Below, piece after piece: positions 1-64,000 of a stretch of 64,000 bases of DNA. The notes under the pieces were generated by a model. That model did not search any database and was not told the origin of the DNA. It was given only the letters and a program-made list of their open reading frames with translations. The stretch spans positions 3,968,001 through 4,032,000 of the forward strand of contig NC_135261.1 in assembly GCF_964204865.1 (NCBI RefSeq), written 5' to 3'. The DNA is from Styela clava (lineage: Eukaryota; Chordata; Ascidiacea; Stolidobranchia; Styelidae). Each line of letters opens with the position of its first letter. Positions within the stretch are counted from its first letter, which is position 1. The translations under genes were made by a program, and so were the position numbers.

Positions 1-345
1 CTCGACATAACATTCATACCTCAGTAAGGAGGCGTGATTTTTTTTCCTAACCTGTGAAACGAAATAAAGGATAATCGAATAAGTAATGAATTGTTGAATT
101 TTGACAAATACTTATTCTATTATTAGTTACAAACTTTAAGTTTTTGGTTTTATTTCATCAGAATAGGAAAAAACAAAAATATTTGTTAAAATCGATTATG
201 CATAGAACTTTATTTGATGACTTAAATCCGCACGGTGTTGAAAACTAACTTCAAGTAAAAGTTTAATTTCTGAACCAAGTACATTCTCCAAAACATATAT
301 TAAAAAAGGGAATATATACTCGTATTTATAAATCGCTAATTAATA
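1..345 (-). pseudogene. Remnant of a third CUB-receptor paralog (terminal exon and last intron)
   Basis: On the minus strand a splice acceptor ending at base 52 opens an exon at 51. In the phase used by both complete receptor genes this reads R-L-G-K-K-I-T-P-P-Y and then stops (TGA at 23..21). The sequence from 52 to about 345 aligns by eye with the last intron of the receptor gene at 9652-12317 (bases 9800-10120 there), including the AGAATAAGTATTTGT-like stretch that also sits before the last exon of the 39949-44046 gene. The exon for the membrane segment should lie near 430-530, but I find no hydrophobic exon there and the similarity fades after about 345. It is therefore probably a broken or partial copy; a rearranged live gene cannot be excluded because the window ends here. 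Confidence 0.5.
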
Positions 346-1386
346 AAATAAATTTTTTAGGTTATCACTATTGTGTTTTGCCTATAAGTTTTACTCTTAT
401 TTTAATTGCAGTTTACACACTTTTTCAATTTATTGAAACTTTATATTGGAACACTTCATCAGTTCATTGAGACACTATTTTGGAACGCTTCATAACATCT
501 ATTTCATTCTGTCATTTTTGAACACGATTTGGAAGTAACATCAAAACATTGTGTGGACAGTTTCTTGGGGTATCCAGGTTTCAGTGAGTGCAGGAGTGAG
601 TTAAACGACGGTTATACACGACGGTTATACGACTGCGAGTCTGTGCCGAAAGAATTGAATAAGATAAGACTGTACTGCTGTAAGACTCGTAGCATCGTTA
701 AATATCGTTATTAAACTCGTTAGACAGTTAGTTGTAGAACGCATCTCAGAGATAAATAGAACATTTTCTGTAATCCATATATCACCACCAACTGCAAAAC
801 TCCGTCCTTATGTCACCACCTCTCTCTCCCACGACTTGCACCAAACGAAGCATTTACCCCAAAACTTCCGACCCTATATCTAAGCATTTGCGTAACACCC
901 CAGCATGAACCACTGACATATCCTTCATGTGATTTAGATTACCATACCCCAAACTATTGGACTACTACTACAATTATACTGGACTAAGTTTGTTTTAGAG
1001 ATTCTCACTTATATACTTGCAGTAACCCAATACAACTATAGATAATGTAGGCGTGGTCGTGTTCACGCACGGGCATTTTTTTATGATTAATTTATTTTTC
1101 TATTTGATTCCTATAAACTAACAAAACAATAACAAAGAAAACCCACAAGAGATCGAATCAATATTTATTATCATGTTCGGTTATATACAGAAATCACATG
1201 GGGTGAGACAGCTATAAAAAAAATTCTGAGCAATAGACCTCAATAGAAATGGCGACCAATTTACGGCATTGGTTTATACGGTTAATGTTAGTAAATGGAT
1301 AATATCAGTCAAAAGTAAGAATTTATATTTTTGTCGTTTATATTATTCAATCCGTCAACGAAGTTCTGACACGTTTTGAATTGGTT
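346..1386. other. Intergenic, no gene recognised; contains a G-poor C-rich tract
   Basis: No reading frame here has a family resemblance. Bases about 775-1000 are strongly C-rich and G-poor on the plus strand, similar in style to tracts at 5690-6060, 8690-8850 and 25880-26260. A minus-strand AATAAA at 1169..1164 lies about 220 bases after the lectin gene stop and could serve as its poly(A) signal. Confidence 0.5.
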
Positions 1387-3451
1387 TTATATTTCACAAA
1401 CAACACCATGTGTTCTCAAGTCTGGTGTACGATTGAACATTCCCTGATATTTACTCTCTGGATCCTTAACGACGCGAACACCAACATATATGTCCGATGC
1501 ATCGGTATGCGGGTCACCATGCTGCCACACTTCTGATGCTATTGTGATTGGTACTCCATTGGATTGCAAAAGCTGATTTTTCTGTAACAATTTAAAAAAA
1601 AAGTGACTTTCCTATATCACAATATGTCGTAAAGTATATTTTATACTTTGGTTTTTTCGAATTCTTCAATCTTTTTTTTTAAATCAAAAGGCATTGTCAA
1701 CCTGTCCATTATTTGTTAATAAATGTGTTGGGCCAAATTTTCTTCCACGGCGAATTTTACAAAATTGAGTCAAACCGACCTTATACTCCATCCCAGTCCA
1801 AATATAACTCCATGTCCGACCAGACGGGATCAGTGAACGAAGATAGGGTATCAACAGCTTGTAATGAGCAAGGTCGTAAATATTTGCGGGTTTTCCGATC
1901 TTCATTGATTTGCAAGTTGGTTCGGCAACATCCAAGGTTACATTGTACGTGGCATACACCACTGCTCTGTAGCATTTAGAATCATATTTGAATCCACATT
2001 TATCTGAAAACAATATTGTGGTCGTTTAATATTTTATGCTAAAATCAGCCTTCAGAAATGATCTCAAAAAATCAGGGATTAACTTTTTGTCTGCTTGTTA
2101 GTTCAATGAGACTTTCTTCAGAAATATTGCATTCTATTAATTCCAGGAAGAGAAAAGGTGATGGTAGTACTATTTACGGTGGTGGTAGTAAATATGGTAG
2201 TATTTATAGTCAAATTATTATCAAAAACACAATATAAATTACCTTCATCATCACTTTCAGTCTTTTTCTTTTCATCAAGACTCTTTTTGATAAGTCTGGC
2301 AATTTCTGTAAGAATATTTATATACTAATCGTGTGTAGGATACGGCGTTTCAAATCAGTTTTGCCATGTTATAATGTCCAGAGTTTTTCGACGACTTGAA
2401 GTAACTTTGCCCAACCAATATGAAAACACTGTATATCATTTTTTTGCGAAGTATGAACCAAATACGGTTATACCGTTGGAGTCGCAAATATCGTTGAGAA
2501 TAAGTTTTGCCAAAGTTTCTTTATAAATGCCAAATTAGTGAAATTATTTATGTCGGGTTAGAGCGTTTGAATCTAGCTATGTTGGCGTCGTAGATATAAG
2601 GCGTGATGCCCACCAGTTTGTAACAAATTGAATATATGCCAGACCAGAGGAATCCTGTTACTTAAAAAAAATAATAGATTATTATCTAATAGTAGCTGTT
2701 TGTTTAAAGCATTATTCAAAATAGAGATAAAAGGAAATTTTAGTATTTTTAAAACATATATATTATGAAGTAGGACAAAAAAACATAACCGCTGTATACG
2801 TTAACTGAATAACACGTCAAGAGTTTTATGGACCATTCTGGAATTATGAATCAAAAGTATATAATTTGTTTACGGTCACCAGATCAAATATTTATAAAAA
2901 AATATATCATGAAGTAGGGCAAACTCACCGGATCCATCGTTTTTCTGTGAAATAAATACAAAATTCGTTAAGTAATTATATCACGTAAGTAGTTTCAGAT
3001 TATATATTAGTGTTTAGATTTTATGCCGTGTTTCAAAGCGGGTCACTCAATTATCATTGGGCCAAAATATACGGCTTCCAACCCTTAAAAAATAGTTTCA
3101 TTATTGAGTTCTTGCCCAAAGCTTTATTTGGAGTTGAAGAACATCTGATGAAAAATAGCAACTTTATTTTACCTTGCAATCTCCAACTTGGACGAGTTTC
3201 CCGTTCACGATCTTGGAAACGCAGGATCCAGCTGTTAAAAATAAAACGAAGTATTTTAAAATAATTGAGAGAATATTTGAATGTGCTATTTTTCGAAATG
3301 AATATTGATTCCATAAGAACTAAATGTGGATGTAGACAAAAATTGCATGTAAATCAGTATTATATGTGAAACTTTATTTACCTGGTACTTTTATCTTTGC
3401 ACGAAAGACACAGATGAGAGAGATAAAGAAAATGATTTTGACGAATTTCAT
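1387..3451 (-). CDS. Secreted C-type lectin-like domain protein (208 aa, six exons)
   Basis: Exons on the minus strand are 3451-3382, 3231-3173, 2944-2929, 2305-2243, 2003-1780 and 1581-1387. All junctions are GT-AG and the phases agree, giving 208 residues. The product starts with a clear signal peptide (MKFVKIIFFISLICVFRA) and a short charged linker rich in Lys, Asp and Glu. A long-form C-type lectin-like domain follows: CGFKYDSKCYRA opens it, EPTCKS ends the first helix, an ANIYDLAHYKLL stretch and WTGMEY follow, and HGVVCEI closes it. The inner cysteine pair of standard lectin domains is missing (YVGVRVV where a Cys is expected), and GDPH stands where EPN or QPD would coordinate calcium, so calcium-dependent sugar binding is doubtful. 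Similar small proteins occur in ascidian gene sets, from memory. Domain call sure; ligand unknown. Confidence 0.85.
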
Positions 3452-3481
3452 ATTTCTCTTCTAGAAGACTTTGTTGACGCT

Positions 3482-3489
3482 TATATATA
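3482..3489 (-). promoter_or_regulatory. TATA box of the lectin-like gene
   Basis: TATATATA on the minus strand lies only about 30 bases upstream of the ATG at 3451, so transcription would begin almost at the start codon. The 5' leader would be only a few bases unless a leader is added by trans-splicing. Confidence 0.5.
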
Positions 3490-3587
3490 CTTCTCTATCT
3501 GTAAATATCTGTAAAAATATTCAAAAGTTATAGGTTTAGCGCTCAGTAATTTTGAATTACACGGCTCGTGAAGATAGATGACTCTGC

Positions 3588-3972
3588 TTGAATTACGCAC
3601 AATCCAACTAACTAGTCTAAACGAACTGAAAATATTAGACTAACATTGCGGACCTGACGATTATGAACCACCATGACAATCCTTCACTAAAAAAAATTCT
3701 CAGCACAACTATCACACTTACAGATCTAATTAAAAATTACTCGTATTCATATTTCAAGCCCATTTGTTACCACACTATTTCTTCAAACCATCTCGCTGTT
3801 AACACATTTTATCACTAACGCCTCCTGACCAAATTTTTTATTTTATTTAGCATTCATTTACGCAATTTCGTTTTTTAGCTGAAACAAGTTTTTCTTGAGT
3901 CACCCATTGTGGCTTTGCAGAAAAACCCAGTTGGCGTAATCATTTTATATTTTGTCGGCATGGGAATTTTGT
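3588..3972. repeat. Direct repeat, copy 1
   Basis: This block shares an ordered series of words with 4308-4671: TTGAATTACGCA, a GACAATC stretch, CAAGCCCAT followed by CACC/CCAG, CACATTTTAT, GGCTGAAACAA or AGCTGAAACAA, and TTTTTCTT with AGTCA and CCATTG. The copies start about 720 bases apart and have diverged. No gene is evident in either. Confidence 0.65.
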
Positions 3973-4307
3973 GCTGCGCACAAGTAACACGACTGCAATG
4001 ATGTGTATCGCCTTGCCTCACTTGATTTCCTAGTGCTACATCTCCTGCGTAGTTCGAGAGAATATTTAGCATCAGATGCATATTAGGCCTCGGATATGAT
4101 CATAACAAAGTAAATGAATAGTTCCATAAAATTGTCCTAAGCAACGGCGGCTCAAACGCTCTTTCAAAATTTAGAAGGGAAATATCTTTAAGATTTAAAC
4201 CGCATTCCGGGCTTAGGCAGTGCTTTTGAGCAACCTAAAAGATATCAGAGAAGATCATTTAGTTTTGTAGCTCGCCTGTAAATAAAATCTATTGCACTTT
4301 GACCCGG

Positions 4308-4671
4308 TTTGAATTACGCATGATCCAACGAACTAACCTTAATGGACATACCATACATATATTGTGGACATGACGACTATCAGCCACTCTGACAATCTTT
4401 CTCTGAATCTTATTTTAAGCAAGATTACCACATTCACACATTCCTGTCGCTATTTAATTAATAATTACTTGTATTGATACCTCAAGCCCATATGTCACCA
4501 GACTCTTTGTTCAAACTGCCTCGCTATTCACACATTTTATTTCCCTCCACCACATTGAAATTTTACGCGTTTTGGCTGAAACAAATTTTTCTTAAGTCAT
4601 CCATTGTTACTAAGCAGAAAAAAATGTTTCAGTAATCACAATGCATTTTAGAACCCGCATGGAATTTGAAC
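4308..4671. repeat. Direct repeat, copy 2
   Basis: Second, diverged copy of the block at 3588-3972 in the same orientation. It runs into the tRNA-like sequence at 4655-4740, whereas copy 1 ends in an altered version of that region. Confidence 0.65.
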
Positions 4672-4740
4672 CCGAGATGCGTAACATGTCGTGCTAACAC
4701 GATCAAGTTTAACGCCTCAACTTCTATGCCATCGCGCCAA
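4655..4740 (-). repeat. tRNA-like sequence, probably a degenerate SINE head
   Basis: On the minus strand TGGCATAGAAG at 4731..4721 matches the A-box consensus TRGYNNARNNG. GGTTCAAATTCC near 4672..4661 resembles a B box at about the spacing found in tRNA genes. I could not build good acceptor or T stems, so it looks like a tRNA-derived repeat and not a working tRNA gene. Confidence 0.35.
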
Positions 4741-4971
4741 GCTGGAAATCCAAATAAAATATGATGACATATTTTTCGTTATTTAGTGAATCATCTTGAT
4801 ATATATTGAAACAAGTAAATGAAGTTTCAATAGCCAACAAGTGAAACCAGCTATGAGTTGAGCACAATTTCAACTACCTTACTAAATGGCTTGGGATCGG
4901 CATTCGTTGTTGCCTTGATTGCATTTATCCTCTTTCAAGAAAAAATATTTTGTGCCCACATATGTTTAACA

Positions 4972-5273
4972 CAGACATGAGCGAACTTCGTCTTGCGGGT
5001 CAAATCCGGCCCGTTGAGTAATTCAATCTGGCCCGCCTGATGCTGCCACAACCAAACTAAAACCAAATTATTATATTAAGCTTTGGAATAGCTCAAGGAA
5101 CTCGTTTAGATTGTAATTAAATTTAGTTTTGTCACGAGGCTCATTGTTTTTCACTTCGACTTTTGTAACACTGTAAATATTTTTCGTAAAATGTTACTTT
5201 TTACGTGACACTTACATGGTCCGCCAGTCTGAGTGGGCAATTTTTTTGGCCCCGGTCCCCGTGCCCACCCCTA
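4972..5273. mobile_element. hAT-type MITE (302 bp) with near-perfect 8-bp target duplication
   Basis: The element begins CAGACATGAGCGAAC and ends GTGCCCACCCCTA. GGCCCG-rich stretches lie just inside both ends, a common composition for this class. Flanks are GTTTAACA at 4964-4971 and GTTTAACC at 5274-5281 (7 of 8 identical), the 8-bp duplication size expected of hAT transposons. It has no coding capacity. Confidence 0.65.
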
Positions 5274-6155
5274 GTTTAACCCGCGTCTCTCTTCATACAA
5301 ACCAGCAATACCGGTAATACGAAAATTCCCGATTTTCTTTTCAACTCCCATTTACATATTAGAGATAATAACTTTTGCTTAGATTTTTCACGTTTATTTT
5401 ATACTTTCACAAACATGCTTCAGACAGACTTGTATAAAACCGCCAATAATTGTTTTTGTGTACTATTGAAAAGTAAAATACGATAAAGGGAAATAAATAA
5501 CAATCTCAATATTTGAATGTTGTTTCGCTGTAATTTATATAATAGTGTTGCGTTAGGATAATTTGCATATCCGAATTCGTTATAATATAAGTAAGCAATA
5601 TATGAAGTAATCATACAAAGAAGTAGTCAAGCACGTTAAGGCAGTAATAATTAACTCTCCTAGAAGCAAAAGAACTATATCTTTGCAGTTAATACACTCT
5701 CTCTACCTAGTCTATACCCCACATTTCTTTGTTCAAAAGCACCGTTCTCCAAACCTTGCACTCGATCACGAGTGATATATATAAGCCGCTCACTTCCCCA
5801 ATAACTCCCATTTTGTACCTAACGACAAACCCCTTCCTAACCGCATCTAAGCCCTCGAAACCCTCGACCTGCAACTAACCACTTCCTTTTTCCGCAGCTA
5901 TTTCCTGCATAAAACTATCCTCTTTCCTGTTCCCAACCATTTAGACTACACATGCTTGAACCCTAAACGTACCCTGTACCAAACCAACTTTCTACCTAAA
6001 GCCCTTTATAACCACACCTCCTTCACAAGACCATATTTGTACCGAACCCTAAGCCAATGATTCCCAACATTTTATGTCTTTGGCCTCCCTCCAGAAGCTT
6101 TTTGCACTCGTGGCCCCCTGTTCGTAATTTAAAAAAAATTCCATCATTGCGTACA
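5274..6155. other. Intergenic; G-poor tract and part of an older repeat
   Basis: Bases 5690-6060 are C-rich and nearly lack G (many CCTAA, AACC and TACC words), like the tracts at 775-1000 and 25880-26260. From about 6050 (CCAATGATTCCCAAC) there seems to be one end of an older element, later split by the insertion at 6164; its continuation may be 8090-8190. No gene recognised. Confidence 0.45.
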
Positions 6156-6163
6156 TTCTAAGT

Positions 6164-8079
6164 CAGTGGTTCTTAAACTGGGGGGCGCGCCCCCCTAGGA
6201 GGGCGCGAGATGCTCACAGGGGGGGCGCGAGAAGTCACAAGATGGAATCGGAAATTTACGTGTAACGGCTCCCGAAACGGTCTTTGCATTCATTAAAAAT
6301 ACCGGCTTTTACGTGGTATAATAAATTTTTCTGTCTCGTAATAACTACAAGAATTCAAAATGTCTCTCTATTTTAATTCATTTGTGTTCAAGGTAACTCG
6401 CGGTTCAGGCGACTCATGTCAAAATAAACTCATTACCGATCTAAAATACCACGCCAATCCGCGGACATATTAAAAAAAAGTTTGATCAACTGCCCGATTA
6501 TATTTAGTTTTGATATATATTTCGCTCATGCGAATTCGTTGTCGTCATTAGAAAGATCTGGTATGATATCCCAGAAAGTATATTTGATTTAGTACAATTA
6601 AAATACATGTTCATCGACTCGAAATCCTCGCGGTACGGCCCCTGAGTCAGTACACGAGTCGTAAAAAGAGACGACTTTTTCAATGGATATGTAACGGTTT
6701 TCCTCTTGAATAAAAATAATCAATCCATGGCGGATATACTTATTTAAAATGGTTGCTTTATTCATTTAATTGTGATAAATCAAATCTGCGATTGCGTCAA
6801 TAAAATAAAAGCACCATTACTCCAAAATGCCACGGTAATTCGCAACAATAAAAATATGTGGCAAAGTGCCCGATTACATTTTGTTTTGATTTGTATTTTT
6901 GCCACTTCTACCAATATGAGCTGTCCCTGCAATTCATACTCCGCTCTATCGCATTGCTGCCAGTCGATTAATTTTAAGATATCACCTTTACAGAGATTCC
7001 TAAGTCTGCGAGTAAATATCCCACGGAGTAAAATTTGTTTCAAGTCGGTAGTTTTAGAACAGTACTGGTGTGCCGCAGGCACAAAGAATTTATGAGAATC
7101 GCAATGTCTAAAAAGTGTTCGCGGTCCACCCCAAAACAAAACTCATGGTGTTTTCCGTTTTATTTTTAGTATTTTATAATGCCGCTTTTACAATAAAGAA
7201 ATTTTTGGTTGCGGATTCACTTTTTTATTCTATCTTTAGCATCTCGTCGCTGATGATTATGTAATAAAAACGAACTCGTTTTCCTCAGAGGTGTCATGGT
7301 TCCATTCGAGAACAAAAAAGTAATTATAATCGTCGCGGCACAAGAATATGTCACGGGAAATTTCTGATTTAGGAAGAATAAACATCGAAATCAAGATTTT
7401 TATGGCTTAATAACACGCCACGCTGACGAAAACAATCGAGATTTAAACAAAATGCAATCGTAAACACCTTAGCGACTTTCTTTTTCAGCGGTCAAGAGCC
7501 GGGGAAACTTCCACATTCATAATAAGTATTAAAAAATGAACTGCTTTTATGTTTTACATAAATTCATTTGCACTTCGCCATTTTGTTTGAGACGTTAGGC
7601 GCAAGCCAAGAAGTCTGTAATTGTTGCTTAATATTTAACACACAGTACCGGTAAATAATTTTTGCATTGCTCAGTAGTGATGAGGCAAATTTTTGATCGA
7701 AATTTTACGTGTCTTATGTAAACGTTTAGGCAGAAAATACATTAAAGCATAGGTTTATTGCGTGTTTAGTTTTACTTGAAAATTAGTTTGACCTCACCAG
7801 GTATTGCAAACTGAGCGGAAAAACGAGAATGTATGACCAACCAACCACTATTTGGCTTTATAAATACGACAGTGAATGGCGAAGTTGCGTTATCCCATGC
7901 ATTTTATGCCTAAACAATCTGAGCAATGACGCTATGAGACCAACACTCTTCTAGCGCCATCTTAATATATAACAACATGTCCATCACAAAACCATTTTTT
8001 TAAAGCAAAAAGAGGGGGGGCGCGAAGTTTGTAAAATATTTCAAAGGGGGGCGCGGCTCAAAAAGTTTCAGAACCACTG
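6164..8079. mobile_element. Non-autonomous hAT-type transposon (1.9 kb) with perfect 8-bp target duplication
   Basis: The left end is CAGTGGTTCTTAAACTGGGG and the right end reads AAAAAGTTTCAGAACCACTG, giving imperfect terminal inverted repeats followed inside by GGGGGGCGCG tracts. The 8 bases TTCTAAGT occur at 6156-6163 and again at 8080-8087, a perfect target duplication. Interior frames are short and show no transposase, so it must be mobilised in trans. Part of the interior (about 6350-7150) resembles 28140-28830, so it shares a family with the element at 27656. Confidence 0.85.
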
Positions 8080-8087
8080 TTCTAAGT

Positions 8088-9465
8088 CATCGCGATTTAC
8101 TTTGGCAAAGCAAAAAGCAACGTAATTGTCATTGTGATTCTTTTTCTGAATCAGACAACATTTTGTGACTCCTCTGCCACTCACCGATTCTTTTCATAAA
8201 GTCTGTGTCGTGCATCTAACTACTTACCTTTAACGCAGGGTCTGAAATGTGTAGATTGTATAAGGGCTAGTTCAGGACATGCAATTTTATTTAATAAACG
8301 AGTTTCTCAATTGGGCATAGGTTTGACGTTTCGACTTGGAATACTAAATAATATCTAAACCTAAATTCGCAATTTTTGTGAACGTCGTGTATAATGACTA
8401 GTTCGAGCGCAAAACACTAAGTCGTTGAAAGACTGTTAGAAGAATTGAGCGAGCCTGATCTGCCTCAAAAGTGACTAAAAAACTCTCTTCAGATGTAGGA
8501 ATCAATTTCACTGCGCACCTTAGAGTTGATGTATTTTACTGTACATGAGAGATCAAGGCTTCAAGCATAGTTGTTTCAACGTCGAGTAACTCGAGTTTAT
8601 ATAGTTAAACACAAATAAATACCCCGAATCTAGACAACAGATAGATGATTTTATGTAGCATTTACATTCTGCTATTTACATCTTTATTGTGATTTTCAGC
8701 ACCAGCGGCAACTATATTCTCTTTTCCGTATTCCCTGCTTTGAACCAAACACACTTCGTTACCACAAACACCATTTGTAACTAAACTGCAAATCCTAGTC
8801 GACATCACACTGCCTACCCAATCCATTGCCAAAAACACTTTTCATGCTTCTAACTACCTAACTGGCAAAAGGACACGGGCACCATGGCTAGGTGCAGAGA
8901 ATGCGTTTGGAGATCAGAAGTTTTGTCAGGTACAACTCAGGTTTAGGAGTTTCTGAGGTGAGGAAAATGGGAGTCATATGTAGCGACGGTTTTTAGATAG
9001 GATTCGGACGCGGGATACGGTAGGCAGATGCGATATAAGAGCTCGGTGAGAGGGTTAGGTGTACCGCAGAGATTGTTAGGAAGAAGGTTGGATTGGTACA
9101 GACAGAGCTGGGGTGAAACGGTAGTTATGTAATGACCCGAATTCGGTATTTTTAAAATAAATGAGAGGATGAAGAAAAGCATAGGTGATGTGAAGGTGAC
9201 AACTTTCAGGGGCTGACTTGTCGTCGGGGTCAAGGGTCGACCAAATATGGGGTAATTTATCCGTAGCATATCATAATTCAGATTCACAGTGCTTTTACCC
9301 GAACCTAACCAACCCTCCCAAGCAGGGTCTCAAAAATATATACAATGTCAAAAATAGGCTGGCTTGTCATGCAATAAAAGTTAATATATACCCTTCTCGG
9401 CACCGTGTTTTATTAGAATAACTATTAATTTTGCTGTATATAGATCCGTAATGCTGAAAAGTGGT
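8088..9465. other. Intergenic; facing C-rich and G-rich tracts, no gene
   Basis: Bases 8690-8850 form a G-poor C-rich tract, and 8935-9260 is its compositional opposite (G-rich, C-poor), as if the same repeat type lay in reverse orientation. Short frames across 8943-9421 come from this skew and show no conserved features. Confidence 0.45.
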
Positions 9466-9471
9466 TTTATT
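9466..9471 (-). terminator. Probable poly(A) signal of the short-tailed CUB receptor gene
   Basis: AATAAA on the minus strand lies about 180 bases downstream of the TAA stop at 9654..9652. Confidence 0.45.
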
Positions 9472-9651
9472 GGAATAAAGACAATAACTTCAGAAGCCAA
9501 TTCTGAAACAAACTGGAAATAGTTGTTAAAGGTCTGTCTTCAAAAGATATAAAGATTTTCCAAATCTGATTCTTGGTTGCTTTTCTAAATTTCATTTTTA
9601 TCGCTAATGTGAAATTCAGTAGCGACGAAATATATATCGACAGCATGAACT

Positions 9652-12317
9652 TTAATAAGGCTCAATTGTTTCGTAATGCCTAGTCGTGTCGGCATTTTCA
9701 TAGCCAACCACTTCCTGGTTCTTTTCCGGGTCCATCTCTTCAGCCTGGCTTTTTTTGACTTCTTGTCGTAGATTGTTTGCAGCTTTTAATCTACGAAACA
9801 ATATTAACAAATATTAAATAAATATTGAATAATTCAAATTAGACAACTATTTATTCTAATATTGGTTACAAATTTGAAGCTTTTAGTTTTTACCCATCAA
9901 AATAATAAAAAACAAGATGATTTTTTAAATCGAATATACATGGGACAATATTTACTGACTTGAACTAAACTAAATTCAATTTCAAGATTTATTTTTAAGC
10001 CAGGTACATTTGCTAAAATGTATATTCCAAAAAATACCCGTTGGCGAAAAATGATCGTCTCTGTAAACTATTCATAAAATAAATTTGCCTTACGTATGTT
10101 CTGCTTGAAGCTGCATTGCAGTTATTTATATGAAATTATAAAGCAAAATAAGAATAAAATGGAAAAGTCACCTTATTAAGCAGATTATCGCAGTGGCTGC
10201 GACAACTCCCAATATTATTGTTGAAGCAAGAAGAATACGAATTTGTGTAGTTTCGTCTATTGCTCCAGTTGCTGAAATTAAAAAAAGACGTATAAATATA
10301 AAACGCGACTGCCCAACGGTTGATACAATAGAATTTTGTTGACATCGCTGATAACACATCTCGGATAAAAATCACATGCCCCACTACCCCATGGGGTAAT
10401 AAGTTGGGTGGGAAATGCCGAACCGGAACGATTACGGCTCTTTTTAATAAGCGCAGCTCCATACATATCGTGAGATGACTGTCTTGATCAGAGCAAAAAG
10501 CTTGAAAAAGAACTGTATTAAAAAAATTATTTACCAATATGAAGAATTTGTAGAAAAGAAGTAGTGGAAGTAGTCGTAGGAATCACAATAGAGAGAAGAG
10601 AGTGGCAATCAGTATAAAAAAAGATAGAGACAGATGGAAAAGGGAGAGAACGAGTATAATAAGAGAATTAGAGAAAGAAGAAATGCGCGAGATAAAAATG
10701 AGAGAGAAAGAGAAGACAGCGATAGAAACGAGAAAAGAGAGTAAAGTAGATAAGAAGAAGAAGGGAATAAGAGTGGTGAAAAGGAGAGGCTCAAATATAT
10801 TTCTGTAACATTTCTTCTGATTGAAGTTGGGCTTTCTCAGTGACTTACAGCAATAAATTTGTGTTAGTGTTCATCAAGACTCTTAAATCACTTGGAATAA
10901 TTGTCTTCAACCTTCCTATAGCATCCTTTCAATATACGCATACGAATACAATATCACAAAAGCATTGAAGATGAGTATCTAGTCCCGCAGAAACGAAATT
11001 AGAGGGTAGTGAAATGATAAAAATATCAGTAAGAGAGAGAGAAAAAACAAAATACAGCAATATGAACGTAGAATATTAAAATGATGAAATTCTTACTTGT
11101 TTCAATTTCTGGACATTCCACATATTCGTATCCCATTTTAAATCTTTTGTTTTTCATGTATTTATTGAAGCCGTTTGCTACGAAATTTATCGTTAAATTT
11201 TCCTTCAAGGTTGCATTCATATTTAAGTTCCCTAAGACAATGCAGTTTTCGTAGATTTGTGACGTTTGAATTCGGCAGTGTTCCCTCTCCAGTATCACGC
11301 AGCTCCCATCTTCCATAAGTGCTAAATTTTGTCCTAATAATAGATTTACGTATTTAATAATCTCAGCAGATTATAGATTTTATTGCACAAATTATCTATC
11401 AATCTGAATTAAAAAATCAATGCTGATTTCACGAATGCTGTGACTGATCTCGATGCTTTTTCGGCAATATAGATCAAACCTGCGTTGCGATGTCATTGTT
11501 TTGATTCCTTTTTTTTATTACGTTTGGGTGCACAGTGATCAAAAGTTGGTCAATACTTTGAATTTTCTTACAACGACATCAATTTGCTACTTCAAGAAAA
11601 ACACAATGAACTATAACTATTGGCAGAATGAAATATGGCTTCATGTTCAAATTTAGTGTGCTTGAAAAACATGTTATAAAAAGAGTCAAACTGGATTTTG
11701 GATATCTGTATCAGTTATGTTTCAGGTTTTTGAGTAATCTGCTCGAAGTCTTTTGAATACAAACTCGAATGCTTAAATTTTGCTAAATCATAACATTGAA
11801 ACATTTGAATTTTAAGTTCCTTTCAAACCCCGAATTGTCAAGTCTCCAATGACAAGCTTTCTTCTGTATGGCATGAAAATAAAAGTCAAATCCATCTTCA
11901 AAAAGTTGAGCATTAGTGTAGAATTATGAGAATAAGTTGAGTGTGGTAGAATCCATGTTTTGCGATCCCCATAGGTAAAGTTACCGGGATATCCCGAAGA
12001 AGTTATGTTTCCGTGTCTTGAAGATAAAATTTCAACGTTGGCTTGCTCTAATATTACCTCATCAACAACCAGTGCTGAAATAAAAGTTAGGTCAATATAA
12101 TGAAACTGGTAAACAATATAATTATGTGGCCACTTTATTCGAGGTTGGGCGTCACACCGACTATCTTGTAATAGTATTATTTGGAATGCAGTATATAAAT
12201 TGTAAAAAGTCGAAGATATCCAGAAATACGTACAGTCAAGAGAACACGATGAAAATATTCTGAAAACTTACCGATGGTAAAGGATAAGAAGACAAACTTC
12301 AGAAAGGTATTCATCAT
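9652..12317 (-). CDS. CUB-domain single-pass membrane receptor, short-tail copy (255 aa, five exons)
   Basis: Minus-strand exons are 12317-12272, 12074-11829, 11333-11097, 10271-10172 and 9790-9652, all GT-AG with matching phases. The protein has a signal peptide (starts MMNTFLKFVFLSFTI) and one CUB-like ectodomain at about 20-172. Its core has NITSSGYPGNF and, later, ENLTINFVANGF, but lacks the first cysteine pair of classical CUB domains; four cysteines lie in the second half and there are several N-glycosylation sites. A membrane segment follows at about 189-209 (ILLASTIILGVVAATAII), then a 46-residue tail. The tail has three tyrosines, in YENA (240), YETI (249) and the last residue (255). 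It aligns with the first part of the tail of the 39949-44046 gene and then meets a stop. Head-to-head with the gene at 20640. Probably a cell-surface receptor; ligand unknown. Confidence 0.85.
10560..10795. repeat. Purine-rich tract in receptor intron 3 (arm 1)
   Basis: A run of GAGA and GAAA words. On the receptor's sense strand it is a polypyrimidine tract. Arm 2 has the matching tract at 42240-42470 in the same intron, so it predates the duplication. The open frames across it are low-complexity artefacts. Confidence 0.7.
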
Positions 12318-12473
12318 CAAAGCTAGGTTACATCAAGCATATGGTGCCAAAGATTGACAGTTAAGTAATAAAGCAACCCATCTCAAAAGTAAACTAAATT
12401 TGACTGTTAAATGTAAAAATAAGTTAGAAATACAATTAGTCAAATATTGCAAAACTTCAATTTAAAACAACTT

Positions 12474-12540
12474 CAAAATGTCTGAGCAGGTCAAAGCTAC
12501 AAATTCCGATCACTGCTTTGTCGCAATTATGTGCAAATGA
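12474..12540 (-). promoter_or_regulatory. Conserved noncoding block upstream of the CUB receptor (arm 1)
   Basis: Read on the minus strand, the block starts CATTTGCACATAATTG, includes GTGATCGGAATTTGTAGC and ends near GACATTTTG. Its counterpart at 39728-39794 differs at about six of 67 positions by my count, as close as the coding exons, while the sequence around it is far more diverged. It sits about 155-225 bases upstream of the ATG and could be a promoter-proximal regulatory module. Confidence 0.55.
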
Positions 12541-13677
12541 GCAATGAATATTGCCTACTGTTCCCAAAGTTTTACCAAGTATACCAACATTGTTAAATGA
12601 AGTATATTAGATAAAATATCACACAGTTAAAATAATATGTAATAAAAATTTAATATGCATAAGATGAGTACTGATGCAACTTCTGGTACAATACACAAGG
12701 AGCTATATTTGGCTGGAATTAATATAAGACGACTTCGTTTGTCCTGCTCTGCACTGTGCTTGCGACATATGGATATGACAAATGCCTGTACCTAATACAC
12801 GGCATTGCTTACTGCTAATAAAACACGTTAATTTACTGTGAGCCTATATGTCTACGACTTCCTTGTTTAAATGCTTATTAGACGGCTCTAGGTCTAGTGT
12901 TTTCCTAACTTTATTATACCCCGCATTACGTCAAGGGAAACATTGATGGGGTTGGGTATGTGCGAAGGCTTATAATAAAAACATTTTTACATAACTCGGT
13001 TTCCTTGTTCAGAGATTGGTCCCAACTTCATGTATGTCGTTTTCAAATATTGTAATTTTTCAAAATTTATATTTTATTTATACGAGGCCTATTCACCCCG
13101 TTTATTCCGAAAAAGTGTGGAAAGAGTCATTGATGTCTACAATAGGAACTATCATTTATTAAAAGGGAGCTAGGATTTGAATCAGAGGTAGCTAATGAGA
13201 GAACTATTACGTTTAACCACTGGGTCATCGGACCTACATTTATAGGTATAGGAACATTGATAATGTCACAATAATCATATCACTGCTAGACCAACTATGT
13301 TCCACATATTCACTTAGATTTAATTCCATTATGAATTTTAGTATCTATATTAACTTACTAAAATTGTTGCTTTTAGCATGTGTATGTGTGTGCAGTGTAA
13401 AATGTGTGTGATGAAGGACAGAACGCCAGTTCAATAATGGCTCTTCCTCATATGACTATGCTCAAGATGTGCAACAATTAATCAGGAACATTGCTTACAA
13501 AAAGCATGTCACGAATGCATTACTAAAAAGAAGTTGCCCACTCAAAACACGCTGACGCCGATATCGACTGCAGTCATACCAATCGAAATAGTATTAAAAT
13601 ATGTGATGTGAAAGGCATAAATTGATTAGATTATAGGAGTATTAGTGGGGACAATCAGTAACAAACCTATGAATAGA
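12541..13677. other. Shared upstream region between the divergent genes, arm 1 part
   Basis: No gene. It matches 38690-39720 of arm 2 in reverse in recognisable islands, for example CCGCATTACGTCAA near 12922 and GGAGTATTAGTGGGGACAAT near 13635. A tRNA-like stretch on the minus strand (A-box-like TGGTTAAACGT at 13217..13207, B-box-like GATTCAAATCC at 13183..13173) is probably a SINE remnant. Confidence 0.5.
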
Positions 13678-16600
13678 CCTTATTCATTAAAAACCCATCC
13701 TACGCGCAAAAAGAAAAGTGATGTAAAAAAAACAATTTTAACATTAGCTCTTATGGGGATTGTGATCACCAGAGCAGAAATTTGCATTTTTTGTAATTTT
13801 CTAGATTTCTTTCATTGTATACGTGAGCAGTTTTGAAGATAGAATATTTTTTACATCTTTTTTGATATTTTTATCATGATAGACATGGTCAAGATTTTTG
13901 ATAATCGTTCATTGAAATTTTAATGAGCGTTGTGTTTCCGATGACGTCATTCTCACTAGACCATGAGATTCTGCCAACGCGCCGTGCTCTGTGGGATATG
14001 CGCTCCAACTGCTTGTGATAACAGAATACTGGAATACCGCTACCGGGACCACAACTGGCGTTCAACGAAAGACCTATTTTGGTTTTTATCGGATGTTATA
14101 TATTTCATGAATTCCATGTAACTATGTACATTTCTGGTACACCTTTCAAAATCCAATGGCCTAACTCAGTTCATATGTTGACACCATGTACCTATCTCAA
14201 AATTGGTGATGTTGAGGGCTGTATTTAGACTATGAGAGGCCCCTTCATATTTTTGAGCTCATAATTTCTCTCTAAACAACACTACATGTCATTGCTTAAA
14301 ATTTAAAAATATGAGTGCATTAAATTTTTCATTCTTCCCAAAAGAATAAAAATTTACTTGAGACAGTTTTGCTTTCAATTTCTTTGATCAAACAACTGCT
14401 TCAGCCATACTTTAACACAGAAACTTCCAGCAGAATGCGCATAATAATAATTTCCTTCATTATGATGCAAACGACGCAATAATGGCTGTTTACAATGTGG
14501 TTGAAACCAGTTGTGTACAGAATTTTCTACTCTGAAAAGCTTGATATATATATACTTGTCGTAGGGTTTAAACTTGTCATGTTTTCAAAAGAATTACAAA
14601 ATTCGAAACCGAATTTCGAGGTTCTAGGTTTCAACCTGCCTAGCCTGTTGGTAAACCCAGCCCTGGTGATGGTCCCAACTGCAAATTTCTGGCCCTAATC
14701 ACTCAGCAGATTGAAATAAATGGTTTTCAACATTTATTAGCAAAGATAGATATTTTAATTAAAACTCTCTTCCAGCGGCTAAACTCATATGAGAGAATAT
14801 TCATACTTAATTTTGTGATCGGCAAACTACTGTTAATATCGCTCTTAGCTCTTTGTTGACGTTATGCCCTGATATGAGAGAAGTACGGTGGCCCATCGTT
14901 GTCACGCGTAAAATTTAAAAATAAATGAAAACATAAAATGAAAAAGCGAAAATAAAAAAATAGTTGTGAAAAAACATAAAACTATTTGAAAAAAAGAAAT
15001 AAAAAAAAAATTGAAATTAAAAAAAAAATTAAAAAAAAAAAAAAAAAAAAAAAAATTAAATAAAAAATTAAAAAAAAAAAAAAAAAGATTAAAAAAAAAA
15101 AAATTAATAAAAAATTTGGATAAAAATAAAATAAAAAGGTTGACAACGATGGTCCGCCTCGTGGCCCATCGTTGTCACGCGTTTTTATTTTTGAAAAATC
15201 TGATGCTGCTTGGGACCAACGTTGTCAGGCTTAATCCTACACGCACAAATGTGTTTCCTGGGTTTCTAACTCACTACTGATTTTTATGAGCAATATCCAA
15301 TAAATTCAACATGAAAATGTTCTATAAATTCTCCATGCTACAAGTTCAACCACAAGCAATATATTTATAATAATGATAATATAATAATGAATATAGAATT
15401 GGATACGAAAATTTGTTTTTACGTGTAGAAGGTAATTTAATTGGAAAATGCTGCTTAACTGCTCAGTTGTCTAGACACTCGTGCGATGCCGGTACGGTAC
15501 CGTCTGACCGTACCGGTACCCATGCAATCACTCGTGAAAGACTGGGAGATACGGATAGTCTCGTAGAATATAGTCTACTGAAACACTCTCTGCGCCTGCC
15601 CCATACCGTACAGCCGTAACGTACCGATCCAGACAAATGATAAATCGACCGTGCTCAACCATTTATTTCAATTCATACCTTGACTCACTATATTCTACTA
15701 GGATAGGAGATTTTTTGTATGTAAAAAAACGTAAAATTAATGGCAATTTTAACGCGTAAATGCGCGTATGGAATTGTTTACGTCGTTCTACGCGCATTTC
15801 CGTCAAAAACATTTAATTTTTTTGCATTGGGGGTGGTCTGTGCAGTAATAATAAGAGCTGTGACGTCATCAAAATCGGTAATTTTAGCGTTGAACTTGAT
15901 ACAACTGTAATACAATTGGGAAATTCAGAGTAATAACCATTTACGCTATAATAGTCTTTCGGTGCTGTTGTGTTAGGAAAAACTTGACGAAAACGTTGAA
16001 GAAAAAATTAATTAATTAGTAATTAATTATTAACCCCCTACTGTACACAGAATTTCTCAAGGTCCAATTTTTGTTTAGAAATTTTTTAGATTTTTTTTGC
16101 ACAAAAATTTTCTTTTTCGGAGGAGTGTGTTTTAAAGATATATTGCTGAATAGAACTCTAGCACACGCTTTTAAAAAGCCATGAGTGAAGCTTTAGGGCT
16201 TAATGGTTGACAAAAAAAAACAATTTTAAAAATACCCATGTCAAATAAAATGGTCCACAGCTGGAAGAGAGACAATGATAATATAAATATATGTCCCATT
16301 ATTACTGCATTGTGAGAAGGCTTTCCACACTATCAAGCCTATAAGGTTTTAGCGTCTTCCAATGTCTCAAATGGAAACTTCAGTCTTCATTTCACATATT
16401 CTTTTCATTAATGCCATTAGCATTTGAAGCTTGACTGATTCCAATGTACCTTTTCCATTGTTGTTTAATGTAATATCCTAAACGTGACTTCAAATTTTTT
16501 TCTGACTTCAATCATCACATGTTTGAATACCCGAGCTGACTTACTCCTACTGATTTGTTATTAATTTACAATTTTTTTTATAAATTAAATGTCGTACTCG

Positions 16601-17069
16601 CTAAGTGTCCACTAAGTGAAAATCTACAAAAAAGCAGTGGTTTAATAATGGACTACATTTTTAACCGAATCCAAAAATATTCCGTAACTTATAGTACCGG
16701 TACCGTACCCAAAGCGACATTAGAGCCACATTTGCAGCGCATATCCCACTCCCACAGAGCACGGCGCGTTGGCAGAATCTCATGGTCTAGTGAGAATGAC
16801 GTCATCGGAAACACCACGCTCATTAAAATTTCAATGAACGATTATCAAAAATCTTGACCATGTTTATCATGATAAAAATTTCAGAAAAGGATGTGGAAAA
16901 TATTCTGTCTTCAAAACTGCTCACGTATACAATGAAAGATATCTAGAAAATTACAAAAAATGCAAATTTCTGCTCTGGTGATCACAATCCCCATAAGAGC
17001 TAATGTTAAAATTGTTTTTTTTACATCACTTTTCTTTTTGCGCGTAGGATGGGTTTTTAATGAATAAGG
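13678..17069. mobile_element. 3.4-kb element with about 330-bp terminal inverted repeats, arm 1 only
   Basis: 13678-14004 is repeated in reverse at 16737-17069 with few differences: CCTTATTCATTAAAAACCCA opens the left end, and AGAGCACGGCGC marks the inner limit of the right one. Between them are A-rich low-complexity sequence (15000-15120), GGTACC palindromes and no transposase-like frame. The frames inside the terminal repeats (13645-13836 and 16911-17159) are shadows of this repeat. Arm 2 has no such element at the matching point near 38700, so that is an empty site. I could not define a target duplication. A non-autonomous foldback or long-inverted-repeat element fits. Confidence 0.8.
14883..15158. 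mobile_element. Nested short inverted-repeat element with A-rich core
   Basis: GGCCCATCGTTGTCAC near 14890 faces TTGACAACGATGGTCC near 15140. Between them lies an A-rich core with long A runs. The outer motif GTGGCCCATCGTTGTCACGC then recurs directly at about 15161. It looks like a small MITE nested in the larger element. Confidence 0.45.
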
Positions 17070-17269
17070 GGTATTATTGCAACTTTCTGATAATATGCAA
17101 TAGTAATCATGTATTATCCTTCCATATCGTTTCTTATCGCACATATACTTTAAGTGCACATACGGTTTCAGTGCGCCAATTAAAGTAATAAAAAAACAAT
17201 GAATTTTGTGTTAATTGTGTTAAAACGCAAAGCGCGACGACGCTGAAACAAACAAATTTAATTCTTCAA

Positions 17270-20200
17270 ATATTCTCCCGTAGTCCATTATTTGACGATT
17301 GACATCCAGAACACAAAAATTTTGTAAAAGCAATGAAACATTTATTGGAGATTCACGAATCTTATTGAAATAACATTAACTTCATTGTTTCTGAATCCAT
17401 ATGAGCTCATATGAGTATTCTTTGTACAGTTACAGATTGGAATGAATAATTATGAAACTATGAAATTATGAAGCTGGGTCAGTTTTTGATGTCATTGTAA
17501 TTTGAATTTTAACATTTTCCCATCGACACAAATTTGCAGATAATCTGTGCAGTAATTTCTTGTTTACCAATGAGTTCGCTATATTTACAAGTACAGATCA
17601 CCGTATAAATGCTCCTATTCAGCTCTAATATAGGCAATAATATTAAAAAAAAAGTATATATAATGAATTTGAACGCATATAAAATCTACATTGTGCTCGA
17701 CATGTCGTGAGGTACTTGCCTAAGATGACCGTGTTGTGAGCATTTACTTCATTTCATTTACTTCAAAATCAGTTCTGGATTTACACGACGTCGCCAAATG
17801 ATTAATAATATGACGTTGCAAATTTTACGCGGTTTCGAAAATATGTTTTATTACACTAGTTCGCCGGTTTCGATGTTATCAATGTGGACAGCTGCAGAGG
17901 TTTTGAATTGTGTGAAGGTTCGTAACTTACCTTTTTTACATCACATCATGTGTACTGATAAATATTGCATTAGGCTGCTTCATAATTTTAATCCCAATAT
18001 GGCCTTACCTAACCATAAACATTTTTGTTTCGTTTAGAAATCTGAAAAGCACTTGTATATGTCCTACTTCCTGCACATTCTACTTAATTTATTACTCTCT
18101 GGTCAAGGGTATGAAATAGATTTTAAACTAGCGACCTGAATTAGGTCGTGGTGTTAATCACATATTCACATAACTAATCACATAACTCGACGAACAACGA
18201 CTTTATTTGTATTTTTGGTTAGGTCACGGATAAAAGATCTTAGTGAAAGTGAAATAGTGAAATAAAAGTGAAATAAAAATGGGAAAAGACAACGCCGGCA
18301 AAAATAGCAATAAAGTAATATAAAGAAGTAAATATGAACTTGGATTACGTCAATGCCAACTGAAAAGTAGGGAGTCATAAATTAATATTTCGGTAAACAT
18401 TGCTTTCGAAAACAACAAGGTATGCTGGATAAACTACACTGCGGTTGAATGTAATTGTAATGAATTTAAAAAATGATTAAGTGTTATACAATTATGGCTA
18501 ATCACAATTATGTCAAGAAAATTTCCCGCGTGATTATTAATTGAAAGAATAACCTTGAAACATTTCTCACCAGAGTATGACGTCATTTACCCCTGCTGCA
18601 TATCGACGGGCATCTACAATGAAATTTTAATCGCTCGTAATGTATATATACGCTCGTAATGACCAAAAGTTATAGAGTTATCAGGCACATTTAGAACATA
18701 GTTTACTGTTCTCAGAGATGAATCAAATAACGAAAGGAAAATATATGAAAGCGAATATAATACTGAGAACACTAGTTTCGAAAACAACTAGATCTGCTAG
18801 ATAAACTACACTGCGTTCAGGAGTAATTGCAGAAAAGATAAAGAAAGATTCGGTGTTATCGGGTTCTTATGACTAAGCACAATTTCGCCAAGAAAATTCC
18901 CCGCGTGATTTTTAATTGAACGAATGACCTTGAAACGAATGATCACTTCTCAACAGGTTATGACGTCATTTACCTTGCGGTCATATCGACCGACATCTTT
19001 ATATCCCTAACACGAACATTGTTGTGAAAGCACTAAAACATTTTTTGGAAATTCACGAAGGATATTGAAAGAATAGTTTTCAGCGCCAATTTAGGCAATA
19101 ACATATATAAATATAATTAATATAATAATAAATAAAATCTATTTTGTGCTCTGCACGTCGTAAGGTTGTCGTAACTTGTATCATATGGTCGTTTTGTGAG
19201 CATTTTTTCTCATGGCCACATCCGCTTGAACATATGTTTTTTAAGAATGAGAGCGAACTCTTCGCATTTACTATACTGCGGGATAAAAATAGACGGACGA
19301 CTGGGCCGAAGGCGACATCAACCTAGATTAGAAATTTGTTATTAGTCGAAAAAATGACGTATTGTACACGCATTACGTAAGCTGTGGAAATCAGTTCTGG
19401 ATTTGCACGACGTCACCAAATGGCCGTGGTCCTACACGACCATAAACGTACGTGTTTTGTATCGAAATCTGGGAAACACCTGTATATATTATACTTCCAC
19501 TTTCTGCTTCCACACTCTAGCCGATTTATTACACACTGGTCAAGAATGTGGGTAGGAAATAGATTTTAAACCAGCGATGCCAACTTGGCCATGGTCCTAC
19601 ATGACCATAAACGCACGTGTTTTTCACAGAAATCTGGAAAGCACCTGTATATATTATACTTCCACTTTCTACTTCCACACTCTACCCGATTTATTATACA
19701 CTAGCAAAGAATGTGGGTATGAAATAGATTTTAAACCAGCGATTCTAATTTGGCCGTGGTGCTAATACGTTTGACCAAATAAATACTTTGAATTTTTGGT
19801 GGTACGACTTAGTGGTCATTGACTAACGAACTTATGTTTCATACCATGTCCAGGTTCATACCTACCCCATCACCAGGGTGAAATAAAAATTGAAAAATGC
19901 AACGCCGGCAAATATTGTTTCAAAGTAATATAAAGAGGTAAATATGAACTTGAACAACGTTAATGCCAACTGAAAAGTAGGGAGTCATAAATCATTATTT
20001 CGGTGAATATTGGTTTCGAAAACAATAAGGTATGCTGGATAAACTACACTGCGGTTGATTGTAACTGAAATCAATTTAAAAAAGGATTATCTGTTATACA
20101 ATTATTTCTAATCACGATTATGTCAAGAAAATTCCCCGCGTGATTTTTAATAGTAAAAATGACCTTGAAACATGTGATCATTTCTCAACAGACTGTGACG

Positions 20201-20340
20201 CCATTTACCCCTGCGGTCATATCCACAATGAAATTTTAATCGCTAGAAATGTATATATAATGACCAAAAGTTATAGAGTTATCAGGTAGATTTAGAACAA
20301 TATTTACTGAAAATTGGATGAAAGCGAATATAAGACTAAG
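17270..20340. repeat. Tandemly duplicated intergenic segment, arm 1
   Basis: Blocks recur in the same orientation. CTGGATAAACTACACTGCGG with the following GTCAAGAAAATTTCCCGCGTG occurs near 18425 and 20035, and a diverged version near 18795. GAAATTCACGAA and GTTCTGGATTT.CACGACGTC recur near 17345/19050 and 17770/19395. Arm 2 carries a single version in reverse (37000-38250). No coding exon is included. Confidence 0.7.
19421..19750. repeat. Two tandem 165-bp units
   Basis: Units are 19421-19585 and 19586-19750. Each begins TGGCC.TGGTCCTACA and includes CACCTGTATATATTATACTT and a GAAATAGATTTTAAACCAGC end. A single diverged unit is seen at 17998-18150, and in reverse at about 37600-37735 in arm 2, so the doubling is specific to arm 1. 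Confidence 0.75.
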
Positions 20341-20525
20341 ATCTATAGATGGTATCACTTTTATGTTTGCAACAGTATACTATATTTTTATAAATGAATA
20401 GCAGAAATTTACCTTAATGGAACTGCAAACTATCAGCGCTTCAAGAGTGTAAAAATATCGGTCAATGTCCCTATTCGAGCAATTTTTAAAAAGATCTTGC
20501 GCTATTTATTTTCTAGGTAAATGAT

Positions 20526-20533
20526 TATAAATA
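20526..20533 (+). promoter_or_regulatory. TATA box of the six-repeat secreted-protein gene (arm 1)
   Basis: TATAAATA followed by ATATT lies about 110 bases upstream of the ATG. The same TATAAATAATATT word stands upstream of the arm 2 gene at 36664..36657. A TTTTCAG/AAAATATA acceptor-like site near 20599 is also kept in arm 2 and may be a 5' UTR or leader trans-splice acceptor. Confidence 0.5.
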
Positions 20534-20639
20534 ATATTTTATGCAACAAATCGTCGTTTTTTTTTGTAAAATTACATTTTACTCCTTTTTTGTTTTCAGA
20601 AAATATAACCGTTTTCATTTAATAAATACTTACGCCAAG

Positions 20640-23600
20640 ATGAAATCGATAACTGCATGCGTTACTCTACTTTTATACATCATATTCTTTTTTTCACAAG
20701 TTAGTTCCTTCAAAGATTGTAAGTATACTTAATTCATGTTATTCTTTTATATATATCGAAGCTTAAGGATGTCATCAACGTTTTCCGAATTACACTAGTA
20801 GAATAATAAAAGTAAAATGAAAAATTGGCAAATGGGGAGAACATTGTACATTGATCATCACCGAATAATATAGATCCTTGGAGTTTTTAAACATCTTCAA
20901 AACTAATATTGTAATAGGATTTTTTCGTGTGATTTTGCCCCTACATACCTTTCTATAACTTGTTGTGATTAAGCGTAATAATTTCTTCAATTGAATGCGG
21001 TACGTAGTTGTCTTGTGGCACGTTTGCAGTTTGTCGGGTTGCGTTTTTGTGCTAAGCACGTTTGCTTACGTTGGGGTTTATATGTTTGGTCGATTTTTGC
21101 TGTTTTTATAATGTAGTTGCGATCGTGCCTTGAGATTTACTGATTTCATCGTATTAGACTGTGTTTGAAATGTGAAGAGGGAAAAAAACGCGGAAATGTT
21201 AATAAAAATTATACAAATATATCTGAAAAAATTAATAAGAAATCTTTTTTACTTATACTTACTTATATTATTTGTGTATGAGAAATTAAATTTTTACTCA
21301 TTCTGTATTTCAGATGTACTTCGAGATCTTGGCTGTTGGCAAGACAAAGGTGCCAGAGCGATTCCCAGCATTGAAACAAAATTACACGGTTCTTATAAAT
21401 CACGTTTGAATGCCATTCAGCAATGCGCGTACGCAGCTAAAATTTTAGGATATTCTGTATTTGCTATCCAAGACGGAGGATGGTGTGCTTCAGGACCAGC
21501 TGCCTTTGAAAATTACACAAAGTATGGACCTTCGGATAAATGTAAAAGCGACGGAAAAGGAGGACCATGGGCCAATCAAGTTTACGAAATTGATACTGTT
21601 TTAAAAGGTTAGTTATGTTAAAAAAAAAATTTGTTACATTAAACCAGGGTTTTCCAATCGGGGATGAATGTAATTGGATTACGAGTGGAAATTCAAACTG
21701 CTATTTATTAAACGCTTATGTATACACATTATTAACTATTCAAACTCTACAACAGCGAGATTGCGAGTTGTGCCTGTTACTAGCTGATGACACAATATTG
21801 AATATCGCGTAAAAAATGCTAGAAAGCCCAGACTCAAACTATTTGTTTTCACAGTTCAATACAGGTCTGTGGGCTGCTTTAAAGACACTTCAAAAAGAGC
21901 GATTGATACCGTTGAGAAACGTTATGTTGATCTTCATGATATTTATCCACTTCGATTAGACGCAATAGGAAAGTGTGCGAGAATCGCGGCTTCTCTTGGA
22001 AACAATGTTTTTGCGCTTCAAAACGGGGGATGGTGTGCTACCTCGTCTTCTGCGTCTTCAACATACAATAAATACGGTTACTCGCAAGATTGCCAGGATC
22101 ACGGCAAAGGAGGTCCTTGGGCAAATGCCGTTTATGAGATTACTTCTGTTGAAAAAAGTAAGATACTTTATTGATGAATTTATTTAATTAAATATCCTTC
22201 AATTTTATTGCCAAACTAACATAATTGTGGCAACTTGTTCATAATTTAATTGACACTACCAAATTGCACATCTCAAATACTAAAAAACTAAAGGTAAGCA
22301 TCAAATTTAATTTTATGAGGAAAATTTGTTATAAATTACTAAATACATTTCGTGACTTAATAATTCGTACTACTTTAGGTGCCTTAGTTTCTCATTGCTG
22401 AATATAATTTATCCATCGGTGTGCTCAGTAGTAACGCTGCTTTTAAACCATTAAACAGTATTATAATTAATATATTATATAGTTTTGTGGAATATAGTTA
22501 TTTTATTTTCACAGTCGCACTTCAACGCCTTGGCTGTTTCGCCGACAAAGCAAGTCAAGCGCTATCTTCCTTGGAAAGGCCAGAAGTATTGGGCGGTGAA
22601 TACCAGAAGAGACCTCAAGCCATTGAACAATGCGTTAGATACGCTTCGGGTTTGGGACATCTCATCGTTGGAATACAAAATGGCGGTTCTTGCATGGCAG
22701 GAATTGATTATGCAAAATATGGAACATCCACGAATTGCAAATCAAACTCGAAAGGCGGAACATTGGCAAATGAAGTTTTCAGAATAGATGTTAAAGAGCT
22801 TGGTAAGATTTCACTACTTGACCCAATGAATAAGTTAATTTTTTTATTTATTTGATATGGATTGTTTCGCTATATATTTGCTGTTGTTATTACGCTTGTT
22901 AGTTATGGTTATATCTTACTGATATTAAAAAATATTTAATATCTTCACTAATTGATTAACCAATTTTAAATCTTAAGATGGAAGGGGGTCATACTATAAC
23001 TATTTTATTTCTAATTTTTCTAGTCCTAGTTAGATGATGACTGACTCAAGTGACCGCATTGTCGTTTCGTTGTACCCCCAGTCTGTGCCGAGATTTTATT
23101 GATTTCAAATAATTATGTCCCTTTGTGTATATGTTTTCTGGTGGACAAAGCAAAACAAACTCTCTTATGTTCCTATAAGGCTTCATTCAGAAATGTGCTT
23201 TTTTTATTTATCGGATCGTTTCTCCCAATGCATTCAAGTTTCCACGAATACTTGAGTAGAATAGGCACACTTCATATTTCGTTTTGCTCGACCGTCTATG
23301 TATTGCTTTTTTATGACCATCATTTACGCGTACCCGACTCAATAATCCAGTACCAATTCACGACTCGTGCAATATTATAGCAAAGTTTCTTGTGTGGAAG
23401 ATGTGCATTGGCTTACTTCCATTATCTTATGACAGACAAATATTTTTTAAAACAATATTTATTTAATTTTGCAGAAACCGGACTTCCAAGACTTCCTAAA
23501 CATGAAGGTGCGTTTTTTATCGATGTAATAATTATATCGGATATAATATTAGATAACAAAAAAAAGAGTGAATGTTAGAGCTTTCACCCAAAACACAACA

Positions 23601-25216
23601 TGCGAGTTTGGCCAAATCTTAATTTAATATTATATTCAGATGTCAACAATACTGATTTAATGGTCCAAAAGTTTTTGTTATTGAGTTTAAAAAGTTGAAT
23701 CAAAAATAAATGCTAAAATAATTTTTTTTTGGACAGATTATTATTTGAACAACCTGGGTTGTTGGTATGACAAAGAAGATCGCGCCATTCCCGTTGGTTT
23801 AGAAGGAACCAATTCTATTTTGATTGGTGAATACCAGATAAGAAAAGATGCTATCCGAAGGTAAATTGACACTGAAAGTTAATCATTACATCATAGACAA
23901 TGTTGATGTAACTTAGTGTCTCATTAGCAACAATTTGTTTCAGATGTGCTCAAGCAGCTATGGCTCGCGGATATAACATTATAGGAATACAAAATGGAGG
24001 ACAATGCTGGACTGGAGTAAATGCTCGAAACACTTATAGAAAATACGGGCTTTCGAATAAATGCTCAAATGGCAAAGGTGGGAACTGGGCAAATGAAGTC
24101 TATGAAATTAACACAATATGGGATCGTAAGTCTTGTAATGTTATGAAACGTTGTTTCCACAAGGAGTTGACACAAAATAAAAATAATCATTTGTCGAATT
24201 TTTCAGCAAACATCACCGGTCTCGGATGTTTCAAAAGTATGTTATCGAAAGCTATTCCCGCCATTGAAAAGCTGAACCCATTACTGAATGGAGTATTCAA
24301 AAAAAGATCCGATCCTGTACGAAAATGCGCCAGAGTTTCGGCTAGTTTTGGTCACACTGTATTTGCCGTCCAACTTGGAGGATATTGTCAGAGTTCAGCA
24401 AACGCTGGTTCCACGTACATGAAGTTTGGCCGAGCGGATAACTGCGCGAGAGGAAAGGGCGGTTTATGGGCAATGTCAGTCTACAAGATATCTGATGCGA
24501 TGGACTGTAAGTTTTGTTTCATAAAATCTATAATGACTCCATAAACCTAGTTGTAAATGTTTTGTTAATGCAAAATTGCAATTGTAAGCAAGATATGTAC
24601 TCTTATCAGGCAAGTATATTCGGTAATAACTTAAATTTCAAATTTTAATAAGCCTAAAATCGTAATAAAACGTCATGGTAATAAAACCAGACGTCATAAT
24701 ACCTAATTTCGACAAGCGGAGCAGTAAGCATTAATCAACGTGCCTCCTTCTTCAGTGTGCTAGTTGTTGTATCAATGTTATAACTATCTATTGTCTAACT
24801 TTACAGTTTATATCGAAAGTCGAGGATGTTGGGCAGATGATGCTTTCCGTACTATTCCTACAGTCGAAAGCGATGGACCAGAATTTATGAGCGAACCTAT
24901 TATGGGCAATGAGAAAGCTTATAAGAAAAGAGAAGATGCTTTAGGCAAATGCGCTCGTTATGCTCGTTCCAGGGGGTTTAGATTTTTTGCCCTCCAAGAT
25001 GGTGGATATTGTTCAGCCTCAATCGACGCGGAAAATACATACAGGCGAATTGGACCTTCTCAAAAATGCAGAAATGACGGTAAAGGTGGACCTTGGTCTA
25101 ATCAAGTCTACGAAATTATGTAAGTTTGTACGAACATTGAGGTTAAATATTCTTTGCCACCTTAGACATTTAAATACTAATTTCGTTTCTTCCGCAGGCC
25201 ACAGAAGTTAGCATGA
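20640..25216 (+). CDS. Secreted protein with six copies of a GC-[WF] ... GGWC ... GKGGPWANQVYEI domain (644 aa, ten exons)
   Basis: Exons are 20640-20718, 21314-21607, 21855-22157, 22515-22802, 23475-23507, 23737-23860, 23944-24125, 24207-24506, 24807-25119 and 25198-25216. All are GT-AG and phase-consistent. The signal peptide begins MKSITACVTLLLYII. Six repeats of about 95 residues follow, each with four cysteines: GC(W/F) near the start, a CA after R..AI..C, GG(W/Y/Q/S)C after FA.Q.GG, and one before (D)GKGG(P/N)WAN. Repeats 1, 2, 3, 5 and 6 are one exon each; repeat 4 is split over exons 6 and 7. Exon 5 is an 11-residue linker. There is no membrane segment, so the product is probably secreted. 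I know similar unnamed domains from predicted cnidarian, mollusc and tunicate proteins but recall no function. An in-frame ATG at 20541 lies upstream; 20640 was chosen for its signal peptide and because arm 2 starts there. Confidence 0.88.
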
Positions 25217-25376
25217 ACGGATTTATGAAATCCGAACGAAGACATATGAAGAATTCCGTTGTCGGCAACTATTCACTTATTGCTATGTCAGTTTAAAGCA
25301 TGATTTATGATTTTCTAAGCTCTTTAAAACCTAAATTATTGTTTACGTTAAAGTGTGTAAAAAGTATGTGCATTAA

Positions 25377-25382
25377 AATAAA
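25377..25382 (+). terminator. Poly(A) signal of the arm 1 six-repeat gene
   Basis: AATAAA lies 160 bases after the TGA stop. An AATAAA sits at a similar distance after the arm 2 copy. Confidence 0.6.
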
Positions 25383-25420
25383 AAAAATCATGTAATATTT
25401 AATATGTCTCAATGTTATTC

Positions 25421-26668
25421 GAATTCATAGTTCTGGGAATTTCTTTGATGTCGTGCGCTATTGTCATATGATCTTATCACACGTTGGAGGGGTTCGAGAA
25501 TTGGTTGGATTTTGAGGAATCGAGCGAACACTTTTTTGGAATTGTGTGATGATAAACGAACTCGTTCTTGAGCCGGCGATTAGCCTTATTGGAAGCGTGA
25601 CTTTTTAAAGCTAGCCTGCGTAGTAACATAAAGATAGACTATAGTGAATATGACGTACATTTATAGACGTAATTTTTTGAGATTCGAGATCTCAAAGTCA
25701 ATCAAAAATATCGAAATAGAACGATAAAATAATTATCAATCATTATATTTGAAGAATGGAACTATTTTCTATCGATTTTTGTATATATAGCGAACAATTC
25801 CACATTGCAAAATTGTTTTCTGAAATGAGGGAACTTGTTGTAAGTTTGATACGAAAGAAAACCTCGTATTAACATTTTGAATTCCACTACTGCTTAACTT
25901 GCCACTTATTCTCTCAAATCTCGCCTATATCCAACCCCCTGAAATCTCTAATTTCATCAATCTACCTCCGTCACCAAAACCTAAGCCATTTCTACTACCC
26001 CGTGTCACAGAAACTCGTCTACCTAACTGGTATCATCACTACCCTCAAATCAATCTCCTTGTCATCCAATTATGACTACAGCCCCAAACCTCGCCAGATT
26101 TCTAACCACTCCTTTCGTCTAAAACTTTGATGAACCTAATTGCCTTTCTGATCATCAATAACCATACAGAATTAGGCCTGGCTCCAATTCTAACTCTCTA
26201 AATATCTCACCTTAAATATTACTTCAAACTTAACATGACTCCATAACTTATTCGCCAGCTGATAATTGATGATTTTCCAGTTATCGACTAGTTAGATTAT
26301 TTTTGTAAAATGGGGTATTGGGAAATAACCTGACGTTGAAACAACAATCTGGGGTTTAGCAACCGCTCAGACACCCTTTTTGTGAGCATGGTGATAACTC
26401 CTTTTCTGGCTTTGACAACATTTGTGAATTTTTAATCAAGTGTCATAAATGTAGGTGTGATCAAAAGATGGGAGAATTTAAGTTTGATCCATTTAATTAA
26501 CCATAGATGCAAAATCGCACTATTGCTAGCTACATGACAAAAAAACACAAATTGGGTATTTTGACTCTATTGAAAAGTTTAGTTTGATATATGTTTAATG
26601 CATTTGAGCATAAAACGATTTCCATTTATCAAATCCTTCAATTTGGCACACCAATCTAACGTCTAGAT
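25421..26668. other. Spacer between the arms, left part; no gene
   Basis: Similarity to arm 2 ends near 25420. Bases 25880-26260 form another C-rich G-poor tract (words such as CTACCTAACTGG, also seen near 8850). Nothing coding recognised. Confidence 0.5.
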
Positions 26669-27163
26669 CAGCGTTCCCCAAACTGTGTTCCGCGGAACAC
26701 TATTATTTCGCGAGCGTCTTCCGGGTGATCCGTGGGAAAGGGATAATCGACGTCGTAAAGTTGTCGCCCAACTGGTGACCGTTCAATATTGTTTCACCAT
26801 CTACCTAAAGCGGACTAACGATTTGCGGGTAGTGGCATTTTCGTAACCGTCGGCAAAGAAAGGTAAATGAAATTTATCGATTCTTATACACAGCATTTAA
26901 AATCAGAAACAAGGAAACAACATAATAAATACAATATGTACACTATTCAATCATATTTTAGTTATGTTTAACACAATTCTGTTAGTTTTCGCAGCACATT
27001 TATCAACCCCCAACGGCGCACTAGTAGGCCGCGGCGCCCACTTTGAAAATCGCTGTATTACACCATTTTTTTTTATCAATTTTACCCCTTTATTCTTTGT
27101 TGTTACGCGGAGCGAGATAAAATTCGTAAGTGTTCAGTGGCCAAAAAAGTTTGGGAAACGCTG
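26669..27163. mobile_element. hAT-type MITE (495 bp)
   Basis: Left end CAGCGTTCCCCAAACTGTG and right end AAAAGTTTGGGAAACGCTG are inverted repeats. Flanks GTCTAGAT (26661-26668) and GTATAGAT (27164-27171) agree at 7 of 8 bases. No coding capacity. Confidence 0.75.
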
Positions 27164-27655
27164 GTATAGATAGTAGCGGAAATATCTACACAATACTATA
27201 ATATATAAGCAATTAAGTCTATAAATAGGAAACGATTAAGTGTTCAACAAGCAGTATCGGATTCTTGATAACTAAAAAGTTTTGAAGCACCAACAAATTT
27301 TGGATAAAAATATTTATTACTTTGTTTTAAAGTCTGTTAAACGTATTTTACAAAAATCTCACAATAATCATCAAACGTGAGACAGAACTTGACTTTACAT
27401 ATCAATTCAGCTCAGATCTTACTACATTTTGTTATCGAATTTTAGAATGTGTTCATGACAACCTTCGTCGATGCATTGCAGGATCTGATTTAACTGTCTC
27501 ACTATCTTAATTGGGCTATAATATTCACTTACATAAAACTCTTAAACCACACGTAAAAATTTTTTTTACTAGTTTTGCGATATTGCTGGCATTTATGTGG
27601 CCCCTATCATACACTATCATTTCCCGATCGCACTCAATGTGGTATATATATAGAG

Positions 27656-29232
27656 CAGCGGTTCCCAACCTATGGGTCGCGACCCACTATTGGGTCGCAA
27701 AAGTACAAAATTGCAAACATTTATTTGTTATTTAATATCATATCTGGTATAAATATTACATCGATAAAACACGCTCCTTCGTGTTTAGGAAGTCTTGGAA
27801 GTCCGGTTTCTGCAAAATTAAATAAATATGGTTTCAAAAAATATATGTCTGTTATAAGATAATGGAAGTAATAATGGAAGTTTCGATGCCACAATCAGTT
27901 TTTTTAATTTTATCGTTCCGTGCCAAGGTGAAAATGAGAGAGTTCTCTCCTATTTATTCTTTCTCGTATTTAGTTTTTAATTCAGCGTTCAAATTCCGTT
28001 GTGTTTGGTTTTATTGCTTCTTCACACGAACGGTTGCAATAAACGCAATCGGAATTTCGCGCAGTTACGCGTCCGTAAGCAGAGTCGATTTTTTTAATGT
28101 ATAATGGCTTCATCTATCGCACTATATTCAATCCATGACAACGACGAGAATTTAAAATGTCTTTCTATTTTAATTGTGTTCCTGGTAATTCGCCGTTGAG
28201 TCGACTTACGACAATGCCATTGCAATCTGCTAACATATTGCCCGATTATATTTAGTTTTGATACATATTCTTAGAGATCTTGCAAATTTATTATCGTCGT
28301 TAGAAAAATCCTACTATCTGCTATAAATTTCCAGAAAGTACAACATGATTTAGTTCTTATTAAAAATATATTTAAAGTATATTTGTAAATAAAAAATACC
28401 GCCTCACTTTATTATTAATTTAATGGTAATCATTTTTATCTGTGGTTGTGTTGACGAAATAAAAGCAATACCAATCAGAAAATATCATGACAATACGTGG
28501 ACACAAAAATGCGTGGTAATGTGCCCGATTATATTTTGTTTTGATTCGTATTTTTGTGAATTCAACAAAACTGAGCTGTTCGTACAACACTTATGGCGCT
28601 CCAGTACTGTACGTACCAATGTGGAAGCCTAAGGGAAAACGCCCTGGTACACATAATACTACAGTATCACCCGAAATTTTGCGATTTGCAATGTCTAAAG
28701 AAGCGTTTTCAATCGATCGCGTACACTTATAAAACAAAAGCTATGGTGTTCTCCGTTTTATTTTCAGTTTTTTGTATTGCCGCTTTTCAATTTAGAAAAT
28801 TTGGGTTGCCACCATTACCACCTACTAAAAAAAAATTATTTCTCGTTTTTCGAACTCGCGAGAAATACCACGTGTGTGCTCGGGTTTTCGTCGCCGTCGA
28901 AAATTCGCAAGTGAGTTGTGAAATCCAATCGTTTCGACCTGTCGTGTCACCTGTTACCAAATTTTCGAATAGTGAATTGCTATTCTAATAGTTGAATATT
29001 CGAATATATGCCCAGCCATACTCAGTAACTCGTAATAATTGACTTGAATAATGTTATGTGAATAAACTTGCTTTTTATGTTTTATGTGAATTTTGACGTA
29101 AATCGTAACTTGGCTGATAGTTACCTTTTGCAAAAACGTTTGCGGCCCGCAGTGAATTTCTGGCTCGTTGCGGACTCATTCAAACGCTTCGCGGACTCAT
29201 TTGAGACCGCGGACTCGGGTTGGGAAACACTG
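27656..29232. mobile_element. hAT-like element (1.6 kb) containing a captured host exon fragment
   Basis: The left end CAGCGGTTCCCAACCTATGG and the right end GGGTTGGGAAACACTG are inverted repeats of about 16 bases. The interior at 28140-28830 resembles 6350-7150 of the element at 6164. The flanks (ATATAGAG and TTTTAATT) do not match, so it may be a composite or have lost one original end. It carries a reverse copy of exon 5 of the six-repeat gene at 27775-27868. No transposase frame. Confidence 0.55.
27775..27868 (-). pseudogene. Orphan copy of exon 5 of the six-repeat gene
   Basis: On the minus strand TTTTGCAG is followed by a 33-base exon at 27809..27777, matching exon 5 of the arm 1 gene (23475-23507) at all but one base by my reading. 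About 60 bases of the upstream intron come with it. The donor is GA instead of GT, so it cannot splice as the source does. It is clearly closer to arm 1 than to the arm 2 version at 33694-33662. Confidence 0.8.
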
Positions 29233-31780
29233 TTTTAATTGATCGTGAGGGGGCGAACCTAGTGGTGTCATGAGTTTTCGTTCATTCCGACACATCAGTC
29301 GTAGGTGAAAGGACCCACCTACGCATGCGTATCTTGTCGGAATTGCTCTCTCATGCTAAATTTTCTCGGAGCCCTATCAATAATCAATAATACAACAAAT
29401 ATTTCGAATATATTTATTTACATTGCGTGACATTTGAAATAAAATAGAATGCTATCGTGCATTCAGATATAGTTTACATTACATAGCCACATATTAAATC
29501 GATAATATACCTGGATGATTTAAATGTCTTTCTATGGACACTTTCGCAACGATTGTATGATGAGCCATTCAAATCTTATAGCCAAATATATTTGATTTTT
29601 TGTAGCTTTGACTGCGTCGCTACGTCAACCTGACGTTTTCGTCGGCGAAATGCTTCGTCACGTCACGCACGCTATTACGTTTATCACGCAGGTGCAACAG
29701 AGCGTATTGATATTTGCAAACACGTAACGCCGAGATGTTGTCATTCAAATTGTCCGTGCAAGATCATTATTTAACCCGATGTTACGTATTATATGTGTGT
29801 AGCGTTAAATTTGACTGTCAGCTCAAACCTCATAGAAAACAGAAGACAAAAAAAAAAAAACTCAAGCCCCATAAACTCGTATCAGCACCAAAAGGACATA
29901 AAACAAATACTGGTTTATCAGTACATAACAAAACAATAAAGAATATGAGACTATAATGGACGTCCTATCATGTTGTGCATGTTATATAGTTCTTTCTATT
30001 CACAACGCGGTAGGAGTTGCAGGCTGCTTGCATGAAAATCTGCCTTCTAGATTAGGGATAGCTGAAGTCATTCACATTCTTTAATCCAAATAATAAAGAT
30101 TGCCAAGTCCTAGTGAATCTTACAAGACAAACTCTATAATTTTTATATACAGAAATTGAATAGTAAGCGATAACGAGATTGCTACGTACAGATACAACGA
30201 GAATCGAAAAACACCGAAACATGTGTAATACATTTCAGGTGCGTTTGTATCACAGTATTACTCTTGAGTTTTCGTCAGGCGAGATTTCAGATTTGATTTT
30301 CAGTCAGTAAACGATGAAATTCAAAGTCTTTACTTGCCTAGGCTAACATTTCATACAATCTGATATTTTTTGCAAGTTGATATTTAAACGAATATTGGCG
30401 TGCAAACGAACCATTTCCAAGTGTAATTTCTACATTCATTTTACGCATTCGGTGTTTCAAAGATGACATGGTAAAAATGGTTAAAGTTTTATCGAATCTC
30501 GTCAGTTGATTTCCTGTCGAGAACGTGAACACACAATTTTCCGTGATTGTTATCTTACGCAATTTTCGACGCAACTCGTCTCGGCTGCACGTAATCCCGT
30601 CTTCGTGACGCCAATCACGTAATCGCTATTGCGTAGCTACGTAATCGGTACGTCATGGCCGCTTATTGAACTTGTGCATCCGACACAAAAATGCAGGATT
30701 GCATATTTTGCTATAATTATGGTTATACAATAGCTACGGATGTAATTCAAGTATCAGCTGACAGCATACGAGAAGCTCTGTGTTATTGGTAATATATTTC
30801 CCACAAAAAAATATATCTCGGATCATATCTCACTGACAAGTAGAAAAAAATATGTTCCGACTAAAATCAATTTCTCACTTTTTGGCAAACCTTTTATCCA
30901 AACTGTAACATTTTATTTACCTCCCAGGACGACAAAATTTGCTTCCGTTTTAGATGTCCGTCAATTCGTTTCCCAAAATTGTTAAAAAGTTATAAACGTT
31001 CAAAAATACCAAAATTTCAAATTATTCTACCGTCCTGCCGATAGAGAGAGCAACTTCGCTCAAAGACGTCAATCATCAATCAATCATCATCATCAGGTAT
31101 CAAAAAGTTGAACATTTTATAAATCATTTACTTATGATATGCGCAACTTGTACTCTGTTTTTTAAACAATTTGAATAGATTATCATGCATGAATTACAAT
31201 AATGCTAAACATGCATATACAAACATTCAAATTCTTTCCCGGTTTAGTAACGTTGGACTGCGTCATGTTTTTCTACATCTTCGTAACATGCTTGATAACA
31301 TGATCTCTTACACCTTTCAATCATTTCATCGGAAAAAGTTGAAACCAGGTGTGTTGGCGTCAATCGGTCTCATACAAATTTTCGATCATTATTTGCAGTT
31401 AATAGGTACATCGGTCATGCTAAGCAAGTTGATAATTTACTTAATGGCAGACGCTCCTTCCTTCGTGGTATTTTTTGAATGGCGCGATTACCTGACGACG
31501 TCATTCTTTCCCCCCAACTTGGCAACAAGAGAGGAGAGAGAGAAGAGAAAAAGATGACAAATACCTGAACTCGACCTTCTTCTATCTATTAAACTATTTC
31601 TTTTTTGAATGACGTATAGATACGTCCTTGGCATCGAAAGTGTTATGTAGACAGGTTAGAACCTCTGAGCGCATCGATAGACTAGACTGAAACACCGAGT
31701 GCCCACCACAATGACGAGTGTGTTTTGATCAACTTAGAATCATCGATAAGTCATGGCATCAACGAATTGACCAGAAAAAA
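29233..31780. other. Spacer between the arms, right part; nothing recognised
   Basis: No exon or gene family recognised on either strand. Two short stretches rich in ACGT and CGTCA words (29600-29700 and 30540-30660) stand out in AT-rich surroundings. ATCAATCATC simple repeats occur near 31070-31095. Confidence 0.4.
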
Positions 31781-31820
31781 TAAAGTCAAATAACATTGAA
31801 ACATTTTAAGTGTTACATGT

Positions 31821-31826
31821 TTTATT
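31821..31826 (-). terminator. Poly(A) signal of the arm 2 six-repeat gene
   Basis: AATAAA on the minus strand lies about 185 bases downstream of the TGA at 32012..32010, in the 3' region that still aligns with arm 1. Confidence 0.55.
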
Positions 31827-32009
31827 TTTGTTAATTCACATACTTCGTAATGTGTTATTCACAAATAAGACGTTTACAATAATTTAAAATTTTAGACGTA
31901 ATTCCGAGATAATACATCAACAATTATGCTCTAAACTGCCATAATAAGATTGAACAGTTGTCGGTGATGAAATTTTCTTGCTTTCTTTGTCAATATTATA
32001 TTGATCAAT

Positions 32010-35000
32010 TCAAGCTAACTTCTGCGGCCTGTGGAAAAAAAAGAAATAACTTTTAATTGATAAGTTTAAAAAAAAAAAAAAACTTAATGCTTGAGCCAAC
32101 TTACACAATTTCGTACACTTGATTAGCCCAAGGTCCTCCTTTACCATCATTTCTGCATTTTTGAGAAGGTCCAATTCGCCTGTATGTATTTTCAGCGTCA
32201 ATTGAGGCTGAACAATATCCGCCATCTTGAAGAGCAAAATATCTAAATCCCCTGGAACGAGCATAACGAGCGCATTTCCCTAAAGCATCTTCTCTTTTCT
32301 TATAATCAGGTTGACTCATGAATTCTGGTCCATTGCTCTCGACTGTTGGAATAGTACGGAAAGCATCATCTGCCCAACATCCTCGACTTTTGATGTAAAC
32401 TGTAAAGTTAGACAAAAGAATAGTTACAGCATTGATAAAACAACTAGCACACTGAGGAAGAAGGCTCTAGTTATGGAAACTAGGTAATATGAAGTCAAAT
32501 TTTGTTATCATGACGGTTTATTACGGCTTTTACCTTCTTAACTTTTAAATCTTAAATTATTACTGAATATACTTGTCTGATGGGAGTACATATCTTGCTT
32601 ACAATTGCAAATTTGCATTTAACATTACACTTACAATTAAGTTTGCAGTGCAGTGCTAGATTTTATGAAACCAAACTTACAGTCCATTGCATCTGAAATC
32701 TTGTAGACTGACATCGCCCATGAACCGCCCTTTCCTCTTCCACAGTTATCCGCTCGGCCGAACCTCGCGTACGTCGAACCAGCGTTTGCTGAACTCTGAC
32801 AATATCCTCCATTTTGGATGGCAAATACAGTGTGACCAAAACTAGCCGAAACTCTGGCGCATTTTCGTACAGAATCGGATCTTTTTTGATACTCTCCATT
32901 CAGTAATGGGTTCATAGTTTCAATGGTGGAAATAGCTCTCGCTGATGTATCTCTAAAACATCCGAGCCCGCTGAAATTTGCTGTAAAATTCAACAAATGA
33001 TTTTTTTTGTGTCAACTCCACGGAATCAATGTTTTTTAACATCACAATACTTACGATCCCATATTGTGTTGATTTCATAAACTTCATTTGCCCAGTTCCC
33101 ACCTTTGCCATTTGAGCATTTATTAGAAAGTCCATATTTTCTATAAGTGTTTCGAGCGTTTACTCCAGTCCAACATTGGCCCCCATTCTGTACTCCGATA
33201 ATGTTATATCCGCGCGCCATAGCTGCTTGAGCACATCTGAAACAAATTATTGCACATGAGACACTAAGTTACATCTACATCGTCCATGATGTTATTATAA
33301 ACTTTCAGTATCAATTTACCTTCTAATAGCATCCTTTCTTTTCTGGTATTCACCGATCAAAATAGAATTGGTTCCTTCTAAACCAACTGGAATAGCACGA
33401 TTTTCTTTGTCAGTCCAGCAACCCAGATTGTTCAGGTAATATTCTGTCCAAAGAAATATTTCTGGTATTTTTGATGCAACTTTTTAAATTTTAATAACGA
33501 AAACTTTAGACCACTAAATGAGTCTTGTTAACATCTGAGTATGATATCCAGCTATGAGACGCTGATTTGGCCATATTCGCATGTTGTGTTTTGACTGAAA
33601 GATTTAGCATTCACTCTTTTTAATCGAATTCGTAATATTCATATATTGGTAAAGTACATACCTTCATGTCTAGGAAGTCTTGGAAATCCGGTTTCTGCAA
33701 AAATAAATCATTTTGAAAATTATTTTTCTGTTATAAGAAATGACGTAGATCATGCCATAAGGCAAAGCAAATCTACATTTATAAAAAACAATGCTAAAGC
33801 TAAAATATGCGAATAAAATTGTAATGCATCGGTGCTGGTTCGGTCATGCCAGAGAGCACCGAATTTGATGAAAAGATTGTTGGATAAGAAATACGGAGTT
33901 GGTCTAGAAATATGATGTTGCTCTTCATACAAAATAAAACAACAAATTTCTGACAGAAATATTGGTTCTCAAAGAATCAGTAAAATTTGAAAATAATAGT
34001 ATTGGTTTAGCGAATTTTTCCAAATTTATGTAATGTAAAGCTGAGAAACATTGGGCATAACAACTCCAAGAATTATTGTTATCGTTATCGAAACTATCCC
34101 TATGCTCACTCCGTGTTCAATCATACAATAAAAAGGCCAATAAAAAAACGGTGCAAAGAAGTGACTGGAATCATCTAGCGCCCATCAACAGACAGCCTAA
34201 ACCTAAAAAAACGGTTATTTATGGTTGGATTAAATAGTATATCTTACCGAGCTTTTTAATATCTATTTTGAAAACTTCATTTGCCCATGATCCACCTTTC
34301 GAATTCGATTTACAATTCGTTGATGCTCCATACTTTGCATAATGAGTTCCTGCCATGCAAGAACCGCCATTTTGAATTCCAACGATGAGATGTCCCAATC
34401 CCGAAGCATATCTTACGCATTGTTCAATGGCTTGAGGTCTTTTCTGGTATTCACCGCCTAATATTTCAGGCCTTTCCAAGAAAGGTAGCGATCGACTTTC
34501 TTTGTCGGCGAAACAGCCGAGACGTTCAAGTGTGACTGAAAAATTAAAAGAAAATAATTAGGATTTTTATACAATAATATGTAATTAATATATAATTTTA
34601 TAATAGGCTACTGTGTAATATCAGCGTTAGTACTGTGCATACCGCTAGATAAATTATATTTAGCAGTAGCAGACACATCCAGTACAGTACGGAATAAGGC
34701 AGGAGATGCAATCAGTAACTTATAAGAAATTTGAAAATGAAACTTCGATGCTTGCCATTTGGTTATTATATTTTGGATGTGGATTGAGTTTGGAAAGCGC
34801 CAATTAAATTATGAACAAGTTATTCGTGAATATTGTATACTGTGTTAGAATAGGATTTTTAATTCGAATTGATCAAAAGACTACTGAAGTTATTAGCGCC
34901 ATAAAACGACAACAACAACAACAACGAGTTGCCACAATTATTTTACTTTGGCAATGAAATTAAGAAGTATTTGCTTAAATAACTCCATCAATTAAGTATC

Positions 35001-36482
35001 TTACTTTTTTCAACAGAAGTAATCTCATAAACGGCATTTGCCCAAGGACCTCCCTTTCCGTGATCCTGACAGTCTTGCGAGTAACCGTATTTATTGTGAG
35101 TGGAAGACGCAGAAGACGAGGTAGCACACCATCCCCCGTTTTGCAGCGCGAAAACACTGTTTCCAAGAGAAGCCGCGATTCTCGCACATTTTCCTATTGC
35201 ATCCTGTCGATGTTGATAATTATCATGAAGATCAACATAACGTTTCTCAACAGTAGCAATCGCTCTTTTCCCAGTGTCTTTGAAGCAGCCAACCGGCCTA
35301 TATTGCACTGCAAAAAAAATTGTTCAAGTCAGTTATTACAAACTAAGTTTATCACATATATCTCTCATTAGGATAGATAGGAACTCTACAGTCACCCATC
35401 ACTATGTATAAATCTCCGATTCCGTTTTTTTCCCAATATCTAATGGATCATTAGATAGTGATGCACACAACTAATAATCTAGCGTTTGTACAGATTGAAT
35501 ATTTTATAATGTGTGTGAGCATACGTGGTAAATGAATACAGATATCAAATTACAAGCAAAACCTCCTCGATTGGGGAACCCTGGTTTAAACAAAAAAGGG
35601 GATTTTTAACAAAAATGCGTTCAACTAACCTTTCAAAACAGTATCAATTTCGTAAACTTGATTGGCCCATGGTCCTCCTTTTCCGTCGCTTTTACATTTA
35701 TCTGAAGGTCCATACTTTGTGTAAGTTTTGAAAGCAGCTGATCCTGAAGCACACCATCCTCCATCTTGGATAGCAAATACAGAATATCCTAAAATTTCAG
35801 CTGCGTGCGCGCATTGCTGAATAGCATTCACACGTGATTTATAAGAACCGTGTAGTTTTGTTTCAATGCTGGGAATCGCTCTGGCACCTTTGTCTTGCCA
35901 ACAGCCAAGATCTCGAAGTACATCTAAAATATAAAATAAGGGAAAATTGAATTTCTGTTTAATTAACAAAGAATATATCTTTAAAATTGTATTGATACCA
36001 CTTTTAATAAATTCAAAAGCACTGAAAATAAATAGCTTTAATGGATTTTTACAGTACAGTGCATTTCTATCAGAAAATTTTCACTTTGCAATTATCAATC
36101 AACTAATGATTTCGACAAATTTTGCGAAAATCGTTACGTTACGAAACATAGGAACCGGTCGCACAAATTAAGCTTACGTACAATTTAAATTTAAAAATTA
36201 AATTTCTATCGCGCAATATATTTATTAATATAAATTTTGATAAATTTTAAATACACGGAAAACAAATTTTTTATTCATTTTCATGTGTTTCGTGTGTAAT
36301 TTCTACTACTAGTGTTATTATTCCATACTGATATTCATGTAACGTTGCTAAATTCATTCAATTTTAAAAATATAAAAGAGGAACATAGACAAATTTCACT
36401 TACAATCTTTGAAGGAGCTAACTTGTGAAATGAAGAATAAGTAATACAGTAGAAGAGTAACGCATGCCGTCATCGATTTCAT
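32010..36482 (-). CDS. Secreted protein with six GC-[WF] ... GGWC ... GKGGPWANQVYEI domains, arm 2 copy (638 aa, ten exons)
   Basis: Minus-strand exons are 36482-36404, 35923-35630, 35307-35005, 34535-34248, 33694-33662, 33443-33320, 33236-33055, 32980-32681, 32399-32105 and 32028-32010. Every exon has the same length and phase as in the gene at 20640-25216, except exon 9, which is 18 bases shorter and lacks most of an EPIMGNEKAY stretch in repeat 6. The signal peptide begins MKSMTACVTLLLYY. All four cysteines are kept in all six repeats and there is no premature stop, so this copy looks functional. In repeat 3 it has GGSWANEVFKI where arm 1 has GGTLANEVFRI. In repeat 1 I counted about six amino-acid differences from arm 1 in some 95 residues. 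Likely secreted; function unknown. Confidence 0.88.
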
Positions 36483-36656
36483 CGTCGAGTAAGTATTTAA
36501 TAATTGTAAACGCCTATATTTTCTGAAAGTGAAGAGGTGATTAGAAAAATGTGTAAAAATACACTGAAATAATAATATTTTTGATTAAAACCCATGGGTA
36601 ATGGTCCGTGATATTGCATATTCGTGTATAAAGCAACAAGTTATTGTATGGAATAT

Positions 36657-36664
36657 TATTTATA
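36657..36664 (-). promoter_or_regulatory. TATA box of the six-repeat gene (arm 2)
   Basis: TATAAATA followed by ATATT on the minus strand, about 175 bases upstream of the ATG at 36482. It is the same word as upstream of the arm 1 gene; an acceptor-like TTTCAG/AAAATATA lies between it and the ATG in both arms. Confidence 0.45.
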
Positions 36665-39600
36665 CACAAAATAAAAAGTGCACAATATTTAAAAAAAAAA
36701 ACAGCTTGAATTGGAAAATTGACCGATATTGTTGTAACGCTATGCGCACAGTATTGAATATTTTATTTTACACTCTTCACGCGCTGATAGTCCGCAGTTC
36801 TGTTTTAAGATAGGTCTCTGCTATTTACCTAAAAAAATATAAGATACAGAAATTAAATTCATTCATAGATCTTAGTATAATCTTTACATTCATTCAATTC
36901 CCTTTTGTCATTTTATACGTTTCTGACAATAGTAAATATTGTTTGCCTATCTGAAATCTGTTTAATAACTCTCATTCTGGTTGTCATTATATATACATTT
37001 CGAGCGATTAAAATTTTATTGTAGATGCCGTCCGATATTACCGCAAGGTAAATGACGTCATAGTCTGTTGAGAAGTGATCAGTCGTTTCAAGGTCAATCG
37101 ATCAATCAAAAATGAGGCGGGGAATTTACGTGACGTAATAGTGCTTAGTCAAAACCGGATAACACCTAATCTTTTACTATTTTGCAACTACTGCTAAATT
37201 TAGTGTAGTTTATCTATCAGACCTAGTTGTTTTCGAAACCAATATTCACTAAAAATTGAATTATGGCCGCCCTACTTTTTAGTCGGTTTTAACGTAATCC
37301 AAGTTTATATTTATTTCTCTGTATTATATTGTATCAATCTGTGCCCAGTAATATCTCACGGTGGCGTGGTAGAAATGCTATGATACCTAAGTTCTTAAGT
37401 CAGTGACCTAACTACTTATTCTTACCAACGAAAACACAAATAATATCTTTTTCCTTTAAGTTAATATGATCAGTGATCACTGAATTGACATGGTTTAGAA
37501 TAGGGGTGTGCAACCGTCCCAAATGCAGCTCACAAAGGCCCGCGGTTTAACTCAGTTCTTTGTGTCTGGCCATCCTGTATTAAAGAATGAACACCCCTGG
37601 TTTAAAATCTATTTCATACCCACAGTCTTGACCAGAGAGTAATAAATTGAGTATAATGTGCAGGGAGTAGGATATAGAACGGTGCTTTCCAGATTTCTAT
37701 ACGAATCATATACGTTTATGGTTATGTAATACCATATTGGGATCGAAAGTATGAAACAGCAATTTCAATATTTATGCGGACACATGATGTGGTGTTTATA
37801 AAAGTAAATCACGAATCTTCACACAATTCAATAGGTTTGCAGATATCAACATTGATAACATCGAAACCGGTGAACGAAAATAATAAAAACATATTTTCGA
37901 AACCGCATAAAATTTACAACGTCATATTATTAATCATAAAGTGACGTCGTGTAAATCAAGAAGTGATTTTCATACCTTGCGTAATGCGTGCGTCATTATT
38001 TCGCCTAATAACAGAAATATAATCTTAGTTTGATGTCGCCTTCGGCCCAGTCGTTCGACTATTTTTATCCCGCAATATAGTTAATGAGAAGAGTTCGCTC
38101 TTAATCTCAAAACATATGTTAAAGAGGATGTGGACATAAAAAGAAATGCTCAAGACATAGTCATCTGATACAAGTACCTTACGACATGTCAAGCACAAAG
38201 GAGATTCTATATATTCTTATGTTCATTATACTTTATTTATATATTATTTCCTAAATTAGCGCTGGGTGAAACTTAAAATTACTATACAGTTTATCTACAA
38301 ATTTATGTCGATGAGAAAAAAATAAAAATATAACAAAATTTAACACTGACTCAGCTTAATAATCTCATAGTTTCATAATTATTCATTTAAATCTGTAACT
38401 GTACGAGAAAAAATGAACCCATATGGACTCACAAACAATAAAGTTATTATTATTTCAATATCATTCGTGAATTTTAAACAAATGTATTAGTGCTTTTACT
38501 AAATATTTGTGTTCGGGAATGGTCACATAATGGACAATAGGAGAATATTTGAAGATTGAACTTTGTTTGTTTAAGCGTTAATGAGGTGTTGAAATTGGCA
38601 CACTAAAACCGTATGTGCACTTAAGTATGTGTAGTGCATAAAAACGAAGGATAATATATGTATGATTACTATATCATATTTTCTGATGGTTGCTAAACTC
38701 ATTACTAATTGTCCCCACTAATACTCCTTAAATCCAATCAATATATGGCCTTCACATCACATATTTTATTTACTATTTCGCTTGGTATGACTACAGTCGT
38801 TATCAGCCAGCGTGTTTGGAGTGGGCAACCTTATTTTTGGTAATACATTCATGACACACTGTTTGTAGGCAATGCTACTGTTTAACCATTGTTCAGCTTA
38901 GTCGTATCATATGAGTTTACTGGGCAGACATATTACAAACTACAAATATCATAGTTGTCATACACCACACACTATTTATACCGACACTAAGGCAAATAAT
39001 ATTTTTGACAATATCATAGTTCGCACCAAACGCTTTACTTTACTCCATTATACACGAATTTAATTTTTTATTTTTGACTTGTATTGAAATACATATGTAT
39101 ATAACCGAAATTGTAGAATTCTTTGCGCTTAAGTCAATTTTTTTTTCAGTTTTGTTCTCCCTCTGATTTGAATGTTCAATCTCAAAAAAATAAAGCAAGC
39201 TATGCAAAGCAATGTTTTCATTACAAGCCTTAGTACATAACCACCGCTGCCAGAGTTTCCGTTGACGTAATGCGGGGTATAATGATGTTAGGAAAACACT
39301 AGAGACGTATTATAATAGGTAAACAAGTTAGTTAGGAAAACACTTAGAGACGTCGAATATTAATTTAACAAAAGAATTCGTGGGTATATAAGCTCACAGT
39401 AAATTATCGTGTTCAATTTGCAGTAAGCAATGCCATATAATGAATACATGCATCTGCCATTTCGATATGTCGCAACGTGTCTGGAAAATTCGCCGTAGGA
39501 AATGTCGCAATCGTAGAGCAGATGAGCAAAATAGTCGTCTTATTTTAAATCGAGCCGAATATAGCATGCTGTGTATTTTACCAAAAGTTGTATCAGTACT

Positions 39601-39727
39601 CATTCTATTCCCTATAAATATTTGTTACCTATTTCTTTTAACGTTGGGATATTGTATCCAATGAATTTCATTTAGCAGTGTTGTTATATCAGAAAAACTC
39701 AGGGAGCAGCCATAAATTTTTTTTACG
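36665..39727. other. Shared upstream region between the divergent genes, arm 2
   Basis: No gene. It aligns in reverse with single versions of the arm 1 segments: 37010-37240 with the GACGTCATTTACC blocks, 37600-37735 with the 165-bp unit, and 38000-38250 with 19150-19330. The point near 38700 is the empty site for the 3.4-kb arm 1 element. Confidence 0.55.
37501..37599. mobile_element. 99-bp hAT-type MITE, arm 2 only
   Basis: Ends TAGGGGTGTGCAAC and GAACACCCCTG. Flanks GTTTAGAA (37493-37500) and GTTTAAAA (37600-37607) agree at 7 of 8 bases. The matching arm 1 sequence near 18130 runs through without it. Confidence 0.7.
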
Positions 39728-39794
39728 CATTTGCATATAATTGTGACAAAACGGTGATCGGAATTTGTAGCTTTGACCTGATCTGACATTTTGA
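39728..39794 (+). promoter_or_regulatory. Conserved noncoding block upstream of the CUB receptor (arm 2)
   Basis: Counterpart of 12540..12474. It starts CATTTGCATATAATTG, includes GTGATCGGAATTTGTAGC, and ends about 155 bases before the ATG. The TTTGCATA word resembles a POU octamer half, which is suggestive only. Confidence 0.55.
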
Positions 39795-39948
39795 ATCTAT
39801 TACAACTTGAAGGTTCTCAATATTTGCCTAAATTAATTTTAACCTAATTTTATATTTCACAGTAAAATTTAGTTTACTCCTAGGATGGGTTGCTTCATTA
39901 CTTAACTGTCAATCTTTGACAACATATGCTTGATGTGACCTAGCTTTG

Positions 39949-42900
39949 ATGATGAATAACTTTCAGAAGTTTGTCTACTTATCCTTTACCATCGGTAAGT
40001 TTTTAGATTATTCTCATCGTGTTCTCTAGACTTTACGTATTTCTGGATATCTCCGACTTTTTATAATTTATAATGTATTCCAAATAATACTATTATGAGA
40101 TAGTTGGCGTGGCAATAAGACGGTCAACAGCCCAACTTTGAATGAAGTGGACACATACTCATTAAATACCCATTTCATTATATTGAACTAACTTTCATTT
40201 CAGCACTGGTTGTTTATGAAGTCATATTAGAGCAAGTCAACGTTGAAATTTTAATTTCACGACATGGAAACATAACTTCTCCGGGATATCCCGGTAACTT
40301 CACGGGTAACAATTCCGAAACATGGATTCTACCACACCCAATTTATTCCCATAATTCCTCATTGGTGCTTCGCTTTTTGGAGATGGATATGATTTTTATT
40401 TTTCACAGAAGAAAGTTTGTCCTGGGAGACTTGACAATTCAAGGTTTGAAACTGAAGTTAAATTTTTATTGTTTTAATTTAGCAAAATTTAAGCGTTCGA
40501 GTTTTTATTCAAATGACTTCGAACAGATTACTCTTTAAAATAAAAATTTAAATATAAACGCTACCAATATCACTGATTCAGTTTTGCTCTTTTTTATAGA
40601 GTTTCTCCCAGCACACAGATTTAGAACATGAAGTTGGCCTACATATAATTTTGTTAATAGTTATCGTTTGTTATGTTTTTGTTGAAGGAGCAAGTTGATG
40701 TTGTCTTAAGAAAATTTAAAGTATTTGACCAATTCTTGAATTTTTCATCAGTTAATTGAATTCCTCCATGATATTCATTTACACAATAGTCACACAATAT
40801 TTTCATCATGCTAAACTGAGGTCACTGTTCACCCAAGAATCATAAAAAAAATTCAAATTACATCTCAACACAAGTTTGATCTATATTGCTCAACGAACAT
40901 CCAATGTCCATAGCCACGGCATTGGTAAAATAAACATAGGCTTTTTAATTTAGACCAGTGGTTCTCAAACGGGGGAGCACGCCCCATTCCCATTTATTTT
41001 GGATATTTACGTTCCACCCACATATTTTCCACGTGTTTTTTCAAATTAACATTCTTTTGCCTTAGTACATGTTATTTGCAGTTTATTCTTAGTTATTGTT
41101 GAGGTTGGGCGCGAGACTTGACAAATTCTAAAGGGGGCGCGGCTTAAAAAGTTTGAGAACCACTGAATTAGATTAATAGATGATTTGTGCAATGAAACAT
41201 ATGAGTAATCTACTGAGATTATTTAGGACTTGAATCTATTATTAGGGCAAAATTTAGCACTTATGGAAAGTGGAAGCTGCGTGATACTTGAGAAGGAACA
41301 CTGCCGAATTCAAACGTCACAAATCTACGAAAACTGCATTGTTTTAGGCAACTTGAACAGGTATGCAACTTTGAAGGAAAATTTAACGATGAATTTCGTA
41401 GCAAACGGCTTCAATAAACACATGAAAGACAAAAGATTTAAAATGGGATACGAATATGTGGAATGTCCAGAAATTGAAACAAGTGAGTTTTTTATCAATA
41501 TGTATTGATATTCTAATTTGATATTGCTGCCTTTATAACAATTTTCTCTTCCATAAGTGATTTGAGAGTCCTCCTGCACACTTTTATATTCACACTGCAA
41601 CACAATTATATTCCTGTAACGTTTGGTCTGGCCAAGGTCAGGAGTTATGTCTGAGGAAGTCTGACCGTTGTCAGACGGAAGGTTACAAAAATATATTTGT
41701 GTAAGTGTGCAAGCAGAAGAAGGATGAGTATTTAGTTTCGCAGAAACCAAATATTTTGTCTTATATGTCTTTGTTCTCTCTCTCTCTATCTCTCTCTCTC
41801 TCTCTTCCTAATATTTTTATCAATTCTCTACTCGGCTAATTTTCTAGTTTCTTCGTCACTAACTACTTATCTCCAAAGCTTTGGTTACATTGGAATCGTA
41901 TGTGTATATTGAAAGAATGCTATAGGAAGTTTGAAGATAACTATCCTAAGTGATCCAAGAGTGTTCCTGCTCCCTAACACAAATTTATTTCTGTAATTCG
42001 CTAGGTCAGTCTGATTAGGGTCAGACGAAACGTTACAGAAATATAGGGTGTCCATAAGTTCTATTTTTTTAATTGCAAAGGAAATTTATCGATACCAAAC
42101 ACCGTTTCGGCCCTCACAGATGTATTTAATAAGATGAAAATACTTAAACAATTACTGAATAAATACAACAAACTTGGCTAAGATATACTGAGAACTGACT
42201 TTATAACAAAATTGAAATCGCTGAGGGACTTTGTGAACCTTCTGTATATTTGTGCCTTTCCTTTTCATCACTCTAATTTCCTTTATCTCCTTATCTATTT
42301 TCTCTTTCTCGTTTCAAGCCCCGTCTTTCTCTCTCTCACTCTCATTTTTATCTCGCTTCTTCTTTTCCTAATTCTCTCATTTCCCGTTCTCTCCCTTCTT
42401 TATTTTTCTTTAACTCTTTTTTATATTCATTGACGCGCTCTTCTCTCCTTCTCCTTTCAGTCAGAACAGGACAGTCAGTGCTAGTGCTATACCACGCTAT
42501 GTATGGCGCTACTGTTATTAGAAAGTAACGGAATCATTCTAGTTCGTAATTGTCGACACAATTTATTACACCCTGAGGTATAGGGGGAATGTGAATTTAA
42601 CCCTAGATGTTTTAACAGCGATGCAACAAAGTTCTAACGTATCAATAGCTGTTTCATTCGTCTTTTCTAATTTCAGCTACCGAAGCAAATAATACGCCTA
42701 CAGAAAAAAGTATTCTTCTTTCTTTGACAATAATTTTTGGAGTTGTGGCAGTCACTGCGATTATATGCTTAATAAGGTAATTCTTCTGCTCCGGTATCAT
42801 TATTATTTATACATACATTCCTCAAATCATTATACAGACTTTGAAGAGATTAATATAGATTGAAAACGTTTTCTGCTACAAATTGATTTACCAAAAGTTG

Positions 42901-44046
42901 TGTACGTTTCATTATATATATGTATATATACATGGTGTCCATTAAGGCCCTTCACAATTTTAATTTTGTTATGAAGTCAGTTCTCAATATATTCTAACCA
43001 GGTTAGGTGTATTTTATTCAATAATTATTTAAGTAATTCTACCTCATTTAATACATCCGTTAGGCTCAAAACAATATTTGGTATCGACAAAAATTCCTTT
43101 TGTATTTTTCAAAAATTAAGCCTTAAATTTAAGCCATCCTGGGCACTCTATAAATATGTTACAGACTACTTCTCACCTTAACTTTGATCCAACGTTTCAA
43201 AGTTATGTAGATCTAATTCAGTAACTAATGTTTTATGCATTTTTGTTTCTAAAAATATCAAAGTTTTTATGATTTCAATGAGTTAAACCCCAAAAGCCTA
43301 ATTTATAGCTACTAACAGAATAAGTATTTGTATTTATAAACTTCTCAATATTCATTCTGTAACCTTTAATAATTTATCACAGGTTAAAAGTTAAAAACAA
43401 TCTACACCAAGACGGCCAAAATTGCCAAACTGAAGAGATGAACCCGGAATTGCGCCCGGAAGTGTACGCCTATGAAAATATGGAGACAACAAGGCAATAT
43501 GAAGTAGTTGGACCTAAACAAGATGAACTAGAATCTAATTTAGCAACTAATGCAGCAGGTTACACAAAAATGAATCCGGATCTGTCAAAATTAGAAAACA
43601 ATGATCAACTGAAAAAGGATCAAAAAATCCTCCCAGTAGAAGAGTTTGATGCAACCGACATCGTAAAAAATAAAGCTGTTTCTAGTGTCACAAACCCGGA
43701 ACTAAATCCAGAAATTGTCAGCAAATGCATGAATGTAAACGAGGAGAAAAAAATCGATCCGGACGCAAACTCAGATGCAAGCGGAAACACAGACCTGCCA
43801 ATGTACAGTGTTGTTAATAAAAAGTCTGATACGGGAGTCACAAGCCCGGGGGGACTCGCCACAGAGGTACACGGTTTGGCTAAAGAACAGCACTATGATG
43901 ACTTAGGACAAATTAACGTCGCAATAGAAGAAGACGATCGCCATGTTGACGATATATACTCCGTCGCTACTGAGTTTCACCGTAACGATAACCATGGGAC
44001 TCAGGAGGTAATTGAGAATCCGTACGACTTTGCCGACAGACCTTAA
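39949..44046 (+). CDS. CUB-domain single-pass membrane receptor, long-tail copy (428 aa, five exons)
   Basis: Exons are 39949-39994, 40204-40443, 41246-41482, 42677-42776 and 43383-44046, all GT-AG and phase-consistent. The signal peptide begins MMNNFQKFVYLSFTI. The CUB-like ectodomain at about 20-170 has NITSPGYPGNF, ENLTMNFVANGF, four cysteines in its second half and several NxS/T sites. The membrane segment is at about 187-207 (ILLSLTIIFGVVAVTAII). The acidic, unstructured-looking tail of about 220 residues has eight tyrosines (236, 238, 247, 268, 349, 379, 400, 422). Y238 and Y268 are in YENM and YTKM, which fit the YxxM motif for PI3-kinase p85 SH2 domains; YEN also fits the YxN motif for Grb2. 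NPEL/NPDL motifs recur at about 228, 272 and 312. Probably a phosphotyrosine-signalling surface receptor; ligand unknown. Paired head-to-head with the gene at 32010. Confidence 0.87.
40956..41165. mobile_element. 210-bp hAT-type MITE in receptor intron 2, arm 2 only
   Basis: Ends CAGTGGTTCTCAAACGGGGG and AAAAAGTTTGAGAACCACTG are inverted repeats of the same type as the element at 6164. Flanks ATTTAGAC and AATTAGAT match at 6 of 8. It accounts for most of the size difference between intron 2 here (802 bases) and in arm 1 (495). Confidence 0.75.
41774..41807. repeat. (TC)n simple repeat
   Basis: Near-pure TC run in receptor intron 3. Confidence 0.85.
42045..42232 (+). mobile_element. Short dispersed element with GGGTGTCCAT end, copy 1
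   Basis: Begins AGGGTGTCCATAAGTTC. It aligns along its length, at roughly three bases in four, with the reverse complement of 42933-43149 (ATCGATACCAAA, GATGTATT.AAT, GAGAACTGACTT.ATAACAAAATT). It lies in intron 3 of the arm 2 receptor; the distal end seems truncated. Confidence 0.6.
42240..42470. repeat. Polypyrimidine tract in receptor intron 3 (arm 2)
   Basis: CT-rich tract matching, in reverse, the purine tract at 10560-10795 of arm 1. The frame through it is low complexity and not a gene. Confidence 0.7.
42933..43149 (-). mobile_element. Short dispersed element with GGTGTCCAT end, copy 2
   Basis: Starts GGTGTCCATTAAGG and ends CCTGGGCACTCT, giving a loose terminal inverted repeat. It is an inverted relative of 42045-42232, lies in intron 4 of the arm 2 receptor, and makes this intron longer than its arm 1 counterpart (606 against 381 bases). 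Confidence 0.6.
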
Positions 44047-44222
44047 CTAACGATTCCAAAATTAACTCACTAAATTGTAACGAAAGAAACGATGGGCAAC
44101 ACAGCTTTAGAATACATCATCATACCGTCCTGAGCGGTGGGACAAAATGACACTCTTTTTTGTTACAACTGATGAATTTTTGTAGAAGGCCGCCGGCATG
44201 GAACACTCCCGCAAACGCTCCA

Positions 44223-44228
44223 AATAAA
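44223..44228 (+). terminator. Probable poly(A) signal of the long-tail receptor gene
   Basis: AATAAA, immediately repeated as AATAAAATAAAA, about 175 bases after the TAA stop. Confidence 0.5.
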
Positions 44229-45263
44229 ATAAAATTATTTAAGGTTTAGGGCTAGGATTACAGATTGCGCTAGAAATTCAGATTTTTAAATCATTTTTAC
44301 TCGAATCCTAAACGAATAAAAGCTAATCTTTCGTATTAAAACTGGGGTGTAATTTTGCATAAGTTGCGGGGGGGGTCTACAAAATATTCAAACTTATAGC
44401 TGAGTACGGGATTACCAAACTTGCTATCTCCCTGTTCAAAACCACCACAGTACCCATCGATTTTGGAGGTCACTCATTCCTTTTATGAAGTGTTTATGTA
44501 TATGTACAAAACCTAAGATGGCACATGGCCTTGAATTTTTTTGTCTATATTTTGCGTAATTCAAATGTTCAAGTTCCCGCGTGCTAAGTGTGACATGATA
44601 TGATTACTCAATCGAGTGCGACAAGTCTTAATTGCTGCATCGCATCTATCTGTCTAGTATCCATCATCGCATCTTTCTCGCTACCACTCAGTCGTTGTAA
44701 ACTCGTGCTATCATGTAGATTTGTCTATATTTTAACGATTTGTTTACTGTTTCCGTTTAAGTTATATTGCCAAGTTCTTCCGTTGTTCTCAATGAACTAA
44801 GTTCGGTATCAAGCCAGTTTTTACTCTGAATAGATAACGTTTGGGTGACGAAACTCCAGGTGACTCGCTTTTATACTACTTAAGAAATTGGAATCTTCAA
44901 CTCAACAACAAACCTTTCAAATCCGAGAACTAAAACAGAGACTTTGCTTCAGCATTGGCTCGTATTGTACGCGTTATTTGTTATAATTATACTTTTACTC
45001 TCGCTTCGATGGAAATTATGCATTTTCAGCCTTGCTATGTTTTAACAACCTTCCTTCGCAGTATACTAAATCCCGGATGAGCCAATAAACACGGTACCTG
45101 AAGGGATCGGGGGGCACTAAAGCCAACCAACCGGCAGAACTTCTTCCCAGGAAATAACTTTTTCGTTCCTAGGGGAGGGGTTTTGCATTATTTGCTGTAG
45201 TAATACTGCTATTTTATTATAACTATAATACTTAATATATGAACACATATAGACTACTTAAGC
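44229..45263. other. Intergenic; start is a dispersed repeat
   Basis: 44243-44390 shares TAGGGCTAGGA, GCGCTA.AATTCA and AAGTTGCGGGG words with 59360-59475, so it is one copy of a dispersed repeat. The rest shows no recognised gene. Confidence 0.5.
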
Positions 45264-45714
45264 CAGGGGCCGGCGAACTACGGCCCACGGAGCAATATAA
45301 TGCGGCCCGCGACGCTTCACTGAATTATATTAACAAAACAACTGTATTGACGATTATATTCTTTACGTGACAGAATTTGTTTTGAAACACTAAATTATAT
45401 TATGACCTAACAAGTATATAATTCACAATCACTCGTTTAATGAGTCTATAAATTAATTATAATTAGACAAATGGCAACAGAACGTAAAAAAGTTGATGCT
45501 CAGTGCAAATGGTTTAATGACGCAGAATATATTCAAATGATCAGTCTTCGAACGCTGCTTGAAATTTAACTGAAATATGTGTAAAAAAATGGGATTCATT
45601 GGCCATTCCCTCTATTTTTAACTTTCTAAATTCTATTTCTAAAAATATGTGGGCCTGCCAACGACTTGCAACCTTTAACTTTGGCCCGCTAATGACAAAG
45701 TTTGCCGACCCCTG
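45264..45714. mobile_element. hAT-type MITE (451 bp) with perfect 8-bp target duplication
   Basis: Left end CAGGGGCCGGCGAACTACGG and right end AAAGTTTGCCGACCCCTG are inverted repeats with GGCCC tracts inside. ACTTAAGC occurs at 45256-45263 and again at 45715-45722. Non-coding. Confidence 0.85.
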
Positions 45715-45744
45715 ACTTAAGCTGTGCCCCTTTGCTTATAGGCG

Positions 45745-45838
45745 TCCGTCCCTTCACACAACTTGATGTAAAGTAGGCGACCAAAATTAGTTACCTCCAT
45801 ATTGGTACACACACTTCTCGAGCGCCGACATTTTTGTG
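45745..45838 (+). repeat. Dispersed repeat, copy left of the glycosyltransferase gene
   Basis: CAACTTGATGTAAAGTAGGC, ATTAGTTACCTC and ATATTGGTACACA recur in the same order and orientation at 61465-61555, on the other side of the gene. Confidence 0.7.
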
Positions 45839-46056
45839 TGAAGAGAGGATGGATTTAAGTGGAATTTAATTAACAAAAAAGATTGGAAACAACCTACGCC
45901 ATGGACGAAGTGTTTTCTGAAAACTAGTTCGACGAAGTTGCAACTACTAATCCTAAAAGCTATTCATAAATTTAAATCATTTTGTATGAATAGATTTTAC
46001 AAATTTAAATGTATACATGTACTCTTACATATATATTATGATTGTCATTTCTGTTT

Positions 46057-46077
46057 TACATATATATATATATATTA
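46057..46077. repeat. (TA)n simple repeat
   Basis: Uninterrupted TA run. Confidence 0.85.
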
Positions 46078-46304
46078 TCCTTCGCATATAATAAAATAGG
46101 ACTCTGAATTTATAATGAAAAATTTGTTATTTGTTAGTTTTGCAAATTAACGTTTCAACCCTCTTACGCAATTAGCCAGCAATCAGCAATAGCTCTCATA
46201 CGTTTGGTATCGCTATACGTTTTGAACAAATACAGTTTACAACATTTATGTGAAGTTTCATGTCATGGCATGTCCGTTTCCTGCCTATCTTTATTTAGAC
46301 TAGG

Positions 46305-46627
46305 TAGGGGTGGGTAATTACTTATCCGAGCGGGCCAGTTACAAATAAAATACTTAGTTTCTGAGCCGGGGCCTCAAACTTCGATATGAAAACTATGAGT
46401 AAAACAGTTTATTTGCAAAAGCTAGTTCAACAGCTAGGCTAGGCTAACGTTTATATAATAATAAGAAGCACAATATAACAATCGGTGTCATTATGAAGGT
46501 AATTTTATCGATATTTTAAACGGGAATTTTTATCCATAAAAACGTAATTCCAGCGGGCACATGTGGGCCGGGTAAAACACTTTTGTGGGTCGGACCCGGC
46601 CCGCGGGCCGTAATTTGCCCACCCCTG
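46305..46627. mobile_element. hAT-type MITE (323 bp)
   Basis: Left end TAGGGGTGGGTAATTAC and right end GTAATTTGCCCACCCCTG are inverted repeats, with GGGCC-rich sequence inside both. A clear 8-bp target duplication is not visible; CTAGG occurs at both flanks. Confidence 0.65.
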
Positions 46628-47554
46628 CCTAGGCTTTGCCATGTTTTATAACAATCGCCATAGTTACGTCAAAACGGCTGTGCATTTCTCTTTTCTCTTC
46701 AACTGCTGAGCCAATTGCTTCAGGATTTTGAGTGGTTGAAGATTGTTGCTGTCGCTTACAGGCTGTATATTTATTTTAAATGTTCTAGGGGCTTTATGGA
46801 ATTCATTTTTTATGTACGGTGACGGAATCAAAATTATATATGGCGCTTCTTGTGGAAGTTCCAAGTTCGCGTTTGCGCTCGTTCGTTTTGGGGGTCAGTC
46901 AAAGTCGTAAAGACTACCGTTCCGGTACTGCGAAAGTTTGCATACCCATACTATTTCGCTTCGAGATCACATCTTTGACCATTACTCTCTTGTTTATCAA
47001 TGTATTTTAGTAATATGGAAAATTCTCACAAGAACAGTGAGTTAGTTGAACTAAATTGCAATTTAATTGTGAATTAAACATTGATTTTAAAAAATTCATA
47101 ACATTTAGAATTTAGATCGCAAAAGTTACAAGTTACAACAAGGTTAAATTTTTGTCGTTTTTATTTTGAGACACCAGGCTTGTCTCACATGCTGTGCAAG
47201 TTTTTAATATGCAAAATATTTTAAAGATTTTTTTTTATAATTTCAATTTTTCATGACAACTTAATAAACACGGTTGCGTCGTGGTCAATCGTTATTCTGA
47301 ATTATGTACGAAAGTTGACAAGTTAAAGACGACAGAATAAAACCCGTGCCCATCACCTCTCCCATAGTGTAATAAATTTGCCTGGGGTTCGCTGAATCGA
47401 AAAAGATTAATCATTCCAAACAATATTAGCTTCGGAATGTTACCATTTTATACTATCTAAGTGGCCGCGCCTACACAGCTTTGTTCAAAAGTGAAAATTG
47501 CAAAAACGTTAAAATAAAAACTTTTCTTGTGCTTTTGAAGCTAGAGAGAGTTTT
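46628..47554. other. Intergenic downstream of the glycosyltransferase gene
   Basis: No gene recognised on either strand. Overlapping frames at 46664-47010 show no family features. No strong AATAAA on the minus strand lies close after the stop at 47555. Confidence 0.45.
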
Positions 47555-50500
47555 TCATCCGTCCAACATTTGCCACGGAAGTTGCAATGGTTTCTTATTA
47601 TTATTCAAAGTAGAATTATATTCAATCGTCTTTTGCTTTAAAAATGTCCGTATACACGTCACGGGTGTGACGTCGTAGGTGACGTCAAATTTGTTCACAA
47701 ACATTTGAGGTACTTTCATGATCCAGGGTAGGTCACCCGCTCCAAGAACGCAAACTCCTCGAACCCAGTAACCTGGAACACAATAACGGAAACTTTATTT
47801 GCTTGGTGTTTCAATAGATGACAAATAAACATGATTTTGCGCGCAAGTTTGATCAAAGATGGAAATCAGCCCCATTAGCGTAGCCAGGAGAAGGGGGAAG
47901 AGAGGGATTGTGGACCGAGACCTGCATTTTAAAAATTCCGGGTTGGGCCCCTGGCCATCCCAACCAATAGCTTACCGGCAATGTAATGATTAACGAAACG
48001 CAGTCTATGATGCTTTAATAAATACGGATTGATTTTTTTATAACAATATAACTATCTTGACACTATATAGATGTATGGACGCGAAAGCAATTTGAGTGGT
48101 CTCCTATTTTTTAGGCCAGGCGAGCTACAAGAGGGATTATTTTCGCATAAACTAATATTACGCATAGATTGGCACTAAATTGATGGATTTCAGACAATAA
48201 TAGGGAACCAGCTTAGAAGTGATTTCCAAAAAGTGGAAAAACTACTGACAAGAACTTGCGTAGAAATATTGCTAGGCGGAAGGAATAGTGCCTGAATAGG
48301 TATATGACTCCAGCTCATATAATCTGTTTCTTAGAAGTATAGTACGTTGCCATATGGACAGCAGGTTTGAAATAGGAATATATCACCCCTATCGCCATTT
48401 GGGGGCTTTCTCCTCAGAGATTGATATTGAATCCCATTCATTACATAAGTGGGCTCTGCTGTTGGACTGCATATATAGAAAGGATTGGAAACAGAGTTTT
48501 GGACATTTGAATGGTCTTCTATATACGATGCTATTGAGTCGCTATGCAGAGATATATGCAGCAGGCTAGCAAAAAGAATACATATTAGATACTAATCTTA
48601 TTATGAATATCATTTTCTGTAGAGGGCATATTGGGCACATAGACAGTTGATTAGGAATATGAATTGATATACATAGATATATATATATGAACCAACCGCT
48701 ACCTGACTTGCCCCGTAATGTGCAAATTGGGTTGCCATGTACACCACAACACAACAATAGTACTAAGAGACAATTTGAAACTTAAATTGAAACAATTAGA
48801 TTTCAAAATAAAAATAGAAATATATAGTACCATGGCATATATCATTTGCTTTGTTATTCTTCCACATGACTGCACGGGCTACTTGCCACCAGGAAACATA
48901 ACTTGAACCACCCGGGGCTCCTGGATATGCATTAAGCATTCCCCAGAAATGCTCATCCGGTGTGTGGGTCACTGAAGACCAATTTAAAAGATCAGCACCT
49001 GAGGTAAAAACAAAGAATATATAAGAAGGCAAAATAGTGAAATATGTAAACGAAATGTTTTGTAAATACATGTTCTTAAAGATGCTTTCTCCAAAATTTT
49101 GATTAATTTTACCAGTGAGTAATTCTTCCTTTCTCACACACAGAAAGATTATTTTTTATTTAATTGATAAATATGAAATTGAACCACAATAAATCAACAA
49201 TGAGCAACCATGGCATGAAAGAGTGATGTAAGTAAAATCATAAATAATGGCATTCCAGCTAAGCCAGTTTTTCAATAGACTACATTATAAATAATGCCGA
49301 TCGGATGCACAGTTGGTATTTTATCCATTGGGGATAGTTTATCTGGGTGATACTAGCTTATTATAGTTAGTTTATCCGCGGACCAGGAAACATTCGGATA
49401 CGAAGTGGTGGTGTCAATAGGAATCCGTAGGTATGACAGAAAATGTGAGAAAAATTAGCACAAAAATCCATATGAATACCTAGCGTCTAACAAGGAAAAC
49501 GGTAGAAGGAGACCATTTATATTACCTTCTTTGCTATCCACTAGCGCCCACTGGAGGAATTTTCTCGTTAGGGTGTTATATGCGAGATTCTTGATCACAG
49601 TCATGTTATAAGGAGGTGGCCGATGCTTCTCGAACGTTTTAGAGTCGACTTCAATCGTTTCGTTCCGTTCATTTGTGACATTTATGACCCTGAATAAATG
49701 GATTCATGAAACTTTAAATTATAAACTTATTTGTTTATATATCGTCACGCTAATAACCGAATTGCGTAAGTCATTTTTGACGATTTTGAGTTTTTTATAA
49801 AATAGGTATTTATGTAATGCTGCGCACCTGTCTGTTCACTCAGATTTTATTTTAAGAATTCCGAAACCCATAAAAATGGAGATTTAGTATGACATGCACA
49901 TTTGTGCAATTGTTTCGTCATAATGAATTATCATTGTTATCGCAGGACTATTGTGACGTCACAAAGGTAAAATAACCTCGGCGAAGAATTTTCGAGTTTT
50001 TGCATCTTGGATTCTAGCTTAGCACGTATTAATTTGAATTTATACTACAGTATAGGAAGACGTGCGCTTGTGATATTCTCCGTCCGAGTCTAATTCACCT
50101 TGGTTGGTTTTTATATTGGGTGCATTGCTGTTTTATTCTTTATATTTAATCTAAGTCTTATTTCTGGAGGGGGGGGGGAGGTGTTGTATTGATGAAATAT
50201 ATATTTTTACACATAAAAAATAATGTAATTGGAACTGATTAGCTATTTTGGAGATTAGACATAGTAGATACTGAGAATTACATTCGTTTTTGGAATGTTT
50301 AGTTTCCAGGACTGGTGCATATAGTGAAGTTGCAAAATTGCGTATGTCTCAAAGTCATAGACACATTTCTGCCTAAGTCACAGTGCGCCATTATGACGTC
50401 ACCTAACTGCGTCATACGAATTAACTTAAATCCGGCCACGATCAATTATTGACTCTCAATGGCATAACAATATCATTAGGGAGTTTTTTACGTTTTTCTC

Positions 50501-53500
50501 AAAACTGCTAAAAATGACTTACGCAATTCGGTTATTAGCGTGACGATATTAGCGTGACGCTGGTGGTATTTGTCAACGCACTAGGTAAAAATCAAAGGCT
50601 TAGACGACTGACCTGACAGCCGAACCTAAACTAGAATGGTTACGGAAATGAATTATGTATATGAATTCTTAAAATTAAAATTAGAAAGTTATTTATTCAT
50701 AATGGTTGCATTTGCTAGTAATAAGGGATCAGACCAACTCTGTGTCACCAGGTCTGTGGCATAGGGGACGCTGATCGATAACCATCACTGGTTTATAGCG
50801 TCTCGCTTCACACTGTATTTTTTTTAGTTTTCTCAATTATGTTTGTACAATGTGTACTTTCGACATGAAATAAAATAAACTACTGACTGACTAGGAATGA
50901 CCTGAATTAAGTGAGTGAAATTAATCTTTTAATTCGTTAAATCAATCTTTTCATCTCAAAATATATATGATAAAGATAGAGTCGAGTCAGACAGTCTGTT
51001 ATTCAAATTCCATGTTAAGTAATTTACGACAAATAATCGGGTTAAAGATTAGGTAAAAAGTTATCGATGTTTTTCTATACCATTGTACAAATACTACAAG
51101 ATAGAGTTGAAGTGAACTGAAACTAGGTTATTCTTACGCTACTCCCGCAAATTTCTTGTACCTGTAAACAAAGTCGGTTCTCAATCTTGCAATGTCGTTC
51201 AACTCCCTTGTTCCTGCAACAGTGTTCTTTCCTTTCAATGCTTTCAGTTGTTGAACTATTTCATAGTTAGTACTGACCGGAAAATCCTAAAAATCATTAT
51301 AATTTATTGTAAGGAAACTTGATCTAGGCAAGGTCCCGCGCACTCACCCAGAAGTAGAATAGAATCAGAATGGAAATCTTTGACGTGAAGAGTTTTCTCA
51401 AAGCAAGGCTACGCACTCACTCAGAATAGAATCAGTAGTAATTTGGATTTTTTCATTGTAATAGGTCATTACGAACAATAAATCACGGAAAACATCGAAT
51501 CTATCACTTAATTAGTTTGCTGACATTTTGATGACCTTCTCGACAGATATGTATGATACCATACAGATAGCAGGTTTAATTTTTTGGCAGCCGCACAAGA
51601 AGTGCCCAATCTGTACAGTTAACCCTAATATACTTTTGAGTGCCTGTTTTTGTTCCTCGCGGGGAAATTTCATGCATATAAAGCAATTATCTGGATGAAT
51701 ATTTTTATTCCTAACAGGGGAGCAGACGAAAAACCGCGGTGCTTTATATGATTTAGTTTTTTCCCCCGCGAAATAAGTATGATTATCGAATCCTCTGCTT
51801 CCCATATTATTTGGAAATAAAGGGTTACGTATCAGCACCATCATTTAGGTATGCATCTTTCCATTCAAATTTCAGATTCTCTTTCATGCCACGACCTAGC
51901 AGCTAAATTGTTCTCGGGTTCAAAGTTCACCCTGCATCGCATCTCGGGTTCATTTCACCACGTTTCAGGGTGTGGTTGAATAAGAGGAAAATGCCGAACC
52001 AGAATAATTAAGGTTTTTCCATACTATAATAGTAAAAGTACATATATATTGTTAAATAATGGCAGTGGTGCTCGTACATAGCCTCCTATAGGGCGGAAGG
52101 TGAATAAGCGGTATATAACTATAAACAATTACCTGACCACACAGGTTTATACAGTGATTCCAATTGTACATAGATTTGGGAACTGCCAATAGATCTCTCA
52201 TACAGTTGACATCAGCCTGAAGCCTACTGAACGATGCATAAATGACCCTTTCAGTTTTTGATGACAAAAATATATTAGGAAAGCATTGAGATATAAGTTT
52301 TACACCATTTCTTAAAGTTTGATTAGATTTTGCATCAACATGTATACAGTACAAATTTTGAGTCCGGTAGATAGCACCAAGGAGCATAGAAAGTTGATTC
52401 AATTGGCGGTGAGTCACGATAGAGTAAGCGATTGGATAATTCCTTTCTTCTTTAGTGACGTATTGAAAGTTTTCTTCCGAGGTCATGAAGAAAAACCTGA
52501 AAACAAATAAAATATCACAAAAACGAGAGAATAACGCCGAGAGGGGGGTTCAGGAGATTTTATGTCATATGGCCCAGTTATTCAGGCAACTCACAGTAAA
52601 TTTTCTTCAAATCAATTTAGTCATCCCAAATCGTAGCGAGTGCAGACTTTCCCCGTCGCCCACAAAGAATAACAAGGCCCAGATTAGGAAACGCTGTAAT
52701 AAAATATCTATTTAAGTATCGAGATACCATAGGAACAGTTGCTGGGCAGGCTTACTGTAGTTCCAGCGTATATGAAACCATCTAAACTAACGGGCCATGT
52801 AAATAGGACTTGAAAGTGACATTTTATGTCACTAAGTTCCTTGAGGTATATTTAACTAAACCATCAAAATTTTGTTTCTAGTATTGTTGTGGCAGCATTA
52901 AGCGGCACAGATGGATTTAATCGACGGGCCAGACTTCCCGCCTGGCGTAGTTTGTCAGTGTCAGTGTTAAAGGCAACTATCTTTGGAAGTGAGGGAAACC
53001 TTCTGGTTTGGCATTGCTTACCCAATTTATTCCACCTGTTTGCACAAATACACTAAATTCAATAAAATTGGAAAACGTTTTTAAACCACAAATACTTTGA
53101 AAAAAAAAGACAATATTTTGTACAATGTATAGCAACCCGAGTTTCTCTAATAACAGCCCCGGTAAACAAGTTATCATATAACAACTGATACCTGCTTTCA
53201 CAAAATTTGAAATTTTTATATTTGATGCTTTAAAGATTTTTGTAAAGTTATAACCAAGTAATCGTTCAAGGCTGGTGAGAGCAAAATCTGCTATTATTTA
53301 CGACAGGCTTGATAACATAATTATGATATTACTGTAATACCTCTTTATTCACTGATTAAAAACTACTTAAATTATTGTGTAAAAGCTGGTGTGCGGCTTG
53401 CGCATAATAACACTATACCTGAGGATCCATTAAAAAATGAATAAATAAAAAAAATTTTTGCAAAGTGATGGAGAAATAAAGTGTTTCAAAACAGTCAAAG

Positions 53501-56500
53501 AAAGAATTTCACGAAATAAGTTGGGAAACTAGATGACAGCTTAGATTCGGAATATTCGCATGTTGAGTAATAAATATACTGGTCCGAGCGCAGTGTGTTT
53601 TCAGCAGTGTGCCATCTTATCGTCTTGTTTGTACTGATAATAGAATAAACATTTGAACGCAAAACTATATGGTCAAAAATTATTATGGTATTATTTCCAC
53701 TTGGTCGGACATGAAATGCAAGATAATTTGCTTGTACGAGTACGGGACGGTGTTAAATTAGGATATTCCGCATTTGTTTGTCCAGTTTTGGGTACTCCTG
53801 AAGTATGCGCACCAAGATGTCGCACCTCCTGAACCAAACCTGGTTCACAACCTGAGTTCAGGGTGTGCGCCATCTTGGTGCGCATACTTCAGGAGGTCCA
53901 AATTTTGTTTAATGTGTGTCTACTCGTGTGTCCACCTTTCTAAAACAATAGCGTCGAAACGCGTCGTATGAATATGGTACTTTATAAGAATGTCCCATAT
54001 GTACCACAACTGCTGCTTAACACTTGAAATTCAACTTTATATAAAAAAGAAATAAATAAAATTTCAATGTACGATTATGCGAATATACTAACTGGTCTAT
54101 TCGTTAAACATAAATGACCTTTTTAATTCTAATATTTAAATACAATTTAGAAAATACCGAATATGAAAGCTGCATTGTTATAAGGCCTAACGCTAGGCCA
54201 CTGTGCATTTATATATAACAATATTTAGTTTAAAAGGCTCTTTCATCTGTGCACTTTGTTTTTTAAATTTGAATCAATTTTTAATCAATGGAAATAAGAT
54301 AAGAGCGAATCTAATGAACAAGAAAAAAGGAATTCCTAAAGATGCAAGATGCAAAATATTTATAAATTCTAAAAGCTATCCTAAGTGATTTAATTATGAG
54401 TCTTACTTACTGCGAAATAGAATAAATATCTGACTCCTCGTACCGTGTATTTAATATCGAGGTATGTTCACCACGAAAAAATATTAAATTTTGGTTCATT
54501 TCAACGAGTAAAGTTTCAGATAGTATAAATAAAAATAAAATAGTATCTTCTTACGTCGTTAGATATCTGTGTCTGCTCGTACCGGGACATGTTTGGTTAG
54601 GCATGCTACTTATAAAAATTTTCTGGTAAACATTGCGAAATAAAACAAGAGAGCTATTTTCAAATATATAGACACAAAGGCCAGTAAATCTTCTACGGTA
54701 CCCGTAGTCTGACCACCGGATCACTAGGGTGTCATCACGGAATTGTATAATTTTAAATTCTGAGAGGTCATCAAACAAATCTTCGGGGTGAAAAATGAAT
54801 CCCATAGATATATAGCCCACAGATATTTTAAAAATATTTGAAATAAATGAAAGTAATAGCATTTTAGCGACAAAAACAAGCTTTAACCACTGGGAATTTC
54901 ATAGCAACTGGTACAGTTTTTAGAGATAAAAACGATTTTTTTTCACAACAACAACATAATAAGATAACGACTTTAAAAATTCCAAAGTAATTGGTCCAAG
55001 AGAAAAGCATAATAACAACTACAGAAACATTTCAGTCGGACAAAAGCATTATAGTATTTTCGTTCTATTCATAAAATAGCTTGTTATTAGTATGTTGTGT
55101 ATTGTACTAAAGATATTACCGTATTTATTACCAATTCCTGAACGTGGAGCCGAACAAAGACAAATACGAATTCCAAAAACTTGACAGTGCGTGTATTCGC
55201 TCATTGCTAACCGAGAGCTTCACCCAAGCTCAAACACCTCGCCCAGAGTATTGTAAAAATGAGAGTGCAAATAAGAGTCAAAGAAAGCATCTTCGCATTA
55301 TCATGGCCCACAGAGCTTATTATTTGATCTGTTTCACCTATCTTTCAATAAGAAACACAAAATCATAAAAGTTGATATATAGAAAGTGTGACTAGTGCGA
55401 CCAACTATGTAAATATGATTTGGAGAATAAAATATTCTGGTCCAAGAAATGCCCAGCGATCTGGCTATTAGTTTAGCTCTTGTTTACCCAAACCTTCTAT
55501 CGAGTGTGCGACTTAAATAAGATGAAAACGGTTAGCCAATGTAAACAGCTTCGCAAATTTGTTTAAATTCCACTCGTTTCCCAGCAGTGCAACAAACAAT
55601 GAATAATTAACTTGAATGAATAAAATTTAATGAATATTTCCTGTTATATCTCAATGAATAAAATTTAAACTTAATTATGATGGCATAAATTGGGTTGAAG
55701 ATACCAAATCGGAAAGATTCCAATCCTACTAAAATAATATTGAAATGTAATTGAAATCTGAATTTTAAATCCAATTATTCTATTGCACCAATGTTTGAAT
55801 TCCCTCAGGCTTTTGTTACTGACCTTGTTCAACGGTATTTTATTATTTTGTTTGCCACGTTTAATATTAAAAAGCCAACAAACAAATATAAAAGATTAAA
55901 TGCAATACAGTAAGATAATCAAACAAATCACATGCAATTTACGAGATTATTTGCGTGCCGCACATAATTCCAAATTGGCACTTCGCGGGCCGCACAATAT
56001 TTCCTTCTGGGGCACATTTAGCCCGCGGGGTACAGGTCACACACCCCTGAATTAAAACATAATAAACCTCCAAGTCCCCACAACCGTGTTTTTATTAATT
56101 TGTATTCTCACAATTTCTTTCATTGCTTTCAGGTTTTAACTGTGGATGCATATTCTGAAATTTGTAGTGACGTTGCTCACGGAATGAAATGCTACGCTGA
56201 TTAAAAAAAATTCACAGATATATTGCATCCAGGAATCGCATGTGAGTTTGAATTTATGAAACAGGTTCGAATGTACAAAATTATCAGCTGTGTAAAGTGC
56301 TTGGGACACAAAAGAAATCAAACAGCTTCCTTTTCATTTATACAAACAAAAGATAATTTGTGTGCAACTGCCGTTGACGCCAACAGCAAACAGGTTTCTA
56401 AATTTTATTGTAACATTCGACCTTGTTTAACGAGAGAGATTGTAACATGTATCCAGCCTTGCTTACTCATTTTAAAACTTACTCAGTAACGTAGATAAAA

Positions 56501-59500
56501 ATTGATAACTATTTTGGTCGCCATATTTTGCTATTACATATACGTTATAAGATGCCACGTATTCATTGGACATGAAATGGACATATAGATCGTTTTGGTA
56601 TTACCTATCGATCTTGATCGGTAAGTAGGTTGATAGGTATTTGTCTGTTTGTTTGTCTGTCTGTCTGTTTGTCTATTAGAAACACGCGATATCTCACGAA
56701 AGCGAGGTTGAAGCTGCTCCATATTTTGCATGTGCATTCATGATATCTTGGATCAAAATCCCATTGATTTTGGATGAATTATGTCGTATAATTGGCGAGT
56801 TGCAAGGTATTGATTAATTAGTGACGGAACACACGTTGTCGCTATTGAGTCAGAGCGAAGGATACTCGCCTCTTGATCGATAAGTCGGCGGTCTCTGATC
56901 GCTATCCCGTTATATTGTTGTAAAAAAAAGATTTCCTCTTCAATTACTAGACCAATCGTTATGAAATTTGCAGTGGTTAAAGCTTGTTTTTGTTGCTAAA
57001 ATGCTATTTGTCATGATAAGTGATCATGTTAGGTCAAAGGTCACTGAAGATGACCTTCACGCTAGTGATGTTCTCTGTAGACATGCCGTGTACAGGTATT
57101 CTGTGTTTGTGTTAGGCTGTGTTGGTTGTATGTTAATCTGACTGTTTCTGTTGACTGAGAAGTCATCCGTAATAAATGCTTGCTGAATAATATATAAAGC
57201 CTCTTATATATGCCTTATGTGTTTGGCTACACAACTCGTGGCACTATTAATTTTATTTAGGTTAAAATATCATCCAGTTGTGTGCTCTCTATTTTGTAAC
57301 CACACTGTGAAAGATTTGATACTACTTTGTTCTGGTCTTGGTGTACAGATATTTGAGTATTGCTCTCTTGTTTTATTTCGCATTATTCACAAGCACATTC
57401 ATTTAAGTAACATTCATAACCCAACATGGCCATGTTATGCCCCGAGGAAAATGCCTCACAAATTATAAATTGTTATATTCGAATATACAGTGACCTAACG
57501 TTACTTACAATGCTTTCGCAAAATAAAAATCTCTGTTTTCAAATTCGTCATATTCAAAATTGTATTTGAATAATATAATGGAAAATGTCATTTATATACA
57601 ACGAACAGAGCAGTGAGTATATTCGCATAACAGTACACTGAAATGTTTTCATCATAATATCAAATCTCAAGCGTTATGAGACATATGGAACAATTCCATT
57701 AAATATCATATCCATACGACGCGTTATACTATTGTTTCAGCAGAGGTGGACACGCAAGTACACACCCATTAAACAAAAGTGAAACCAATATAGATGAGCG
57801 TTTTGTTTAACGCTGAATAACCTAATTTAACACAGTCCCTTACTCGTACAAGCAAATTCTCTTGCCTTGTTATGTCCGACCAAATATTAATTAATATAGA
57901 GTAGACTATATAGTTCTGTATTCAAATGTTCATTCAATCATTAGTACAAACAAGACGACAGGATGGCATATTGCTGAAAACACACTGCGCACGGATTAAT
58001 ATATTTATTCCTCAATAATAAAAGCGTTGGCACAATATTATGACCTATGTTGCTTGTATTCTAGCAGAGTGTCCCAACCTATTTTGTGAAGTTCTTTCTT
58101 TGACTATTTTGAAACACTCTATTTCTCCCTCACTTTGCATAAAAATATTTTATTGATTCATTCTTCAAACCAGCCAAATATGAGACATTAGAAAATAGTA
58201 TTTTTATTTCTTTTTGGACTTTACTCGGTGAGATAAATCAAAATTTTCGACTTTTTGTGGTGAACGGTACGCGGTACGAGGAGTCAGGTATTCATTTTAT
58301 TCAGTAAAATATATCAAGTCATTCATTGTATTTTACAATATTTACGATTTTTATGATTCCAAACTAAACACATAATTCAAACAAAAGATGTTTGTATAAT
58401 TCAACGCGCCTCATATACATCCTTTCTTCTTGTAGTGCACCGTAAAATTTTATTGAAGGCAAAAAGATATATTTATTAAATATATATACTTTGTCTAGCC
58501 ACTTATTGTCTAGCTACCAACGTGAAGGTGAAACAACCCTTCAGGAAATAGGTACATATTTTTCAAACTACATGGTCCTGCAAGCTTTCATATTGTTCAC
58601 TCCTACTTTGGATAGGTCTGTTTTAATAGGAATGCTTGAACAAGATGTTGCTATAAATCTCAGTTATATCGAAACAAGTTTTCATGCAAGGTCATGCGTC
58701 TTCATTAATAATGGAATAATTACTGTATTAATGTTCCAAGCTACGAGGGACGCGCTGAAATCTAATCTTGAAGTTAGTTTATGTTTGAGAGAAATTTGAC
58801 ATAAGATATCGGATGAGCTAAATTCGAATCAAATCATTTGAAACAATAATTATAAAATATTTCCTAGTTGTATATTTACAGCGGAGTCTATATAATATTC
58901 ATCGGCCACTTTTGAAACAAAACTGTTTATTCTAGTCATTCAAAAGTCTTTAAAATATTAAGATATCAATACCACAACAAATCCGAACAAAACTCGAACC
59001 GAACCAAATAAAAATTAACCCAGAATCCATATTAAAACCACAAAAATATATGAAATGTGCAGACCCATGTCGTAAGGAAACTAAAATGAGGAAAATCGGA
59101 ATAAAATTATGGCCTAACCCTATCCTGGTATACACACTATACGGGAGTACCAAAAATTGAACCCATATTCAATTTTAAAATTTGAGTTTTTAAGACTTCA
59201 ATTGAGTTTTTAAGACGACAGAATTCTTGTATAAAAGAGATGTGTCTTAAATAATTTGTTGTCTTGAAAATTGACAACAATAAATTGCAGCTGAGGAGTA
59301 GATTTGAAAGCAGAACCGTCACAAGAATTGTAATTTTTTCAATTTTGAACGTGATTATTTAGTTAGGGCTAGGAATGCAAAATGCGCTATAATTCAAATT
59401 TTCAAATTATTCCTAACCCTAACTCAAATTAGATACTTACTAATTTTATATTTCGAAAAGTTGCGGGGTGTTTTTCTCAAATCTAACATTTTTGCACTAG

Positions 59501-61268
59501 GGGGCGAGAGCTATATAGAAAAGATCCCTATTGAGACAAATGAGTCCGAGAGTTCCGTTTAAACTCTGGCACTTATGTTAAAACAATGGATTGGGAGCGA
59601 TAGGCCTTATGCAAATTGTACAGGATTATTATGGACAACTTTGTCAGACATGCATGTTTTAATGAACATCATGTCTGAATGTTACATAAATGAACCTCCT
59701 GTGCACTCCTATAGCATAGCATATAGCACTAATAACCAGGCAATATTGTCATAATTTCCTGTGCCAATAACAGATCGTTTAAACCTAATTGCCATTGCAT
59801 TGTTCAGGAGTCACACCATGATTTCAAAGTATTGCATTTTCAAAATTCATTCATGATTATACGAGATCATTATCGTTTAAAAAAAACGCGTAAGTTTACG
59901 TCAATCATTTTCTTTCGGTTCCAACAACATGACGCAAATTCAACACTAGATATATCAGTAAGATACTCTGGTTATAATTTTGATTTAATCAAAGACTTTG
60001 CCATTATATTCAAACATAAACTGACATACCACACGTAATTGCATTGAAATACCGCGATTCGTGGACATTTTCGTTTATTTTCGCCACAGTTTTCGTTTAT
60101 TTTTACAATGTCAGGAATGTCGGTAAACACTGTTTAAGCACAGGCCACACTTCGGCCACTTCTTGCCAGCGATTTGTACAGTGAAAACTTCGTGTGGTAT
60201 ACATTGCCGCGAACCACTGTTAAGGGACCCGAGCGTATGAAAATGATGCGGTATTCCGGACATTGTAAGTAATAATTTACATGTCATATGATTATAGTTG
60301 ACACTAACCGCCATAATTCTGCTATTCCAAATTTCTGTAATATTTAGCCTCGATTGACGCGCATTCCCGTATTTCGCTCCGGACAAGGCCCTGTGTTAAA
60401 GAGCTATTTATTTTTAGAATGACCGAAATCCTTGCAGTTTGTCATTGCGTACTCAATTCATCACATCCTCGGTAATATGGGGGCATGAACGTGGGGCCAA
60501 GATGTACACTTTTTCAGGGACTTAACCAAGGGGGTTTAAGGTATGGGGCGTAGACATGAGGGGAGGGTGCTGAGGGTCGACCTGGCCTGCTAGATTTTAC
60601 GGTCTAACTTAGCAATTAAAAATTTCATAATCCCCTCTTTGATATGGGTATGGTTCTGTTTGAAAGCTACATGTACATGTCCTCGTTCGTAGCGACATAC
60701 GTAAATAGGCGTAACAAAAAATAATCAAATTTATTCACACAGGCACATACCTTTTTCCAAATGTCTCGCATCCATCTTCGAGAAGAGCTAATATATTCTC
60801 GTCACTTGTGTGATCTGGGACGGGTTGGTATGACTTTTCTCCAAGTATGTCTGATTGCAAACCATTAACTGGGTTGCTTAAAAATCTCATGCAATATTCC
60901 AAAGAATCCTTCGGCGTTAAAGTGCTATCACTAGCAGTTTGCTCATATTTTTTTGAGTTATTATATTCGTCCGAAATGTTCTTTTTTGCCTCCGAGACTA
61001 ACTTTTCTTGGTCCGAAATGTTCATAAGTTCCCCATTGCTATAACTGTTTGATGATTTCTCTGAACTACACCGTTTTTGAGTTTCATTTATCTTGGTTAT
61101 TACTGTCGTAGACAGTCTATGTAGCTGAGCAAAGTTTTGTGAGATCTCAGCGTCTTTGCTCTTCACAACAGTTACAATATGTTGCTTATATGCTAATGCA
61201 TTGAGTAAAACCAACACGAAAAGTGCAGGTATCCCAAAGTAAAATACAAAATATCTGAATCTTTTCAT
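47555..61268 (-). CDS. Core-2-type beta-1,6-N-acetylglucosaminyltransferase (518 aa, six exons)
   Basis: Minus-strand exons are 61268-60751, 52496-52133, 51286-51162, 49689-49526, 48998-48831 and 47772-47555, all GT-AG and phase-consistent. The protein is a type II Golgi enzyme of the GCNT1/3/4 family: a short cytoplasmic start, a signal anchor at about 6-27, a stem to about 170 that is longer than in vertebrates, then the catalytic domain. Family signatures are NYPIAYSIVTH, LYCIHVDAKS, VIYASFSRLQADVNCMRDL, INLCGQDFPVSTN, TPDEHFW (Glu406, matching the catalytic Glu of C2GnT by position) and VCVLGAGDL. Nine cysteines of the catalytic pattern can be matched. The family adds GlcNAc in beta-1,6 linkage to O-glycan cores. 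An in-frame TGA 21 bases upstream supports the start. Close to GCNT1/3/4, but which branch cannot be told from one gene. Intron 1 (8.25 kb) is full of repeats. Confidence 0.9.
49739..50549. mobile_element. 811-bp MITE with perfect 40-bp terminal inverted repeats
   Basis: ATATCGTCACGCTAATAACC and the following 20 bases at 49739-49778 recur exactly, in reverse complement, at 50549..50510. Similarity continues more loosely inward. The interior has a G run near 50168 and no gene. It sits in the intron between the fourth and third glycosyltransferase exons. I could not settle the target duplication. Confidence 0.85.
53445..54862 (+). repeat. Complex inverted repeat in glycosyltransferase intron 1, left part
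   Basis: Blocks at 53455-53760, 53930-54000, 54410-54545 and 54555-54680 each have a reverse-complement relative in 57217-58330 (for example TACAAACAAGACGA and CCTGACTCCTCGTACC on the right strand). Block order is partly changed, so this is a rearranged element and not a simple palindrome. Confidence 0.65.
53795..53895. repeat. Hairpin: 40-base arms, 37 matched, 21-base loop
   Basis: The left arm 53795-53834 begins CTCCTGAAGTATGCGCACCA. The right arm 53856-53895 is its reverse complement with three mismatches. It looks like a tiny palindromic MITE. Confidence 0.85.
55930..56050. mobile_element. Fragment of a hAT-type MITE
   Basis: Contains GCGGGCCGCAC and CCCGCGGGGTAC stretches and ends with the terminal motif GTCACACACCCCTG. 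The opposite terminus is not visible, so it appears truncated. Confidence 0.4.
56525..56935. repeat. Unidentified repeat with TGTC/TGTT microsatellite
   Basis: TGTCTGTT-type tetranucleotide run at 56640-56675, followed by AAACACGCGATATCTCACGA and a CTCGCCTCTTGATCGATAAG segment with loose tRNA-like composition. The arrangement suggests a dispersed repeat; I cannot name it. Confidence 0.35.
57217..58330 (-). repeat. Complex inverted repeat in glycosyltransferase intron 1, right part
   Basis: Reverse-complement relatives of blocks in 53445-54862. Frames on opposite strands (54862..54551 and 57217..57468) share a peptide of the form G-x-x-V-x-I-F-E-x-x-S-L-V-L-F-R, as expected from the inverted repeat. 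Confidence 0.65.
59360..59475. repeat. Dispersed repeat related to 44243-44390
   Basis: Shares TTAGGGCTAGGA, the GCGCTA.AATTCA word and AAAAGTTGCGGGG with the earlier copy. Confidence 0.5.
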
Positions 61269-62289
61269 TATACTCGAAGGTCCTGATCAAATAAAATATA
61301 AAAAATATAAAGAATAAAATATAAAAATCGCATTCATTCACGCGAATTTTCGGTACACTGTAGTATGTTTGCGGCATAATTTTATTCCGATTTTGCTTAC
61401 ATTAGTTCCATTACGAGTTAGGGGCTGTCTTTGTTATCCAAGTCAATATATAGCCCATAGGCTTCAGTCCCTTTATACAACTTGATGTAAAGTAGGCAAA
61501 CGAAATTAGTTACCTCAATATTGGTACACATACCGAATCTGGAGCGCCGATTTTTCTCTAAGTATAATCACGCAAGTTTGCTCGACGCACGATCCCCAGC
61601 TCTCAACCAAGCGTGGGAAGACCATTTATAGAAGAGATGCAAAACCACTGACTCGGTAATAGCTATTGTCGCAGTAAAACTCTAAAGTAGCTCATGTAAC
61701 ATTTTAAGGTATGAGAAATCGCATTATTGTATTAGTTTGGTTCCAACAGCTAAACACAAAAATGAGAGCAAGTTAATATACCTACAATCTAAAATCCATG
61801 GGTGTGCAACCTTTAATACAGTTGGACAAATAACTATAGGCAAAGCCGCGGGCTCTATTTAACATAGGCTTTTTGTAGTTGCAGGCACAAAAGTTTTCAA
61901 GCTTGCTGTTAGGGGACATTGAAACGTCATAGGCATCAGGTATAACCTTTTTAACGCTAAAAAGATTAGAATTACTTTTGCATACCAGATTAAACCAAAT
62001 TAAAAACTCGTTTCGCGGGTCCCCCACTATTCAAAATTATCACTCATCCGCGTGCCGCACAATTTATCATCTGCATGTTGCTGATTCAATATAGAATGTA
62101 ATTGTAACAAGCCTAATTTCTATTTACGGAAATTGCTCCTTATTAAAATCATGACTCAAGACCATTATATATCACCGTTTCCCAATGATAACATTTGTCA
62201 TCGATTCGGGTTATTTGAAGCCAACTACCTACTGTTGCATATTTGTTACCTGTCTGTTAATCGGATTTAACTTCATTATAAATCTGCAG

Positions 62290-62388
62290 GGCGACCAGGA
62301 CGAAAAAGAACAACCCTTATTTAAACTAAAACATGAACAGCTCCGAAGACAGAAGATCAAAATGTCATTTCTGAAAAATGCGACATAA
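62290..62388 (+). CDS. Possible terminal exon, weak
   Basis: An acceptor-like AATCTGCAG at 62289 is followed by an open frame with a highly charged end (GDQDEKEQPLFKLKHEQLRR) and a TAA at 62386-62388. The frame is open upstream through a hydrophobic stretch. No family recognised and no partner exon found, so this may be chance. Confidence 0.15.
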   Translation, partial: GDQDEKEQPLFKLKHEQLRRQKIKMSFLKNAT

Positions 62389-63004
62389 GTAACTCAGGTT
62401 TTAGTGCAACAGAAATGACAAAGTTAGTTATATAAGTCTTACAATTTTACACCAGCGCTGATTCCCAAACGTCGGTTCCCGGGTTCGAATTCCGTGGGGG
62501 CAAGAAAATTTCTCGACATCTCGCCGTCACAGGATGTTTCACTTAATCACTGAACAATTACGTGTACCTCAACAATTCAATTCCATGCACCTGAAACTAT
62601 TTACTTCCTATTTGTTATCACGCCTGTTATCTGCTTATTCTGCTACCCCAATGATTTTTAACCAAGGATCTGCGGAACCCCAGGTTTGCACCAGTACAAT
62701 CCGCGGGTCCCGCAAGTTTCCCTTCGAATTAGAGAGTCTATAATAATATATCTATATTTTAAATATAAAATCGAACATCGACGGGGTTTTCCCTTACAAT
62801 TAAAAACCTAATACTATTCGAATATAATTTTGTTTTGCCAGACATAGGTTTTTTTTATTCATCTTTTTAGTTTACTTACTGCAGATAATAGAAGACAATA
62901 AAACTATTGCACAGAGGTTCCTCGAGCGTCTGGAATGCTTCATTGGGGTTTCCCTACAATAAAAAGGTTGAAAACCAATATGTTATGCCATAAAGTCGAC
63001 TTTA

Positions 63005-63215
63005 CCTAGTGTTATGAGTGCTCAAGTTCTTATCCCAACTTGAGTTCGACACTAGTAACCATTCATCAAAGACTCAAAGTTACCTGAATATCTGAATGAA
63101 ATCAATTAGACTCGTACTCAATTGACCGCCAGTGAGACTTAATAAAGTGATTGACTCGAATTCTGATTCGTACAAGACTTGAATGACTCGTGATTCAACT
63201 TGACTCCGGACGCGA
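63005..63215. repeat. Low-complexity ACTTGA/GACTCG-rich repeat
   Basis: Repeated short words ACTTGA, GACTCG and TGACTCG through the interval, irregularly spaced. Confidence 0.5.
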
Positions 63216-64000
63216 TGTTTAAAAACTCACAAACGACCAAAATAATTGTATGTCACTATACGTAAGCTACATTAACATAACCCTTTTTACACAAATCAAT
63301 TGCATAACCTTTGAAATACCATATATAACGCTGTTTATCAGTTGCGTGCACGTTATTCATGTCCTTCCATGGTCCGCTCACGTCAAAAACAAGAATAAGT
63401 TTAATAATTATCATTGCATTCCAAGAACCAGATCGAGCAAATCCCTTGACTTGACTCCTACAAAAGATTTTATTCTCTTGGAATAATTCGGAAAACCCAA
63501 AACACTTCTATACAACAACGTATCCAAATAGAATTTGTAGCCAAAATATGTTAACTACAGGGTGGCTGCTAGAAAAGCAAAAAATTTCTCAAACAGCTAT
63601 TTATTTTTATTTAACAGCTTTTACAAAGTTTTACAACAAATTTTAACAGCAAAGTTTATTAACGGCAAACAGCTTTTTTTTAGGGGCATATGTTATATTA
63701 CACTTATAGATTCTAAAGGTTCTCTTTTATTCTCGTCCATGCACTTCAGAACAAGAGTCTAAACCTAGAAATCCAAGTTGGTGTAGCGTTTTGAAGGTTA
63801 ACTTGTGAGATATCGTTCCGATTCAAACCAACTTATAGGCATTCTAAATTCTATTTTGCACTCACCCTGTGAACATACTAATAAATGAATCAAAATAATA
63901 TTTGCTAAGACACTTGAAAAATCAGTCAGTACGCAAACAATACAATCAACGTTCCAAAATAATATGCCTTGACCAGAGCACACGAACGATATTTTCGGAC

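Follow-up and report, generated by a model that had tools for sequence, protein, structure and literature searches.

Based on our analysis of the window (the whole 64,000-nucleotide stretch of Styela clava DNA), we propose that a single inverted segmental duplication gave rise to two receptors, one with a long and one with a short tail (a long-tail/short-tail pair), next to a lectin-like gene that was duplicated with them, a reading that we hold with slightly more belief than doubt. The duplication would have copied a divergent pair consisting of a type I membrane receptor gene and a gene for a secreted protein with six WSC domains. The two receptors (L and R, for the left and right arms) may see the same or similar ligands; the long tail of receptor R may signal through its tyrosine motifs, and receptor L, with most of its tail lost, would be a weak or competing form that could act as a decoy. 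The WSC protein would bind extracellular glycans on its own account, its linkage with the receptor being probably incidental and a matter of one ancestral neighborhood. If the paired-receptor reading is true, the window would offer a clean invertebrate case, in which a single duplication and a single tail deletion gave rise to the pair while the ancestral neighbor stayed in place, and a direct test of how paired receptors begin. A more general lesson is that linkage and joint retention after a segmental duplication are weak evidence for a receptor-ligand partnership.

Table. Features of the inverted duplication and the four predicted genes, in positions of the window.
Feature	Position	Strand	Details
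Left arm	9498..25450		inverted duplication; blastn self-comparison and local alignment
Right arm	31757..44077		mirror image of left arm; blastn self-comparison and local alignment
Spacer	25451..31756		separates the arms; ~6.3 kb
Insertion	13672..17075		left arm only; 3.4 kb; terminal inverted repeats ~347 bp, 95% alike
Remnant of receptor L's lost tail end	9498..9647	-	decayed; 3' of stop, other frame; homologous to 43942-44077
Receptor L	9652..12317	-	255 aa; exons 12317-12272, 12074-11829, 11333-11097, 10271-10172, 9790-9652
Receptor R	39949..44046	+	428 aa; exons 39949-39994, 40204-40443, 41246-41482, 42677-42776, 43383-44046
Secreted protein L	20640..25216	+	644 aa; exons 20640-20718, 21314-21607, 21855-22157, 22515-22802, 23475-23507, 23737-23860, 23944-24125, 24207-24506, 24807-25119, 25198-25216
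Secreted protein R	32010..36482	-	638 aa; exons 36482-36404, 35923-35630, 35307-35005, 34535-34248, 33694-33662, 33443-33320, 33236-33055, 32980-32681, 32399-32105, 32028-32010

The inverted duplication claimed by the sequence-only reading is borne out by blastn self-comparison, in which left 9598-25450 pairs with right 43991-31757 on the opposite strand in about 20 blocks that are 70-89% identical. The blocks follow mirror order with the exception of a left-arm stretch of tandem repeats (~17.2-20.5 kb), which pairs more than once; the arms differ here by extra tandem copies (18268-18708 and 19878-20309). Local alignment lengthens the match by pairing 9647-9498 with 43942-44077 (score 82; best of 200 shuffles, 45). 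The limits first assigned to the duplication, 9652 and 44046, are exactly the two receptor stop codons, and homology reaches 9498 and 44077; the spacer is slightly shorter than the 6.4 kb first given. Within the spacer, a fragment at 27720-27871 corresponds to exon 5 of the secreted-protein gene and its surroundings and is 91% like the left arm; by our own reading, its donor has changed from gt to ga. The transposon-like insertion of the left arm sits between genes, with no exon hit, and the right arm shows the matching empty site near 38693-38702. The start codons within a gene pair are 3.5 kb apart in the right arm and 8.3 kb apart in the left, a spacing that gives no indication of a compact bidirectional promoter. 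Scanning the whole window against Rfam (gathering threshold) and for tRNAs gave no matches, and no second copy of the gene pair was found within 30 kb on either side of it.

The four gene models were predicted from genomic sequence alone. Each receptor gene has 5 exons and each secreted-protein gene 10, all introns are GT-AG, and the frames contain no internal stops, in agreement with the earlier claim that all four genes are open with intact splice sites. When the right-arm coding sequences were randomly mutated at ~19% of sites, none of 300 frames stayed open for any of the genes. A candidate extra exon 3' of exon 5 of the secreted-protein gene (~33594-33532) was ruled out, as by our own reading the left arm has no acceptor for it. 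Synonymous divergence between the arms is the same for both genes (dS 0.317 for the receptors and 0.299 for the secreted proteins; difference z 0.29), which is compatible with a single event having copied the two together. Non-synonymous change is lower than synonymous change (pairwise dN/dS, L vs R, 0.47 for the receptor and 0.18 for the secreted protein), and both genes have therefore been under constraint since the split of the arms; the pairwise ratio is blind to whether receptor L stayed constrained after it lost its tail.

By hydropathy, both receptors have a hydrophobic N-terminus, a CUB-like domain and one membrane span. Earlier they had been called CUB membrane receptors; a membrane span and a CUB-like N-terminal half stand, but the Pfam CUB profile (PF00431) is unmatched up to E 10 in both receptors, at full length and with the ectodomain alone. 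Against the wider receptor family, PF00431 matches 2 of 6 members (best E 0.049). An hhalign comparison with solved CUB domains aligned the N-terminal half with 90% probability (P 1.6e-6, 47 columns); none of 300 column-shuffled controls reached its score of 40.5, the maximum being 24.6, and the wider family matched the CUB profile with P 5.9e-7 over 55 columns. The C-terminal half gave no confident alignment, and an end-to-end alignment, obtained by forcing a global one, was dropped at 8.6% probability. Both cysteines of the first CUB disulfide (C1-C2) are missing from the receptors of the window; among the aligned relatives, as cut, the second is present in 4 of 4 rows and the first in 2 of 4. 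A PDB sequence search with the full receptor returned a single chance-level match (E 0.39). We suggest that the receptor belongs with the CUB-like proteins but has diverged strongly, an assignment that the profile evidence supports only for the N-terminal half.

The sequence-only reading treated the receptor copies as equivalent mirror members. Both are indeed open, but the left tail is truncated, an asymmetry that had been overlooked: receptor R has a tail of 220 aa with 8 tyrosines, and a frame-shifting loss of ~420 bp has left receptor L with 45 aa. Beyond the left stop codon, the remnant retains a 50-bp block 84% identical to the right arm (E 6e-9), and tblastn aligns it at 49% over 35 aa (E 0.12). 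The two ectodomains are 82% identical, and near-identical ectodomains on different tails are one mark of long-tail/short-tail paired receptors; signaling by the long tail is putative. The excess of tail motifs is modest, under loose motif definitions. Since one receptor relative has a short tail of ~50 residues, the long tail is not a fixed feature of the family.

The partner protein, described earlier as a six-repeat secreted protein, has in both arms a hydrophobic N-terminus followed by six WSC-like domains, and secreted protein L has no other membrane span by hydropathy. Pfam concurs: WSC (PF01822) matches whole protein L with E 5.1e-25 (87.9 bits, 5 stretches) and whole protein R with E 6e-29 (100.5 bits, 6 stretches), above the cut-off of 27.8 bits, under which five single left-arm reading frames fall when taken alone (18.6-25.1 bits). 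The scan also reported MIX23 in one of the proteins, barely above cut-off and without a passing stretch. The predicted fold of one repeat (exon 4 of secreted protein R) matches yeast Wsc1 and human Kremen1, and the model has the PAN-like beta sheet and one helix of a WSC fold; its best Foldseek match had E 1.7e-3, with none at or below 0.001. A PDB sequence search with the full protein found nothing up to E 10, and one with the WSC repeat profile listed Kremen1 only at E ~5, below unrelated chains. The secreted protein is probably a soluble carbohydrate binder.

The retention of both genes in both copies had been taken to suggest that they work together. The structure behind this argument holds, but the step to partnership is weak: one joint duplication explains the persistence, as each gene then needs only to be useful. 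A cognate pair, in which the WSC protein would serve the CUB-like receptor as ligand, opsonin or decoy within a linked recognition module under immune or allorecognition selection, is in our view unlikely. It would fit the tight linkage, the divergent orientation and the joint retention at the same dS, and both the linked fester/FcoR pairs and the packing of WSC against CUB in Kremen1, described below, give it precedent. Against it, the secreted protein is conserved overall, and the one sign of fast change lies in domain 5 (dN/dS 0.51); non-synonymous change does differ between its domains (p 1.8e-5), which could reflect relaxation in the left copy. The genes are also unlinked elsewhere in the genome in the lists obtained. 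Receptor relatives outside the window (7 of the 15 matches of one genome listing, with 2 and 1 more from two others) were never less than 1 Mb from out-of-window WSC-like matches (82 of the 95), a list that is a lower bound, with 69 of 140 candidates scored. Nor was any less than 1 Mb from the 7 matches of an exon-by-exon PF01822 genome search, likewise a lower bound, as the window's own WSC genes are missing from the matches listed. A WSC profile found no match in the 20-kb stretches that hold the two closest receptor relatives or in the 30 kb flanking the window on either side; this profile and a right-arm-only profile both recovered the window repeats in both arms. Linked copies elsewhere may be unseen, the lists being incomplete. 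A more specific version, in which the soluble six-WSC protein would dock in trans on the CUB-like receptor as a split Kremen and the duplicated unit would comprise signaling and tail-less versions of one receptor-ligand system, is a long shot.

It is also doubtful that the right arm simply keeps the ancestral job while the left is heading for loss. The truncated tail and the insertion would suit such decay, as would the excess of departures from consensus repeat residues in the left secreted protein (13 vs 5, p 0.10), of which 6 of the 13 fall in domain 5. Counted over all columns, the departures number 25 vs 13 (p 0.07), and among the 28 differences between the receptors, 12 left and 7 right residues depart from the family pattern (p 0.36). 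The left copies thus depart more, which would fit slow left-arm decay, but none of these comparisons is significant (p 0.07-0.36); in the left models every splice site and reading frame is intact, and the insertion is intergenic. Heterozygous marine animals carry a general risk of haplotype-duplicate assembly errors, and this is the sole point for regarding one arm as the other haplotype misplaced as an inverted copy, an artefact to which we give minimal weight. On the assembled sequence, a misplaced allele is unlikely because both arms are placed, in inverted orientation, within a single 21-Mb contig and differ by ~0.3 synonymous substitutions per site. That divergence, with identity below 75% in 9 of 13 introns, is more than would be expected between haplotypes, and the arms differ structurally as well, by the 420-bp loss, the 3.4-kb insertion and the extra tandem copies.

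The duplicated receptor pair beside a lectin-like gene recalls several known systems, and likeness to Kremen, Themis or fuhc would be one of analogy. An open-licence literature search returned no linked CUB/WSC pair, and in the papers covered allorecognition, WSC domain and CUB domain never occurred together in one paper. Kremen1/2 are Kringle-WSC-CUB-TM receptors; here, WSC and CUB-like domains are split over two genes, the WSC repeats form a soluble six-fold protein, a Pfam scan of the models found no Kringle domain, and none of the four models joins all three domains into a single chain. In Kremen1, the WSC domain has four disulfides and packs tightly with the CUB domain within one chain (PMC5014086), whereas all 12 repeats here have four cysteines rather than eight and the receptors are without the first CUB cysteine pair. 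What sets ours apart from Wsc1 and other WSC proteins is that it is an animal protein, secreted, with six repeats that each carry four cysteines. In amphioxus, an LRR receptor is described that combines a WSC domain with inhibitory tyrosine motifs. As in the s/v-Themis pairs of ascidian self-sterility, receptor and secreted-protein genes are tightly linked, oppositely transcribed and duplicated as a pair (PMC7018956); unlike the polycystin-1-like and fibrinogen-like partners of that system, the proteins here are CUB-like and WSC (Pfam finds WSC in the secreted proteins and nothing in the receptors), with no nesting in an intron. The fester/FcoR genes of Botryllus are likewise linked, with a copy number that changes pair by pair and with one partner carrying Y-x-x-[ILV] tail motifs (PMC12065747); both of those partners are Ig/sushi membrane proteins, whereas the window sets a CUB-like receptor beside a secreted WSC protein.

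Based on our findings, we propose that the locus likely arose by an inverted segmental duplication, followed by a tail loss that gave a long-tail/short-tail pair of receptors. In this scheme, a receptor gene and a secreted-protein gene would have been duplicated together, and the left receptor would then have lost its tail. The window (C16:3968001-4032000) lies on a contig of 21.4 Mb; the whole genome comprises 376.6 Mb in 379 contigs. Self-comparison of the window gives two arms in opposite orientation, separated by about 6.3 kb, so the mirror-image duplication described in the sequence-only reading is correct. The arms consist of about 20 homologous blocks, 70-89% identical, in mirror order apart from one left-arm stretch. 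A second, smaller inverted duplication further along the window indicates that such structures are not unique to the arms here.

Features of the window (nucleotide positions) and related loci elsewhere in the genome (contig:position)
Feature	Position	Paired position	Remarks
Main arms	9598-25450	43991-31757	
Outer continuation of arms	9647-9498	43942-44077	Weaker; score 82, maximum of 200 shuffles 45
Left-arm tandem-repeated stretch	~17.2-20.5 kb		Pairs more than once; the exception to mirror order
Left-arm insertion	13672-17075		3.4 kb, without counterpart in right arm; terminal inverted repeats ~347 bp, 95% alike; no clear target-site duplication; looks like a non-autonomous DNA transposon
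Spacer fragment of the secreted gene's exon-5 region	27720-27871		91% like left arm, 81% like right arm over a shorter stretch; perhaps a leftover of the duplication event
Smaller inverted duplication	53430-54970	58168-56899	Four blocks, 70-78% identical
Core-2/I-branching enzyme exon	52055-52549		Near the smaller inverted duplication
Reading frame (-)	1687-2025		Nothing in Pfam up to E 0.1; may resemble C-type-lectin-like ascidian proteins
Closest receptor relatives among matches listed	C6:18.517 Mb; C16:7.833 Mb		E 1.7e-8; E 1.4e-5
Weaker receptor relatives	C6:18.550, C3:22.065, C19:7.129, C19:4.380 Mb		E 0.008 to 0.7
Receptor relatives added by another query	C5:11.973 Mb; C6:15.802 Mb		E 4e-4; E 0.4, also matched as ordinary CUB
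Further receptor relative	C6:18.509 Mb		
Array of the same WSC-like repeat	C4:21458000-21516000		75 exon matches; seemingly a single very long repeat protein, or several
Canonical CUB domain clusters	C19:9355000-9389400; C3:8181000-8222700; C3:15714000-15810000		C19 cluster in very long open frames

The four genes were spliced by hand using both arms and then checked by script. All four predicted models have GT-AG introns throughout and open frames, in line with the earlier claim of four open genes with intact splice sites. They also bear out the orientation given there, divergent within each arm and mirrored between arms. The predicted receptors have five exons each (255 aa left, 428 aa right) and the predicted secreted proteins ten (644 and 638 aa). 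By hydropathy, all four N-termini are hydrophobic, and one additional membrane span is found in the receptors only. Within a pair, the start codons are separated by 3.5 kb in the right arm and by 8.3 kb in the left, where the insertion and local tandem repeats account for the greater distance; a compact shared promoter is thus not indicated.

Synonymous divergence between the arms is equal for the receptor (dS 0.317 ± 0.053) and the secreted protein (0.299 ± 0.031; z 0.29), which fits one single duplication event. The dN values are 0.149 and 0.054, giving dN/dS of 0.47 and 0.18, respectively. Exons are 72-96% and introns 51-88% identical, with 9 of 13 introns below 75%. When the right-arm coding sequences were randomly mutated at about 19% of sites, none of 300 frames stayed open for either gene. 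When the twelve WSC repeats are placed in a tree, each groups with its other-arm counterpart (strong support in four of the six pairs), so the six-repeat protein predates the duplication. The repeats differ mildly in dS (p 0.034) and strongly in dN (p 1.8e-5), domain 5 being highest. Departures from family residues are more numerous on the left in the WSC repeats (13 vs 5 at consensus columns, p 0.10; 25 vs 13 over all columns, p 0.07) and in the receptor (12 vs 7, p 0.36), an excess that is not significant in any comparison.

We regard the long-tail/short-tail pair, which the sequence-only reading did not notice, as the most interesting point. The receptor ectodomains are 82% identical. The right cytoplasmic tail has 220 residues and eight tyrosines, five of them in the loose motif Y-x-x-[LIVM] (binomial p 0.011 given tail composition), of a kind that may serve as SH2 docking sites. 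The left tail ends after 45 residues; downstream of its stop, the outer continuation of the arm is a decayed piece, homologous to the right tail's end and out of frame with the left tail. By estimate, some 420 bp are missing between these two points. Most simply, the ancestral receptor had the long tail, which the left copy later lost. Non-synonymous change is greater in the tail residues common to both receptors than in the ectodomain (p 1.7e-5), and dS is also higher there (0.45 vs 0.29).

The designation of the receptors as CUB proteins holds in part. Pfam recognizes nothing in either, even at E 10, and a forced end-to-end alignment has 8.6% probability; a profile of the two ectodomains nevertheless aligns with eight CUB domains of known structure (P 1.6e-6, with 0 of 300 column shuffles near it) in its N-terminal half only. 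The first CUB cysteine pair is absent from the window receptors, and its second cysteine is present in all four aligned relatives. Four relatives read at their loci have the same two ectodomain exons, with cysteines in common; their hydrophobic spans, read by eye, may be membrane exons. In one the tail is short, at about 50 residues; in another, also read by eye, the tail may include several tyrosines. The weakest matches may be due to chance. Together, these loci form a small family of receptors scattered over the genome, each with a single CUB-like domain and with tails that vary among members.

The retention of both genes in both arms had been read as a sign that receptor and secreted protein work together, possibly in allorecognition. 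We do not favor this partnership or role: co-duplication suffices to explain two copies of both genes, and among the matches listed, none of the out-of-window receptor matches has a WSC match closer than 1 Mb. The secreted-protein search (69 of 140 first-look candidates scored) placed 82 of 95 matches outside the window: 75 in the C4 array, 3 on C14, 2 on C8 and 1 each on C6 and C1; receptor and WSC counts alike are lower bounds. A WSC profile had no match in the 20-kb stretches that contain the two closest receptor relatives, or in 30 kb either side of the window; the same profile and a right-arm-only profile each recovered the window repeats in both arms. The Pfam WSC profile gave 7 matches in the genome (C1, C3, C4 and C14) and missed the window's own genes, which shows the limited reach of that search. 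The evidence for a working partnership is thin, and the match lists do not support a conserved receptor-WSC pairing.

The neighborhood of WSC and CUB-like domains recalls Kremen1, in which Kringle, WSC and CUB form one rigid unit within a single chain (PMC5014086); in the window the domains lie in neighboring genes, a likeness that is no more than suggestive. In ascidian Themis pairs, a receptor on sperm is linked to a protein of the egg coat; the two run in opposite directions, and the pairs are duplicated (PMC7018956). Botryllus fester and FcoR vary as linked pairs, with Y-x-x-[ILV] tails possible (PMC12065747). The window has its linkage logic in common with both systems and its protein families in common with neither.
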